From assembly GCA_020629285.1 (NCBI GenBank), contig JAHDDP010000021.1, positions 1 to 57,582 on the forward strand: a stretch of 57,582 nt of DNA. Reading direction: 5' to 3'. This DNA is from Maribacter sp. Its GTDB lineage: Bacteria > Bacteroidota > Bacteroidia > Flavobacteriales > Flavobacteriaceae. This document shows, piece by piece, positions 1 to 57,582 of this stretch. The notes beneath the pieces were generated by a model. It saw only the letters and a list, made by a program, of their open reading frames with translations. It was not told the origin of the DNA and did no database searches. Position numbers and translations under genes: made by a program. How positions within the stretch are numbered: the stretch's first letter is position 1; every line of letters starts with the position of its first letter.

Positions 1-17
1 GTTTGAGTTAGTTTTTT

Positions 18-57
18 AAGATGGCTGGCTTTTTTGAGAGAGCCAGTCCATCTTTTT
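18..57 (+). terminator. Rho-independent terminator at the left edge
   Basis: A strong stem (arms 18-30 and 41-54, one bulged base) is followed by a T run at 52-57. It most likely ends a + strand gene left of the window. It also separates that gene from the GntR regulator, which has its own promoter. Confidence 0.75.
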
Positions 58-99
58 ATAAAATTTAAATGAAGTTTCTAACATTATTGTCATGAAAAA

Positions 100-129
100 T
101 TTGATTACACAGTTATTTGTTTAAATTTG
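100..129 (+). promoter_or_regulatory. Bacteroidetes-type promoter of the GntR gene
   Basis: TTTG at 100-103 is followed after 18 bases by TAAATTTG at 122-129. This matches the Bacteroidetes sigma-A pattern TTTG-N(about 19)-TAnnTTTG. The predicted start lies near 136, inside the operator-like palindrome that follows, giving a leader of about 40 nt. Confidence 0.55.
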
Positions 130-132
130 ACA

Positions 133-151
133 AACCAATCTGGTTAACCAA
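133..151. promoter_or_regulatory. Candidate autoregulatory GntR operator
   Basis: The segment contains the perfect palindrome TGGTTAACCA (141-150), preceded by a second ACCA half. It overlaps the predicted transcription start of the GntR gene, as expected for an autorepressed FadR-type regulator. A related element, TTAACCAACCAG, lies at 898-909 before the MFS gene. Assignment to this regulator is inference. Confidence 0.45.
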
Positions 152-174
152 TTTTTTAACTAAGAATTTAATAT

Positions 175-876
175 ATGAAGTTAGAGATCTTGACTAAAAA
201 TGACCACCAGCAACTTCACAATGATATCATTGCCAAAATAAGAGATTTGATCAATAATAAAAATCTTGAACCTGGTGATAAATTACCTTCAGAACGTATG
301 TTGTCTGAACGTTTTGAAGTAAGTAGAGGCAATGTGCGAGAAACAATTCAGAAACTTGAATTTTATGGCATATTAAAATCAAAACCACAAAGTGGAACCT
401 TTGTCGCAGACATTGGTAGAGTAGCCATGAATGGTATGATAGATGACATTCTTGCTTTAGAAGATCCAGATTTTAAATCATTGGTTGAAACAAGAATTCT
501 ACTAGAGCTTAAAACAGTAAGGTTAGCCGCGAAACGTAGAACTAATGACGATTTAGAAAAAATAGAAGCTGCATTAGAGTCATACAAAGAAAAAGTATTG
601 AACAATGAAGATGCCGTTCAAGAAGACTTGCTTTTTCATTTAGCAATTGCTCAGGCATGTAGAAATAGCACCATTAATAGAATGATGCTGATTATTACAC
701 CTGAAATTATCAACAACTTTGAAAAGTATCATGTTTGTGACAAGAATCAAGGTCCAAAAAGAATTAAAGAGCATCAAGACATATTTAATGCCATAAAGGA
801 ACAGAATACTCAAAAAGCCAAAGAAATGATGAAAGTACATTTTAATGAGCTTTATAAATATTGTTACAATATATAA
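175..876 (+). CDS. FadR-type GntR transcriptional regulator (FCD domain)
   Basis: A 233-residue regulator with an N-terminal GntR winged helix (about residues 10-75; core motif KLPSERMLSERFEVSRGNVR) and a C-terminal all-helical FCD ligand domain (about 90-225). FCD-type GntR proteins usually bind a small carboxylic acid, often a sugar acid, and release DNA on binding. The genes downstream (uronate-type MFS transporter, DehR-like reductase) suggest that it senses an alginate-derived keto-uronate such as DEH or KDG. A promoter and a palindrome lie directly upstream, so autoregulation is likely. The ligand is inferred from context only; another uronate such as a pectin product is possible. Confidence 0.88.
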   Translation: MKLEILTKNDHQQLHNDIIAKIRDLINNKNLEPGDKLPSERMLSERFEVSRGNVRETIQKLEFYGILKSKPQSGTFVADIGRVAMNGMIDDILALEDPDFKSLVETRILLELKTVRLAAKRRTNDDLEKIEAALESYKEKVLNNEDAVQEDLLFHLAIAQACRNSTINRMMLIITPEIINNFEKYHVCDKNQGPKRIKEHQDIFNAIKEQNTQKAKEMMKVHFNELYKYCYNI

Positions 877-909
877 GAGATACAGGTATATCTCTATTAA
901 CCAACCAGT
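876..909. promoter_or_regulatory. Hairpin and operator-like half site between gntR and the transporter gene
   Basis: A 7-bp stem (876-882 with 889-895) begins at the gntR stop codon, with no T run behind it. It is followed by TTAACCAACCAG at 898-909, which shares the CTGGTT half with the palindrome upstream of gntR. It may be an internal regulatory site or a weak processing hairpin. Confidence 0.3.
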
Positions 910-989
910 GAAAACAAAAGTTTTTAGATTATTTAAGGAATCAAAGACGCTTTTTTTCATCAACATACAAGACCTAAAAGCAAAGAATT

Positions 990-2291
990 ATGAAAATTAA
1001 AGGATTAAGATGGTGGGTTATAGCTTTAATCGCAATAGCAACAATTATCAATTACATCGATCGTCAGTCCATCGGAGTTCTTTGGCCAGACATAGCTGAA
1101 GATTTATTTCCCGATAAATCAAATGATGAACGTAAAGAAATATTTGCCACTATATCTGTAGTTTTCATGTTTGCCTATGCATTCGGACAAGCTATTTTCG
1201 GTAAAATTCTAGACTGGTTAGGCACACGAATTGGTTTCGCCATTTCAATTGGTGTATGGTCTATTGCGACTGCACTTCATGCACTTGCTCAAGGTGTTTT
1301 AAGCTTTGGCTTCTTTAGAACAATTTTAGGAATTGCAGAAGCTGGTAACTGGCCGGGTGCTGCAAAAGCAAATGGAGAATGGTTCCCAACTGAAGAAAGA
1401 GCATTTGCTCAAGGCTTGTTTAATTCTGGAGCAGCAATCGGAGGTATTGTCGCTATACCTGCAATAGCCACCATGACTATATATTTCAGTTGGCAAATGA
1501 TATTCATTATAGTTGGTGCCCTAGGATTACTCTGGTTGATACCTTGGTTAATATTAGTAAAAGCACCACCGAAAAAACATCCATGGATTTCAGATGAAGA
1601 ACGAAACTATATCTTAACAGGTCAACAAAATCAAGATATCGATAACGACGGTACTCCAGACGATGGGTATAATCCAGACACTGGTAAACTATTAAAGCAT
1701 AAACAAAGTTGGGGAGTAATCATTGCCTCAGCAGCTATTGACCCTATCTGGTGGTTATTTGTAGTATGGATTCCGATTTATCTAAACGAAGTTTATGGAA
1801 TGGACGTAAAAACTATTGGTATCTATGGTTGGGTTCCCTACGTAGGTGCAATGCTAGGTGCTTGGTTTGGTGGGTTATTTGCCCAAAATCGTTTAAAAGC
1901 GGGATGGACGGTTGATAAAACTAGAAAAATAATAATTACTATTGGTTGCCTGATTATGTTGCCAAGTTTGCTAGCCATGGCCAACCCTGGTGGACCAACC
2001 GGAGCCGTACTGATTATGGCACTAATACTTTTTGGTTTTCAAACCGCAATTGGTAATGTTCAAACGTTACCTAGTGATTTCTTCGGAGGAAAAACAATTG
2101 GAACTTTATCAGGTATAGCAGGAATGGCCGCTAAGTTAACAGCTGCAGCATTAATCTATTTAGTGCCCTGGTTAACTTCTGGCGGAAATTATACACCTGC
2201 ATTTGTAATAGGTGCAACAATGGCAATTATTGCGTTAGCAAGTATCTGGTTATTATGCGGTAAAATTGAACCGTTAAATGAAAATAAATAA
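990..2291 (+). CDS. MFS transporter, anion:cation symporter family (hexuronate/DEH type)
   Basis: A 433-residue, 12-helix major facilitator. The N-terminal NYIDRQSIGVLWPDI is typical of the ACS family (ExuT/DgoT-like uronate and sugar-acid:H+ symporters). It probably imports unsaturated uronate or DEH/KDG across the inner membrane for the reductase and kinase encoded next. The cytoplasmic loop between the two six-helix halves (about residues 210-235) carries an acidic stretch, DIDNDGTPDDGYNPDTG, that resembles a calcium-binding aspartate-rich repeat and seems unusual for the family. The gene lies between the GntR regulator and the SDR, with a 34-nt gap to the latter. The exact substrate is inferred from neighbours. 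Confidence 0.85.
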   Translation: MKIKGLRWWVIALIAIATIINYIDRQSIGVLWPDIAEDLFPDKSNDERKEIFATISVVFMFAYAFGQAIFGKILDWLGTRIGFAISIGVWSIATALHALAQGVLSFGFFRTILGIAEAGNWPGAAKANGEWFPTEERAFAQGLFNSGAAIGGIVAIPAIATMTIYFSWQMIFIIVGALGLLWLIPWLILVKAPPKKHPWISDEERNYILTGQQNQDIDNDGTPDDGYNPDTGKLLKHKQSWGVIIASAAIDPIWWLFVVWIPIYLNEVYGMDVKTIGIYGWVPYVGAMLGAWFGGLFAQNRLKAGWTVDKTRKIIITIGCLIMLPSLLAMANPGGPTGAVLIMALILFGFQTAIGNVQTLPSDFFGGKTIGTLSGIAGMAAKLTAAALIYLVPWLTSGGNYTPAFVIGATMAIIALASIWLLCGKIEPLNENK

Positions 2292-2325
2292 ACTGAATTA
2301 AGAATAGATTAAAATAAATTATAAC

Positions 2326-3087
2326 ATGAGTACAGAAGGAAAAGTAGCAGTAATTACAGGAGCAACTGGAGGAATCGGATTTGCAGTTGCTAAAAGATTA
2401 GGACAAGATGGTTACACCGTTATCTTAAATGGAATAGATGACGAAGCTGGTGCCGAAAGAATTAAAGAACTTACTGCAGAAGGTATTACTGCCGAGTACT
2501 TAGGATTTGATGTTACCAATGAAGAAGCGGTAACCAAGAACATTAAAGCAATCGGTGAAAAATACGGTAAAATAGATACACTTATCAATAACGCAGGTGG
2601 TCTAGGCGGTAGATCTCGTTTTGAAGAGATGACTACTGAATTCTATAGAGGTGTTATGGCCTTGAACTTAGATTCAGCTTTCTTTGCCTCTAGAGCTGCA
2701 ATACCTTACCTTAAAAAAGGTGAGCACCCATCTATAATCAACTATACCTCTAATGCAGGTTGGACAGCTGGTGGACCAGGTGCTGGTATCTACGGTACTT
2801 CTAAAGCAGGAGTTCATGCTTTGACAAGAGCTTTGGCAAAAGATCTAGCTGAATATGGTATTAGAGCAAATGCAGTATCTCCTGGTACTATTGACACTCC
2901 TTTCCATGCTCAGATCAAAGCTACAAAACCAGAAGTTTTTGCTTCTTGGGCAAATAACATTATGTTAGGTAGATTGGGTCAGCCAGAAGATGTTGCCGGT
3001 GTTGTTTCTTTCTTAGCTAGCAAAGATGCTGCTTTCATTACTGCCGAAACTGTACAAATTGGTGGTGGTCAAGCTTTAGGTATCTAA
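2326..3087 (+). CDS. SDR oxidoreductase, probable DEH reductase (DehR-like)
   Basis: A 253-residue classical short-chain dehydrogenase with TGATGGIG cofactor motif (11-18), NNAG (88-91), catalytic Ser142, Tyr156 and Lys160. In alginate-degrading flavobacteria an SDR in this position reduces 4-deoxy-L-erythro-5-hexoseulose uronate (DEH) to 2-keto-3-deoxygluconate with NAD(P)H. The neighbouring uronate transporter and the kdgK/kdgA operon just downstream give exactly the acceptor pathway for KDG. A KduD-type 5-keto epimer dehydrogenase of pectin catabolism is the main alternative. It is the last gene of the gntR-MFS-SDR group and is followed by a bidirectional terminator. Confidence 0.8.
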   Translation: MSTEGKVAVITGATGGIGFAVAKRLGQDGYTVILNGIDDEAGAERIKELTAEGITAEYLGFDVTNEEAVTKNIKAIGEKYGKIDTLINNAGGLGGRSRFEEMTTEFYRGVMALNLDSAFFASRAAIPYLKKGEHPSIINYTSNAGWTAGGPGAGIYGTSKAGVHALTRALAKDLAEYGIRANAVSPGTIDTPFHAQIKATKPEVFASWANNIMLGRLGQPEDVAGVVSFLASKDAAFITAETVQIGGGQALGI

Positions 3088-3106
3088 TAATTGTTCATAC
3101 TTTATA

Positions 3107-3142
3107 AAAAAGCGTTATTGTGAATTCACAATAACGCTTTTT
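3107..3142. terminator. Perfect bidirectional terminator between SDR and lacI
   Basis: A perfect 36-nt palindrome centred on GAATTC, with an A run at the left end and a T run at the right. It therefore reads as a terminator on both strands. It abuts the lacI stop codon (3143-3145) and ends both convergent transcripts. Confidence 0.88.
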
Positions 3143-4159
3143 CTATTTAGAGGAATCTCGTACAATTAATTCAGAATCTAGAATTATCTTATTCAAAGAT
3201 TGTCGTACCACCTCTTTATCGACATAACCCAAAAAAGTTTCTGCTGCCAATTTTCCTATTTGCTTACTGTGCTGACTTATACTTGTAATTGTAGGTGTTA
3301 CCAAAGAAGTAAAGGGCTCATTACCAAAACCTACTAGTTTTATTTCCTCCGGTACTTTAATATTTCTCTCTTTTAAAACCTGCAATGCTCCCAATGCGGC
3401 ATAATCACTTGCTACATACACGGCATCGGGTCTATTTCTTAACGCCAATAATTCTTCCATTTGATGTCTGCCATCTTCTAATGTCAGGCTACTTTCAATT
3501 AGCAATTCATCATCATGTGGTAGGTTGTGCTTTTTAATTGCATCTATATAACCTCGTATCCTGTTATTGAATATTCGTGTTCTGCGGTAACCTCCTATAT
3601 GGGCTATTCGTTTACAACCTTGCGCTATCAAATGCTCTATAATCATATGACTACTATCATAATCATTGATCCCTATATAATCAACATTTAAATCGTTCTC
3701 CCCCCTATCAAAAAGAATTAAAGGAATTCCGTTAGACTTTATTTTCTCATAGAAAGATAAATCAACTGTTTCATTTGCCATTGATGCGATAATACCATCA
3801 ACCTGTAAATACAATAACGTATCTATATTATCACATTCCTTTTCAAAAGACTCGTTTGACTGGGTTATTATAATATTGTATCCGGCTTTATTAAGAACCT
3901 CTTCCATATTCTCTACAACAGAAGAAAAGAAATTACTATTAGTTCTAGGCACAATTAAACCTACTAACTTACTTTTCCCTTTCCTTAAGGCACTTGCCAA
4001 ATGATTAGGTTGATAATTTAATTCTTTTGCTACCTGTTTTACGGCCTTCTTAGTTTTTACACTTATGCGTGCATCATCATTTAAAGCCTTTGAAACAGCC
4101 GCAGTCGAAATACTCAAAGCATTTGCAATGTCTTTTAAAGTTGTTCTTTTTTTATTCAA
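3143..4159 (-). CDS. LacI-family transcriptional regulator
   Basis: A 338-residue LacI/GalR repressor. The N-terminal helix-turn-helix and hinge helix (about 4-60; TLKDIANALSISTAAVSKAL) precede a periplasmic-binding-protein-like effector domain (about 60-335). It is divergent from kdgK, and two perfect copies of a LacI-type palindrome centred on ATCGAT lie in the shared intergenic region, one near each gene. It most likely represses kdgK-pfk-kdgA and itself. The ligand is probably KDG or its phosphate; this is inference. Confidence 0.9.
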   Translation of the reverse strand: MNKKRTTLKDIANALSISTAAVSKALNDDARISVKTKKAVKQVAKELNYQPNHLASALRKGKSKLVGLIVPRTNSNFFSSVVENMEEVLNKAGYNIIITQSNESFEKECDNIDTLLYLQVDGIIASMANETVDLSFYEKIKSNGIPLILFDRGENDLNVDYIGINDYDSSHMIIEHLIAQGCKRIAHIGGYRRTRIFNNRIRGYIDAIKKHNLPHDDELLIESSLTLEDGRHQMEELLALRNRPDAVYVASDYAALGALQVLKERNIKVPEEIKLVGFGNEPFTSLVTPTITSISQHSKQIGKLAAETFLGYVDKEVVRQSLNKIILDSELIVRDSSK

Positions 4160-4169
4160 TTAGTTTATA

Positions 4170-4177
4170 TATATTTG
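4170..4177 (+). promoter_or_regulatory. Candidate -7 element of the kdgK operon promoter
   Basis: TATATTTG matches TAnnTTTG and ends on the first base of operator 1, so a bound repressor would cover the transcription start. A well-placed -33 element is not obvious (nearest TTG at 4141-4143). The leader to kdgK would be about 125 nt. Confidence 0.4.
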
Positions 4178-4192
4178 TTTAATCGATTAACC
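4177..4192. promoter_or_regulatory. LacI-type operator 1
   Basis: GTTTAATCGATTAACC is a near-perfect palindrome around ATCGAT, the typical architecture of a LacI/GalR site. It is repeated exactly, in inverted orientation, at 4256-4271. Confidence 0.8.
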
Positions 4193-4255
4193 AAAAGTAA
4201 GACTTTAATTAGCTTTAACAAAAAATGTCTGTTTTGGTTATTTTTTACCTAAAGT

Positions 4256-4271
4256 GGTTAATCGATTAAAC
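4256..4271. promoter_or_regulatory. LacI-type operator 2
   Basis: GGTTAATCGATTAAAC is the exact reverse complement of operator 1. Identity extends to 21 bases when the flanking TTTG is included. The centre-to-centre distance is 79 bp. On the minus strand it directly follows TACAATTTG, a near match to a -7 element that could serve lacI. Confidence 0.8.
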
Positions 4272-4307
4272 AAATTGTAAATCAGTATATAAAACTTATA
4301 AAACAAC

Positions 4308-5354
4308 ATGAAAAAAGTAGTAACATTCGGTGAAATCATGCTTCGTTTAGCACCACAAGGATTTTTAAGATTTTCTCAGGCTAATAATTTTGATGTAATA
4401 TATGGTGGAGGAGAATCTAACGTAGCTGTATCTTTAGCTAACTATGGTGTTCCTGTAGATTTCGTAACACGTTTACCAAAAAATGATATTGGAGAATGTG
4501 CAATGATGGAAATGCGTAAAAGAGGCGTTGGCGTAGATAAAATTGTTTACGGTGGTGATCGTTTAGGTATCTATTTCTTAGAAACCGGAGCGGTATCTAG
4601 AGGTAGTAAAGTAGTTTACGATAGAGCACACTCCGCTATTTCAGAAATTGAATCTGGAATGATCGATTGGGATGCTGTTTTTGAAGATGTTGAATGGTTT
4701 CATTGGACAGGTATTACACCAGCTATTTCTCAAGGAGCTGCAGATGTTTGTTTAGAAGCTGTTAAAGCTGCTAGTGCAAAAGGAATTACAATCTCTACAG
4801 ATTTAAATTATAGAGCTAAACTTTGGACATACTGTGACGATACTCACAGAGAAAAAGTAATGGCAGGATTAACCGAATATTGTGACATTATTTTAGGGAA
4901 CGAAGAAGATGCTGAAAAGCATTTTGGAATTCACCCAGAAGGACTTGATGTTCATAAAGATGGCGCCGATGTTAAAGCGGAAGCTTTCTTATCTGTTTGT
5001 AAGCAGATGATGAAGAAATTCCCTAAAGCTAAAAAGGTAATTACAACATTAAGAGGTTCTATTTCCGCATCGCACAACACATGGGCAGGTGTATTATGGG
5101 ACGGTACTAAAATGTACGAAACTCGTCAATACCAAATCACGGATATCGTTGACCGTGTTGGTGGTGGTGATTCTTTTATGGGTGGTTTGATCTACGGATT
5201 ATTGAAATACCCAGAAGATGATCAGAATGCTCTTGACTTTGCAGTTGCTGCATCTTGTTTAAAGCATACGATTAAAGGTGATGCCAACCTTGTAACGGTT
5301 TCTGAAGTTGAGAAACTTATGGGTGGTGATGCTTCTGGTAGAGTTGCTAGATAA
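4308..5354 (+). CDS. kdgK: 2-keto-3-deoxygluconate kinase (PfkB family)
   Basis: A 348-residue ribokinase/PfkB-family sugar kinase. The N-terminal substrate-side GGGESNVAVSLANYG (about 33-47) and the C-terminal DRVGGGDSF motif, with catalytic Asp288, are intact. It phosphorylates KDG to 2-keto-3-deoxy-6-phosphogluconate in the cytoplasm. It is the first gene of a three-gene operon with a phosphofructokinase homologue and KDPG aldolase, under control of the divergent LacI regulator. The aldolase at the end of the operon makes KDG the natural substrate, rather than fructose or ribose. Confidence 0.92.
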   Translation: MKKVVTFGEIMLRLAPQGFLRFSQANNFDVIYGGGESNVAVSLANYGVPVDFVTRLPKNDIGECAMMEMRKRGVGVDKIVYGGDRLGIYFLETGAVSRGSKVVYDRAHSAISEIESGMIDWDAVFEDVEWFHWTGITPAISQGAADVCLEAVKAASAKGITISTDLNYRAKLWTYCDDTHREKVMAGLTEYCDIILGNEEDAEKHFGIHPEGLDVHKDGADVKAEAFLSVCKQMMKKFPKAKKVITTLRGSISASHNTWAGVLWDGTKMYETRQYQITDIVDRVGGGDSFMGGLIYGLLKYPEDDQNALDFAVAASCLKHTIKGDANLVTVSEVEKLMGGDASGRVAR

Positions 5355-5390
5355 TTAGAAAACCACTTTAGATCTTCTAAAAATAGAAAA

Positions 5391-6611
5391 ATGTCGAAAA
5401 AATCTGTTTTAATTCTTTGCGGTGGCGGACCTGCACCTGGTATAAATACCGTAATCAGTACCGTGGCAAAGGCTTTCTTAAAAGATAATTATCGCGTTTT
5501 AGGTTTGCATGAAGGTTTTAAAGGAATTTTCGATGAAAATCCGCAGATCAAGGAATTCGATTTCTTCCATGCCGACCGGATTTTTAGTAGGGGTGGCTCA
5601 ACATTGATTATGAGCCGTTTTAAACCTAAAAACGAAAAACTAAACACTAGCCTTTTTATTGATAATAATGTAAAACTGTTGGTAAGTATAGGTGGTGATG
5701 ACACTGCTTCTACTGCCAACAGAATTACGGGTTTCTTAAAGAAAGAGGGTATCTCCATTTCTAACATTCACGTTCCCAAAACTATTGATAACGATTTACC
5801 GTTACCGGATAGGAACCCAACTTTTGGTTTTCATTCTGCAAAAGATGAAGGTGTACGTATTGGTAATACCACATATGAAGATGCACGTACTAGCCAAAAC
5901 TGGTTCGTAATGTCTACTATGGGTAGATCTGCAGGTCATTTAGCATTTGGTATTGCGGCAAGCTGCCACTACCCTATGATGATCATTCCAGAAATGTTTG
6001 ATCGCACCGCTATCACTTTTGATAAAGTGGTTCGTATGGTCATTTCTTCAATGATCAAACGTAAGATTGAAGATATTCATTACGGTGTAGCTCTAATTAG
6101 CGAAGGTGTTTTTCATAATATGCCAGAGTCTGAGCTAGACAAATGTGAGATTAAATTCACTTATGACGATCATGGACACCCAGAGTTAGGGAATGTTAGT
6201 AAAGCGCATATTTTTAATATGCTCGTTCAAAAGAAATTAAAGGAGCTAGGTATAGATATTAAAAGTAGACCGGTAGAATTGGGCTACGAATTGCGCTGCT
6301 GTAGACCAATAGGATTTGACCTTACTTTATGTACGGTTCTAGGTCTTGGCGTAAAAAAATTATTTGATGAAGGCAAGAGTGGCTGTATGGTCACCGCAAA
6401 TTCTAGAGGTGAAATTACTCCGTTGTTCTTATCGGAAATTCAAGATGAGAACGGTAAAATTGCTCCTCGTATGGTCAATATCAATTCAGAATTGGCAGAA
6501 TTATGTTTTCAAAATTTATTCTATGTAGGTGAAGATGATTATGAAGATGCAAAAAAATATGTGGACAATCCTTCAGACTACGATTTCAACAAAATTTTAA
6601 CCGAGAAATAA
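5391..6611 (+). CDS. 6-phosphofructokinase with pyrophosphate-dependent signature residues
   Basis: A 406-residue PfkA-superfamily protein. GGDD at 101-104 places Asp where ATP-dependent enzymes have Gly (GGDG). PKTIDND at 129-135 places Lys130 where ATP enzymes have Gly (PGTIDND). Together these are the known determinants of PPi use, and MGRSAGHLA fits that group. The predicted reaction, fructose 6-phosphate + PPi to fructose 1,6-bisphosphate + Pi, is reversible. Lying between kdgK and kdgA, it could run toward fructose 6-phosphate, helping gluconeogenesis from the glyceraldehyde 3-phosphate released by KDPG aldolase. The donor is predicted from residues only. Confidence 0.85.
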   Translation: MSKKSVLILCGGGPAPGINTVISTVAKAFLKDNYRVLGLHEGFKGIFDENPQIKEFDFFHADRIFSRGGSTLIMSRFKPKNEKLNTSLFIDNNVKLLVSIGGDDTASTANRITGFLKKEGISISNIHVPKTIDNDLPLPDRNPTFGFHSAKDEGVRIGNTTYEDARTSQNWFVMSTMGRSAGHLAFGIAASCHYPMMIIPEMFDRTAITFDKVVRMVISSMIKRKIEDIHYGVALISEGVFHNMPESELDKCEIKFTYDDHGHPELGNVSKAHIFNMLVQKKLKELGIDIKSRPVELGYELRCCRPIGFDLTLCTVLGLGVKKLFDEGKSGCMVTANSRGEITPLFLSEIQDENGKIAPRMVNINSELAELCFQNLFYVGEDDYEDAKKYVDNPSDYDFNKILTEK

Positions 6612-6618
6612 AAAACAA

Positions 6619-7287
6619 ATGGCACAATATTCAAGAATAGAAGTAGCAAATGTAATGAAGGAATCTGGTATGGTACCTTTGTTCTATCACCCGGACATTG
6701 AGTTAGGTAAAAAGGTTTTACAAGCTTGTTATGATGGTGGTGCGCGTTTAATGGAATTTACCGCTCGTGGCGATTTCGCTTTTGAAGTATTTTCTGAATT
6801 GAACAAATACGCTATTAAGAACTTACCAGGTATGATTATGGGTGTTGGTTCTATAACCGATGCTGCTGCTGCATCATACTACATGTCTATAGGTGCAAAC
6901 TTTATTGTAACTCCATCTTTAAGAGAAGATATTGCTATAGTTTGTAACCGTAGAAAAGTATTATGGTCTCCTGGTTGCGGTTCATTGACCGAAATCAACA
7001 AAGCCGAAGAAATGGGCTGTGAGATTGTAAAATTATTCCCTGGTTCTCTTTACGGACCTGGATTTGTAAAAGGAATTAAAGGACCTCAACCATGGACTAG
7101 TATTATGCCAACAGGTGGTGTTAGTACAGACGAAGATAACCTTAAAGGTTGGTTTGATGCCGGGGTTACTTGTGTTGGTATGGGATCAAAATTGATCAGT
7201 AAAGATATTTTAGCAAATAAAGATTATGCAGGTTTAGAAGCTTTGGTTAAAGATACTTTAGCCAAAATCAAAAAACTGAGATCATAA
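6619..7287 (+). CDS. kdgA: KDPG / 4-hydroxy-2-oxoglutarate aldolase
   Basis: A 222-residue class I aldolase of the KDPG/KHG family. The Schiff-base Lys138 lies in EIVKLFPG, the general base Glu46 in RLMEFTARG, and the phosphate-binding PTGGVS is near residues 170-175. It cleaves 2-keto-3-deoxy-6-phosphogluconate into pyruvate and glyceraldehyde 3-phosphate. It starts 7 nt after the phosphofructokinase stop, so it is the last gene of the LacI-controlled operon, and a terminator follows. The family usual length is about 210-225. Confidence 0.94.
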   Translation: MAQYSRIEVANVMKESGMVPLFYHPDIELGKKVLQACYDGGARLMEFTARGDFAFEVFSELNKYAIKNLPGMIMGVGSITDAAAASYYMSIGANFIVTPSLREDIAIVCNRRKVLWSPGCGSLTEINKAEEMGCEIVKLFPGSLYGPGFVKGIKGPQPWTSIMPTGGVSTDEDNLKGWFDAGVTCVGMGSKLISKDILANKDYAGLEALVKDTLAKIKKLRS

Positions 7288-7304
7288 AATATATAGATTT
7301 CACC

Positions 7305-7322
7305 GTATGGGCAAACCCATAC
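7305..7322. other. Small GC-rich hairpin after kdgA
   Basis: A perfect 7-bp stem, GTATGGG with CCCATAC, around a CAAA loop and without a T run. It lies 18 nt after the kdgA stop and could protect the 3' end or assist termination. Confidence 0.35.
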
Positions 7323-7364
7323 AGTGTCATCTACTAAAAGTGCATATTTAAGTTGTTAGTTGGA

Positions 7365-7412
7365 AAAGGGCATTTAAACTTTGACATTACGTTGAAGTTT
7401 GGTGCTCTTTTT
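7365..7412. terminator. Terminator between convergent kdgA and glpD
   Basis: A long stem (7365-7381 with 7395-7410, one bulge and some G-T pairs) is followed by T-rich sequence on the + strand. On the minus strand it runs into a TTTT stretch. It probably ends both the kdgA operon and the glpD operon. Confidence 0.65.
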
Positions 7413-7427
7413 GTTTGCTGTACACTA

Positions 7428-9095
7428 TTATATGAACTCTTTTGAATAATAAGTAGTTGCATCTTCAATAAGCATTTCTAATTTTTCTTTTTCATCTTTA
7501 GCATGCAAATCATTCCAGTTCAAGTACATTTTACAATCTTCTAGAATTAAACTAGCGTACTTTTTAACGCTAGGGATATCAAAATACAACCTACCTGTTC
7601 TACGAACAAAGAAGTCGGTAAGGGTATTGGTCATTTCATGATGAATGCAAAACCATAGTTCTGCCCTAATTATTCTCTCTAAAGCGTCTTCATTATCGAA
7701 AGATTTTGATTTAGTTAAAATAGTTTCGGCCTGTTTGCCATAAGTTGTGCATAAATACCAAGCATGATAGGTATCAACAACTCCCATTTCTTTTAACTTA
7801 TCCTCAAGTGCTTTTTGGTATTTAATAACATCTTTTGAATCACCTAAAGATGGTGACACCAATGCTATTTTAGCCGTGTCAGACTTCTTTAAATCAGCAG
7901 TGTGTTTTTTCTTCATGGTTTTCAGCACAGCTTCAATTACACGATCTGCCATTCTACGGTAACCGGTCAATTTACCTCCTGCTATAGATATTAATCCGCT
8001 GTCTGAAACAAATAATTCATCTTTTCTAGATAATTCGGACGGGTCTTTATCTTCCTCATGAATTAAAGGTCGTAAACCTGCCCAATTAGATTCTATATCA
8101 TTTATGGTAAGATCAACAGCCGGAAAAGTACTATTGATAGCATTTAAAATATAATTAGCATCATCTTCCGTAGCCACTACCCTATCTAAACTACCAGAAT
8201 AATTGGTATCTGTAGTACCAACATACGTAGCTCTACCCCTTGGTATCGCAAAAATCATTCTACCATCTGGCACATCAAAATATAAAGGTTGTTTTACTGG
8301 CAGTTTATCGTAAGGAAAAACAATATGCACCCCTTTGGTCAAGTGTAAATGCTTATTGTTCATAGATTCATCTTTGACCCTCAAAGTATCTACCCACGGA
8401 CCTGCGGCAGAAACATAATTTCTTGCCTTTATTTTTAATGCCGCTCCTGTATTGACGTCTTTACAATTCAGGTTTTTAATCTTATGGTTTTCATCATAAT
8501 CAAATGATTCCATCTCACAGTAATTAATAATCGTTGCACCATAAGATGCTGCTTTTTTTAATATCTCAATGGTTAAGCGTGCATCATCAGATCTATATTC
8601 GGCATAAAGACCACCACCTAAAACAACTTTTTCGTTAAGTAGCGGTTCTTTTTCCAATGTTTTTCCCTTGTCAAGCATTTTACGCCTATCATCGCCTTTT
8701 ACATCAGCTAAAAAATCATACACCTGTAAACCGATCGAGGTCATCATTTTACCGTAGGTACCCCCTTCAACTAAAGGTAAAAGCATTTTTTCGGGTATTA
8801 CTAAATGCGGTGCCAATTTATGAACTATAGCCCGCTCAGATCCTGATTCCCTTACCAAACCAATTTCAAATTGTTTTAGATAACGCAAACCTCCGTGTAT
8901 AAGTTTAGTAGATTTATTACTTGTACCCGATGCAAAATCGCTCTTCTCTACCAAGCATACCTTCAAGCCTCGTGAAGCAGCATCCAATGCAATACCTGCA
9001 CCGGTAACACCACCACCTATAATAGCCAGATCAAATTTTTCTTCCTGTAGTTTTTTGATTTGCTCGGCTCTGTTCAATACCGAAAATGCCAACAT
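7428..9095 (-). CDS. glpD: FAD-dependent glycerol-3-phosphate dehydrogenase
   Basis: A 555-residue GlpD-type enzyme that oxidises sn-glycerol 3-phosphate to dihydroxyacetone phosphate at the inner membrane, passing electrons to quinone. The FAD-binding DLAIIGGGVTGAGIALDAAS is near the N-terminus, followed by TKLIHGGLRYL; the C-terminal GlpD cap is present. An in-frame ATG lies five codons upstream (9110), but the sequence just before the inner ATG at 9095 contains AAGGAGG at Shine-Dalgarno distance, so 9095 is preferred. It is the last gene of the susC-to-glpD operon, directly after glpK, and completes glycerol conversion to DHAP. Confidence 0.93.
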   Translation of the reverse strand: MLAFSVLNRAEQIKKLQEEKFDLAIIGGGVTGAGIALDAASRGLKVCLVEKSDFASGTSNKSTKLIHGGLRYLKQFEIGLVRESGSERAIVHKLAPHLVIPEKMLLPLVEGGTYGKMMTSIGLQVYDFLADVKGDDRRKMLDKGKTLEKEPLLNEKVVLGGGLYAEYRSDDARLTIEILKKAASYGATIINYCEMESFDYDENHKIKNLNCKDVNTGAALKIKARNYVSAAGPWVDTLRVKDESMNNKHLHLTKGVHIVFPYDKLPVKQPLYFDVPDGRMIFAIPRGRATYVGTTDTNYSGSLDRVVATEDDANYILNAINSTFPAVDLTINDIESNWAGLRPLIHEEDKDPSELSRKDELFVSDSGLISIAGGKLTGYRRMADRVIEAVLKTMKKKHTADLKKSDTAKIALVSPSLGDSKDVIKYQKALEDKLKEMGVVDTYHAWYLCTTYGKQAETILTKSKSFDNEDALERIIRAELWFCIHHEMTNTLTDFFVRRTGRLYFDIPSVKKYASLILEDCKMYLNWNDLHAKDEKEKLEMLIEDATTYYSKEFI

Positions 9096-9114
9096 TTTAT
9101 CCTCCTTCATTGCC

Positions 9115-10593
9115 TTACTTTGTTTTTGTTCTTTTGACCGCTTTTTTCCAACCTTTATAATTTAATTTCCTTTCTTTTTTATCCATTTTAGGACTAAAAA
9201 TTGTGTCTATCTGCCTGATCTTGGCTATATCGCTCTTGGTCCAAACCCCTGCTTTAATACCAGCAAGTAAAGCTGCACCAAATGCCGTAACTTCTATCAT
9301 TTTTGGACGATCAACCTCAACATTCAAAATATCTGATTGAAACTGCATCAAATAATTATTTGCACTAGCACCACCATCAACCTTTAACGTAACGCTCTTA
9401 CTCTTACAATCTTTTTCCATTGCACCGATGACATCTTTGGTTTGATATGCCAAAGAGTTTACCGTGGCCTTGATCAATTCATCCCTACCGGTATCCAAGG
9501 TCATACCATAGATACTGCCCTTTGCATCAGAATCCCAATGCGGGGCACCTAAACCGGCAAATGCAGGTACTACATATACATTCTTTAATGGGCCTATACT
9601 TTTACAAATAGCTTCTGTTTCACTTGCGCTATCTATAACTTTCATTCTATCCCTTAACCATTGAATAGATGCGCCACCGGCAAAAATACTGCCCTCCAAA
9701 GCATAGTGTACAGGTTCATTTTCTAAACTACACGTTAAGGTAGTTAGTAAGCCTCTTTTTGAATTCACTAATTTCTCGCCGGTATTTAACAGTATAAAAC
9801 AACCAGTACCGAACGTACTTTTTGCAATACCTTCTTCAAAACCACCCTGACCGAACAATGCAGCTTGTTGATCTCCTGCAACGCCATAGATAGGAATAAG
9901 ATGATCTTTATACTGTATTGCTCCAAAATCTGAAGATGAATTTAGAACCTTTGGTAACAGTGATTTCGGAATATTTAATTCTTCAAGCAATTTATCGTCC
10001 CATTCTAACTTTTTAATATTATAAATTAGAGTTCTAGAGGCATTGGTATGATCGGTTACGTGCTTTTTACCTTCTGTAAACTTATAGATCAACCAACTAT
10101 CAATAGTACCGAACATTAATTTACCCGCTTCAGCTTTTTCTTGAGCACCTTCTACGTTATCAAGAATCCACTTTAATTTTGTACCTGAAAAATAGGAATC
10201 TATTACAAGGCCCGTATTTTGCCTTATATAATTGGTTAGACCTTTTTCTTCAAGATCATTACAGATGTTCGTCGTTCTTTTATCCAACCAAACAATAGCT
10301 TTATGAATTGGCTCTCCGGTTTCCCTATCCCAAACCACGGTTGTTTCCCTTTGGTTGGTAATACCTATAGAAGCAATCTCTTTTGGATCTATGCCAGATT
10401 TTTCTATGGCTTCATTAAACGTTTCTAGTTGGTCGTTGTAAATTTCTAAAGCATCATGCTCTACCCAACCAGGTTGTGGATAATATTGCTTTAATTCTTT
10501 TTGTGCAATTGATATAATACTACCTTGTTTATCGAAAACAATGGTTCTTGTACTTGTGGTACCTTGATCCAAGGCTATAACATACTTCTTCAT
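9115..10593 (-). CDS. glpK: Glycerol kinase
   Basis: A 492-residue FGGY-family kinase. ALDQGTTSTRTIVFD is the N-terminal ATP/phosphate motif, GVAGDQQAALFGQGG carries the catalytic Asp, and the glycerol-binding NQRETTVVW is intact. It phosphorylates glycerol to sn-glycerol 3-phosphate in the cytoplasm. No glycerol facilitator (glpF) is in the window. Instead, the kinase sits behind an SSS symporter and an alpha-galactosidase, so in this setting glycerol may be released inside the cell by hydrolysis of a galactosyl-glycerol. It has a 13-nt gap to the symporter gene and is followed directly by glpD. Confidence 0.95.
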   Translation of the reverse strand: MKKYVIALDQGTTSTRTIVFDKQGSIISIAQKELKQYYPQPGWVEHDALEIYNDQLETFNEAIEKSGIDPKEIASIGITNQRETTVVWDRETGEPIHKAIVWLDKRTTNICNDLEEKGLTNYIRQNTGLVIDSYFSGTKLKWILDNVEGAQEKAEAGKLMFGTIDSWLIYKFTEGKKHVTDHTNASRTLIYNIKKLEWDDKLLEELNIPKSLLPKVLNSSSDFGAIQYKDHLIPIYGVAGDQQAALFGQGGFEEGIAKSTFGTGCFILLNTGEKLVNSKRGLLTTLTCSLENEPVHYALEGSIFAGGASIQWLRDRMKVIDSASETEAICKSIGPLKNVYVVPAFAGLGAPHWDSDAKGSIYGMTLDTGRDELIKATVNSLAYQTKDVIGAMEKDCKSKSVTLKVDGGASANNYLMQFQSDILNVEVDRPKMIEVTAFGAALLAGIKAGVWTKSDIAKIRQIDTIFSPKMDKKERKLNYKGWKKAVKRTKTK

Positions 10594-10606
10594 ATCTTTT
10601 TATTCT

Positions 10607-12256
10607 TTAAAAAATCAAATACGTACTTAATACCAATACGGTAATAATTAGACCTACCAGCTTTGCATGTTTCCAAGGGGTTACGTCTATTTGATCTGTA
10701 ATTTTAGGGTTATAGATATTCTTATTAGGATACATTTTACCCATTAGCAATAAAAACCCAACATTGATTACAAATAGAATTCCCATTACGTGTAAAAAAT
10801 GAGGATACGCCTGTGCCTTGATAATACCAAGCTCTTTGGCATTCGTAATACCGTTCGCTGCGGCTTCTGCCATTGCAATATCAATGAAATGGGGACTTAG
10901 CACGAATTGACTAATCAAATACATAGCAACGCCGCCTGTCAATACTATTTTTGCGGCTATTGCAGGTACCTTCTTGGTCAACATACCAATGGTTACAACC
11001 GCTAGGATCGGTACACTTAAACTACCTAAAGATTCTTGTATATAAGCAAACAAGCCGTCTGGAGCGTTTGCAATGAACGGTGCCAATGTCATGGAAACGA
11101 AAGCTAAAAACAAACCAAAAAATTTACCTGCCCTTACCATTTGGGTATCCGACGCATTTTTATTGAAATATTGCCTATAAAGATCAATACCAAAAAGTGT
11201 TGAACTACTATTCAACAAGCTATTGAACGAACTTAAAATAGCACCGAACAATACCGCGGCAAAAAAACCTAAAAAGGCACCTGGCAATACTTTTTTAACC
11301 AAAGCCGGGTATGCTTGATCAGGATTATCTAGTTCTGCACCGAAAATATGCCAAGCGATAATACCCGGCAAAACCACAATTATGGGAATCAAAAATTTTA
11401 CGAAGCCAGCGAGCATCATACCCTTTTGACCTTCTGCCAAACTCTTTGCACCAAAGACTCTTTGCAGTATAGATTGGTTGGTACCCCAATAGTACATCTG
11501 CGCAATCATTAAACCGGTAAATAATGTACTAAATGGTAAGAATGAATCTATTTCGCCTTTTGCATTGAACTTATCCGGGTGTACATTCCATAGCTCACTA
11601 AACCCATCGGTAAGGCTGCCGTCTCCAATAAGCATCAGTCCGAAAACGGGTATCAGCAATCCGCCGATCAACAAACCTATAGCATTGACCAAATCTGATA
11701 TTGCAACAGCTTTTAATCCACCGAAAATAGCATAAACAGAACCTATTAAACCTATAGACCAAACACAGATCCATATTACGGTTGTTTGAGAGACACCTAA
11801 AACCTCTGGCAAATCGAACATTGTACTGAAGGCTATTGAACCTGAATAAAGAATGGTCGGCAACAATACGATACCAAACGCCACCAAAAAAAGCAGTGCC
11901 AGTATGGATTTGGTTTGCGAATCGAAACGCTCTTCAATAAATTCTGGTATTGTGGTTATACCTGACCGCATATACTTTGGCAAAAGATATATTGCAGTAA
12001 TAACCAAGGCAATGGCCGCCAAGGTTTCCCATGCCATTACTAAAACACCTTGAGCAAAAGATTGCCCGTTTAACCCGACTATTTGTTCTGCCGAAAGATT
12101 GGTCAATAATATAGAACCCCCAATAGTAATTGCGCCCAAACTTCTACCTGCAAGAAAATAACCATCTGCAGATTTCTCATCGGTTTTACGGGTATAGAAC
12201 CAAGCTATTACCGCAACTAAAATTGTGAATCCTAAAAAAGAAATAATCGAGAGCAT
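10607..12256 (-). CDS. Sodium:solute symporter (SSS/SLC5 family), sugar type
   Basis: A 549-residue, about 14-helix sodium symporter. The N-terminal DGYFLAGRSLGAITIGGSIL, followed by NLSAEQIVGLNGQSF, is typical of the SSS sugar subgroup (SglT/YidK-like). It probably imports a sugar or glycoside with Na+ across the inner membrane. Between the GH36/acetyltransferase genes and glpK/glpD, the likely cargo is the intact galactosyl-glycerol or the released galactose. It lacks any fused kinase or other domain. Substrate assignment is contextual. Confidence 0.87.
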   Translation of the reverse strand: MLSIISFLGFTILVAVIAWFYTRKTDEKSADGYFLAGRSLGAITIGGSILLTNLSAEQIVGLNGQSFAQGVLVMAWETLAAIALVITAIYLLPKYMRSGITTIPEFIEERFDSQTKSILALLFLVAFGIVLLPTILYSGSIAFSTMFDLPEVLGVSQTTVIWICVWSIGLIGSVYAIFGGLKAVAISDLVNAIGLLIGGLLIPVFGLMLIGDGSLTDGFSELWNVHPDKFNAKGEIDSFLPFSTLFTGLMIAQMYYWGTNQSILQRVFGAKSLAEGQKGMMLAGFVKFLIPIIVVLPGIIAWHIFGAELDNPDQAYPALVKKVLPGAFLGFFAAVLFGAILSSFNSLLNSSSTLFGIDLYRQYFNKNASDTQMVRAGKFFGLFLAFVSMTLAPFIANAPDGLFAYIQESLGSLSVPILAVVTIGMLTKKVPAIAAKIVLTGGVAMYLISQFVLSPHFIDIAMAEAAANGITNAKELGIIKAQAYPHFLHVMGILFVINVGFLLLMGKMYPNKNIYNPKITDQIDVTPWKHAKLVGLIITVLVLSTYLIF

Positions 12257-12301
12257 GCTTATTATGTTTTAAATGATAGTTAATACTTGATTATGTGATC
12301 A

Positions 12302-12865
12302 TTATTCTAAATTATCAATATATTTCAGCACTTTACAAGGGTTACCTACGGCAACCACATTTTCTGGTATATCTTTGACCACAACACTACCTGAGCCGAT
12401 TACAGAATTATTACCGATTTTTACCCCAGGGTTGACGATAACACCAGCACCTAGCCATACATTATCGCCTATGTGGATAGACTTTGCAAATTCAATACCC
12501 GAGTTACGGGCTTTGAAATCTAAAGGATGTGAAGCCGTCATTAGCTTAACACCTGGCGCCATCATAACGTTTTTTCCTATATAAACCGGTGCCGCATCTA
12601 AAATAATGCAACCAAAATTTGCGTAGGCATTTTCGCCCCAATGAATGTTATAACCATAATCGCATATAAACGGATTTTCAATATAAAATTCATTACCGGT
12701 ATCTGCGAAAAGTTCCCTGAACAAAAGTTTGCGTTTTGGCTCATCATCTTCTGATATCGCCGTAATTTTTCGCATTACCCGACGGGCATTTAATCTACCC
12801 TGCACCAACTCTGAATCGTTAGGATAGTAAAGTAGACCTTGGGTCATTTTTTCTCTTTCGCTCAT
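12302..12865 (-). CDS. Hexapeptide-repeat sugar O-acetyltransferase (LacA/Maa family)
   Basis: A 187-residue left-handed beta-helix acetyltransferase with the N-terminal Mac domain (MSEREKMTQGLLYYPND). The catalytic His113 is in TASHPLD, and the hexapeptide repeats run from about 70 to 180. The family acetylates galactosides (LacA) or maltose/glucose (Maa) with acetyl-CoA. Lying 9 nt after an alpha-galactosidase gene and next to a symporter, it recalls lacA of the lac operon and may detoxify non-metabolised galactosides. The acceptor cannot be read from the sequence. Confidence 0.88.
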   Translation of the reverse strand: MSEREKMTQGLLYYPNDSELVQGRLNARRVMRKITAISEDDEPKRKLLFRELFADTGNEFYIENPFICDYGYNIHWGENAYANFGCIILDAAPVYIGKNVMMAPGVKLMTASHPLDFKARNSGIEFAKSIHIGDNVWLGAGVIVNPGVKIGNNSVIGSGSVVVKDIPENVVAVGNPCKVLKYIDNLE

Positions 12866-12874
12866 GATATAGTT

Positions 12875-14644
12875 TTAAACTTTCTTCGCAATCAATATTC
12901 CACAAGGCGGTATGGCTATTTCCATAATACCTTTAGTAAAGGACCTAGTTTCTTCAGTTACGAGCTGCCCTTTGCAGTCATATACGTAACATTGATATTC
13001 TGCAAAATCTATGGCATTTTTTACTATAACAGAATCTGCTATTTGTCCGTTTAAAATATGGAATTCACTACCTACATTTTCTAAATCGATAACATATGCA
13101 TCATATACTCCATAAATTGTCTTGTCAGTAGTAGTGACTTTCTGCAACGGATAATTGGCTAATGGTCTATACGGCGTAAAATCTCCATTCATAAGCACAT
13201 CTGCATTTTTATTCCAGTAATCCGTATAAAAACCTATCATTTTCTTATGCTCAAAAGAAGCTTTGGATATAAACATGGATAATTGAGGTACGCCAAAAAG
13301 GGTATTGATCAATTGTAAGGCCGCAATTTCTACCGGTTCATCGTCATGCCAGGTAACCATATCTGAATGTACTGCGGTATTGCCACATAACATTCTAATA
13401 TCGGCAATACGTATTCTATTCATAGTAGCGTCGCCAGGGCAGTCGAATGCACGGAGCATATTACCGAATTTGCGCATAGCCGGACCAACGTATTTTTGCC
13501 TGAACTCTATGAAAATATCTGGCTTGATCGCTTGTAAACTTTCAATAACATCGGTCATTAACCTGTCTACGGCTTCGTTTATAGAGGCATAATCACGTCC
13601 ATTTTCCATACCTAAAGGCGTACTTTCGTACAACCTAAAATCATCAATAAAATCAAGTTTCAGTCCGTCTAAATTCCATTCTTTTATGGCATTGTTGTAT
13701 ATACCGATAAGATATTCCCTTACTTCTGGATATCTAGGATCGAAAACTGGTGCCCACCTATGGTCTTCGGTCAAGAATTTGCCCTTAAATTTTTTGAATG
13801 CTTCTGATTTGGGTCCGCAAAACGGCACAGAATACCAAATAGCGGCTTTAAGACCGGTTTCTTGGATCTGTTTTACATATGCAGCCATATCTGGTATACG
13901 TTCTGGTTTCCAATCACCCGTATAGTCGTACCCTCGGTTATTATCAAAAGTCTGCCAACCATCATCGATAATGACCGCTTTATACCCTAAATCGCTAGCC
14001 AACCTACATTCTTCCAATAATAATTCCAAGTCCAAATTTTGGTGAAACTGATACCAAGTAGAATACAATGGCGTTTTTGCAATTGCCGGTACCGTGGTCG
14101 GCTTTAAATCATCAAAAGTCTCCCACCATGTAGACACATCTTTTAGTGCTGTGGAAAAACGAATGTTTCTTAAATCTACACGAATTTGTGCATCAAAATT
14201 TTCTATTGGTTGCTCTTCTTCAGAGAAGAAGGTGATATGACAATAGAAATAATTATCTTCTTCTCTTATACGAGCGTTCATTTGCAATTTATTAATTGCA
14301 TTTGAACACGCGAAGGTGATGATATTTTCATCATTATGACCGAATAGGCTTATTACAGGAGCATCAATAGAGATCCTCGATTCCATATGGTCCAATTCCC
14401 AATCGGCCTGTATTCTTTTTGAGAAATCTGTTGTAGGTTTCCAAACTCCTTTTACATTTACCGCAGGCACTTTCCATCTTAATGTAATAGGTTTTGGAAA
14501 TTGCTTTTCATTACACGAGACGTTAAACCGATAAGTTTGCAAACCATTATCGTCACTTATTTTTTGGACGGAAGAGGATATATTTGCATCATCTTCTATA
14601 ATCTCCATAGCTTCTATAGTAGCAGTAATACTATCAACATTCAT
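12875..14644 (-). CDS. GH36-type alpha-galactosidase, cytoplasmic
   Basis: A 589-residue clan GH-D glycosidase without a signal peptide. An N-terminal beta-sandwich (about 1-185) precedes the TIM barrel with VIIDDGWQTF. The nucleophile Asp331 is in WNLDGLKLDFIDDF and the probable acid/base Asp401 in RAFDCPGD. It should release alpha-galactose from a small substrate inside the cell; alpha-N-acetylgalactosaminidase activity is an alternative in the same family. The start is the ATG at 14644; a GTG lies three codons earlier. Neighbours are the UnbV lipoprotein upstream and acetyltransferase, symporter, glpK and glpD downstream. This argues for an alpha-galactosyl-glycerol substrate such as floridoside (inference). 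The enzyme is shorter than the usual 700-residue GH36 members. Confidence 0.85.
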   Translation of the reverse strand: MNVDSITATIEAMEIIEDDANISSSVQKISDDNGLQTYRFNVSCNEKQFPKPITLRWKVPAVNVKGVWKPTTDFSKRIQADWELDHMESRISIDAPVISLFGHNDENIITFACSNAINKLQMNARIREEDNYFYCHITFFSEEEQPIENFDAQIRVDLRNIRFSTALKDVSTWWETFDDLKPTTVPAIAKTPLYSTWYQFHQNLDLELLLEECRLASDLGYKAVIIDDGWQTFDNNRGYDYTGDWKPERIPDMAAYVKQIQETGLKAAIWYSVPFCGPKSEAFKKFKGKFLTEDHRWAPVFDPRYPEVREYLIGIYNNAIKEWNLDGLKLDFIDDFRLYESTPLGMENGRDYASINEAVDRLMTDVIESLQAIKPDIFIEFRQKYVGPAMRKFGNMLRAFDCPGDATMNRIRIADIRMLCGNTAVHSDMVTWHDDEPVEIAALQLINTLFGVPQLSMFISKASFEHKKMIGFYTDYWNKNADVLMNGDFTPYRPLANYPLQKVTTTDKTIYGVYDAYVIDLENVGSEFHILNGQIADSVIVKNAIDFAEYQCYVYDCKGQLVTEETRSFTKGIMEIAIPPCGILIAKKV

Positions 14645-14658
14645 AAAAAACACTTTAA

Positions 14659-17600
14659 TTAATTCTTAAAAAATACCTTTGCTTCGTTATTATATTGGGT
14701 TGCCATATAAAAAGGCTTGCCATTTTTATCTTTTGCTTTTATTAAGTGATTTGATTGCCCCGGCACGTAAAAACCAGAATCCTTACTATCATAAACCAAA
14801 AATTCATCAGCTTCTCTCTCTAACCATAAGCCCCTAAGCGCATCTTGATTACCGTAATGTGTTTCTGCAGTTAAATCATTACCTACCAAAAGCACGTCTA
14901 CCTTACCATCGTCATCAAGGTCATCTATTAAAATATCTTGAATAGGTGCTACTTGACATTTACTTGGCAGCGGTACCAATCTAAATTTTCCATTTCCTAA
15001 ATTTTCTGCATAACTACTTTCAAAAATTATAGCCTGTAACGTTTCTGAAGATAAGTCTTTAATTTTCAACAACTCTTCAAAATTTACATTTGCGAAATCT
15101 TGGTAAGAGGTGTGGTCGTTTTTTAAAACAGTAAGCTGTTTCATAACATCATCCCTAGAATGGACCGGCAATAATTGACTGCCGTTTTCCGTATTGTAGT
15201 GCATTGCCAAAATAGGATCAAAACTGCCGTTTTTATCATAATCCCTAGTATATACATAAACGGGCTTGGTCTGTGAAGGCTTCATAAAACCATTTGTACC
15301 TTGGTTTCCTAAAATGAAATCTAAATCACCATCTTTATCAACATCTGCCGCTACGACCTTATTCCACCAGCCAGATGTGTTTATCTCCTCATCTTGAAAA
15401 CTTAACCATGTTATAGGCATACGATTTAAATTGCCATTATCATTCTTAAAAACAACGATTTCCATAAACTCACCAACCACTATCAAATCTTTCCAAGAAT
15501 CATTATCGACATCTTCCCAAATTGCACTAGTTACCATGCCTAGGTTAGCAAATAATGCTTGAAATTTTTTATGAAAACCTTTATTTTCATTTTCTAAAAA
15601 AATACTTTCAGGTACTAACGGATATTCTTTTGGATTTAATCTTGATCCAAGAAAAATATCTAAATCCCCATCTTTATCATAATCTTCTGCTGCAATGGCA
15701 CTTGTACTTTTGCGACCTACAGGTAACAATCCATTACTTTTAACAAATGACCCCTCCCCATCGTTAAGATAAACTCTGTCTTGATATTTTGAAGACCCCT
15801 CTTCAAATCTATTGCCACCGCTTGCAACATATAAATCTTGATCACCGTCTTGATCTATATCTAAAAAAACCGCTGCCGAATCATCATACTCGGTATCTAA
15901 TAATTGAACGGGCATATACACCCCTTCTGCATTCTGGGACCAAATACTGCCCGGTCTTCCTTTACTACCGCCAATAAACAATTCATCTCCTGCAACACCA
16001 TCAATATTTGCGGCTACTACGCAAGTACTTTTTGCTGTATACTGCTTTACCAATAAATGCTGATATGTATACTCGTTTAAGGGATTGTCATTTTGTGTAT
16101 AATTTATTAAAGTAGAATCCAATTGAAATAATCGTCTTCTCTCTGTTTCAGTCTTTACCAATGGTTCTGCCTCTTTTTGTCTTAAAGTCAAAACTTGATT
16201 AACCGCAACTTTATACTTCATCGTAGTTTTACCATCTGGCCATTGCACCTTTAAAGAGTCAACAATAGTGTCTTTTAACCCAAAATGTACTATTGGCTCC
16301 ATTGAGGACAAATACCCCCTAATTACAGATTGATATTGATCTTGCAAACCACCACCATGGTAAAGGGAAATTCTGGCCCCGATTGCCTTTGCGTTCTTTA
16401 AGCTACCGTTAAGGCGAACTCGCAGATAATTGTTCTGCTTGTTTTTTGATGTAGTATTCTCTAAAACAAAAGCTTTTGAATTGATGTTATTGACCACCAT
16501 ATCCAAATCACCATCGTTATCTAGATCAGCGTAAGCCGCGCCATTTGAAAACGATTCTTTTTCTTGTATCCATTTTGTTGAGACATCATCAAAGTTTTCT
16601 TCTAAAACTTGCTCATATATAAAATTAGGCAAATGAATACCCTGTAATTTCGAGACCGATTCTTTTAAACGCTTGCTTTTTGCCTCTGGAGTTCCGAATA
16701 TTCCATTTTCATTGGAATAATTAATGAAGTCTAAATCTGTAATATCTTTTACATAACCATTAGTAATATAAATGTCTTTATCGCCGTCATTATCAAAATC
16801 TACCATTAATGGAGCCCAGCTCCAATCTGTACTTGAGATGCCTTTTTGAAAACCTACTTCACTTGATTTAATTGGCTCGTCATTTATAAAACCATTACCC
16901 ATTTGTAATGTGTTGTGCATGTATTGCTGTGTATAACCATTACTTTGAGATAATAGAAACTTATCGTAATTCATGCTACCCAGCATTAACTTTTGTCTTT
17001 TGTATTGATCAGGCAACATATCTACCACCAAAATATCTGGTATAGCGTCATTATTGACATCTGTAATATCAACACCCATGGCATTATAAGTTTCATGGGA
17101 CAGGTACTCTTTACTAGATTCTACAAAAACAGGATTTTTATTAGCAGCCGATGCCTTGTTGATATACAGCAAATCATCTGTTATAAAATCATTGGACACA
17201 TAAATATCCGGTAAATTATCTCCATTAAAATCATGTATACCTACCCCTAGACCAAAGCCTCTACCGGTAATTTGTAAACTATCTGAAACATTTTTATACA
17301 CCGGATGATCAATACCTGGCACTGTTTCGTTCTTTAAAAGATAATCTGATAAATGACCTGGCAAATACCTTTTTGGCATTGGTGTATTTTTGTCGTGCGT
17401 AGTATTGCCGTTATGAACAACATACACATCTAGATCACCATCTAGGTCATAATCAAAAAATACGGCTTGCTGTGCATAATTGGCATCATCAAGACCATAT
17501 GCTTTCGCTTCTTCATTGAAAAAGGGAACTCCTTCGTCATTAAGTCCCTGATTTACAAATAAAAGGTTAGGGCAATTATTGTTACAATTTGCACCACCTA

Positions 17601-17991
17601 CATTTAAGTAAATATCATCCCAACCATCTGAATTAATGTCTACGATAGCAACACCTGTAACCCAAGAATCGGTAAAAAACTTAGCCTTCTCCGATATATC
17701 GGTAAAGGCTAAATTTCCATTATTTAAATATATTCTTGATGATACCTGGTTCCCCGTAAAAACAATATCCTGAAGATTGTCGTTATTAAAATCACCTATG
17801 CCAACACCACCACCATTATAACAATACTGAAAATCTATAATATTGATTTCGTCGTTTTCGGTAATCGTATTTGAGAAATTTATATGTGTTGTTCGCTCAG
17901 AAAGGCTATTGAACACAAAACTTTCTTTATTAGAATTACAGCTAATTACCAATAGCAGAAGAAAACTTAATAAGAAAGTATTTTTTATCAT
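14659..17991 (-). CDS. FG-GAP/VCBS repeat lipoprotein with ASPIC/UnbV domain
   Basis: A 1110-residue exported protein. The N-terminal MIKNTFLLSFLLLLVISC ends in a lipobox Cys, so it is a lipoprotein. Many Asp-rich calcium loops of the FG-GAP/VCBS type follow (for example DINSDGWDDIY, DYDLDGDLDVY, DFNGDNLPDIY, DFDNDGDKDIY, DLDNDGDLDMV), forming two beta-propeller-like blocks. Between them, near residues 540-610, is an ASPIC/UnbV domain. Such proteins are frequent third members of susCD loci in marine Bacteroidota and are presumed surface binding or docking proteins; no catalytic function is known. An in-frame upstream start would run through the hairpin at 18014-18041, so 17991 is preferred. 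It follows susD by 78 nt and precedes the GH36 gene by 14 nt. Confidence 0.87.
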   Translation of the reverse strand: MIKNTFLLSFLLLLVISCNSNKESFVFNSLSERTTHINFSNTITENDEINIIDFQYCYNGGGVGIGDFNNDNLQDIVFTGNQVSSRIYLNNGNLAFTDISEKAKFFTDSWVTGVAIVDINSDGWDDIYLNVGGANCNNNCPNLLFVNQGLNDEGVPFFNEEAKAYGLDDANYAQQAVFFDYDLDGDLDVYVVHNGNTTHDKNTPMPKRYLPGHLSDYLLKNETVPGIDHPVYKNVSDSLQITGRGFGLGVGIHDFNGDNLPDIYVSNDFITDDLLYINKASAANKNPVFVESSKEYLSHETYNAMGVDITDVNNDAIPDILVVDMLPDQYKRQKLMLGSMNYDKFLLSQSNGYTQQYMHNTLQMGNGFINDEPIKSSEVGFQKGISSTDWSWAPLMVDFDNDGDKDIYITNGYVKDITDLDFINYSNENGIFGTPEAKSKRLKESVSKLQGIHLPNFIYEQVLEENFDDVSTKWIQEKESFSNGAAYADLDNDGDLDMVVNNINSKAFVLENTTSKNKQNNYLRVRLNGSLKNAKAIGARISLYHGGGLQDQYQSVIRGYLSSMEPIVHFGLKDTIVDSLKVQWPDGKTTMKYKVAVNQVLTLRQKEAEPLVKTETERRRLFQLDSTLINYTQNDNPLNEYTYQHLLVKQYTAKSTCVVAANIDGVAGDELFIGGSKGRPGSIWSQNAEGVYMPVQLLDTEYDDSAAVFLDIDQDGDQDLYVASGGNRFEEGSSKYQDRVYLNDGEGSFVKSNGLLPVGRKSTSAIAAEDYDKDGDLDIFLGSRLNPKEYPLVPESIFLENENKGFHKKFQALFANLGMVTSAIWEDVDNDSWKDLIVVGEFMEIVVFKNDNGNLNRMPITWLSFQDEEINTSGWWNKVVAADVDKDGDLDFILGNQGTNGFMKPSQTKPVYVYTRDYDKNGSFDPILAMHYNTENGSQLLPVHSRDDVMKQLTVLKNDHTSYQDFANVNFEELLKIKDLSSETLQAIIFESSYAENLGNGKFRLVPLPSKCQVAPIQDILIDDLDDDGKVDVLLVGNDLTAETHYGNQDALRGLWLEREADEFLVYDSKDSGFYVPGQSNHLIKAKDKNGKPFYMATQYNNEAKVFFKN

Positions 17992-18013
17992 AAAAAAGTA
18001 ATAAAGAAGTTTA

Positions 18014-18041
18014 AAGCCAAGCATCTCAACATACTTGGCTT
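18014..18041 (-). other. Intercistronic hairpin between susD and the UnbV lipoprotein gene
   Basis: A perfect 8-bp stem, AAGCCAAG with CTTGGCTT, has a 12-nt loop and sits 28 nt after the susD stop. On the minus strand it is followed by only a weak T-rich stretch. It could attenuate read-through, or protect the susCD 3' end so that susCD outnumber the downstream mRNA. Confidence 0.5.
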
Positions 18042-18069
18042 ATTAAACTCAACAACAACTAACAAAACT

Positions 18070-19626
18070 TTAATATCCTGGGTTTTGTACTAAATTAGGA
18101 TTAGCATCTAACTCTGAACTAGGAATCCATATCAATTCATGCTTACCTGTTTCAAACACACCACCACTTAAAGACTTAGGGTGTGCACCATGTAATGAAC
18201 TTGCACCTAAATAATCATCTGCAAGGCCCCATCGTACTAGATCAAAGAAACGATGACCTTCACCCGCCAACTCCATAGCACGTTCATCGATAATTGCTTG
18301 ACGCATATCTGCCTGACTTAAATTTAAATCGGAAATAGTAGATATACCAGCTCTTAATCTAACTTCATCTACGAAAGGTGCTGCAAGAGCAGGTTGATTG
18401 TTTTCATTTAATGCTTCTGCAAGCATCAATAAAACATCTGCATATCTAATAATTCTCCAATTGTTACCCACATTTGTACCTAAGAAATCTACTTGATCTC
18501 TGGTGCCTAAATCTAAACCTGCATATTTTTTTGAAAATATAGGTTCTACACCAGCATCATTAGCTACCGTGATATCATCTGCAAAATCTGTCAAATAATC
18601 TGTACCACCATAACCCAAAGCACCAGGATAATCATAGACCAATGTTTCATTTCTACGTACTAAATCTCCGTTTGATTCAAATAAATCTTTCAACCAAGGG
18701 TTTACCACGTGACTTTGATCAGGAGATTTTGTAGGCGGTGCATAATCAATATGATAGTTGCCCATAGTACCTGTACCAGGGATATCCGTACCCCAAACAA
18801 ATGTAGTTTGACCCAAAAATTGTAGTTCGAATATAGACTCTTGATTATTCTCGTTCGTGGTAGTAAAATTATCGGCATATTGAGCAGAAGGAAGTAAACT
18901 GTATTGACCAATTAGACTCTGAAAAGCTTCTATAGCCAATGGATACTCTTTCATGTACAAATAGCTCTTTCCTTTTAGTGCCGTTGCAGCACCAGAAGTT
19001 GGTCTACCTAAATTATCACCTCCCCAAGTTTCCGGAAGCATTTGTTCTGCCATCTCCAAATCGGCTATAATTTGAGCCCAGATATCTTCTGGGGCCGCTT
19101 GGTCTACCAATAAATTATCCAAATCTGGCAATTCCGTTATTAACGGCACACTACCATATAAATTCAACAAATACCAGTAATCAAATGCTCTTAAAAAATA
19201 TGCTTGACCTACAAGATTATTTCTAATCTCCGTATCTGTTATACCTTCTTCATTTACGTTAGTGATAATATTATTACAACGCGCAATAGATTTATACAAC
19301 TGCTGAAAAGGCTCTGTTGCCCATCTATCACCCGGGTTACCTTGTAAGGTTGACATTGCCGTATTACTACCAAACGGAAATATGTTAAATTCGTCTGAAC
19401 GTAATAAGGCACCTGTATGAACTATTCTGCCCCAGAAAAAAGTATCTGTTATAGGATGAAATGCACCATTTACCGCAGATTCTACCTGTGCTATTGAACT
19501 ACCAAAATTGGCAGTAGAGGTAGCATTGTTGTTTTCTTGATCTAAAAGTTCATCTGAACACGAACCTAATAAAACAATACTCGATAGCGCTAAGGCTAAG
19601 TTTTTTGATTTAAAAATATATTTCAT
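18070..19626 (-). CDS. SusD/RagB-family substrate-binding lipoprotein
   Basis: A 518-residue outer-membrane lipoprotein. The signal peptide ends in the lipobox LLGSC, with Cys at about residue 23. The SusD-like N-terminal region and helical TPR-like core follow, and RAFDYWYLLNLYGSVPLI is a family hallmark. The C-terminal RxxELAGEGHRFFDLVRWG-type motif is present as ERAMELAGEGHRFFDLVRWG. It forms the lid of the SusC transporter and binds the ligand. It starts 17 nt after susC. The ligand is unknown; the operon suggests a galactoside. Confidence 0.93.
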   Translation of the reverse strand: MKYIFKSKNLALALSSIVLLGSCSDELLDQENNNATSTANFGSSIAQVESAVNGAFHPITDTFFWGRIVHTGALLRSDEFNIFPFGSNTAMSTLQGNPGDRWATEPFQQLYKSIARCNNIITNVNEEGITDTEIRNNLVGQAYFLRAFDYWYLLNLYGSVPLITELPDLDNLLVDQAAPEDIWAQIIADLEMAEQMLPETWGGDNLGRPTSGAATALKGKSYLYMKEYPLAIEAFQSLIGQYSLLPSAQYADNFTTTNENNQESIFELQFLGQTTFVWGTDIPGTGTMGNYHIDYAPPTKSPDQSHVVNPWLKDLFESNGDLVRRNETLVYDYPGALGYGGTDYLTDFADDITVANDAGVEPIFSKKYAGLDLGTRDQVDFLGTNVGNNWRIIRYADVLLMLAEALNENNQPALAAPFVDEVRLRAGISTISDLNLSQADMRQAIIDERAMELAGEGHRFFDLVRWGLADDYLGASSLHGAHPKSLSGGVFETGKHELIWIPSSELDANPNLVQNPGY

Positions 19627-19643
19627 TGTTTTAAATTTTATGA

Positions 19644-22600
19644 TTAGAAAGTAGCTTGTACACCAAACATGATTGTTCTTGCATTTGGATACGCTCTTGC
19701 ATCCAATCCTCTACCTAATAATGGATTTACTCTATCTCTTAAACCTGGCACACCAGAATTTCTATTTGCTCTACCTCCATTTGTTGAAGAAACATCTGGA
19801 TCATAACCGCTATAACCGGTAATTACGAATACGTTTTGCACATTCAATGACAAACGAACATCTTTTACCCAGTCTAAACCAGCAAAGCCATCTCTAAAAT
19901 TATATCCGATATCTAAATTTTTCAATCTAAAATACGAACCGTCTTCTACGAAGAATGAAGAAGGTGCCTTGTTACCTGCAGCATCAGAAATCGAAGCTCT
20001 TGGTATATTGGTATCTGTATTAGAAGGTGTCCATGAATTCAATACATCGGTAAGCTTACCACCATCTTGCCATAAAATGCTATAATACCTACTTAAATTA
20101 TAAATTTCATTGCCTTGTACACCATTGAAACTAAGTGCGAAATCGAAATTTTTATAATCGGCATTTACATTTAAACCATACGTAAAATCTGGAGTAGGAT
20201 CACCAATATTGGTAATATCGTCTGCGGTAATAGCACCATCGCCATTTACATCTACCCTTACGAAATCTCCGGTCGCGGGATCAACTTTATCCTCAACTAC
20301 GTAACCGTAGAAAGCACCAATAGGCTCACCTGCCGTTGTTCTGTTTACTACACGCAAATCTTCATCAATTGCAGGACCTAATATTGGATTCGGCACATCG
20401 CCTGCTTCACTTTTAAGGTTGAACGAGAAGTTTGTACCAACGGTATAAGTGAAATCCCCTTCGTTTTTACGGTAGGTCAAATCCCATTCCAATCCGTTAT
20501 TAACAAGCGTACCGGCATTTCTAGTTACAGGTAAACTAACACCACTTGTAGATGGCACGTTTATAGCTACCAATACATCTTCTATGTTCTTTGAATAATA
20601 ATCCATTGTAAAATTCATCTTATTATTCATGAAAGCTATATCAAAACCGATATCAAATGTTTTCGATGTCTCCCACACCAAGTTTGGATCTGCCAAAGTT
20701 GTTTGTGCCAAACCTGTTGCCAAACCGCCACCAAAGGAAGTATTGGATTGATTTGCCTGGAAAGTTGCTTGCGTTGGATAAAAAGTATCAGGATATGAAC
20801 CTAATACACCATAAGAAGCCCTTAATTTAAAATAGTTAATGGTTTCTGATTTCCAGAAGTCTTCATCACTAATATTCCACCCTGCAGAGAACGAAGGAAA
20901 ATAACCTACTCTATTATCTGGCGCAAAACGCGAAGAAGCATCTCTTCTTAATGTTGCCGAAAATAAATACTTACTATCATAACCATAGTTTACACGACCA
21001 AAATAAGACTGTAACGCTGCGGTATTGTTGTTACCCAATAGCACCAATTGCTCAGTAGATGGTAATGCACCAACATTACGTATAACATTAGATGGTGTAC
21101 CTTGACCAAACACACCGTTACCTTTTTGTGTTTCTTTAAAATAAGTAAAACCTGCAACCGCACCTAGCTTATGCACACCAAATTCTTTGTCGTAAGCCAA
21201 TGTCGGCTCTACAAGAACATTTACATCTTCTTGTCTATAATCAGTCAGATCATTTTCTGCGTTTACGTTCAGTACCGCATCAATAGTACTCATAAAATAT
21301 GTTGGCGTAAATTGAAAGCTGTTTCTGTTGGTATAATCAACACCGAAATTCAAAGAAGCTTTTAAACCATCTACAATCTCATAATCTAACTTTGCATTAC
21401 CGAAAATGGTTCTTGTCGTCTCTAAATTATTCTCCAAACTTGCCAAACCATACTGGTTTATACCACCAGGACCATGAATCGGTAATGACGGTGCTTCAAA
21501 ACCACCATCGTTAGCCGCATTTCTAAATGCCAATGTCGGTACCGATGCACCATCCCAACCATACCAGTTGTTTTCTTGTAATTTACCTTCGGCAATACCT
21601 AATGATTGAGCTAAGGTAAATCTACCGAACTCAGACCTACTATTGAACCTCATGTTAATTCTCTTGAAGCCAGAACCTACCAAAATACCATCTTGATTAA
21701 AATAGTTACCAGAAGCATAGTAAGATGTGTTTTCTCCTCCACCTGAAATTGAAAATCCAAGATCCTCAACAATACCAGAGCTTAACGATTCGCTCTGCCA
21801 ATCTGTATTTACACCGTTATAGGCAACAGTAGTAGACTCACCGTCATTGGCAAATCTTTGATTTAAATAATCTGTGTATTGCTGACCATTGATGTAATCT
21901 AATTTTTTACTTGGAGAATCAAATCCTATTCTGGTATTCAATTTTACCTCTACCGCTCTATTTTTACGACCGTGGTTCGTTTTTATCAAAACTACACCAT
22001 TGGCAGCCCTAGAACCATATATTGAAGCTGCCGCAGCATCTTTTAATATAGATATATCTTCAATATCTTGCGGATTTACATAATCCATATTGTCCACGAA
22101 CAAACCATCTACGATATATAAAGGATCTGCATTACTTAAAGAGTTTACCCCTCTAATAAACACATTGGCAGAACCCCCTGGTTGACCACCAAAACTCTCT
22201 ACCTGAATACCAGATAACTTACCTTGAAGCGCAGTTGTAGGGTTACTTGCTACAACATTTACAATTGCCCCCTTCTTAATAGTCGCTACGGAACCTGTAA
22301 GCTCTCTTTTATTTGAAGTACCATAACCAATCAATACCACTTCTGATAATGCTTGAGCATCTGACTCCATAGTAACATTTATCGTAGACTGCCCTTGAAC
22401 GGCAATTTCTTGCTTCGCATAGCCTATATAGCTATAAACCAATACACTTTCATCTACTACATCAGAAATTGTATAGTTTCCGTCAAAATCGGTTGTTACC
22501 CCATTTGTAGTTCCTTTTACTACAATGTTAACACCAGGTAATGGTCCGTCTACATCCGAGACCGTACCTGAGACCTGCGTAGTTTGAGCAAATGCAAAAC

Positions 22601-22655
22601 TACCCAGTAGCGCAAATGCCAAACCAAAAATTTGTTTGAGTGTTTTTCCCATCAT
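19644..22655 (-). CDS. SusC/RagA-family TonB-dependent outer-membrane transporter
   Basis: A 1003-residue TonB-dependent porin. It has a signal peptide (about 1-23, ending AFAQ), then a carboxypeptidase-like regulatory beta-sandwich (about 27-100), a TonB-box region near LSEVVLIGYGTSNKRELTGS, a plug domain (about 110-225) and a 22-strand barrel ending in an aromatic Phe. It imports the SusD-bound ligand into the periplasm with TonB energy. It is the first gene of the operon and has a clear Bacteroidetes promoter upstream. Its adjacent regulator is on the same strand upstream. Confidence 0.94.
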   Translation of the reverse strand: MMGKTLKQIFGLAFALLGSFAFAQTTQVSGTVSDVDGPLPGVNIVVKGTTNGVTTDFDGNYTISDVVDESVLVYSYIGYAKQEIAVQGQSTINVTMESDAQALSEVVLIGYGTSNKRELTGSVATIKKGAIVNVVASNPTTALQGKLSGIQVESFGGQPGGSANVFIRGVNSLSNADPLYIVDGLFVDNMDYVNPQDIEDISILKDAAAASIYGSRAANGVVLIKTNHGRKNRAVEVKLNTRIGFDSPSKKLDYINGQQYTDYLNQRFANDGESTTVAYNGVNTDWQSESLSSGIVEDLGFSISGGGENTSYYASGNYFNQDGILVGSGFKRINMRFNSRSEFGRFTLAQSLGIAEGKLQENNWYGWDGASVPTLAFRNAANDGGFEAPSLPIHGPGGINQYGLASLENNLETTRTIFGNAKLDYEIVDGLKASLNFGVDYTNRNSFQFTPTYFMSTIDAVLNVNAENDLTDYRQEDVNVLVEPTLAYDKEFGVHKLGAVAGFTYFKETQKGNGVFGQGTPSNVIRNVGALPSTEQLVLLGNNNTAALQSYFGRVNYGYDSKYLFSATLRRDASSRFAPDNRVGYFPSFSAGWNISDEDFWKSETINYFKLRASYGVLGSYPDTFYPTQATFQANQSNTSFGGGLATGLAQTTLADPNLVWETSKTFDIGFDIAFMNNKMNFTMDYYSKNIEDVLVAINVPSTSGVSLPVTRNAGTLVNNGLEWDLTYRKNEGDFTYTVGTNFSFNLKSEAGDVPNPILGPAIDEDLRVVNRTTAGEPIGAFYGYVVEDKVDPATGDFVRVDVNGDGAITADDITNIGDPTPDFTYGLNVNADYKNFDFALSFNGVQGNEIYNLSRYYSILWQDGGKLTDVLNSWTPSNTDTNIPRASISDAAGNKAPSSFFVEDGSYFRLKNLDIGYNFRDGFAGLDWVKDVRLSLNVQNVFVITGYSGYDPDVSSTNGGRANRNSGVPGLRDRVNPLLGRGLDARAYPNARTIMFGVQATF

Positions 22656-22720
22656 AAAATCAATGTTAATTAATAATCTTTTGTTTGTTAGTTAATTTAA
22701 CGCAATGACATAAAATTGTA

Positions 22721-22774
22721 CTATGCCAGTCTATGCTATTATGCAAATATAGATATTTTTGCATTATATCAAAA
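22721..22774 (-). promoter_or_regulatory. susC promoter with phased repeats at the start site
   Basis: On the minus strand, TTTTG (22770-22774) is followed after 18 bases by TATATTTG (22744-22751), a good Bacteroidetes promoter. Just downstream, the + strand reads CTATGC at 22721 and 22731 and TTATGC at 22739, roughly helically phased repeats covering the predicted start. They are candidate sites for the adjacent GntR/LacI-type regulator. Confidence 0.55.
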
Positions 22775-22792
22775 TATTAAGTTAAAATTTAA

Positions 22793-22835
22793 TATATGAC
22801 AATATATATGCTTCAATAATACACATATGATAATA
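22793..22835. promoter_or_regulatory. Direct repeat between the regulator gene and the susC promoter
   Basis: TATATGACAATA (22793-22804) and CATATGATAATA (22824-22835) agree at 10 of 12 positions, with a 31-bp period (about three helical turns). They lie upstream of the susC -33 element and could bind an activator. In AT-rich DNA, chance similarity is possible. Confidence 0.3.
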
Positions 22836-22861
22836 CGGGATAAAAACGAATTGTTTAAAGA

Positions 22862-23875
22862 CTAAAGAGAATTCCTTTTAATTAGATTGGAAGGCATGAT
22901 AATCTTTGTTTCTTCTTGATTCTTAATATGGGCGGCCGCCTTCTTTCCCATTTCTTTGAAGTCTGTTGAAATGGTGGTAATACCTCCGAAAACTATTTCT
23001 TTTACTACATGATCATTATGCGATAAGATTCCGATTTCCTTACCTACAATATATTCACTATTTCTAACATCTTTTAGAACATCCCAAATGTAAGTGTCAC
23101 TCACAAAAAAGTACAAGTTCCCTTTCTTAATAGATTGCGATTTATACTTGCTTACTACAGATGATTCTATTTCATAATCTTTACAAAACCTATTAAAGGC
23201 ATTTAATATACCAATGGGATAATCTGCATCTTCCTTAAAAAACAGTATGAACTTTTTGTACTTAGTAATCTCTGGCAGTAATTCTATTAATTTGGAATAT
23301 GTTGACTCTTCAAATTCTTGTGAGATATAAGAGTACGAATTATCAAGTTCAATATACCTATCGATTATCAATAAATTGGAAGGTGGTATAGATGCTAATA
23401 CCTGACGTAAACCAGGGTCTTGTATAGGGGCAATAGCATACATGCCATATTTACCCTGAATATTTTGAAATATGCTATTAAATATTTCTAAGTTATTATG
23501 ATGAAAGAATACATCTATTTGATATTTTTTACCCAATCCTTTTCGAAACGAATCATAAAAGTCTTGTTGAAATCGCTGAAAAGAGAACATTATCAATGCC
23601 ACCTTTAATACCACCTTGGTCTCATTGCTGACTACAAAGTACCCTTTCAATTTCTTTGACTCTACTAAACCACGATCCTTAAGCTCTTCATAAGCCTTAA
23701 CAATAGTTTGTCTTGCAAAACCCAATTGCGAAACCATTTGGTTTATGGATGGCAACTTGTCGCCCCGCTTTACTATACCTTCATCGATAGCCTGTATAAT
23801 ACCGTTAACCAGTTGTTCGTGCTTAGAAAAAGTATTGATATTTCTTAAACTAATAATTTTATCGAATAAGGTCAT
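22862..23875 (-). CDS. GntR-type regulator with LacI-like effector domain
   Basis: A 337-residue hybrid regulator. The N-terminal GntR winged helix (about 10-80; KLPSINQMVSQLGFARQTIV) is joined to a periplasmic-binding-protein-like domain (about 88-335). The latter ends with GKEIGILSHNDHVVKEI and GGITTISTDFKEMGKKAA, typical of LacI/GalR effector domains. AraR of Bacillus has the same arrangement, and such regulators respond to free sugars. It lies 206 nt upstream of susC on the same strand, so it probably controls the susC-to-glpD operon, with a galactoside, galactose or galactosyl-glycerol as inducer (inference). Confidence 0.87.
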   Translation of the reverse strand: MTLFDKIISLRNINTFSKHEQLVNGIIQAIDEGIVKRGDKLPSINQMVSQLGFARQTIVKAYEELKDRGLVESKKLKGYFVVSNETKVVLKVALIMFSFQRFQQDFYDSFRKGLGKKYQIDVFFHHNNLEIFNSIFQNIQGKYGMYAIAPIQDPGLRQVLASIPPSNLLIIDRYIELDNSYSYISQEFEESTYSKLIELLPEITKYKKFILFFKEDADYPIGILNAFNRFCKDYEIESSVVSKYKSQSIKKGNLYFFVSDTYIWDVLKDVRNSEYIVGKEIGILSHNDHVVKEIVFGGITTISTDFKEMGKKAAAHIKNQEETKIIMPSNLIKRNSL

Positions 23876-24124
23876 TTTGGCTATCGGTATTTTAAAAAGA
23901 AGATAATATATAAAAAAGTTCTTTATGAGCTTAAAGTAAGTTTTAATTTTAATAATTATACCTTATTAATTAATCGACAACCGTATAATGCCATTAACCT
24001 CAACACTTGAAACCATTACGACTAGAAAACAATAGCAAAATAGACCAACCTTTCTAATTAAAATTGTAACGACTTTTGTCTACATCAAAAAATTAAATAC
24101 ATAAAATGTTTATACATTAGAGGA

Positions 24125-25786
24125 ATGAAATACCACAAATTTTCAGTTTTTCTACATCTATTCACCTGTACTATATTTATCTTTTGCTCCTTATTTAAGT
24201 TAAGTGCACAAACCTTTACCGATAGTTCACACATATTCAGAAAGGCTATACTACAACCTACCAATCCGCAAGATTTACCTTCAGGTATACATTACTACAC
24301 TAAAAAGAAAGCCTTAGACCTAGAGTTAAACGATACTCTAAATGCCATTTACGATTTAAGGCTGTTATCTATTGCAGAATTTAAAATAGGAAATAACTTT
24401 AGTAGTGAAAATAATGTGGTAGAAGCTTTAAACTTAATTGAATCTATGTCTACCAAAGACACCTTGATCAATTCTAGAGTTGGGTTATACAATCAATTAG
24501 GGCGAATTTACAGAACATCGAGCAACCCTACCGAAGCCATAAAAACGTTTGACAAGGCTTTAAAAATAGCAAATAGGTTAAAAGACAGTGTTGTCATTCT
24601 TAATAACAAAGCCAATATTTATAAAGACCAATTAGATTATAAGAAAGCTCTTGACATCTATACTCTATTACAAAAAAAGCAAACCCAATTTAATACTTAC
24701 CAACAAACTTTAGTAACAGACAACTTGGGGTATGTACAATCTAAATTAAATTTACCCGAAGCTCTACAAAACTTAAAAAAGGCATTAGAACTACGTAAAC
24801 AAAATAATGATTTCATTGGGCAACATTCAAGCAACACCCATTTAGCTGAATTTTATTTGGATAGAAAAGATACCGCAAAAGCCATTGAACATGCCAAAGA
24901 AGCGCTGGCATTATCAGACAAAATAAATAGTAGCTCTTTTAAATTAGATGCTATTTCCACCCTTATGACCATGAACAAAAATCCGTTGGTTCATGAATAC
25001 AAAAAACTGACCGATAGTATTTCCAATGCCAAACAAATAGCGGAAAACAAAAATGCATTTCTAAAATACAATGTTGCCGAAGAACAAAAGAAAACCCAAG
25101 CCAGTATTCTTCTACAAGAGATAGAATCTCGTAAACGACTGGCTTACCAAGCTCTGGCATTCATCATTTTTCTAATTTTAGTTGGTTCTTACTTTATCTA
25201 TCGCAACAGATACCGCAAAGCCAAAATTGAAGAAATCTATAAAACAGAAACCAGAATTGCTAAAAAAGTACATGACGAAGTAGCGAACGATATGTATAAG
25301 GTGATGACTTCTCTTGAGAATAATTTAGGTGTTGACGGTACTATTTTGGACGAAATGGAAAAAATTTATACCAAAACACGAGATATTTCTAGAGAAAATA
25401 GCGCAATTGACCTTAATGAAGATTTTGGTTTACAATTAAATGATTTACTCTTAGGATATAAAAACGATAAGGTAAAAGTAATCACCAGAAACCTTTCCAA
25501 AATGCCTTGGGATACCGTTCCCGAACTTAAAAAAACTACTATTTACAGGGTATTACAAGAACTCATGACCAATATGAGAAAACATAGTCAGGCATCATTC
25601 GTGACTTTAATATTTGAAAAAGAAGGTTCTAAAATGCGCATTAATTATAAGGATAATGGCGTTGGATGTGATCTTTTTAAAAAAAATGGGCTGCAACATA
25701 CGGAATCCCGTATCGCTTCTATAAATGGAACTATTAATTTTGAATCTAAGCAAGGTGATGGCTTTAAGGCATCAATAATAATTTAA
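24125..25786 (+). CDS. TPR-containing sensor histidine kinase
   Basis: A 553-residue membrane kinase. It has a signal peptide (about 1-29, ending LSAQ), a periplasmic TPR-like helical region (about 40-300), one transmembrane helix (about 341-360), a dimerisation/phosphoacceptor segment with His383 in KKVHDEVANDMYKVM, and a HATPase_c domain (Asn near 482, DNGVGCD near 513). This is the HPK7-like, LuxR-system type found in Bacteroidota. The response regulator begins 3 nt after the stop, so the two form a system. The signal and targets are unknown. Confidence 0.9.
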   Translation: MKYHKFSVFLHLFTCTIFIFCSLFKLSAQTFTDSSHIFRKAILQPTNPQDLPSGIHYYTKKKALDLELNDTLNAIYDLRLLSIAEFKIGNNFSSENNVVEALNLIESMSTKDTLINSRVGLYNQLGRIYRTSSNPTEAIKTFDKALKIANRLKDSVVILNNKANIYKDQLDYKKALDIYTLLQKKQTQFNTYQQTLVTDNLGYVQSKLNLPEALQNLKKALELRKQNNDFIGQHSSNTHLAEFYLDRKDTAKAIEHAKEALALSDKINSSSFKLDAISTLMTMNKNPLVHEYKKLTDSISNAKQIAENKNAFLKYNVAEEQKKTQASILLQEIESRKRLAYQALAFIIFLILVGSYFIYRNRYRKAKIEEIYKTETRIAKKVHDEVANDMYKVMTSLENNLGVDGTILDEMEKIYTKTRDISRENSAIDLNEDFGLQLNDLLLGYKNDKVKVITRNLSKMPWDTVPELKKTTIYRVLQELMTNMRKHSQASFVTLIFEKEGSKMRINYKDNGVGCDLFKKNGLQHTESRIASINGTINFESKQGDGFKASIII

Positions 25787-25789
25787 GGC

Positions 25790-26455
25790 ATGTTCAAAAA
25801 AGTTTTAATCGCGGAGGATATGGAAGACATCAACAAAGGTGTGTTTTCTTTACTGACCGAATTGGGAGTTACACAAATAGATCAAGTGCAGTATTGTGAT
25901 GATGCGTATTTAAAAATTAAACGAGCCGATCTTGATAATGTGCCATTTGACTTGGTCATATCTGATCTTTCATTTAAAGTAGATCACAGATCACAAACCT
26001 ACCCATCTGGACATTCATTGGTTGAAAAACTAAAATCTGAATTCCCTAATTTAAAGGTAATTGTCTACTCGGTCGAAGATCGACTGCAGGCGGTACGTAC
26101 ACTCTTTAATCAACACGATATAGATGCATATGTCTGTAAGAGTAGAAACGGTCTTAAAAACCTTACGCAGGCAATTAGTGAGATAGCTAAAGATGAAAAA
26201 TTCTTATCGCCAGAAGTTTCTAATGCATTCAGTAGTGAAAATGAACTTGAAATAGACGATTATGACATTTCATTGTTAGATAATCTTAGCAAAGGTTTAT
26301 CTCAAGATGAAATCAGTGCTTTATATAGAAAAGAGAACATTTCGCCTGCAAGCCTTAGTTCTATTGAAAAGCGTTTAAATAAATTACGTGTTCAATTTAA
26401 TGCCAACAACGCCATACACCTTGTGGCCATTGTAAAAGATTTAGGACTTATTTAA
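25790..26455 (+). CDS. Response regulator with LuxR-like C-terminal helix-turn-helix
   Basis: A 221-residue regulator. The receiver domain (about 1-125) has the acidic pocket AEDMED (8-13), the phosphoacceptor Asp59 in DLVISDLSF, and a Lys in AYVCKSRNG. The C-terminal part (about 150-221) has the helical pattern of a LuxR/GerE DNA-binding domain (LSKGLSQDEISALY, then SSIEKRLNKLRVQF). It is the partner of the TPR kinase encoded just before it. Targets cannot be told from the sequence. Confidence 0.88.
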   Translation: MFKKVLIAEDMEDINKGVFSLLTELGVTQIDQVQYCDDAYLKIKRADLDNVPFDLVISDLSFKVDHRSQTYPSGHSLVEKLKSEFPNLKVIVYSVEDRLQAVRTLFNQHDIDAYVCKSRNGLKNLTQAISEIAKDEKFLSPEVSNAFSSENELEIDDYDISLLDNLSKGLSQDEISALYRKENISPASLSSIEKRLNKLRVQFNANNAIHLVAIVKDLGLI

Positions 26456-26470
26456 AGATAGTAGCCACCG

Positions 26471-26486
26471 TTACGGAAAACCGTAA
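26471..26486 (+). terminator. Small hairpin after the response regulator gene
   Basis: A 6-bp stem, TTACGG with CCGTAA, around AAAA lies 15 nt after the stop codon. The T-rich tail is weak, so termination is only possible. Confidence 0.3.
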
Positions 26487-26648
26487 TCATATTCTTTAGA
26501 ATGGTATTAGGTTTGCCATACTTAAAATTAAACACTATTCAATAACTATAATATTAATGCTATGGCCATCCTACTGATGAGGTATTTCGGGGGAACTAAC
26601 CGATTTGGTGGGTATGGCCTATTTATAAACCAACCACTCAACAAAAAC

Positions 26649-27371
26649 ATGAGAAAATTATTCACCTTATTATTCATTCTTTCAATTTTAATTCCTAACA
26701 AAAGTAATGCTCAAGATAATGGAGCAGTTGTTGCAGGTGCAGTGGGCGCTTTAGCAGCAATTGGTGCGGGTGTCGCGGCAGTAGAGCAAATGAAAGAACG
26801 TGCCGAACTAACTGCAACTGAATGGTTATTGGCTAATAACCCGAACATCAACAGTTTCTCACTTAAAACAATAGATTTTGAAGGAAAAAAATTAAAAGAT
26901 ATGTCTTCGGCATCTGTCATCACATTTAAAATACAAGAATTCGTACCTGCTGATAAACCTGAGCTAGATGGAAAAAAACAAGTTTTATTAGGCTTTACCA
27001 GTCACGGATGGATAAATGAATACGGTATTGATTTTAATAAGGTCAAATGGTTTTTAATCGATGAGCCCGAATGGACAAACATGATGATTTCGTATGTAAA
27101 AATTGCATCTGGAGAACATGATGAAAGCTTAGTAAAATCTACATTAACCAATGGAAAAATTGTAAATAAGGGGGTTAAATTAAAAAGTAAAATGACCATT
27201 CCGTTCTATCAACTTTCTGGAGACATGTATGTTGTAACAGATTACTCTGACGAAATGAAATTTGTATACAATGAAAAATCATTAGGCATCTTTCTAAAAG
27301 ATACCGGTGATTTAGTTCAAATAAAAAGAAGTAGTTTAATTGAACTACACGAGTTCTTTTTTGAGGGATAA
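26649..27371 (+). CDS. Secreted protein of unknown function
   Basis: A 240-residue protein that I do not recognise. MRKLFTLLFILSILIPNKSNAQ is a clear signal peptide, so the start is placed at 26649; an in-frame upstream ATG at 26562 would bury it. The mature start has a small Ala/Gly-rich segment (about 27-45) that may be a short membrane-active helix, then a mixed alpha/beta region with no recognised motif. It is convergent with the transglutaminase operon (11-nt gap) and has no obvious operon partner. Confidence 0.7.
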   Translation: MRKLFTLLFILSILIPNKSNAQDNGAVVAGAVGALAAIGAGVAAVEQMKERAELTATEWLLANNPNINSFSLKTIDFEGKKLKDMSSASVITFKIQEFVPADKPELDGKKQVLLGFTSHGWINEYGIDFNKVKWFLIDEPEWTNMMISYVKIASGEHDESLVKSTLTNGKIVNKGVKLKSKMTIPFYQLSGDMYVVTDYSDEMKFVYNEKSLGIFLKDTGDLVQIKRSSLIELHEFFFEG

Positions 27372-27382
27372 TCAAATTAAAA

Positions 27383-28273
27383 TTATACCTCTGCAGCAAT
27401 ATCTACAGAGACATTCAATTTACTCTGACCACTACCATAAACAACACCTTTTAAAGGTGGCACGTCATAGTAGTCCCTACCCCAACCCACTACTATATGT
27501 TGGTCTTTTGGTATCTGATTATTTGTTGGATCAAAGTCTACCCAACCAAAACCGGGTATATAAATGGCAAACCATGCATGAGAGGCATCTGCACCCACTA
27601 ATTTCTCCTTACCTGGTGCAGGTAGTGTTTCTATATACCCACTAATATATCTAGCAGGCAAACCAACAGAACGTATACAAGCAATGGCAATTTGGGCAAA
27701 ATCTTGACACACACCTTTTTTCTCCTTCATTACCTCTTCTATTGGTGTTGAAATCGTTGAAAATTCTGAATCAAAATCAAAATCGGTATAAATACGTTGC
27801 ATCAATTCATAAGCCGCATTAAAAACCGATCTATTTCCTTTAAAGGATAACTCCGCGTAATCACGTATAGCCTTATCTGTTCTTCTTATAAAAATGGACT
27901 CTAATACATATTGCTTGGCCTCCAATATTTCTGGATGCATGCCGTTCAATGCAGCAAGTGCATCGTTCATGGTAATGCTTTTACAGGCATCGCTATTGAA
28001 AGATTCATGAAATTTGGCATATTCCCTATTAATCTTACTCTTAGTAGTAACCTTCAATGTTTTATGCTCTGTCTGTATAGAAAAACGCGTTATATAATTT
28101 CCAAAGAAATCTTTGCGTTCACTTATTTCCGCGGGTTCCGGTGAAATATCAATACTATATACTATCAACTCTTGCCCTTTAGATTCCCTAGGACGAAGCG
28201 TTGCTATATTATGACAATAGCTCACTGGGGCATTGTAATCGTACTTCGTAATATGTGTAACGTTGAATATCAT
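27383..28273 (-). CDS. Transglutaminase-like cysteine peptidase
   Basis: A 296-residue protein with a bacterial transglutaminase N-terminal domain (about 1-85) and a transglutaminase core. The catalytic triad is Cys189 (KGVCQDFAQ), His232 (ASHAW) and Asp248 (VDFDPTNN). Family members mostly act as peptidases or amidases on isopeptide or peptide bonds. The start is taken as the ATG at 28273; a TTG two codons upstream is possible. It is the third gene of the operon, 2 nt after the ATP-grasp/alpha-E gene, and may process or remove the peptide made by that system (inference). Confidence 0.88.
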   Translation of the reverse strand: MIFNVTHITKYDYNAPVSYCHNIATLRPRESKGQELIVYSIDISPEPAEISERKDFFGNYITRFSIQTEHKTLKVTTKSKINREYAKFHESFNSDACKSITMNDALAALNGMHPEILEAKQYVLESIFIRRTDKAIRDYAELSFKGNRSVFNAAYELMQRIYTDFDFDSEFSTISTPIEEVMKEKKGVCQDFAQIAIACIRSVGLPARYISGYIETLPAPGKEKLVGADASHAWFAIYIPGFGWVDFDPTNNQIPKDQHIVVGWGRDYYDVPPLKGVVYGSGQSKLNVSVDIAAEV

Positions 28274-28275
28274 AA

Positions 28276-30837
28276 TCAAATAGGAAAAGACTGTGTAAAC
28301 AATTGGGTCTGTTTGTCTGTATGATTGAAATAGGTATTTGAGATCGATTGCGATGCTTTGTACAACAAATCTGAAAGTTCCTTTAGTAGTGTATCTAAAT
28401 CTTCTCGTTTAAAATCGGTTTCTGAGTTGGTCTTTGCCAATTTTGTTGAATCTGCCAATCTTAACTTAGAGAATGCTTCAAAAATATTTTTTTGGTAATT
28501 ATTTAATTGATGATCGTATTTAGAATGTGGTAATCGCGCTATATCTTTCTGAATACGGTTGATCATAAAAGTCAATGAACGCGCGTAATCAAGATCGAAC
28601 ACCACCAAATCTAACACATGTGCCAACTCTATATGAGAACGGTAACTGTACCTATATATATTTAAACTTTCATGACTGGTCAATAAATACTCAAGTAAAT
28701 CGTACTCTACTTGCTCATCATACTTTATGGTCAATAAAGCCCTACATTTGGTAATATTCAAGGTACTTTGCTCTAATTGCAGCCCAATAAAGTATAATAG
28801 TAAACCTTGTTGCACCATAATACTTTCTTCAATTAACCCCATAAACGCTATTAGGCGTGTAATTAATTGATTTAAAACCTTAAGTATTTTATTAATGGAA
28901 TGATCTTCACCTTCTACCAGTGAATTCCATATTTTCTGAATATTTTCAAATACGCGCCACATATCCGAAGACCATAGGTTACGTATGGAGTAGTAGGAAT
29001 TACTGAACATGCTTATGGTATGTGCCAAACTACCTATTCTATTTTTATCTAAAATAACGGATAACATTTCTTCATATGGATTGTCCATTGCCAACTTACC
29101 GTCCTTATCCTTACCTATGAATCCTGGGTACGTACCTGTCAATTGCGTAACAGCCTTAAAAAGTACCGTTAACTTTTCTGAATCTGGTTTTTCCGCTCTT
29201 TTTTGATCTATGGCCATTTGGCGCATAACGGTACGTAGAAATCTTGCGTTAACTAGCGTACGACCAACATAACGGCCCGCCCAATATAAATTCTCTGCCG
29301 TTAGACTAGGTAAATCGTCTAGACCAGAAATAGCAATAGATGACTTTTGTTGCCAGTTTCTATTTTTATCCTCTTTAATATCCGCATCATCTAAAATCCA
29401 AAAATCCTTACTAGTACCACCTCTTTGGTTAGACACCCTTACGGTTTCGCCATCTGGAGCTACTCTTACCAAACCACCCGGCATTACTGCATATTGTTCT
29501 TTTGAGGCAATGCAAAATGCTCTGGCCACTACATTTCTAGGTTGTAATTCTTTTTCGCTGAAATTAGGCGCGGTAGAAAAATTAATGCGTTCTTGGGCCA
29601 CAAATCTATACGGGCGTTCTAGAATAACCTTTATAAGATCAGCTAGTTCTTCTTCACTCATTTGCTCGCCAAAATAGATACTCTCCCTATTGGTACGATC
29701 TATTCTTTTGATTACTAATTTCGATATATTCTCAAGTACATAATTTCTTTCTTTCTCTTGCCCACACCACCAAGATGCTATTTGCGGTAATTTCAAATCC
29801 TCATCCATGAAATACTTGGAAATTGCCGGCATAAATGGAATTAAACCAGGATTTTCTATTACTCCGCTTCCTATTGGGTTAATAACGGCGACGTTTTTTC
29901 TTCTTACAACATCCAATAATCCCGCTACCCCTAAATGTGAATCTTCACGAAGTTCTAAAGGATCCGTAAAGGCATCATCTACCCTTCGTAATACAACATC
30001 TATCTGCTTTAAGCCTTGTAGTGATTTCATCCAAAGAAAGCCATCACGCACCACCAAATCATTACCCTGCACTAACGGATAACCTAAAAACGAAGCCATA
30101 TAAGCATGTTCAAAATAGGTTTCGTTATGTGAACCGGGCGTAAGAATAACAATATTAGGGTTCTCCTTTTTACCAGGTGCAGCATCAATAAGCATTTGAT
30201 TGAACTCTTTAAAAAAGCCCGACAAGCGCTTCACCTTCATTTCAGCATACATATCGGGTAAAATTCTACTTGTCGTAGATCTGTTCTCCAATGCATAACC
30301 CATACCGGAAGGTGCTTCTGTACGGTCATTTACAACCCACAATCGCCCATCTGTACCACGGCATAAATCTGCTGCATATATAGACAAGTACTTCTCTAAC
30401 CGAAGCTCCATATCTGAACATTGCCTTAGAAAACCACGATGCCCATAAATGACCTCAAAAGGGACTATTCCATTTTTTATCAGTTTACGTTCCCCATAAA
30501 CATCTTTTAAAACTAAATTAAGTAGTTCTGCCCTTTGCTTTAGTCCTTCTTCAACTTTTGTCCATTCATCTTGGTGCAACATAAACGGAATCACATTCAG
30601 ATTCCACGGCCTATGCATTCCCTTTGGGTCATTGTAAACATTGTAGGTTACCCCATTTTCTGACAATAACCAGTCAATATCTTTTTGTCTAGCGGTTATT
30701 CCGGTGACTCCTAAAGAATCAAAACCGTTTAATAATTTTGTCCAATATGGTTTCATACCGTTGTTCAACGCATACATTTCATCATTACCGCGTTGGGTAC
30801 TATAATTATTGAACCAGTTTGTTTTTGTTGTTGGCAT
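28276..30837 (-). CDS. Circularly permuted ATP-grasp ligase fused to alpha-E domain
   Basis: An 853-residue fusion. The first part (about 1-480) is a circularly permuted ATP-grasp (former DUF404/DUF407); DLCRGTDGRLWVVNDRTEAP and IVILTPGSHNETYFEHAYMA are typical of the family. The second part (about 510-830) is the alpha-helical alpha-E domain (former DUF403; SMFSNSYYSIRNLWSSDMWR). These domains occur together with transglutaminases, and comparative work (Iyer, Aravind and colleagues) predicts that they make or attach peptides through amide ligation. Often they are separate genes; here they are one chain. Substrate unknown. It sits 11 nt after the transglutaminase-amidoligase gene. Confidence 0.9.
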   Translation of the reverse strand: MPTTKTNWFNNYSTQRGNDEMYALNNGMKPYWTKLLNGFDSLGVTGITARQKDIDWLLSENGVTYNVYNDPKGMHRPWNLNVIPFMLHQDEWTKVEEGLKQRAELLNLVLKDVYGERKLIKNGIVPFEVIYGHRGFLRQCSDMELRLEKYLSIYAADLCRGTDGRLWVVNDRTEAPSGMGYALENRSTTSRILPDMYAEMKVKRLSGFFKEFNQMLIDAAPGKKENPNIVILTPGSHNETYFEHAYMASFLGYPLVQGNDLVVRDGFLWMKSLQGLKQIDVVLRRVDDAFTDPLELREDSHLGVAGLLDVVRRKNVAVINPIGSGVIENPGLIPFMPAISKYFMDEDLKLPQIASWWCGQEKERNYVLENISKLVIKRIDRTNRESIYFGEQMSEEELADLIKVILERPYRFVAQERINFSTAPNFSEKELQPRNVVARAFCIASKEQYAVMPGGLVRVAPDGETVRVSNQRGGTSKDFWILDDADIKEDKNRNWQQKSSIAISGLDDLPSLTAENLYWAGRYVGRTLVNARFLRTVMRQMAIDQKRAEKPDSEKLTVLFKAVTQLTGTYPGFIGKDKDGKLAMDNPYEEMLSVILDKNRIGSLAHTISMFSNSYYSIRNLWSSDMWRVFENIQKIWNSLVEGEDHSINKILKVLNQLITRLIAFMGLIEESIMVQQGLLLYFIGLQLEQSTLNITKCRALLTIKYDEQVEYDLLEYLLTSHESLNIYRYSYRSHIELAHVLDLVVFDLDYARSLTFMINRIQKDIARLPHSKYDHQLNNYQKNIFEAFSKLRLADSTKLAKTNSETDFKREDLDTLLKELSDLLYKASQSISNTYFNHTDKQTQLFTQSFPI

Positions 30838-30848
30838 TACCTCTTCAT

Positions 30849-33800
30849 TTACTTCTTACGTAAATCCGTCACATGTGGATATTCAGGATTCACAGGCATC
30901 TCTTTGTATGCAAATGTATTTGAACCTTTCTTAGGTTCTACCATTCTACCCGTAAAATTTGTTGAAGCGACCAATTCTGTAGGAGTAACCTCATCTTGTG
31001 TCATGCCAATATCCCAAAATCTATTTATTCTTCTTGATTCTGCCTCTAAACTATTTACAGGGTAGGTATCATAAGAACGACCACCTGGGTGTGCTACAAA
31101 ATAGGTACAACCACCAATTGACTTATCGTTCCAATCATCAACAATATCAAAAACCAACGGAGTATCTACACCAATTGTAGGGTGTAACGCGGACCATGGT
31201 TCCCAAGCCTTAAAACGAACTCCCGCTACATATTCCCCTTTAGTTCCTGTAGAACTTAGCTCGATCTTTACACCGTTACAGGTTAATGTGTAACGTTTGT
31301 TATTGAAATTATTGACTTTCACCTGTACACGTTCTAAAGAAGAATCTACATACCTTGATGTACCACCACCTGTCATTTCTTCACCAAGTACATTCCATGG
31401 TTCTATAGCCATTCGTAATTCCATTTGAATGTTGTTAACATCTACCATACCGTAAAGTGGAAAGCGGAATTCAAAAAATGGATCAAACCAGTCTAACTTG
31501 AACGGATAGCCCGCTTCGTTCAACTGCTCTACAATATCTTTAATATCTTCTTTTACATAATGTTCCAACAAGAATTTATCATGTAACTCTGTACCCCAAC
31601 GTACCAACTTATGCTTATACGGTTTTTTCCAGAACCAAGATACCAGCGTGCGAACCAATAACATTTGCATTAAGCTCATTTGCGCATGTGGTGGCATATC
31701 AAAAGCTCGTAGCTCTAAAATACCCAAACGCCCAGAAGATGAATCTGGCGAATATAATTTATCAATACAGAATTCTGCCCTATGGGTATTTCCTGTGATA
31801 TCTGTCAACAAATGTCTAAATAATCGATCCGTGATCCAGAATGGCACTTCTTCATCATCAGGTATTTGAGAAAAAGCGATTTCTAGCTCATACAGATTTT
31901 CCAACCGAGCTTCATCTACACGTGGTGCCTGACTCGTTGGTCCTATAAAGGCACCTGAAAATAAATAGGACAATCCTGGGTGATGCTGCCAAAAGGTCAA
32001 CAAGCTTCGTAGTAATTGCGGATTACGTAACAGCGGACTATCTGCCGGAGTTACGCCGCCCAAAGTTACATGGTTACCGCCACCTGTACCGGTGTGCTTG
32101 CCATCTAACATAAATTTCTCTGTACCTAAACGTGCTTGTTTCGCTTCGGCATATAAGGTTAACGTATTATCGGTAAGTTCTTGCCAGTTTTTGGCCGGAT
32201 GCACATTTACCTCAATCACCCCTGGATCAGGCGTTACCTTCAATACTTCTAATCTGTTATCTCTTGGGGGCTCATACCCTTCTAAAATAACCGGAACGTT
32301 CAATTCTTTGGCCGTAGCTTCTATACTTGATACCAAATCTAAAAAGTCTTCGGCACTATCTAATGGCGGTAGATATAAGAACAATTTATTCTCACGAACT
32401 TCTGCACAAATAGCAGTACGCACATACGGATGTTTTCTAGGATGCGATGATGATTTTAAATTTAAACGTTTTTGCAATGCATCTCCCGGTGTAGGTAAAT
32501 CTGGCGTTTTCTCAAACAGCTCTGGTTCTGCAGTTGGCTCTGACGGAATCGGGGGATCTTTAGGTAATGCTGCCAATGGTAATCGTAGACCAATGGCAGA
32601 ATTTCCTGGAGTTAACAACAAGTGCTTATTTCTAAATTTCCACTTGTTGGTCAACCATTTATTGTTCTTTTTGGTCAATGGATACACATGACCAACAGCC
32701 TCTCCAATTCCCGTCTCTAATATCTCACCTAGTTTTCTACGTAGGTGACTGTCGTCCTTATTATATTTTTTAGGATTTACATCAATAGGCAATTTGCCCT
32801 CTTCCCATAAAAAGTAAAATGCATCTTCATAAGCCGGTATTACACTATTTGTCTTACAACCTAAATAACCACCTAAGGTCTTTAAAAATCGCTTTGTAAT
32901 ATTTCTGGGCATTTTATATTCCTGAGAAAAAGATGCCAATAAGCTTGGATCGTTCCAAATTGGTTTTCCATCTTTTCTCCAGTGAATACCTATCAACCAA
33001 CGGGGTAATGCTTCACCAGGGTACCATTTACCTTGTGCATGATGTAGCAATCCGCCCTTTCCAAAAACCTCTAATAAACGAATAGACAATTTACTTGCCA
33101 ATTCTCTTTTATGCTGACCATCTGCAGCGGTATTCCACTCTTCAGATTCCATATCATCTATAGAAACGAAAGTTGGCTCACCACCCATGGTCAAGCGAAC
33201 ATCATTAGCCTGTAATTCTTCTTCTACTTTAAAACCAAGATTATATATAGCATTCCACTGCTCTTCTGTGTATGGCTTTGTTACTCGTGGCGATTCAAAT
33301 ATTCTAGTAACCGAATTTTCAAACTCAAATGTGGTTTCGGCAAAATCACTAAATCCGCTTACCGGTGCCGCACTTTCATATGAAGGCGTACATGCTAACG
33401 GAATATGCCCCTCGCCAGTAAAAAGTCCGGATGTGGCATCTAAACCAATCCATCCCGCTCCTGGCAAATATACTTCTGCCCAAGCATGTAAATCTGTAAA
33501 ATCTTCTTCAGGGCCTGACGGACCGTCCAATGATTTTTCATCTGATTTCAATTGCACTAAATAACCCGATACAAAACGTGCCGCCAATCCTAAATGACGT
33601 AGTGTTTGTACCAACAACCAAGCAAAATCCCTACACGAACCTAATTTGGCTTCTAAGGTTTCTTCACAGGTCTGTACACCAGGCTCCATACGCAATGTAT
33701 AATCCAAGTAATTGTATAATTTACTATTGAGACCTATTAAAAAATCGATACTTCGTTGCGGAGTCAAGTCTATATCATCAACCCATTTTTTTAATAACGG

Positions 33801-34172
33801 ACCACTTTCTACTTTCTCTAAATAAGGTAAAAGTTCTTTTTTTGCTTCTTCAGAATACTTAAAAGGAAATTCTTCACTAGCTTCTTCAACAAAAAAGTCG
33901 AACGGATTAATCGTCTTTAAATCTGCAATGATTTCAACATCAACAGATAGCTCGGTTGTCTTATCCGGGAAAACAATTCGTGCCATATAGTTCCCAAAAG
34001 GATCTTGCTGCCAATTAAAAAAATGATTCTCTGGTTTAATCTTTATAGAGTATGCCTCAATTGGTGTTCTACTATGTGGCGCAGGTCTTAACCGGAATAT
34101 GTGAGGAGATAGATTTATACTTCTATCATAGATATATTTTGTCTTGTGTTTGATTGCAACTTTTAATGCCAT
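30849..34172 (-). CDS. Transglutaminase fused to DUF2126 putative amidoligase
   Basis: An 1107-residue protein. It has a transglutaminase N-terminal domain (about 1-85) and a transglutaminase core with Cys180 (KLGSCRDFAW), His229 (TDLHAW) and Asp245 (IGLDATSG). A long DUF2126 region (about 300-1107) is classed as a putative amidoligase related to glutamine-synthetase-like ligases; it includes DGKHTGTGGGNHVTLGG and GRLGILELRAFDMPPHAQMS. One chain thus combines a probable peptidase and a ligase. It is the first gene of the three-gene operon with the ATP-grasp/alpha-E protein and a second transglutaminase. No signal peptide is seen, so it is cytoplasmic. Confidence 0.9.
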   Translation of the reverse strand: MALKVAIKHKTKYIYDRSINLSPHIFRLRPAPHSRTPIEAYSIKIKPENHFFNWQQDPFGNYMARIVFPDKTTELSVDVEIIADLKTINPFDFFVEEASEEFPFKYSEEAKKELLPYLEKVESGPLLKKWVDDIDLTPQRSIDFLIGLNSKLYNYLDYTLRMEPGVQTCEETLEAKLGSCRDFAWLLVQTLRHLGLAARFVSGYLVQLKSDEKSLDGPSGPEEDFTDLHAWAEVYLPGAGWIGLDATSGLFTGEGHIPLACTPSYESAAPVSGFSDFAETTFEFENSVTRIFESPRVTKPYTEEQWNAIYNLGFKVEEELQANDVRLTMGGEPTFVSIDDMESEEWNTAADGQHKRELASKLSIRLLEVFGKGGLLHHAQGKWYPGEALPRWLIGIHWRKDGKPIWNDPSLLASFSQEYKMPRNITKRFLKTLGGYLGCKTNSVIPAYEDAFYFLWEEGKLPIDVNPKKYNKDDSHLRRKLGEILETGIGEAVGHVYPLTKKNNKWLTNKWKFRNKHLLLTPGNSAIGLRLPLAALPKDPPIPSEPTAEPELFEKTPDLPTPGDALQKRLNLKSSSHPRKHPYVRTAICAEVRENKLFLYLPPLDSAEDFLDLVSSIEATAKELNVPVILEGYEPPRDNRLEVLKVTPDPGVIEVNVHPAKNWQELTDNTLTLYAEAKQARLGTEKFMLDGKHTGTGGGNHVTLGGVTPADSPLLRNPQLLRSLLTFWQHHPGLSYLFSGAFIGPTSQAPRVDEARLENLYELEIAFSQIPDDEEVPFWITDRLFRHLLTDITGNTHRAEFCIDKLYSPDSSSGRLGILELRAFDMPPHAQMSLMQMLLVRTLVSWFWKKPYKHKLVRWGTELHDKFLLEHYVKEDIKDIVEQLNEAGYPFKLDWFDPFFEFRFPLYGMVDVNNIQMELRMAIEPWNVLGEEMTGGGTSRYVDSSLERVQVKVNNFNNKRYTLTCNGVKIELSSTGTKGEYVAGVRFKAWEPWSALHPTIGVDTPLVFDIVDDWNDKSIGGCTYFVAHPGGRSYDTYPVNSLEAESRRINRFWDIGMTQDEVTPTELVASTNFTGRMVEPKKGSNTFAYKEMPVNPEYPHVTDLRKK

Positions 34173-34422
34173 AATACAGTGGGATTTCAGTACTAACTAA
34201 TATAAGCACTAATAACAGCAAAAAGAACACACAATTGCTTAATCGCCAAATTTTTATATATAAAAGAGTTGCAGCCAATTTTATTGATAGATTCCTAAAG
34301 TAAACTTAGAATTGTTGGTTTTTCTTTGGATAGGGCAATGGAGCAAGAAAGAAGAATTGGTAGCGACACACGATAAACATTTTAATTTTTGTAAATTGAC
34401 TATCATACCAAACTCTAAAAAT

Positions 34423-34965
34423 ATGGACAAAGCACTACAAACCATGATTGATAATATGCCCGAGAAAACCGGAAAATCTTTAAGCGAATGGAAGTCCATT
34501 TTGAAAACAAAATCTTTTGCTAAACATTCTGAAGGAGTTAGTTTTCTAAAGAAAGAGCACGGTGTAACACACGGATTTGCAAATACTATTGTCTCTTTAT
34601 CAAAAGAAGAAAATAATTCTCCTGCCGATTTAGTAGCCCAGCAATATAAAGGGAAGGAAAATTTAACTCCTATTTACGAAGCGCTTTTAAAAAAGGTAAA
34701 AACATTTGGTGACGACGTTACCATTACCCCAAAGAAAACTACAGTAAGTATTATTCGAAAAAAACAATTTGCACTTATAAAACCTGCAACCAAAACAAGA
34801 ATAGACCTAGGTCTGAAAATAAAAGATAAACCAACTACAGACCGACTAGAATCATCTGGACCATTTGGTAGCATGTGCACACATAGAGTTCAACTCACTG
34901 ATGCCAGCCAGGTTGATGGTGAATTAATAGGATGGTTGAAGGAGGCGTATGAAAAAGCGGAGTAA
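34423..34965 (+). CDS. DUF4287/DUF5655 domain protein
   Basis: A 180-residue soluble protein. The N-terminal DUF4287-type helical domain (about 1-70; EKTGKSLSEWKSIL and KKEHGVTHGFAN) is followed by a DUF5655-like domain (about 75-178; FGDDVTITPKKTTVSIIRKKQFALIKPATKTRIDLGLK). The second domain probably binds nucleic acid or a nucleotide by analogy with its family, but no function is established. The start at 34423 matches the family; the reading frame is open further upstream, to 34312. It stands alone between the amidoligase operon and the CDF gene. Confidence 0.78.
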   Translation: MDKALQTMIDNMPEKTGKSLSEWKSILKTKSFAKHSEGVSFLKKEHGVTHGFANTIVSLSKEENNSPADLVAQQYKGKENLTPIYEALLKKVKTFGDDVTITPKKTTVSIIRKKQFALIKPATKTRIDLGLKIKDKPTTDRLESSGPFGSMCTHRVQLTDASQVDGELIGWLKEAYEKAE

Positions 34966-35033
34966 TATTTTATGATCTTAAATTTGACTACTAAAAAATA
35001 TCCTTTCATACTCAAGACCGCTACCTTTGTAAT

Positions 35034-35906
35034 ATGGGTATTGAGCAAACGGCAATTAAGACCACGTATTTCAGCATCATAGGTAACATATGCCTGGCTT
35101 TAATTAAAGGTTTTGCTGGTTTTTTCGGTAATTCTTATGCACTTATAGCCGATGCTATTGAATCTACCACAGATATTTTTTCTTCTACTCTCGTACTCTT
35201 AGGTTTTAAATATGCGGAAAGACCAGCAGATGAAAATCACCCATACGGACACGGTAAAATAGAACCTATTATTACGTTTCTTGTCGTTGCCTTTTTAGTG
35301 ATTTCTGCAACGGTTATTGCCTATGAAAGCATCGAAAATATTCAGACTCCCCATAAAGTTCCAAAGGCATGGACATTAATTGTTCTAGGTTTGATAATTG
35401 TATGGAAAGAAATCTCGTACCGCATTGTTATCAAAAAAAGTGAAGAGACCCAAAGCACCTCTTTAAAAGCAGACGCTTGGCATCACAGAAGTGATGCTAT
35501 TACTTCTATAATGGCATTCATTGGTATTTCTATCGCCGTAGTACTTGGCAAAGGTTATGAAACGGCAGATGATTGGGCCGCCCTTATGGCATCGGGCTTT
35601 ATTCTTTACAATAGCTATTTAATTCTAAGACCTGCTTTAGGAGAAATAATGGACGAACAACGTTACGACGACCTTTTAGAAGAAATTAGAATTAAATCAT
35701 TAGAAGTGCCAGGTGTTACAGGTACCGAAAAATGTTTTATTCGCAAAGCAGGAATGAAGTTTCATGTGGACTTACATGCCATGGTAGATGGTGAAATTTC
35801 TGTTACCGAAGGGCATGACATTGCCCACCTGCTACAAGATCATCTTAATAGAGAAATCCCTAACCTAGAACATGTACTGATTCATATTGAACCTGATGAT
35901 CTTTAA
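35034..35906 (+). CDS. Cation diffusion facilitator family metal exporter
   Basis: A 290-residue CDF protein with six membrane helices (about 10-205) and a C-terminal ferredoxin-like metal-sensing domain (about 210-290). Transport-site residues are Glu43 and Asp47 in ESTTD (helix 2) and His150 and Asp154 in HHRSD (helix 5). In the E. coli FieF/YiiP family the first position is Asp; Glu here may shift metal preference among Zn, Fe, Mn and Co. HPYGHGK between helices 2 and 3 is a family hallmark. It is convergent with the flavin reductase gene, with a 7-nt gap. Confidence 0.9.
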   Translation: MGIEQTAIKTTYFSIIGNICLALIKGFAGFFGNSYALIADAIESTTDIFSSTLVLLGFKYAERPADENHPYGHGKIEPIITFLVVAFLVISATVIAYESIENIQTPHKVPKAWTLIVLGLIIVWKEISYRIVIKKSEETQSTSLKADAWHHRSDAITSIMAFIGISIAVVLGKGYETADDWAALMASGFILYNSYLILRPALGEIMDEQRYDDLLEEIRIKSLEVPGVTGTEKCFIRKAGMKFHVDLHAMVDGEISVTEGHDIAHLLQDHLNREIPNLEHVLIHIEPDDL

Positions 35907-35913
35907 TTAAGAA

Positions 35914-36804
35914 CTACAAATGCAATAATGCCAGCGCATCTTCAGTTTTGCCTTCAGCTAACCACCGTTGTGCTAGTTGGTGTAATTCAATACTATCTTC
36001 AGCACCATTTAATATAGATTTCACCTCAGGGTGTTCTGTGATTTTCGCGATAGCTTCTTTAGTTGGCAACTGTTCTAAATTCCCTAACCTTCCTAAATTA
36101 TTACCTGTTAATACAGTGCTGTTCTGTACAGCTTCCGGTAGCATATCTACGCCAATACCTTTGGTACGTATTGGTTTAGGTATTTCAAATAGCGCATCGC
36201 CATTGGCTCTGCAATACCAATTGCCACCCATGCGTGCCACTAAATCTAACTTTGGGGTATCCAGTTTTCCTTCGGCATCTAAAAATGCTTTTTTTACGTG
36301 AATCTGAACTACTTTGGCCAGTACCAAATTACCTGCTCCCGGTCCGTCACCCAAGGCTATTACTTGATCAACAACACACTCAAATGCTACGGGTGCCTCT
36401 CCCACTCTTGGAGGCTGAACTTTATCACTAGGTACTTGCGTAAAACCGGCTTTTACAAATTCATTTACGCCGTCACCATATTCGGTGCTTGACAATGACA
36501 TTTGTTCTACCATATCATAATTCACAATATTGATTACCGTTTCTTTTACCTCCAAAACATTCTCTAAGGTATGCTTGGTGGTATTATCACGACCTCTTCT
36601 TGAAGGTGAAAAAACCATCATTGGCGGATTAACACTGAATAGATTAAAATAACTAAACGGACTCAAATTAACATTCCCATCTTTATCTATTGTACTGGCA
36701 AAACATATAGGTCTTGGGGCTACGGCAGACAATAAATACCCATGTAATTCTTGTTGAGAAATGCTATTTGGATCTATAGAATTGATTTCTTCGTTATTTG
36801 ACAT
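35914..36804 (-). CDS. Flavin reductase family (FMN-binding split barrel) protein
   Basis: A 296-residue protein whose first about 200 residues form an FMN-binding split barrel of the flavin reductase (DIM6/NTAB) family; SAVAPRPICFASTIDKDGN, PPMMVFSPSRRGRDNT and LKETVIN-like segments are typical. About 90 extra C-terminal residues are not explained. It is the last gene of the tyrosine-catabolic operon (31-nt gap after fahA). Its role there is not known; it may supply reduced flavin or reduce a quinonoid by-product such as benzoquinone acetate (speculation). Confidence 0.85.
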   Translation of the reverse strand: MSNNEEINSIDPNSISQQELHGYLLSAVAPRPICFASTIDKDGNVNLSPFSYFNLFSVNPPMMVFSPSRRGRDNTTKHTLENVLEVKETVINIVNYDMVEQMSLSSTEYGDGVNEFVKAGFTQVPSDKVQPPRVGEAPVAFECVVDQVIALGDGPGAGNLVLAKVVQIHVKKAFLDAEGKLDTPKLDLVARMGGNWYCRANGDALFEIPKPIRTKGIGVDMLPEAVQNSTVLTGNNLGRLGNLEQLPTKEAIAKITEHPEVKSILNGAEDSIELHQLAQRWLAEGKTEDALALLHL

Positions 36805-36835
36805 GCTATAATCTTCTAGTGTAAATTGTATTGTT

Positions 36836-38071
36836 TTATTTGTTTGGCAAAATGGTTCCGGTTACTTCACCGAAGCCTACTCTTTTACCCTCTTTTTCTG
36901 CGAACCCTCGCATGGTTATGGTATCATTATCTTCTATAAAAGTACGTATACTTCCATCTTTTAATTCAAACGGTTTTTTACCGCCCCAAGAAATTTCTAA
37001 CAATGATCCATACGAACTTTCATCTTTTCCGGATATGGTTCCTGATGCCATTACATCACCTACATTTATATTGCATCCATTTACGGTATGGTGTGCCAAC
37101 TGCTGCATCATATTCCAATACATATATTTGAAGTTAGATTTGCTGATGGTTGTTTCTTCTGAAGTTGAAGAAGACATTCCCACTTCTAACTGTATATCAT
37201 AATTTTTTTCTCCCTCGTACTCTAAATACGATAGCACTTCTGGTGTTTGCTCAGGACCTTGAACCTTAAATGGTTCTAAAGCTTCCAAGGTGACAATCCA
37301 AGGTGACATAGATGATGCAAAGCTTTTTCCTAAAAACGGACCTAAAGGCACATACTCCCATTTCTGAATGTCTCTTGCCGACCAGTCATTGAACAATACC
37401 AAACCAAAAATATGCTCAGCTGCGTCTTTAGTGGAAACGCGTTCGCCTAGTGCTGTACTTTTACCAACTACAAAACCCATTTCTAATTCAAAATCCAAGT
37501 TACCAGAGGCTTTGAAAACAGGAGTTTCCATTTCGTTAGTTTTCACTTGCCCCATAGGTCTGTGAATAGTTGTACCACTGACTACAATTGATGATGCCCG
37601 ACCATGATACCCTACCGGAATATGTCGCCAATTAGACAACAAAGCATTCTCTGGATCACGGAACATTTTACCTACATTGGTAGCGTGCTCTATACTAGAA
37701 TAGAAATCAGTATAATCACCTACATGTACCGGTAAATGCATTTTGGCATCTTTCTGTAACACAAAAACTTCTGGATGATTCTTCAACGGAGAATTTTCAG
37801 AAACCAATAAGTTCTGAATATCTAAACGAACCTTATCCGTAATTTTCTTTCCTAATGAGATAAACTCATTTAAAGTTTTCTGTCTAAAATATGCAGCACC
37901 TACCTCTATTAAACCTAGCTCTGAAATTGCTACCAAGTCAACTATCTGTTCCCCAATAGCTATTCCTGCTTTTGCTGCTTCATCATTTACAGAGAAGATA
38001 CCAAAAGGAAGATTATAGATAGAAAAATCAGATTTTTTGGGCACAGAGACCCATGTATGTAGTGTTGTCAA
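36836..38071 (-). CDS. fahA: Fumarylacetoacetase
   Basis: A 411-residue fumarylacetoacetate hydrolase with an N-terminal SH3-like domain (about 1-115) and the catalytic FAH fold. DFYSSIEHATNVGKMFRD, GYHGRASSIVVSGT, the metal-binding DFELEMGFVVGKS, and FNDWSARDIQKWEYVPLGPF are all present. It hydrolyses 4-fumarylacetoacetate to fumarate and acetoacetate, the last step of tyrosine breakdown. It lies 12 nt after hmgA in the same operon. No maleylacetoacetate isomerase gene is nearby, so it may have to accept maleylacetoacetate, or the isomerase lies elsewhere. Confidence 0.95.
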   Translation of the reverse strand: MTTLHTWVSVPKKSDFSIYNLPFGIFSVNDEAAKAGIAIGEQIVDLVAISELGLIEVGAAYFRQKTLNEFISLGKKITDKVRLDIQNLLVSENSPLKNHPEVFVLQKDAKMHLPVHVGDYTDFYSSIEHATNVGKMFRDPENALLSNWRHIPVGYHGRASSIVVSGTTIHRPMGQVKTNEMETPVFKASGNLDFELEMGFVVGKSTALGERVSTKDAAEHIFGLVLFNDWSARDIQKWEYVPLGPFLGKSFASSMSPWIVTLEALEPFKVQGPEQTPEVLSYLEYEGEKNYDIQLEVGMSSSTSEETTISKSNFKYMYWNMMQQLAHHTVNGCNINVGDVMASGTISGKDESSYGSLLEISWGGKKPFELKDGSIRTFIEDNDTITMRGFAEKEGKRVGFGEVTGTILPNK

Positions 38072-38083
38072 GTTTGTATTTCT

Positions 38084-39244
38084 TTATTTATCCAACCAAG
38101 ATTTGTAATAATCGCCATCATCCAATTTTAAGGCATTTTCAGTAACCATTAAAGGTTTAAAGGTATCTATCATTACCGCTAATTCTTCCGATCCTTTTTG
38201 ACCTATGCTACGTTCTGCTGCCCCTGGGTGAGGACCATGCGGTATTCCTGCAGGATGCAATGATATATTACCTGGCTGAACTCCGTTTCTACTCATAAAA
38301 TCTCCATCTACATAATACAGCATTTCATCAGAATCAATATTAGAATGATTATATGGTGCCGGTATGGACTGCGGATGATAATCGTATAACCTTGGTACAA
38401 AAGAACAAATGACAAAGGCATTAGTTTCAAAAGTCTGATGCACTGGTGGCGGCTGGTGAATTCTACCTGTAATGGGTTCAAAATTGTGAATGGAGAATCC
38501 GTACGGAAAGTTATACCCATCCCAACCAACAACATCAAAAGGATGCCCAATGTAGACCATTTCATGTATGACCCCTTGTTTCTTTACTTTTATCAAGTGC
38601 TCATCGGTATCTGTAAACGTTTCTAAATTCTCTGGTAATTTATAATCACGCTCACAAAAAGGAGAATGCTCCAATAATTGACCAAACCAATTACGATATC
38701 TTTTTGGTGTATATATAGGCGAGTACGATTCCGCAAACAAAATACGATTGTCTTCACCATCAAAATCTATTTGATAAATCGTTCCTCTTGGAATAATTAG
38801 ATAATCGCCATACTCAAACTTAATCTGCCCAAAAATGGTTCTTAATACCCCTGTACCTTTATGTATAAAGAGCATTTCATCTGCGTCGGTATTCTTATAA
38901 AAATACTCGCGTAGAGATTTTCTTGGTGCAGCTACCCCAATAATAATATCACTATTGACCAAAAGTGGTTCTCGAGCATCTAAAAAATCATCTTTTGGCG
39001 CCGTATTAAAACTCACTAGTTTTAACGAACGTATATTCTTCTCCAAGGCTATTTTTGGTGAAACATCCGTACTTTTCAATATCTCCTTAACCATTGTTGG
39101 TCGGTTATGATGATATAGTAAAGAGGACATACCGTCAAAGCCAATAGTACCGAACAATTGTTCAGAGTACAATTCGCCATCTGGTTTTCTAAATTGCGTA
39201 TGCCTTTTAGGTGGCAACGCTCCCTGTTTATGATATATAGGCAT
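38084..39244 (-). CDS. hmgA: Homogentisate 1,2-dioxygenase
   Basis: A 386-residue cupin dioxygenase that opens the ring of homogentisate to maleylacetoacetate with Fe(II) and O2. The family signatures EMLFIHKGTGVLRT, YLIIPRGTIYQIDF, DVVGWDGYNFPYGFSIHNFE and the iron-site HPAGIPHGPHPG are present. It is shorter than the about 430-residue proteobacterial and eukaryotic enzymes, as is usual for Bacteroidota. It is between hpd and fahA in the tyrosine operon. Confidence 0.94.
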   Translation of the reverse strand: MPIYHKQGALPPKRHTQFRKPDGELYSEQLFGTIGFDGMSSLLYHHNRPTMVKEILKSTDVSPKIALEKNIRSLKLVSFNTAPKDDFLDAREPLLVNSDIIIGVAAPRKSLREYFYKNTDADEMLFIHKGTGVLRTIFGQIKFEYGDYLIIPRGTIYQIDFDGEDNRILFAESYSPIYTPKRYRNWFGQLLEHSPFCERDYKLPENLETFTDTDEHLIKVKKQGVIHEMVYIGHPFDVVGWDGYNFPYGFSIHNFEPITGRIHQPPPVHQTFETNAFVICSFVPRLYDYHPQSIPAPYNHSNIDSDEMLYYVDGDFMSRNGVQPGNISLHPAGIPHGPHPGAAERSIGQKGSEELAVMIDTFKPLMVTENALKLDDGDYYKSWLDK

Positions 39245-39319
39245 ATACGTTCGTTATTCTAGTTAATACTCTACTTTTAAAAATACGTTATTCTTAAATG
39301 CTTAAGAAATTTGTTGAAC

Positions 39320-40450
39320 TTATAAAGTTCCTCTTAATTCTTGCTCACGCTCAATCGCTTCAAACAACGCTTTGAAATTTCCTTTTCCAAAAGAAGTAGC
39401 TCCTTTACGTTGAATGATCTCAAAAAACATGGTTGGTCTTGCCTGTACGGTTTTTGTGAAAATCTGTAACAAGTACCCTTCATCATCACGATCTACCAGA
39501 ATACCTAGTTTTCTAAGTGACTCAATATCCTCGTCAATTTCACCAACTCTATCCGTCAACACATCGTAATAAGTGGTAGGTATCGTCAAAAATTCCACTC
39601 CCCTACTTTTAAGGTCAGATACCGTATTTACAATATCATCGGTAGCAACTGCAATATGCTGTACTCCTTCACCTTCATAGAACTCAAGATACTCATCTAC
39701 TTGAGATTTTTTCATACCTGGTGCCGGCTCGTTTATCGGAAACTTAATACGACCGTTACCATTACTCATCACTTTACTCATCAAAGCAGTATAATCTGTT
39801 GAAATATCTTTATCGTCAAAGGACATGATCTGCTTAAAGCCCATAACATTGGCATAAAAATCTACCCAAAAATTCATTCTACCTTCTTCCACATTACCTA
39901 CCATATGATCTACAAATTTTAAACCTGTAGATGTTGGTTGGTACTCACTTTCCCATTTTTTATACCCTGGCAAAAATGTACCATTGTAGTTTTTACGCTC
40001 TACAAAAATGTGAACTACCTCACCGTAAGAATAGATACCAGATGTTACCACTTCCCCGTCATCATCTTTCTCGGTTTTAGGCTCCATATAACTTTTGGCA
40101 CCTCTTTTCATAGCCTCTTCATACGCATAGGTAGCATCATCTACCCACAGCGCAGTGACTTTTACTCCGTCACCATGTTTATCTATATGCCTACCTACAT
40201 CAGTACCACTTTTTAAAGGGGAGGTCAATACCAATCTTATTTTATCTTGCTCTACCACATAAGATTCAAAATCTCTACTACCGGTTTCCAAACCTTTATA
40301 AGCCAAAGATTTAAATCCGAATGCAGTTTTGTAATAGTGTGCCGCTTGCTTAGAGTTACTTACGTAAAGCTCTAAATAATCCGTACCGTTAATAGGCATA
40401 AAATCTTGTGCCTCTTTATGATCGTTTTGTGCTACTGTTGTTGTTGACAT
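39320..40450 (-). CDS. hpd: 4-hydroxyphenylpyruvate dioxygenase
   Basis: A 376-residue two-domain extradiol-type dioxygenase. The iron ligands are His182 (FVDHMVGNV), His265 (GVQHIAVAT) and Glu344 (MFFEIIQRKG), with the C-terminal GFGKGNF-like end present as SFGKGNFKALFEAIE. It converts 4-hydroxyphenylpyruvate to homogentisate. It follows the aminotransferase gene, and an operator-like repeat lies 31 bp upstream of its start, so it may have its own regulated promoter inside the operon. Confidence 0.95.
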   Translation of the reverse strand: MSTTTVAQNDHKEAQDFMPINGTDYLELYVSNSKQAAHYYKTAFGFKSLAYKGLETGSRDFESYVVEQDKIRLVLTSPLKSGTDVGRHIDKHGDGVKVTALWVDDATYAYEEAMKRGAKSYMEPKTEKDDDGEVVTSGIYSYGEVVHIFVERKNYNGTFLPGYKKWESEYQPTSTGLKFVDHMVGNVEEGRMNFWVDFYANVMGFKQIMSFDDKDISTDYTALMSKVMSNGNGRIKFPINEPAPGMKKSQVDEYLEFYEGEGVQHIAVATDDIVNTVSDLKSRGVEFLTIPTTYYDVLTDRVGEIDEDIESLRKLGILVDRDDEGYLLQIFTKTVQARPTMFFEIIQRKGATSFGKGNFKALFEAIEREQELRGTL

Positions 40451-40480
40451 AGTTCTGGATTTTATATTTTTATTTCGTTT

Positions 40481-40500
40481 ATTGTTGCTTCTGCAACATA
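40481..40500. promoter_or_regulatory. MarR-type operator candidate upstream of hpd
   Basis: ATTGTTG (40481-40487), six bases, then CAACATA (40494-40500) form an inverted repeat. Half-site sequence and spacing match the perfect repeat upstream of marR at 41677-41696. It lies in the gap between the aminotransferase stop and the hpd start. Confidence 0.6.
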
Positions 40501-40514
40501 TATATTAAATTTTT

Positions 40515-41621
40515 TTATGCTGTTGTGGTTTGAGATTTCATCAATACCTCTAGTGCTGCCAAAAGTGCTTTATTTGCTTCCCTTACTCCAAATGAAATTC
40601 TAACTTTTCCCGGAGCTCCAAAATTGCCTACAGGGCGAACCATAATACCTCGCTGTTCTAAGAAGGCCGTGAATTCCATATCATTGATAGGTGGATCTAT
40701 TAGTACAAAATTACCTTGTGCGGGCCAGTATTTTATATTTAAGGCATCAAGTCCGTTCAAAACAAACCTTCTTTCTTCTTTTACCAATGCTACGGTCTTA
40801 TTCACAAAATCAACATCCTCCAATGCAGCGATAGCCCCTTCTAAAGCCATGGTAGACAACAAAAAAGGCTTACAAATTCTGCGCATGTAATTACTAAGTT
40901 CTAAAGGAGCATAGCAATACCCAACTCGTAAACCGGCTAGACCGTATGTTTTTGAAAAACTGTTTATAGCTATTACATTCTTACCTTCCACTACAAATGG
41001 TAAGCCAGATGTATAATCTTCAGCTTCGGCAAAATGTCTATACACCTCATCTAATACCAAAACTACATGCTCAGGTAATTTTTCAATGAAGCTTCTTAAA
41101 TCTGCCATTGGAATATAGTTTCCTGACGGGTTATTAGGTGATGCAAGAAATACCAGCTTTGTCTTATCAGAAATAGCTTCAAGAATTCCGTCCAAATTAT
41201 AATCGTAATTCTCGGTCATTGGCACATTGATCGCCTTTGCACCCATCCAACGGGTAAAAGCAGTATAGGGCAAAAAACATGGTTGACTAACAATTACCTC
41301 ATCGTCTTCATTCAAAAATGCCTTAGAAATCATATCTATAATTTCTGAGCCACTATTTGCTGAGATAAAATTATCTGCAACTAAAGCGCCATCAAAGTCC
41401 TTTACCAAAGCTTCACGTAACCTTATATCCGTATTATCTGGATAGAAACTTAAATCATCTAAAGTATTTGCTAATGCTTCTTTCACTTTTGGGGAATACC
41501 CTAACGGATTTTCATTAGATGAAAGCTTGTGTACCGTTACACCATCAGGCATAACGATTTTCTTTCCGCCACCTTTATAAGTACTATCCTCTAATATATA
41601 TTTTTTGAAACCTAGTTGCAT
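40515..41621 (-). CDS. Aminotransferase class I/II, HisC-like (probable aromatic aminotransferase)
   Basis: A 368-residue PLP enzyme with HisC-type fold. The PLP lysine is Lys224 in SFSKTYGLAGLRVGY; SSNENPLGYSPKVKEAL and SPNNPSGNYIP are also typical. Its place before hpd, hmgA and fahA suggests that it makes 4-hydroxyphenylpyruvate from tyrosine rather than histidinol phosphate. The start is set at 41621 (MQLGFKKYILEDSTYKG); an upstream open stretch in the same frame runs across the marR promoter and into marR, and is not coding-like. Confidence 0.87.
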   Translation of the reverse strand: MQLGFKKYILEDSTYKGGGKKIVMPDGVTVHKLSSNENPLGYSPKVKEALANTLDDLSFYPDNTDIRLREALVKDFDGALVADNFISANSGSEIIDMISKAFLNEDDEVIVSQPCFLPYTAFTRWMGAKAINVPMTENYDYNLDGILEAISDKTKLVFLASPNNPSGNYIPMADLRSFIEKLPEHVVLVLDEVYRHFAEAEDYTSGLPFVVEGKNVIAINSFSKTYGLAGLRVGYCYAPLELSNYMRRICKPFLLSTMALEGAIAALEDVDFVNKTVALVKEERRFVLNGLDALNIKYWPAQGNFVLIDPPINDMEFTAFLEQRGIMVRPVGNFGAPGKVRISFGVREANKALLAALEVLMKSQTTTA

Positions 41622-41676
41622 ATTTCCACTTCTTTTGACCAATTTATCCGTAGTAAATATACACTTTTTTTTAATT

Positions 41677-41696
41677 ATTGTTGCACTAACAACAAT
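41677..41696. promoter_or_regulatory. MarR-type operator between marR and the aminotransferase gene
   Basis: ATTGTTG (41677-41683) and CAACAAT (41690-41696) form a perfect inverted repeat with a 6-bp spacer in the divergent intergenic region. The same element occurs upstream of hpd. Two copies in one gene cluster next to a MarR gene make it the likely binding site. Confidence 0.7.
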
Positions 41697-41741
41697 ATTA
41701 ACGATAAACTCTGTTACTTTTGGAGGAATAATACTTGGATT

Positions 41742-42188
41742 ATGGACAGGACGGAAGGATTTGGAGTATACATTGATCGCACGCTTAAAAAGGTTCAAAG
41801 TACTTTTTTACAAGTGTTTGCAGAGAATAATATTGATTTGACCATTGAGCAATGGGTAATTTTACAACGCGTACATATAGAAGGTAAAGAAGCCTCACAG
41901 GCAGATATTGCCAAATCTAACTTTAGAAATAGGGCAACAACTTCTAGAGTTATTAGCGGATTATGCAAAAAAGGCTTCTTACGAAAGTCTAGATTTAGAG
42001 ATGATCAAAAAAGATACAAACTTGTTATTACAGAAGAAGGTTCGGCACTCATAAAACAAGTAATGCCCTTTATTACCGATTTAAGAAAAGTTAGTACACT
42101 GGGTATCACTGAAGAAGAATTTGAAATTTTCTATAAAGTTCTTGATCAGTTATGGGAAAACTTTGACCAATACGAAGGTCGTTCATAG
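41742..42188 (+). CDS. MarR-family transcriptional regulator of the tyrosine operon
   Basis: A 148-residue winged-helix regulator. DLTIEQWVILQRVHIEGKEA leads into the helix-turn-helix ASQADIAKSNFRNRATTSRV and the wing KSRFRDDQKRYKLVIT. Members bind small aromatic or phenolic ligands and then leave the DNA. It is divergent from the tyrosine-catabolic operon with matching inverted repeats at 41677-41696 and 40481-40500, so it most likely represses that operon and responds to a pathway intermediate such as 4-hydroxyphenylpyruvate or homogentisate (inference). The start ATG at 41742 matches family length. Confidence 0.9.
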   Translation: MDRTEGFGVYIDRTLKKVQSTFLQVFAENNIDLTIEQWVILQRVHIEGKEASQADIAKSNFRNRATTSRVISGLCKKGFLRKSRFRDDQKRYKLVITEEGSALIKQVMPFITDLRKVSTLGITEEEFEIFYKVLDQLWENFDQYEGRS

Positions 42189-42292
42189 CTGTATTTTAGC
42201 ATATAAAAGAAATAATTAAAATTTTATTGATTTTGGTTTTACCAGTCTATAAAAATCACTAAGTTTGCACCCACATTTGAAAAAATGGTGTC

Positions 42293-42366
42293 GGTCGCAT
42301 AGCTCAGCTGGATAGAGCATCTGCCTTCTAAGCAGACGGTCGGAGGTTCGAATCCTCCTGCGATCA
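42293..42366 (+). tRNA. tRNA-Arg (anticodon TCT)
   Basis: A complete cloverleaf. The acceptor is GGTCGCA with TGCGATC (one G-T pair) plus discriminator A; the D arm is GCTC...GAGC; the anticodon stem is TCTGC/GCAGA with loop CTTCTAA (anticodon 42327-42329); the T arm is GGAGG TTCGAAT CCTCC. CCA is not encoded. It reads AGA codons, the common Arg codon in AT-rich genomes. A terminator follows directly. Confidence 0.97.
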
Positions 42367-42369
42367 CTC

Positions 42370-42394
42370 AAAAGCCCCTTTTAGGGGCTTTTTT
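42370..42394 (+). terminator. Terminator of tRNA-Arg
   Basis: A perfect stem, AAAAGCCCC with GGGGCTTTT, has a short TTTTA loop and ends in a T run at 42389-42394. It starts 4 nt after the tRNA. Confidence 0.9.
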
Positions 42395-42447
42395 GTTTTA
42401 TATACATTATTTATTTATTCATCCTATCAAAAGTTTTTAATGTCTTT

Positions 42448-42476
42448 TTTGTTTTTTGACATTTTTATTATTTTTG
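42448..42476 (+). promoter_or_regulatory. Bacteroidetes-type promoter of the BLUF gene
   Basis: TTTG at 42448-42451 is followed after 17 bases by TATTTTTG at 42469-42476, matching TAnnTTTG. The predicted start lies near 42483, about 19 nt before the BLUF ATG. Confidence 0.5.
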
Positions 42477-42501
42477 CCGATTAAGACCAATTTCATTTTA
42501 G

Positions 42502-42933
42502 ATGTATACATTGACCTATGAATCTGTCGCTACAAGTAGATTAACGAGCGCAGAAATGGAAGAATTACTTGAAAAGGCACGCGCAAATAATCAACGTGAT
42601 GATATTACCGGCTGCCTGATTTATTACAAAGGTGGCTTTGTTCAATTATTGGAAGGAAGTAAAGAAAAAATCGAAACCCTTTACGATAAGATTAAAAAGG
42701 ACCCTCGCCATAAAAATGTTACGCTATTTTCCGATGATGAAATTAGTAAGAGAACTTTCCCTAATTGGGGCATGGCTTATTACCCAATTGACGAAAACAA
42801 CACCAATAAGTATGAGTACGAGCAATTTAAGAGAAACCTAATTTTAATGGCGGATCTTATTGAACCTACAAATATTACGTCAAAACAGTTTTGGATAAAA
42901 ATCAAAACCATGATTGCCGAGCCACCGATGTAG
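42502..42933 (+). CDS. BLUF-domain blue-light photoreceptor
   Basis: A 143-residue short BLUF protein that binds FAD and senses blue light. By spacing from the first Tyr, all key residues match AppA: Tyr6, Asn30, Gln48, Trp89 and Met91. The BLUF fold fills about residues 1-95; the C-terminal about 45 residues are helical and carry no effector domain, so it must signal through a partner. No EAL, GGDEF or adenylate cyclase gene is adjacent. It has its own promoter, after the tRNA-Arg gene, and faces a small membrane protein gene convergently. Confidence 0.92.
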   Translation: MYTLTYESVATSRLTSAEMEELLEKARANNQRDDITGCLIYYKGGFVQLLEGSKEKIETLYDKIKKDPRHKNVTLFSDDEISKRTFPNWGMAYYPIDENNTNKYEYEQFKRNLILMADLIEPTNITSKQFWIKIKTMIAEPPM

Positions 42934-42937
42934 TTTT

Positions 42938-43501
42938 TCAGCTATCTGATTTTTCTTGATTTTCCTTCTCATTAGAATCACTACTTTTTATAAGCGGGTG
43001 ATCGGTAATACCCAAGCCTATTATTTTAATAATATTAATAATGGTATTATATAACATGAGCACCACTATTATTAAAGCAGAGCTTAGTATAGCACTTACA
43101 CCAATGGTAATGTAATAAATAGCATCAAAATAGCTTTCAGGTATATTTTCACTCTCTGTAACAGGTAAGTTAAATACCAAAAAGAATAGTAACGAGGCTA
43201 TAAAAATAGCAGTATAAAGCTTTGCAATCTGCATGATATGCATATAGTGATCGTTCTTCAATTTTGAATTTGTACCTGAACTAACTCCCAATAAAGTTAA
43301 CATCAAAGCAAGTATGGTTGCAGATGCCAACACAATGGTATTACACAAGGTATTTAAACCTGTGAGACTAGATTTAATTAATACTTTGGCTTCATACCCA
43401 CTTAGATTACCAAGCATTAAAGTTCCTAGACCTATAAATGCCAAAGAAATGACTCCGCCAATGATTGCCCGTTTTGTGTAACCTGAAATATTTATATCCA
43501 T
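42938..43501 (-). CDS. Small membrane protein of unknown function
   Basis: A 187-residue protein that I do not recognise. It has four predicted membrane helices (about 10-32, 48-73, 90-112 and 123-155) and a charged Ser/Glu/Lys-rich cytoplasmic tail (about 168-187). It is convergent with the BLUF gene, with only 4 nt between stops, and follows the next membrane protein gene on the same strand by 37 nt. The two minus-strand genes may form an operon. Confidence 0.65.
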   Translation of the reverse strand: MDINISGYTKRAIIGGVISLAFIGLGTLMLGNLSGYEAKVLIKSSLTGLNTLCNTIVLASATILALMLTLLGVSSGTNSKLKNDHYMHIMQIAKLYTAIFIASLLFFLVFNLPVTESENIPESYFDAIYYITIGVSAILSSALIIVVLMLYNTIINIIKIIGLGITDHPLIKSSDSNEKENQEKSDS

Positions 43502-43538
43502 CTTCTGATTAGAAAAATTAATGTTTATATAGTTTGAC

Positions 43539-43989
43539 TTAAACGCGCATTAAAAATCTTGCCAATACCCAAGTAACGGTAATACCAAAGATCATGTGCG
43601 CCACTACCAATTGCATAAAAAAGTATTTCCAGTCTATTTTTGGGGGATTGTCATGATAGCTGATTATTAGAGACCAGCCTGCAATACCGATGATACCTAA
43701 AATGAATCCCAGAAACAATCCGGTCCAAATGAAAATACCATCAGCTAAGTAAAAATAATAGCAATACAGTATTGCTGCCATGCTTATGCCGATAGCAAAA
43801 TGTATAATCCAACCTAAGTAATGATTATCCCCTATACTAGTTGAAGTAGACCTTAAACGTTTAATGAGTCCATTTAATAAGTGGGCTTCATTAAACTTGT
43901 GATCCGTAAGTGATTGTACCACATGGCTGAACCCGGTCATAACAATGGTTCCCAAAATGCCAGAAAAAAAATATCGCCAAAATTACCAT
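43539..43989 (-). CDS. Membrane protein of unknown function with apparent frameshift
   Basis: The long frame (43539 to about 43955) encodes an about 138-residue protein with four membrane helices, but its reading frame lacks an ATG before the hydrophobic SGILGTIVMTGFSH. An ATG at 43989 opens a neighbouring frame (MVILAIFF) that would join that segment smoothly if the run of eight A on the + strand (43964-43971) were seven. The result would be a continuous first helix. Either this is a homopolymer sequencing error, a real mutation, or slippage. Translation from the inner ATG at 43940 would lose half of the first helix. Function unknown. Confidence 0.55.
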
Positions 43990-44186
43990 AGCTGAATATT
44001 TATTTAATTGATTAGGAATTAGAAAATTAAATAATTTTTAGCCCCAAAAATTATCAGAAACGAATTGAACAAAGAATAATTTCTTATGGATTACTTTTTC
44101 AAATAGAACCCTATTACATTCATTTTAGACAATAGAAGTTCTGTATTTATAAATGCTGCATGTCTTTAAAAAAACCAATCGTATTC

Positions 44187-44441
44187 ATGGAAGAAATTAT
44201 CGGAACACTTGCAGGTATTTTTATGACCATTGCTGCAGTACCACAAATATTTAGAGCTTGGAAAACTAAAAAAGTAGATGATGTTTCCCCTAAAATGTTT
44301 TTAGTACTTACCATAGGTGTATCGCTATGGACTGTTTACGGTATCATGAAACAAGACGCCCCTATTATTATTACTAACGGAATTTCTACTCTATTAAATA
44401 TTACGATGCTTGTTCTCATTCTAAAATTCAAAAAGAAATAA
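44187..44441 (+). CDS. SemiSWEET-type sugar transporter (MtN3/PQ-loop)
   Basis: An 84-residue triple-helix-bundle protein. The PQ motif in AAVPQIFRAWKTKKVDDVSP and the helix-2 LTIGVSLWTVYGI are typical; bacterial SemiSWEETs are 85-95 residues and work as dimers, moving small sugars down a gradient. The start is placed at MEEIIGTLAG; an ATG nine codons upstream (44160) is possible. It is followed after 2 nt by a DUF421 gene, so the two are co-transcribed. The substrate is unknown. Confidence 0.82.
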   Translation: MEEIIGTLAGIFMTIAAVPQIFRAWKTKKVDDVSPKMFLVLTIGVSLWTVYGIMKQDAPIIITNGISTLLNITMLVLILKFKKK

Positions 44442-44443
44442 AT

Positions 44444-44965
44444 ATGAAAAAACTATTCAATACTTCATGGGAAACTGTAATGCTAATTTCTGCCAGTGCC
44501 ATTGGTATTTACTTGGCAATAATTCTACTTACCAGAATTATAGGAAAACGAAGTTTTTCAAAGATGTCCAGTTTTGACTTTGCCATGACAGTTGCGGTGG
44601 GATCAATCGTCGCCACTACCATATTATCTTCGTCAGTAAAATTAATTGAGGGTTTGGTGGGGTTAACAATGGTATATGTGCTTCAAATAAGTATAGCCTT
44701 GGCCCGTAGAAATAAAACATTTCAAAATATTGTGGACAACTCTCCGCTATTATTAATGGATGGTGAAAAAATTATTTCATCGAACTTAAGAAAAGCTAGA
44801 GTTACGGAAGGTGACCTTAGGTCAAAATTAAGGGAAGCCAATGTTACTCAACTCAGCCAAATTAAAGCAGTGATTTTTGAAACTACTGGTGATATATCCG
44901 TCTTACATAAAGAAGATGATTCTACCTTAGACTTATGGATTATGAAAGATGTTAAAAGAGAATAG
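44444..44965 (+). CDS. DUF421/YetF-family membrane protein
   Basis: A 173-residue protein with three N-terminal membrane helices (about 12-35, 45-62 and 65-85) and a cytoplasmic beta-rich domain (about 90-170). RIIGKRSFSKMSSFDFAMTVAVGS and the PLLLMDGEKI...NLRKARVTEGDL region are family hallmarks. The family has no agreed biochemical role; members are linked to spore or envelope stress in Bacillus. It overlaps functionally with nothing recognisable nearby apart from the co-transcribed SemiSWEET. Confidence 0.85.
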   Translation: MKKLFNTSWETVMLISASAIGIYLAIILLTRIIGKRSFSKMSSFDFAMTVAVGSIVATTILSSSVKLIEGLVGLTMVYVLQISIALARRNKTFQNIVDNSPLLLMDGEKIISSNLRKARVTEGDLRSKLREANVTQLSQIKAVIFETTGDISVLHKEDDSTLDLWIMKDVKRE

Positions 44966-45135
44966 CATCACTATTTACCCGCTTTTACTTCAACAAGAAA
45001 ACCACATTGAGCTTTTTTGATCACATTATTTCTTCATACCGTATAACGCACAACTTCTAACTAAAAGAGCAAAGCATTTTTGAGTTCGAATTTTAATTTC
45101 AAGAAAGAAATTATATCACATTAAAATTCAACATT

Positions 45136-45453
45136 ATGAAATCAAAATATCAAAATTGTATAGAAGCCTGTCAACAATGTTTTATTGATTGCCAAAATTG
45201 CACGGTACAAATGGCCGCATTAGAGAGTATGAACGATTGCCCCAAATGCTGCATGCAATGTGTAGATGCTTGCTTAAGCACGATAAAGTTATTAATAGCA
45301 GACAGTCCTTTTGCCTCAAAACAAGCAGCACTATGCGCTGAAATTTGCGAATGGTGTACAGAACAATGTCAACAACATGACCACGAACATTGTAAAAAAT
45401 GTGCAGCATCTTGTTTAGCATGTGCCGAAGAGTGCAGAAAACTAGCAGCATAG
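45136..45453 (+). CDS. Four-helix-bundle Cys-rich protein (DUF326, copper-storage-like)
   Basis: A 105-residue protein with 19 Cys residues spaced mainly at CxxC/CxxxC helical intervals (8, 12, 15, 19, 22, 35, 38, 39, 42, 46, 67, 71, 74, 78, 86, 89, 93, 96, 100). This is the pattern of the four-helix-bundle copper storage proteins (Csp), which hold many Cu(I) ions inside the bundle. No signal peptide is present, so it would be cytosolic (Csp3-like). His81, His83 and His85 could form an entry site. It lies alone between the DUF421 gene and the SDR gene, 24 nt before the latter. Copper binding is predicted from family. Confidence 0.87.
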   Translation: MKSKYQNCIEACQQCFIDCQNCTVQMAALESMNDCPKCCMQCVDACLSTIKLLIADSPFASKQAALCAEICEWCTEQCQQHDHEHCKKCAASCLACAEECRKLAA

Positions 45454-45477
45454 ATAGTAATTATTAAAACTAAGCAC

Positions 45478-46335
45478 ATGGAAAATATAACAATAGATAA
45501 AAATCAAGAACAAGCTAAACAACCGGGTAAGGAATTTAAAATGAATCCTGAACCGGTAACCATACGTGAAAGCTACAAAGGCAGTGATAAGTTAAAAAAC
45601 AAAGTTGTATTGCTTACCGGTGGTGATAGCGGCATAGGCAAAAGTATTGCGGTGCATTTCGCTAGAGAGGGCGCTCTAGTAGCCATCATCTATTTGAGCG
45701 AAGAGAAAGATGCATTACAGACCAAGATTGAAATTGAAAATGAGGGCGGCCAGTGTCTTTTACTTCAAGGTGATGTTAAAGATGAACAATTTTGCCAGAA
45801 AGCTATAAAAGAAACCATATCAAATTTTGGGTCTTTAAATTGTGTCATTAATAATGCGGCAATGCAGTTTCCTACAGAGCATATTGAAGATATTAAAACA
45901 GAAAATCTTCATACTACTTTTGAAACCAATATTTACCCGTATTTCTATATCGTTAAAGCGGCTATGGAGCACTTAAAAGCGGGAGATACTATAATAAATA
46001 CTACTTCTGTTACCGCCTATAGAGGTTCTGAACACCTTATTGATTATGCCAGTACAAAAGGCGCCATTGTCTCATTTACAAGAAGCTTATCAAAATCGTT
46101 GGCCGAAAAAGGTATTCGTGTTAATGCAGTTGCTCCAGGACCAATTTGGACACCATTGATTACCGCTACATTTGACGGTGAAAAATTAGAAAATTTCGGA
46201 AAAGATGTACCGTTAGGTAGAGCAGGACAACCTGCCGAAGTTGCCCCAGCATACGTTTACTTGGCAAGTGAGGACAGTAGTTACATGACAGGACAAGTAC
46301 TTCATGTTAATGGCGGAGAAGTTATAGGAGGGTAA
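45478..46335 (+). CDS. SDR oxidoreductase, YghA/general-stress type
   Basis: A 285-residue short-chain dehydrogenase with an about 40-residue N-terminal extension (QAKQPGKEFKMNPEPV), typical of the YghA/YdaD/GsiB-neighbour stress group. The cofactor motif TGGDSGIG, NNAA, and the catalytic YASTK are present. The substrate is unknown; NAD(P)-dependent reduction of an aldehyde or sugar is likely. It follows the copper-storage-like gene closely and precedes a receiver protein gene by 15 nt, so a stress operon is possible. Confidence 0.87.
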   Translation: MENITIDKNQEQAKQPGKEFKMNPEPVTIRESYKGSDKLKNKVVLLTGGDSGIGKSIAVHFAREGALVAIIYLSEEKDALQTKIEIENEGGQCLLLQGDVKDEQFCQKAIKETISNFGSLNCVINNAAMQFPTEHIEDIKTENLHTTFETNIYPYFYIVKAAMEHLKAGDTIINTTSVTAYRGSEHLIDYASTKGAIVSFTRSLSKSLAEKGIRVNAVAPGPIWTPLITATFDGEKLENFGKDVPLGRAGQPAEVAPAYVYLASEDSSYMTGQVLHVNGGEVIGG

Positions 46336-46350
46336 TTAAATGATTTGATT

Positions 46351-46797
46351 ATGATTGCAGATGATGTATTTCATTTATTTATGGCTGAAGATGATCTAGA
46401 AGATCAACAAATATTTAGAGAGGCAATAGCAAGTATAGAAGGGAATCTTAAAATTACTATGTTCTCTAATGGTATTGATTTATTACAAGCCCTACATACA
46501 AATAGCAATACACCTAATGTTATTTTTCTAGATCTCTTTATGCCCAAATTAAATGGCGAACAAACTTTAGAAAAAATTAGAGCGATGAAGCATTTAGATA
46601 ACACTCCTATTGTCATCTTTTCCAATGAATATAATATTGATCGTATTTCAGATTTATTTGAAAAGGGAGCCAACAGATACTTACATAAACCAAACTCGTT
46701 TAAAACACTTACTTCAGCCCTAGAAAGAACGATAAAATCTATAATAAGCAATACACTTGGTGGCACGGCCATTATTAAATATGTAGAGTTGCCCTAA
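46351..46797 (+). CDS. Stand-alone response regulator receiver protein 1
   Basis: A 148-residue single-domain receiver. The acidic pocket AEDDLED, the phosphoacceptor Asp in VIFLDLFMP, the Ser in VIFSNEY and the Lys in HKPNSF are intact. No output domain is present, so it relays phosphate (Spo0F/Rcp1-like). The ATG at 46351 is used; a TTG two codons upstream is less likely. It starts 15 nt after the stress-type SDR gene. Two similar receivers lie at 47008 and 50972. Confidence 0.9.
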   Translation: MIADDVFHLFMAEDDLEDQQIFREAIASIEGNLKITMFSNGIDLLQALHTNSNTPNVIFLDLFMPKLNGEQTLEKIRAMKHLDNTPIVIFSNEYNIDRISDLFEKGANRYLHKPNSFKTLTSALERTIKSIISNTLGGTAIIKYVELP

Positions 46798-46809
46798 TTG
46801 TAAGCTAAT

Positions 46810-46887
46810 AAATAGCTCATTATATACACTGATGTAATACGATGTGCTCATATGATTCGTTAACATTTAGGTATTGAGCTATTTTTT
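46810..46887 (+). terminator. Long-range stem-loop after receiver 1
   Basis: AAATAGCTCA (46810-46819) pairs perfectly with TGAGCTATTT (46875-46884) around a 55-nt AT-rich loop, and a T run continues to 46887. It begins 12 nt after the stop. It may be an extended terminator or a structured 3' element. Confidence 0.4.
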
Positions 46888-47007
46888 AAATTAATAGAAT
46901 TACAGCATAGGTCCCATAATATTTACCTTGCTTTTAGATTGTTCTTCAATTTTTAATTGAAATAATCTTGAACAAACATATTTAGAGTTATAAATTATTT
47001 AATTGCC

Positions 47008-47451
47008 ATGAGCAAAACTGTACTTAAAGTCTTTCTAGCAGATGATGATAGTGATGACAGAACATTCTTTTCTGATGCATTGAGAGAAATCCCAATTCAA
47101 ACCAAAATATCTGAATTTAACAATGGCGTAGACCTTATGGCAAGTTTGCTAGCAGATGATACCCAAAAACCAGATGTTATCTTTTTGGATTTGAAAATGC
47201 CTATGATGGACGGGTTTGAATGTCTAGCGGATATTCGTGATCTTGAGAAATATGCAGACACGCCGGTAATTATCTATTCTACATCGTATCACCCTAAAGA
47301 AATTACTCGTTTAAACGAAATGGGGGCTTCTTTATATTTACAAAAACCTTCTTCATACAATCAGCTAAAAACACTTTTGCATAAGTGCTTACGCTATGTT
47401 GACAATTCTGAATATAGTAAACCAGAAAAAGAGTTTGTTATTTCTATCTAA
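47008..47451 (+). CDS. Stand-alone response regulator receiver protein 2
   Basis: A 147-residue single-domain receiver. FLADDDSDDRTFF gives the acidic pocket, VIFLDLKMP the phosphoacceptor Asp, IIYSTSY the switch Ser and LQKPSSY the Lys. It closely resembles receiver 3 (50972-51418; shared ADDDSDDR/VDDDEDDR-type start and KPSS-type end), so the two probably arose by duplication. No output domain. It is convergent with an AraC-type gene. Confidence 0.9.
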   Translation: MSKTVLKVFLADDDSDDRTFFSDALREIPIQTKISEFNNGVDLMASLLADDTQKPDVIFLDLKMPMMDGFECLADIRDLEKYADTPVIIYSTSYHPKEITRLNEMGASLYLQKPSSYNQLKTLLHKCLRYVDNSEYSKPEKEFVISI

Positions 47452-47586
47452 ACAAGTCTTTTCTTTATTCATTATCCACTTCTTAAACCTTTACCTACTA
47501 GTTGTATTTAACTAGTTTTTAGTTTTTTTCTACACTTTCCATAATACAATTCGTCGAAATACTAGTATTTACTTATTTCATGTAAC

Positions 47587-47615
47587 AAAAAAAAGCCAGC
47601 TCAAAGAGCCGGCTT
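47587..47615 (-). terminator. Terminator of the AraC-type gene
   Basis: On the minus strand a stem (AAGCCGGCT with AGCTGGCTT, one mismatch) is followed by a run of eight T. It lies 22 nt after the AraC stop codon. Confidence 0.8.
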
Positions 47616-47637
47616 AACCATTTTCATAACAATTTTC

Positions 47638-48633
47638 TTATGCTGAAAGCGATACGTTTCTAATGTTCATTAAGTATGCTTTTGGCGTACATTTAAACTT
47701 GTTTCTAAAGATTTTAGAGAAGTAACTTCTACTTGTAAATCCTATAGAGTATACTATTTCCGATATATTCATGTCAGAAGTTTGTATCAATTCTTCGGCA
47801 AGTATCAATCTTTCATTTCTAATGAAGTTGGTAACCGTAGTACCTTCCATCACTTTAAATCCTTCTTGTAATTTTGTTGGTGAAAGACCATATTCTTTAC
47901 TTAAATCTGTAACCGTATAAGGAAATTCTGGCTTTCTCTTTATAGCGTTAACCGCTTCCTCTATTCTTAAAAGCTCTTTTTTGGTCAACATGCTTGAAAC
48001 CTGACCACTATTCTCAATATCTTGCTTACAGTGTAAAATCTCTAATGCCAAAGTAAAGTTTACAATACCTTCAATAAGCAGTTTTCTAACTAAACCTACC
48101 TGGGTTATTGATCTTATCTGTAATAACTGCTCTTTTATTTTAAGATTGAAGGTACCAATATGAGCACTACCATCTTCATTTAAAAACTGAGTAAACAATT
48201 TCTCGTACAACTCATTGTTGTTAGAATTCTTAGTTAGCGCTTCGCTATCTTTTGTTACTTTAATAATAGACAAGTTAGACTTAGTCGCCTCTCTTAATTT
48301 TATATTGATAGTTTCATTTGAACCGCCTACTACTACTGTCTGTAATGCTTCTACCTTATTATTATCTTTTCCTTTTGAAAATCTAAAACTGCCTTCTAAA
48401 CAATAGATAAAGTATAAACTAGGGTTTTCATCTAATTTTAAATCGAAGTTGAAATCTTCATTTAAATCCAAATCATATTCCGTATAAGAAATTCCTGACC
48501 CTAAAGAAACTGTTTGAATTCTACCTGTTCCTTTTTCATTATCATATTGAAGTATACGATCACCTTGAAAACTTGATATACTACCTCCTAAAACACTATT
48601 GAAATAACTTAATTGATTATGGACTACTTGCAT
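47638..48633 (-). CDS. AraC-family transcriptional regulator (331 residues)
   Basis: The C-terminal AraC helix-turn-helix pair (about 235-325) reads TVTDLSKEYGLSPTKLQEGF and then DMNISEIVYSIGFTSRSYFS with KCTPKAYLM. The N-terminal about 220 residues have a cupin-like beta pattern (LYFIYCLEGSFRFSKG), so a small ligand is possible. The upstream leader holds a 53-codon open frame that overlaps its first codons. Neighbours are receivers and a PAS kinase; its targets are not evident. Confidence 0.87.
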   Translation of the reverse strand: MQVVHNQLSYFNSVLGGSISSFQGDRILQYDNEKGTGRIQTVSLGSGISYTEYDLDLNEDFNFDLKLDENPSLYFIYCLEGSFRFSKGKDNNKVEALQTVVVGGSNETINIKLREATKSNLSIIKVTKDSEALTKNSNNNELYEKLFTQFLNEDGSAHIGTFNLKIKEQLLQIRSITQVGLVRKLLIEGIVNFTLALEILHCKQDIENSGQVSSMLTKKELLRIEEAVNAIKRKPEFPYTVTDLSKEYGLSPTKLQEGFKVMEGTTVTNFIRNERLILAEELIQTSDMNISEIVYSIGFTSRSYFSKIFRNKFKCTPKAYLMNIRNVSLSA

Positions 48634-48785
48634 GATATATTGTTTAAATGGTTATTGTTTAATGTATCCTCTTGTGCTACTATAGCATCTAATGAACTCG
48701 AAGTAATTGCTTCTACATTTGAAGTTTGACTATGGGAGTTTTTGCTTCTTACGGCACCTACTCTAGCATATTGAAGATTGTTCAT
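48624..48785 (-). CDS. Possible 53-codon leader peptide overlapping the AraC-type gene
   Basis: An ATG at 48785 opens a 53-codon frame (start MNNLQYARVGAVRSKNSHSQ, end NNHLNNISCK) that stops at 48624, 10 nt inside the AraC-type gene. The overlap would allow translational coupling. The composition is Asn/Ser-rich with no recognised domain, so chance is a real alternative. Confidence 0.3.
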   Translation of the reverse strand: MNNLQYARVGAVRSKNSHSQTSNVEAITSSSLDAIVAQEDTLNNNHLNNISCK

Positions 48786-48908
48786 AAAGACTTACATTTC
48801 TTGTTGGCACAAAGATGCAGCCTATATCATGTAAATGTGTTACAACATTTTTAGAAGCTGTTACACAATTTTAAGAAGCGATAGTAAAATACTATAATAC
48901 AGTTTAAT

Positions 48909-50840
48909 TTATAGTAAGGTAGGAAGGTAAACAGTAAATTCCGCTCCCTTATCCTTTTCTCCCTTAGCCATTATGGTTCCATTATGTGATTGAACTATTT
49001 TTTTACAGATAGACAATCCCAAGCCGGTTCCAGAAAATTCTGTTTTGCCATGTAAGCGCTGAAAGATTTCAAAAATTTTCTCCTCGTACTTTTTTTCAAA
49101 CCCAATACCGTTATCGATGAATTGTAGTTTTACATAATTTATACTGGGCAATAAGTTCTCTACAGATGATTTTTCGCCACTTACTATACTACCCAGTATT
49201 TTAATATTAGGCTGTACTCCCTCCTTAACATATTTAAGTGAGTTGCCTATAAGATTGGCGAACAATTGTTCTAACTGAAATTGAATTCCGTTTACTACCG
49301 GTAAGCTTACCGAATCTACCTGAGCATTTAAATCATTAATACTTTCCCCTAAATCTTCAAGAACATTTTTCAATACGTCATTTAAATCTACTCGTTTTGG
49401 TTGCTCACCAACTTCATCTATTTTAGAGTAGGAAAGTAGATTATTGATTAGTTTACGCATTCTGTCAGAGGAGTATTTTATTTTAGACAGATAGCCCTGG
49501 GATCTGTTACTAAGTCGCCCCTCTTCTTCTTCATCTAAACGACTTACGAACATTTGAATTTTTCGTAACGGTTCTTGCAAATCATGACTGGCAACACGGT
49601 TAAATGCCTCTAAATCTGCATTAGTACGCTTTAACTCGGTATTTTTTATCTGTAATACAGATTCTGCCTCTATTTGTTTGGTAACATCTCTAATTACACC
49701 TACCATGTACCAATTATCTTCTTTTTGATAACATTCGCCAATAGTATTCATATAGCGCAACTCATGAGACTTTGTATACACACGAAAAACCAAATCAATT
49801 TTAGATTTAGTTTTTCTGGCTTCTTTAAAACTAGATTTAACCTTTTCTAAATCATTAGGATGCAAAAACGTAAGTAAGCGATCATATTTATTATCAAACT
49901 CATTGGGATCATAACCAAATAGCCGATAAACATTGTCCGAATATTTAATTTGATCTTTTGCCAGATTCCATCGAAAACTGCCAATATTAGCTACATGTTC
50001 TGCTTCTGAAAGCAACCGGTTTTGAATAAATAATTGTGCTTCATAGCTTTTCTCTTGCGTGACATCTTTTGAAAAAAGGATGAGACCATCGTTCATTTTT
50101 ATCGCTTTAGTGGTCAACCAGACCGACTCTTTATCAAAAATGAATTCTTTGGTATATTCTTTATTTTCACCAGAAGCATAACCATCAGCCAGAATCTCTA
50201 AAACTCCATTCTCATCATTTTCAGGGTAATATTCTAAAATGGTTTTACCTTCTATAAACGCCGTTTCTTGATTGGCAATTTCACCCATTCTATTGTTAAT
50301 ATAGACAATACGAAAATCTTCTATCTTTCCTTTATTGTCAAACACGGGTTTTAAATATGAAATAATACTATCGTTACTATCTAAAACTCTTATTCCAAAA
50401 AGATTGGAAATTTCTAGTTCCCTATTTCTTGATTCTAGATTACCTAACGGAAGTTTAGAATCTTTATCTGAAATAAACTTTGGCTTGACCAAGGTTAGGG
50501 CAAATAATAAACCCTTATTAAAGATTCTAATTCTTATATGATAATTTAGAATACTAGCTTCTTCCCTTACTATAATATTAAAATTTTCATCTTCACCAGT
50601 TTCTAATACCTTATTTGCCAAAATAAGGACCTCATCATAATGCACAAGATCATCTAAGGTTTCACTTTCACAATTATCTAGAGTAATCCCAAAAAAGCGT
50701 TGCCCTTTTCTGTTCGCATATTTAGGTCTATACTCCTTAACATTTACAGCATTAGAAGCTGATGGTTCGGCATATAAAATAGCAGTATCGGCATCATCTA
50801 TCATTATTTTAAAAAAATCATCCGCTAAATTATTCTTCAT
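48909..50840 (-). CDS. PAS-domain sensor histidine kinase (643 residues)
   Basis: A cytoplasmic kinase without membrane helices. It has an N-terminal degenerate PAS-like region (about 1-115), a second PAS (about 145-265), a third PAS with PAC segment (about 280-390; FDNKYDRLLTFLHPNDL), a HisKA domain with His419 in ASHDLQEPLRK and a HATPase_c domain (about 520-640; DNGIGF, GTGLGLSICKK). It belongs to the DLQEPLRK bacteriophytochrome-like kinase group, which typically pairs with single-domain receivers. Such receivers are encoded nearby. The signal is unknown. Confidence 0.92.
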   Translation of the reverse strand: MKNNLADDFFKIMIDDADTAILYAEPSASNAVNVKEYRPKYANRKGQRFFGITLDNCESETLDDLVHYDEVLILANKVLETGEDENFNIIVREEASILNYHIRIRIFNKGLLFALTLVKPKFISDKDSKLPLGNLESRNRELEISNLFGIRVLDSNDSIISYLKPVFDNKGKIEDFRIVYINNRMGEIANQETAFIEGKTILEYYPENDENGVLEILADGYASGENKEYTKEFIFDKESVWLTTKAIKMNDGLILFSKDVTQEKSYEAQLFIQNRLLSEAEHVANIGSFRWNLAKDQIKYSDNVYRLFGYDPNEFDNKYDRLLTFLHPNDLEKVKSSFKEARKTKSKIDLVFRVYTKSHELRYMNTIGECYQKEDNWYMVGVIRDVTKQIEAESVLQIKNTELKRTNADLEAFNRVASHDLQEPLRKIQMFVSRLDEEEEGRLSNRSQGYLSKIKYSSDRMRKLINNLLSYSKIDEVGEQPKRVDLNDVLKNVLEDLGESINDLNAQVDSVSLPVVNGIQFQLEQLFANLIGNSLKYVKEGVQPNIKILGSIVSGEKSSVENLLPSINYVKLQFIDNGIGFEKKYEEKIFEIFQRLHGKTEFSGTGLGLSICKKIVQSHNGTIMAKGEKDKGAEFTVYLPTLL

Positions 50841-50917
50841 ACTATTTTGTATTAACCATCTTATGTTAAGATACAGCGAAATAACCGATTAAAATGTAAT
50901 TTGCTTGGTGCTAAAAC

Positions 50918-50947
50918 AAAAAAAGTTGTTCCTAACGAAACAACTTT
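50918..50947 (-). terminator. Terminator of receiver 3
   Basis: On the minus strand AAAGTTGTT pairs with AACAACTTT around an 8-nt loop, and the T run continues. It follows the receiver 3 stop by 24 nt, so the downstream PAS kinase gene needs its own promoter or read-through. Confidence 0.75.
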
Positions 50948-50971
50948 AATTATATATGCTTTTACAACTGC

Positions 50972-51418
50972 TTAAATTTTCAATAAAAAATTCTCTTTCT
51001 TAAAATCATTTAAGTGGTACGCCCAGTTCATTTTAACGACTTGCTTCAACGACTTTTTAAGCTCATTAAAACTAGATGGCTTTTTAATATAGATATTGGC
51101 TCCTTTTTCAAAGGTTTCTTCTATATCTCTTTCCGCAGACGATGTAGAGTAAATCGCTACTAACAAATCTTTCAAATGAGGTGTACGTCTTATAGCTTCT
51201 AAACACTCAAACCCATTCATGATAGGCATGTTCAAATCTAGAAAAACCAAATCTGGCGTATTATCCGTGTCGCTAAGTAAAAATTCCATACAACTTTTAC
51301 CGTTCTCTAACTGACGTAGCTCTGTATTGAGTTCAACCCCTTCCAATGCATCTGCAAAAAACTGTCTGTCGTCTTCGTCATCATCAACGAGAAGTATTTT
51401 TAATTTATCCATTTTCAC
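50972..51418 (-). CDS. Stand-alone response regulator receiver protein 3
   Basis: A 148-residue single-domain receiver. VDDDEDDRQFF, LVFLDLNMP (phosphoacceptor Asp), AIYSTSS and IKKPSSF are intact. It resembles receiver 2 and has no output domain. It is downstream of a small AraC-type gene (32-nt gap) and is followed by a terminator and then the PAS kinase gene. Confidence 0.9.
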   Translation of the reverse strand: MKMDKLKILLVDDDEDDRQFFADALEGVELNTELRQLENGKSCMEFLLSDTDNTPDLVFLDLNMPIMNGFECLEAIRRTPHLKDLLVAIYSTSSAERDIEETFEKGANIYIKKPSSFNELKKSLKQVVKMNWAYHLNDFKKENFLLKI

Positions 51419-51450
51419 TTTTCATGTATTGGAAAGAAGAACCTTTCTTC

Positions 51451-51984
51451 TTACTTTTTTCTAAATTTCATGTATTGGGTGATGGTCAACCCAGTTACTT
51501 TTTTAAATTGGTTGGATAAATGAGGAACACTACTAAAATTTAAGTTATGGGCAATTTCGCTCAAACTTGTGTTCTCCAACAACACCAATTCTTTCACTTT
51601 TTCTATGCGCACTAAAATATAAAAATTCTCTATTGAGGTATACGTTTTACTTGAAAATAAATTAGAAAGATATGGATAACTAAAACCCAATTGATTAGAT
51701 AGTAATTCTGATATTTTTACATTTCTAATATCACCCTCATAAACCATTTTCTTTATATAAATCTTGATTTCTTCTACGATATCACGATTTTCTTTCGTCT
51801 GAACCTTTATACCATACCCTTTCAATTCTGCGATGATGGTTCTAAGCTTTTCATCACTTATATCATCTGGTAACTTAACCGTACTGTCTTGCAAAATTTC
51901 AAAATCAACCCCCGCTGCGACCATTATTTTCTGAAATACCACATTAACCATTTTTTCAGGGCTATATATGAAACTATATTCCAT
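51451..51984 (-). CDS. Small AraC-type helix-turn-helix regulator (177 residues)
   Basis: The C-terminal part (about 75-175) is an AraC/XylS-type DNA-binding domain; VKISELLSNQLGFSYPYLSN and TSLSEIAHNLNFSSVPHLSN are the two helix-turn-helices. The N-terminal about 70 residues form a small alpha/beta segment with no recognised domain and no CxxC motif. It probably forms an operon with receiver 3. This suggests that phosphorelay output and regulator level are linked (inference). Confidence 0.87.
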   Translation of the reverse strand: MEYSFIYSPEKMVNVVFQKIMVAAGVDFEILQDSTVKLPDDISDEKLRTIIAELKGYGIKVQTKENRDIVEEIKIYIKKMVYEGDIRNVKISELLSNQLGFSYPYLSNLFSSKTYTSIENFYILVRIEKVKELVLLENTSLSEIAHNLNFSSVPHLSNQFKKVTGLTITQYMKFRKK

Positions 51985-52163
51985 TCAATACATCAAAATT
52001 AAATCGCCACATTTCAATGGTAAAATTATTATAATAACTATACATTGTATAACAAAATACAATAAAATATTACCACTTTTGAACCTGAATTGAAAAAAAA
52101 ATACAAATTGTAAGTTTAAACCTACTTAACAGGTCTCTAGGCTAATAAAACACAGTCAAATTC

Positions 52164-53960
52164 TTACGACTTGGTAAAAATAAGAGCTCCATATGAAGGT
52201 ATATTTACCTTACCTGTCCACGGCTTTGCATCTGTATTTTCTTCTACAACCTGTATATCATCTACTGGTAATTGCGAAAATGCCGGATCGTATATTTTAT
52301 TTCCTGCATTTATGCTAAGATTAAAAGGCTCGTTTTCATTTAAACCAATACCATAATCTACAAAATCTTGATTACTAAAATTTAAAACAATCAACACCGG
52401 TTGTGTAGTATCATCTGCATCAAACCTTTTATAAGCTAGTATTTTGGTTTGGTGATTTAAATGTAAAATTTCAATATGTTGACTTCTTAAACCTTTTCCA
52501 CCATCTGTATTTCCTGTTCTTAGCTTAATGATATCACTTACCAGCTTTTCAATACCTCTATGTTTCTTTTCCTTTTTCCAATACAAAGCCTCGGTATCTT
52601 GAAAATATTCATCTTCAATAAATTCCTGTCCCTGAAAAAGCATAGGTATACCTGGTGCGGTCAAGGTCAAAACAATACCCAACAATGCTCTCTTTTTAGC
52701 GAAATCACTTTCTGCATCTCCGGGCTGTATTTCTTCTGGAACTCGTGCCTTGCCATTGGCTACCTCATCATGAGACTCTGTATATACAATTCGGCTAAAT
52801 GCATCATTGCTATATTTGAACTCAAGGGCATCTACCACTTTTTGTAAGTCTCTACCATCATCATGTGTGTCTTCTATTACCTCTCTAACCGGGTGTACAA
52901 AATTCATATCCCATTGAGATCCATATGCCAGCCCATCATGTTCTATGGCATCGGTAACCCTACTATCGCCTTTTAAATCTTCAGCTATTGTTAATACATG
53001 CGGATATTTCTCTCTTATCTCTACATTTATATCGCGCATCAATATATTTCCTTCCTCAATTTCGGTATCATAACCTAAACCGCCACCTTCATAACGTATA
53101 TACGAGGTAGCATCCATACGTAAACCATCGCAATGGTATTTCTCTATCCACATCAATGCATTGTCTCGCAAATATTGACGCACTTCTTCCCGTCCATAAT
53201 CTGGTCTGGTATCTCCCCATGGCGTATCGCTTCTATGGTCATTATAAAAATAGATTCCTCCTTTATCGTTTTCACTCCAACCATCAAATCGCCATAAATC
53301 AACATCTGAAGGTCCGAAGTGATTATATACTACATCCATAATCACGGCAATACCCTTTTTGTGTGCTTCATTGACCAATTTTGCAAAAGCATCTGGACCG
53401 CCATAATCTTGTTCAATAGCAAAAGGATGTGCAGGGTTATAGCCCCAAGAAATTCCTCCTGCAAACTCAGCCACAGGTAACAACTCTATACAATTAATAC
53501 CCAGTTCTTTTAAATAATCTAGTTTGGCAATAACATCTTCAAAGGTACCAACGGTATCTGGAGAAGAACGATTAAAAGTACCTACATGTAATTCATAAAT
53601 AACCAACTCGTTCCAGCTTGGCATTTTAAAGTCTTCATCATCCCACTTAAAATCTAATGTTCTTATGATAGAATTACCATTGCTATTGGTCACTTCAAAA
53701 GCATAAGGATCATTTCTTGCCAAAACTTCTCCTTCATATTCAATAAAGAATTTATATTCATCTCCTTCAGATGCCTTTTCGGTAATTACGGACCAATATC
53801 CATTATCCTCTATTTCAAGGGAAATTTCATTCTTAGACCAGTTGTTAAAGCTTCCGCCAATGAAAACTTTTTCCGCATGCGGAGCCCACACTCTAAAGGT
53901 TACGGCACCATCACCTAAGACAGCGCCCATACCTGCCGATTTTGTTATTGTAGTATACAT
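52164..53960 (-). CDS. GH13 alpha-amylase-family enzyme with N-terminal CBM48
   Basis: A 598-residue protein in the glycogen-branching/trehalohydrolase-like group. The N-terminal CBM48-type beta-sandwich (about 10-100; FRVWAPHAEKVFIGGSFNNW) precedes the TIM barrel with catalytic Asp283 (DGLRMDAT), Glu327 (TIAEDLKG) and Asp398 (ESHDEV). It acts on alpha-1,4-glucan: branching, debranching or hydrolysis cannot be separated here. No signal peptide remains with the start at MYTTITKSAG; an in-frame upstream ATG would add 14 residues that look like leader noise. It is monocistronic. Confidence 0.87.
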   Translation of the reverse strand: MYTTITKSAGMGAVLGDGAVTFRVWAPHAEKVFIGGSFNNWSKNEISLEIEDNGYWSVITEKASEGDEYKFFIEYEGEVLARNDPYAFEVTNSNGNSIIRTLDFKWDDEDFKMPSWNELVIYELHVGTFNRSSPDTVGTFEDVIAKLDYLKELGINCIELLPVAEFAGGISWGYNPAHPFAIEQDYGGPDAFAKLVNEAHKKGIAVIMDVVYNHFGPSDVDLWRFDGWSENDKGGIYFYNDHRSDTPWGDTRPDYGREEVRQYLRDNALMWIEKYHCDGLRMDATSYIRYEGGGLGYDTEIEEGNILMRDINVEIREKYPHVLTIAEDLKGDSRVTDAIEHDGLAYGSQWDMNFVHPVREVIEDTHDDGRDLQKVVDALEFKYSNDAFSRIVYTESHDEVANGKARVPEEIQPGDAESDFAKKRALLGIVLTLTAPGIPMLFQGQEFIEDEYFQDTEALYWKKEKKHRGIEKLVSDIIKLRTGNTDGGKGLRSQHIEILHLNHQTKILAYKRFDADDTTQPVLIVLNFSNQDFVDYGIGLNENEPFNLSINAGNKIYDPAFSQLPVDDIQVVEENTDAKPWTGKVNIPSYGALIFTKS

Positions 53961-54123
53961 AAACCAAAAGTAGACTGCAAATGGCGTAAGTAATATCCTC
54001 AAAAAAAGATGCTTTAACTCTAAAACATTTTTTTATAAAAGTTTATAACCCTATAAATGAATAAGGTATACGTAAATAAATAGTATTGAAAGATGAAAAG
54101 AATAGATAGCACTTATAAGTGTT

Positions 54124-55776
54124 CTATTGCGCTTTTGGAATTACAATTTCAAAAACGGAACCTTCATTTAATCTGCCCTTTGCACTAATGACACCATTAT
54201 GATTCTGTACAATTTTCTTAACAATTGCCAAACCTATGCCGGTACCTACATATTCTTGCTTGGAGTGTAAGCGTTGAAATACTTCGAAAATCTTTTCGGC
54301 AAACTGTTCTTCAAAACCAATACCATTATCGGTAACAGTAATTTTAACGTATTCCTTTTTATTAATTAAACTACTATCTATAGATTTTGCATTCGTTATA
54401 ATTTCTGTTGCTATAGTTACATTTGGTTCAACATCACTTTTGGTATACTTGACCGAATTGGATAACAGATTATAAATTAACTGTCTAAATTGAAATGGTA
54501 CTACTTCAATTTCATATGATTGTAGTAAGGTAATTTTACCGTGTTTCTTTTTGAGTTCCTCCGCTAGATCATTTTTGACATCATCAACAAGTTCTTTTAA
54601 ATCTATGACTTCAAAAACCCTCTTTTCGGTATCTGTTCGTGAATAGGAAAGTAGATCATTTATAAGGGACTGCATTCTATTTGCAGCAGATTGTATTTTT
54701 TCAAATTTTACCTTGCCAGATGTTGATAGCTTATCAAACTCATTGTCCATCAACACCTCTGCGAACATTTGAATCTTACGCAACGGCTCTTGCAAATCAT
54801 GACTAGATATATAGGCGAAGGATTGAAGCTCTTTATTCATTGCCTCTAGCTTATCATTACTATCAGCAAGTTCTTTAGTACGGATATCAACCTCTCTTTT
54901 TAGTTCATCGGCAAAGGATTTTTGCTGATCAATATTCATACCCGTACCAATAAAACCGACCATTTTACCTCCTTCAAATTTGGGGACACCTAAAACTTTA
55001 AACCATTCATATTTACCGGTTTTACTTCTTTTTACCCGATATTCCAACGTAAAATCAGATTTATCTTTAACCGCCTTTGCAAAACCTTTAAAAATAAGGT
55101 CAAGATCATCTGGGTGCACTACATCTACCCAAACCTGACCCGTAAAATCAGCCTCATTTTCTACACCTACATAATCTAATAAAGCACGATTAGCGTATTG
55201 TATATTAATTTCGTTATCCGTAATCCAAATCCATACGGGCGAAAGGTTTGCCACCTCTCTAAACCTGCGCTCGCTTTCCCTTAAACGCCTTTCTGCCAAC
55301 ACAGCCTCTGTTGTATCGGTAACAATGACCAAAACTCCAGACACCTCTCCTATTTCATTTTTTACAGGACTGTAGCTAAATGTCCAGTAAACATCTTCCA
55401 TTCTACCATTTCTAAAAATAGGAATCATCAGATTCTCTCGCCAAATAGACTCTCCTTTTACCTTTACTATTTTAAGCATAGGGTAGATATCTTCCCAAAT
55501 CTCGTTCCAGGCCTCTTCACCGTTTAAACCCAATATTGTTGGGTGCTTTCCATCTATACCTAAAATAGGTCTATATGCATCGTTATAAAAACTTTTTAGT
55601 GTATCTCCCCAAAACAAAAACATTGGAAAGGGAGAATTCAACATGATGTTCAATGTAGTACGCAAGGTCTGCGGCCAACCATCTGGCGTACCTAATGGAG
55701 TAAGAGACCAATCTTTCTCTCTCATGAGCTTGCCCATCTCACCACCATCATCAAGAAAATGAAATTTTTTATTCAT
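54124..55776 (-). CDS. PAS-domain sensor histidine kinase (550 residues)
   Basis: A cytoplasmic kinase. The N-terminal PAS-like region (about 15-155; SPFPMFLFWGDTLKSFYNDA) is followed by a second PAS (about 165-290; FREVANLSPVWIWITDN), HisKA with His326 in SSHDLQEPLRK and HATPase_c (about 420-548; DNGIGFEEQF, GTGIGLAIVKK). It shares the DLQEPLRKIQMF phosphoacceptor region with the kinase at 48909-50840. The three nearby stand-alone receivers are plausible partners. Confidence 0.92.
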   Translation of the reverse strand: MNKKFHFLDDGGEMGKLMREKDWSLTPLGTPDGWPQTLRTTLNIMLNSPFPMFLFWGDTLKSFYNDAYRPILGIDGKHPTILGLNGEEAWNEIWEDIYPMLKIVKVKGESIWRENLMIPIFRNGRMEDVYWTFSYSPVKNEIGEVSGVLVIVTDTTEAVLAERRLRESERRFREVANLSPVWIWITDNEINIQYANRALLDYVGVENEADFTGQVWVDVVHPDDLDLIFKGFAKAVKDKSDFTLEYRVKRSKTGKYEWFKVLGVPKFEGGKMVGFIGTGMNIDQQKSFADELKREVDIRTKELADSNDKLEAMNKELQSFAYISSHDLQEPLRKIQMFAEVLMDNEFDKLSTSGKVKFEKIQSAANRMQSLINDLLSYSRTDTEKRVFEVIDLKELVDDVKNDLAEELKKKHGKITLLQSYEIEVVPFQFRQLIYNLLSNSVKYTKSDVEPNVTIATEIITNAKSIDSSLINKKEYVKITVTDNGIGFEEQFAEKIFEVFQRLHSKQEYVGTGIGLAIVKKIVQNHNGVISAKGRLNEGSVFEIVIPKAQ

Positions 55777-56031
55777 AAGGATGCAAAATTGAAGTCTCTA
55801 AATTAACGATTTAAACATGGAATACACGCTTTTACTATGTAATACACTTTTAAATACTACCTAACAAAGTAAACGATTTAGAAGGGGAATATTTAGCTCA
55901 ATAAAATAGAATTGCGTTCTTATGATGAATTAGTGTTTACAAATAATATAAGTCAATAACATTTTGGTTAAAAACATGGCGCATTGGCACACTATTCTTA
56001 TTTTGCATATAGATACCAATCACCGACTAAA

Positions 56032-57582
56032 ATGAAAAACTCGACAATTTCAAAAGTACTGTTGTACTGCATCTTTTTATTTTCCATTACCGCACCTTTA
56101 AAAATTTTAGCACAAGACAAAGCTTCAAATCAAGAACTAGTTGCATTATTTAAAGAATGGCGCTTGTTCGAAAACCCTCCTTTATTAGATGGAGCACCCG
56201 ACTATACTGCAGATACATTCCACAAAAGAACGCCTGTATTTCAATCTTTACAAAAACGACTTCATAGTATTGACACTACGGGATGGACCATACCCAACAA
56301 GGTAGATTGGCATATTGTAAATGCCGAGATGAATGGTTACGATTTTAATCAACGAATTTTAAAACCTTGGACAAGAGATCCTGCTTTCTATAAAACAATA
56401 TGGACAGACCGTAGCGATGTACCGGCACACGAGGGTCCTGCACACCATGCCATAATAGATATTTGGAAATTTGACTTTCCGTTAAACAAGACTGACCAGA
56501 GCAAAATTATCGCAGCCTTAGAGGTGATTCCCGTAATAAACGAACAAGCTAAAAAAAACTTAACAGGTAATGCTAGAGATTTATGGATTGCCGGTATTCG
56601 CGATATCGAAACCCAAAGCAAAGATTTGGCCAACATGAAACAACTTGCAGGCGTTGAAAAAAACAAAAAAATAGTTACGGCCATCGATATGGCAATTACC
56701 TCGACAAATAGTTTAGCGGAATGGCTTAAAGATAAGGCTGCTACCAAAACAGGTCCATCAGGCATAGGTAAAGAAAATTATACTTGGTATTTACAAAATG
56801 TGCATCTAGTACCATTAACCTGGGAAGATGAGGTAATGCTCTTAAAACGCGAGCTTACACGAGCATGGTCCGCACTTAAATTAGAAGAACACAGAAATAA
56901 AGATTTACCAAAATTAGACGACGCCAGTAGTGTAGATGAATATAATAAAATGGCAAAGGCTTCTGCCAAAAGCCTTTTAGAATTTTTGGATAAAAATGAA
57001 ATAGTAACGGTTAAAGATTATTTTGAGACCGCGCTCAACGAACACTTAGGGGCATATGTACCAAAAGAGAAAAGAAACTTTTTTTGGATTACCGCTCATT
57101 TAGACCAACGCCCTTTATACTCTCATTTTTACCATTGGTTTGAACTCGCCAGAATGGACAACGAACCAAACCCACGTGAAATTAGAAAAGAGGCTTTATT
57201 ATACAACATATTCGATTCAAGAAACGAGGGCACCGCCACTGCGGTCGAAGAGATGTTTATGGATGCAGGTTTGTATGACGACCAAACCCGTTCAAGAGAA
57301 ATTGTATATATCATGATCGCACAACGTGCAGCAAGAGGACTAGGATCGTTATATGCCCATGCAAATCTTATGACATCTGAAGAAGCCGGTAGTATTCACT
57401 CTAACTATACCCCTAGAGGATGGATGAAAACAGAAAAGGACCTATTGCTTTTTGAACAGCACCTTTACCTTAGGCAACCCGGTTACGGCACAAGCTACAT
57501 TACCGGTAAATACCTTTTAGAAAATACCATGGCCGAATATGCCAGAATGAAAGAATCTAAAAACGAACCTTTTAAAATGAAA
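56032..57582 (+). CDS. DUF885-like exported protein, cut by the window edge
   Basis: The frame is open from the ATG at 56032 to the last base (517 codons, no stop). The N-terminus [19 protein letters not shown], ending near LAQ, is a signal peptide. [14 protein letters not shown] (about 245), [17 protein letters not shown] (about 397-413; Glu399 is a putative metal or catalytic residue) and [13 protein letters not shown] near the visible end resemble the DUF885 group, which has a zinc-peptidase-like fold. A peptidase role is inferred from family only. Confidence 0.72.

Follow-up and report, generated by a model that had tools for sequence, protein, structure and literature searches.

Gene content and organization of the locus

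The window analyzed here is a 57,582-nucleotide stretch of Maribacter sp. contig JAHDDP010000021.1. Positions 7428-23875 hold nine open reading frames that form a single series on the minus strand. The original prediction had described this series of gene families; all ORFs are open at the coordinates it gave, and profile matches agree with the families, weakly in the case of the glycosidase. In the order of transcription, the genes are:

22862..23875, minus strand: gntR, a regulator of GntR type whose effector region is LacI-like (Peripla_BP_3) (PF00392, 44 bits)
19644..22655, minus strand: susC, a TonB-dependent transporter (TIGR04056, 798 bits)
18070..19626, minus strand: susD, a surface lipoprotein (PF07980, 135 bits; lipobox-like LLGSC N-terminus by eye)
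14659..18024, minus strand: FG-GAP/UnbV_ASPIC lipoprotein (PF13517 and PF07593; N-terminus with VISC by eye)
12875..14653, minus strand: GH36-like glycosidase (weak Melibiase match, under the cut-off)
12302..12865, minus strand: Maa/LacA-type hexapeptide O-acetyltransferase (NF007499, 218 bits, under its cut-off of 314)
10607..12256, minus strand: sodium:solute symporter (SSS) of vSGLT type (NF007790, 725 bits, cut-off 401)
9115..10593, minus strand: GlpK, glycerol kinase (TIGR01311, 702 bits, over the equivalog cut-off of 590)
7428..9110, minus strand: GlpD, FAD-dependent glycerol-3-phosphate dehydrogenase (PF01266 (DAO), 185 bits; PF16901 (DAO_C), 62 bits)

A gap of 206 nt separates gntR from susC, and the following gaps measure 17, 45, 5, 9, 45, 13 and 4 nt. 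Two assignments include a match below threshold: the Peripla_BP_3 match of the regulator (PF13377) scores 22 bits against a cut-off of 26.5, and GlpD scores 322.5 bits against NF008899 (cut-off 360), with its DAO and DAO_C domains over their cut-offs.

The susC and susD genes are adjacent, a trait of SusCD loci (PULs). As in the SusC/SusD PULs of Bacteroidota, the pair is accompanied by a surface lipoprotein, a dedicated glycosidase and a local regulator; the UnbV lipoprotein is a probable surface binding protein. Unlike those PULs, the operon encodes one glycosidase without a signal peptide (by eye), no secreted depolymerase or other extracytoplasmic polysaccharide-degrading enzyme, and a glycerol branch consisting of glpK and glpD. 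Thus, the gene content fits a small heteroside and not a polysaccharide.

The glycosidase is a distant relative of GH36

The original prediction assigned the glycosidase to GH36, a label that proved too strong as it stood. The protein scores 23.8 bits against Pfam Melibiase (25.2 in the genome search; cut-off 27). It has no match to GH36N or GH36C (PF16875, PF16874) at E≤0.001, and the same library detects both domains in an additional, full GH36 alpha-galactosidase (744 aa) encoded in an Aquimarina operon (L084). Among NCBIfam models, it scores highest against one for beta-L-arabinopyranosidase (26.6 bits). Fold and motifs, however, are GH36-like. Foldseek searches with an AlphaFold2 model (pLDDT 85.8) returned mostly GH36 alpha-galactosidases as top matches, including SpAga (E 1.8e-25, TMq 0.63); identity to the 50 highest-ranking structures listed is only 10-15%. 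The DDGW and KxD motifs align with GH36 chains, and fold and catalytic motifs agree with those of clan GH-D alpha-galactosidases. Residues D230, D231, W233, K332, D334 and D404 are invariant in the 24 sequences aligned; D404 is presumably the acid/base, as read against the GH36 motif. Compared with the GH36 alpha-galactosidases SpAga (6phw), AgaA (4fnr) and that of Thermotoga maritima (5m0x), the overall fold, DDGW and KxD are shared, whereas identity is 14%, GH36N and GH36C are lacking and the Pfam cut-off is missed. The glycosidase is a distant GH36 relative and probably an alpha-galactosidase acting on galactosyl-glycerol.

By eye, none of the 17 close glycosidases aligned carries a signal peptide, and from these N-termini we infer a cytoplasmic enzyme. 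Seven distant glycosidases show a signal or lipobox by eye, and neither glpK nor glpD occurs in the neighbourhood fetched for them. The enzyme is missing from both same-genus genomes examined.

The best solved relative of the SSS symporter is vSGLT (219.5 bits), the Na+/galactose symporter of Vibrio; its PDB entry reads sodium/glucose cotransporter. Seven of the nine galactose-site residues of vSGLT are kept in the operon symporter, while S91 and N260 are replaced by A80 and Q253. Whereas vSGLT carries galactose, the predicted cargo of the operon protein is the intact heteroside. The operon protein is a probable inner-membrane importer.

Glycerol and galactose genes recur in related loci

Counts over loci refer to the best 80 of 166 relatives in named genomes. 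Neighbouring genes were named by their best BLAST match at E≤1e-10 to a few references, not by curated annotation, and the counts for SSS, UnbV and susC/D include remote paralogues. A separate set of 16 close loci was not pooled with the 80, as 11 of the 16 are probably the same records.

The gene association drawn by the original prediction recurs in other genomes: glpK and glpD lie in the same-strand run at 36 of the 80 loci, as 16 separate pairs and 20 fused GlpK-GlpD frames. Such a fusion is not known to have been described before. A complete pair is absent from the run in the other 44. Galactose genes (galK, galT or galE) occur within the locus in 23 of the 80, 12 of which also have glpKD; one representative each of galactokinase, GalT and GalE scored over its NCBIfam cut-off. 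Neither set was found in the fetched stretch at 33 loci, some of which were stopped by contig ends. The exchange of one set for the other distinguishes two Allomuricauda loci, where gntR-GH36-SSS is followed by galK-galT in L106 and by glpK-glpD in L115. Additionally, the run contains an SSS gene in 75/80 loci (a few remote, 31-33% identity), gntR in 56/80 and the Maa/LacA-type acetyltransferase in 17/80.

Among 17 genomes including Maribacter sp., 7 of 18 GlpK copies (E≤1e-80) lie within ~3 kb of a close glycosidase copy, so the arrangement is not due to chance. The operon glpK is the only match at this threshold in 6 of the 17 genomes. In Maribacter sp. it is a second copy, the other being on contig C16 with a second glpD adjoining; galK lies outside the operon, on contig C47. 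In a glpK tree that took in 8 of the 11 copies from elsewhere, the copies from the operon form three distinct groups, one of them nested among copies from elsewhere. This suggests repeated recruitment, and glpKD probably joined the operon more than once.

A putative operator of direct CATAG repeats

The gntR-susC intergenic sequence contains two candidate regulatory features:

22744..22751, minus strand: TATATTTG, a Bacteroidota-type -7 box, recognised in the sequence between the two genes
22721..22737, minus strand: AGCATAGACTGGCATAG, a putative operator in which CATAG is directly repeated at a distance of 10 nt

The -7 assignment of TATATTTG follows the Bacteroidota consensus; similar TTTG boxes stand ahead of the site in other loci. 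With at most one mismatch, AGCATAGnnnnkCATAG occurs in 55 of the 80 loci (best 80 of 166 relatives) compared to 2 of 80 for the reversed control. General scans of positions 7100-24200 gave no excess over shuffled sequence, either for promoter-like sites (54 against a shuffle mean of 69.6) or for terminator-like sites (10 against 9.6).

In the Maribacter sp. genome (83% complete), only two exact sites were found, one at the operon and one preceding a second susCD operon, susC-susD-UnbV-PAP2-UnbV, on contig C39. Across the 17 genomes there are 16 exact sites, 12 at the operon or a gntR-linked susC and four elsewhere; these four look incidental. Only L052 and L060 match the susD, UnbV, PAP2 and second UnbV genes of C39 (62-75% identity). 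In L061, L077 and L080, the C39 susC and susD have distant counterparts (40-41% and 47-48%), and the Zobellia loci differ from this set. Membership of the gal genes in the Maribacter sp. CATAG regulon is not supported, there being no exact site in the stretch fetched for galK; the other glpK-glpD pair likewise has no exact site in its fetched stretch. The GntR-type protein is predicted to be the likely repressor of the operon.

Predicted substrate and pathway

We consider it reasonably likely that these genes form a repressible operon for the catabolism of a small alpha-galactosyl-glycerol, the best candidates being floridoside and isofloridoside. Floridoside is 2-O-alpha-D-galactosylglycerol, and one or other of the two is the simplest compound to hold both galactose and glycerol. 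SusC, SusD and the UnbV lipoprotein would carry the heteroside across the outer membrane, and the vSGLT-like symporter would import it intact with sodium across the inner membrane. The cytoplasmic GH36-like enzyme would then split it into galactose, bound for the Leloir pathway (related operons have gal genes within or next to them), and glycerol, which GlpK and GlpD would convert to dihydroxyacetone phosphate. Repression is probably exerted by the GntR/LacI-type protein at the CATAG repeats, which follow closely after the -7 box, and would be lifted on binding of galactosyl-glycerol or one of its products.

The part of the original prediction in which galactose and glycerol are joined in one substrate and split inside the cell is supported by the gal genes, the recurrence of glpKD and its fusion, the absence of signal peptides and the likeness to vSGLT. 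Floridoside itself is a less secure step, its linkage being drawn from remote GH36 kinship. Identity and linkage of the substrate are predictions from genes, and a red-algal source is likewise presumed. Uptake of free glycerol or galactose as the sole role was considered and rejected, since the glycosidase seems to be a cytoplasmic enzyme and no MIP channel is encoded in the operon; MIP genes are present in all 17 genomes examined, so the missing glycerol channel is itself no argument.

Digalactosyl-glycerol or galactosyl-glycerol from the DGDG/MGDG galactolipids of any alga would also yield both galactose and glycerol, and carriers are not restricted to red algae. In that route, deacylation would fall to a lipase, removal of alpha-galactose from DGDG to the GH36-like enzyme, and release of glycerol to a beta-galactosidase. 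A GH2 beta-galactosidase does accompany the glycosidase in the run of L130, but it is the only one among the annotated unmatched neighbours (part of all), which include no lipase. A single glycosidase is enough for floridoside, and we regard the galactolipid source as unlikely. Alternatively, the operon could serve alpha-galactosides in general (melibiose, the raffinose type or galactan side chains), with glpKD present only through co-regulated glycerol metabolism. The gal genes of some operons, the canonical GH36 of L084 and the 44/80 loci (best 80 of 166) lacking a complete pair are consistent with this; yet glpKD was probably gained more than once and is fused in 20/80, a MIP gene adjoins 4 of 11 glpK copies elsewhere but 0 of 7 operon copies, and no other hydrolase recurs among the annotated neighbours of close copies (part of all neighbours). 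We judge a general role to be quite improbable.

A sugar other than galactose, in another alpha-glycosyl-glycerol such as cyanobacterial glucosylglycerol or in a beta-L-arabinopyranoside, is suggested by the best NCBIfam match and by a GH13 alpha-amylase-family enzyme in L054, glucosylglycerol phosphorylase belonging to GH13_18 (PMC11787520). The galK, galT or galE genes found with the enzyme in 23/80 loci (best 80 of 166) and the retained DDGW motif of GH36 alpha-galactosidases argue against it, and we hold it very unlikely.

Relation to known systems

In the literature searched, we found no description of a susCD-GH36-like-SSS-glpK-glpD operon. Among the closest parallels, Zobellia galactanivorans, a seaweed flavobacterium, has a dedicated set for an algal small carbohydrate, its mannitol utilisation system (cited in PMC9296495, which gives mannitol as a brown-algal storage carbohydrate). 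Mannitol is a single polyol, whereas the glycoside predicted here would be cleaved to provide two usable parts. The heterotroph Marinobacter catabolises a glycosyl-glycerol osmolyte, as predicted for the carriers of the operon, but through a GH13_18 phosphorylase acting on a glucoside (PMC10873239, PMC11787520) rather than a GH36-like hydrolase on a predicted galactoside.

If the floridoside reading is true, the operon identifies the genes for such use and offers a marker for red-algal osmolyte turnover in metagenomes. It would also add a GH36-like subfamily that has no close relative of solved structure, and would be a case of susCD machinery serving a small heteroside. The fused GlpK-GlpD frame represents a candidate enzyme architecture. 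More tentatively, seaweed- and coral-associated Flavobacteriaceae may use galactosyl-glycerol osmolytes through a widespread, repeatedly assembled pathway, with a CATAG-repeat regulon joining two outer-membrane uptake systems. In that case, use of the glycerol half could have been selected strongly enough for glpKD to be recruited about three times and for a bifunctional fusion to arise that hands glycerol-3-phosphate over directly.

In L086, glpD is followed by a gene for a 641-aa mannosylglycerate-hydrolase-like protein (PF22422), a possible lead to digeneaside. This link was set aside because it involves one locus, near xylose-use-like genes by eye, with a gntR of only 91 aa. The names of some carriers point to sponges or corals. 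Cultured carriers include Maribacter algarum 4-528 and strains of Algibacter and Zobellia. Strain 4-528 was isolated from the red alga Gelidium, yet recruited more reads from Ulva.

Gene content of the operon and its relatives

The nine ORFs originally predicted to form a floridoside utilisation operon were borne out as a minus-strand series with exactly the same coordinates (window 7428-23875), in the order gntR-susC-susD-UnbV-GH36-like-maa-SSS-glpK-glpD. The gntR/susC intergenic region measures 206 nt and the later gaps 4 to 45 nt. The predicted family labels agree with our family scans, save that the GH36 label needs weakening: the 592 aa protein (12875-14653, minus strand) scores 23.8 bits against Melibiase, below the cut-off of 27, and no GH36N or GH36C domain was found in it by the family scan. 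Two further gene groups lie elsewhere in the window:

175-7287: neighbouring gene set of a GntR/FCD regulator, MFS transporter, SDR, LacI regulator, PfkB kinase, PFK-family protein and KDPG aldolase
27383-34172: consecutive transglutaminase-like, circularly permuted ATP-grasp/Alpha-E and DUF2126 amidoligase genes

The former resembles uronate or alginate monomer metabolism; the latter has no visible tie to the operon.

Using the GH36-like protein as query (E<=1e-10), we obtained matches in 24 of 299 same-family genomes, its own included. Sixteen others carry close copies (57-68% identity) and seven genomes carry one distant copy each (39-46%), with one of these (G018) having a close copy as well; one further match is partial. 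Both same-genus genomes lacked a match at this threshold, which makes this an accessory operon within the genus. The gene order gntR-susC-susD-GH36-SSS-glpK-glpD is present in 4 of the 16 close neighbourhoods. In two, GlpK and GlpD form a single frame of 1055 or 1061 aa. Galactokinase genes are located downstream in four neighbourhoods and in divergent orientation in one; three have GalT and one has GalE. Around all seven distant copies, glpK and glpD were absent from the fetched stretch; a GH97 gene comes next after one distant copy, and relatives of that gene occur in two more of these loci.

A scan of genome contigs yielded 166 relatives, the best 80 of which were retained for counts; the 16 close loci overlap with this set (11 apparently common). 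By record title, 79 of these 80 belong to Flavobacteriaceae or genera placed there (we take Zobellia, Maribacter, Aquimarina, Algibacter, Flavivirga, Tenacibaculum, Polaribacter, Dokdonia, Kordia and others to be such genera) and one is a Saprospiraceae MAG. Within runs of same-strand genes with gaps up to 600 nt, the best 80 contain SSS in 75, susD in 58, gntR in 56, susC in 55, UnbV in 52 and maa in 17. Separate glpK and glpD genes occur in 16 runs and a single glpK-glpD frame (1054 to 1091 aa) in 20, while galE occurs in 15, galK in 6 and galT in 3. For galK, galT and galE, a single representative of each gene passed the corresponding NCBIfam cut-off (TIGR00131, TIGR00209 and TIGR01179, respectively). 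Complete glpKD is thus present in 36 of the best 80 loci, any gal gene in 23, both in 12 and neither in 33. GlpK-GlpD and GalE occur together in each of the two Dokdonia operons and in several Aquimarina operons of this set. In an Allomuricauda pair, gntR-GH36-SSS is followed by galK-galT at one locus (L106) and by glpK-glpD at the other (L115). Individual operon versions contain additional enzymes:

L084:10725-12959, plus strand: full canonical GH36 alpha-galactosidase adjoining the GH36-like gene inside the Aquimarina sp. RZ0 operon
L130:11731-14790, plus strand: GH2 beta-galactosidase
L054:16333-17997, plus strand: GH13 alpha-amylase-family enzyme
L086:16688-18613, plus strand: mannosylglycerate-hydrolase-like protein with a lipobox-like N-terminus, immediately following glpD in a Maribacter operon copy

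Mannosylglycerate (digeneaside) is another red-algal heteroside.

The GH36-like enzyme and the symporter

By sequence, the nearest solved structures to the GH36-like protein are alpha-galactosidases (best E 5e-7, improved to 1.8e-12 with a 24-sequence profile). An AlphaFold2 model (pLDDT 85.8, pTM 0.88) likewise gave GH36 alpha-galactosidases as top structural matches (6phw, E 1.8e-25, TMq 0.63, 14% identity); these top matches include a galactosaminidase, and GH31 enzymes come lower down. D230, D231, W233, K332, D334 and D404 are invariant in all 24 aligned sequences. D334 aligns to the KxD region of GH36, which holds the nucleophile, and comparison with a motif makes D404 the putative acid/base. 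The N-termini of the 17 close proteins (window included) show no signal peptide by eye, and those of the seven distant proteins show a signal or lipobox, likewise by eye; the enzyme is apparently cytoplasmic.

The best solved relative of the SSS symporter is vSGLT (219.5 bits). Of nine vSGLT residues that we take to form the galactose site, seven are retained (N53, Q58, E77, Y256, W257, K287 and Q407), whereas two (A80 and Q253) differ. Position 294 is A in the first aligned chain and K in the second.

Substrate of the operon

Genes for galactose and for glycerol recur in the company of susCD, a sugar-type symporter and one GH36-like, apparently cytoplasmic glycosidase. Judged from gene content, the simplest substrate would be a single compound, an alpha-galactosyl-glycerol. 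Comparison of loci strengthens the predicted combination of galactose and glycerol, while floridoside or isofloridoside, the obvious natural candidates, stay predictions as to exact substrate and linkage. The main rival is digalactosyl-glycerol out of galactolipids. That route would require two more enzymes, a lipase and a beta-galactosidase; the annotated part of the unmatched neighbour genes contains no lipase, and a beta-galactosidase only in L130. As for an alpha-galactosyl-glycerol, isofloridoside chemistry is known for the GH36 family, since an Anoxybacillus GH36 alpha-galactosidase is reported to make isofloridoside by reverse hydrolysis (PMC8509150).

A shared putative regulatory site and a second susCD operon

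The gntR/susC intergenic region contains a conserved element, AGCATAGnnnnkCATAG, downstream of a TAnnTTTG-like box. In it CATAG stands twice as a direct repeat, at a spacing of 10 nt, and in L054 three times. Among the best 80 of 166 loci, the site (<=1 mismatch) occurs in 55 and the reversed pattern in 2. Of 67 matches to the site, 59 are located upstream of susC, GH36 or SSS at a distance of up to 600 nt. In loci with susC and GH36 in divergent orientation, the site can be present on either side or both (L059, L066, L067, L069, L072 and L083). A looser variant, run with no control pattern alongside, is found in 46 of 56 gntR-to-next-gene regions. The position of the conserved site immediately past the -7 box suggests that it mediates repression, and we predict a repressor.

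The exact site gave 16 matches in 17 genomes versus one for the control; 12 lie at the operon or a gntR-linked susC and four look incidental. The window's genome (83% complete) has two, one at the operon (22721-22737) and one at a second operon:

G000:C39 (L151:179-13256): susC-susD-UnbV-PAP2-UnbV, accompanied by a gntR paralogue in divergent orientation and by the same CATAG site

In L052 and L060, the genes immediately preceding the GH36-like gene share 62-75% identity with the susD, UnbV, PAP2 and second UnbV of this second operon, a match that ties the two uptake systems together.

Hosts and literature

A coral study reportedly concerns floridoside in algal symbionts, which would fit carriers with coral-pointing names. 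Many isolates and MAGs among the carriers probably stem from a seaweed epiphyte study (PMC10233909). L052 is, by strain number, isolate 4-528, a strain that PMC12313589 describes as Maribacter algarum and that came from Gelidium, a red alga. The same paper reports higher read recruitment of this strain from Ulva, which disfavours a strict red-algal niche, and it assigns the GH36 loci in another two strains to galactomannan. No published description of such an operon was found among the listed titles and abstract starts on floridoside or galactosyl-glycerol and bacteria, a scope with few subscription papers and no preprints. Within this scope, one paper joins floridoside with polysaccharide utilization, and its subject is xylan from Palmaria. 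Term searches of two Zobellia transcriptome papers found no 'GH36' in either main text and, in the first paper, no 'floridoside'.

Possible repeated recruitment of glpK, and fusion of glpK and glpD

We placed 37 operon GlpKs in a maximum-likelihood tree together with 8 of the 11 copies that lie elsewhere. The operon GlpKs occupy three places: a clade of 32 (all 20 fused and 12 separate, the window's included), a clade of four from Maribacter and Cellulophaga, and a single Allomuricauda copy that branches within a group of non-operon copies. This placement suggests that glpK may have been recruited repeatedly; a tree of this shape would also result if the gene had been replaced in situ. GlpK matches (E<=1e-80) in 17 genomes are in the operon only in six, elsewhere only in ten and both in the window's genome, whose second glpK-glpD pair, on contig C16, shares 58% identity with the pair in the operon. 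A MIP channel gene lies within about 50 nt of 4 of 11 elsewhere copies versus none of seven operon copies, with MIP genes present in all 17 genomes.

The fusion, seen in 20 of the best 80 of 166 loci and at the two further loci below, is carried by Aquimarina, Dokdonia, Kordia, Tenacibaculum, Polaribacter and other Flavobacteriaceae:

L039:2782-5949, minus strand: GlpK and GlpD fused as a single frame, about 1055 aa
L040:4312-7497, minus strand: GlpK and GlpD fused as a single frame, about 1055 aa

The fused protein was matched at E<=1e-150 in 81 of 295 genomes of a class-wide sample. One same-family genome (G567) matches full length without a stop and a few others have long open frames; the fusion is rare in this sample.
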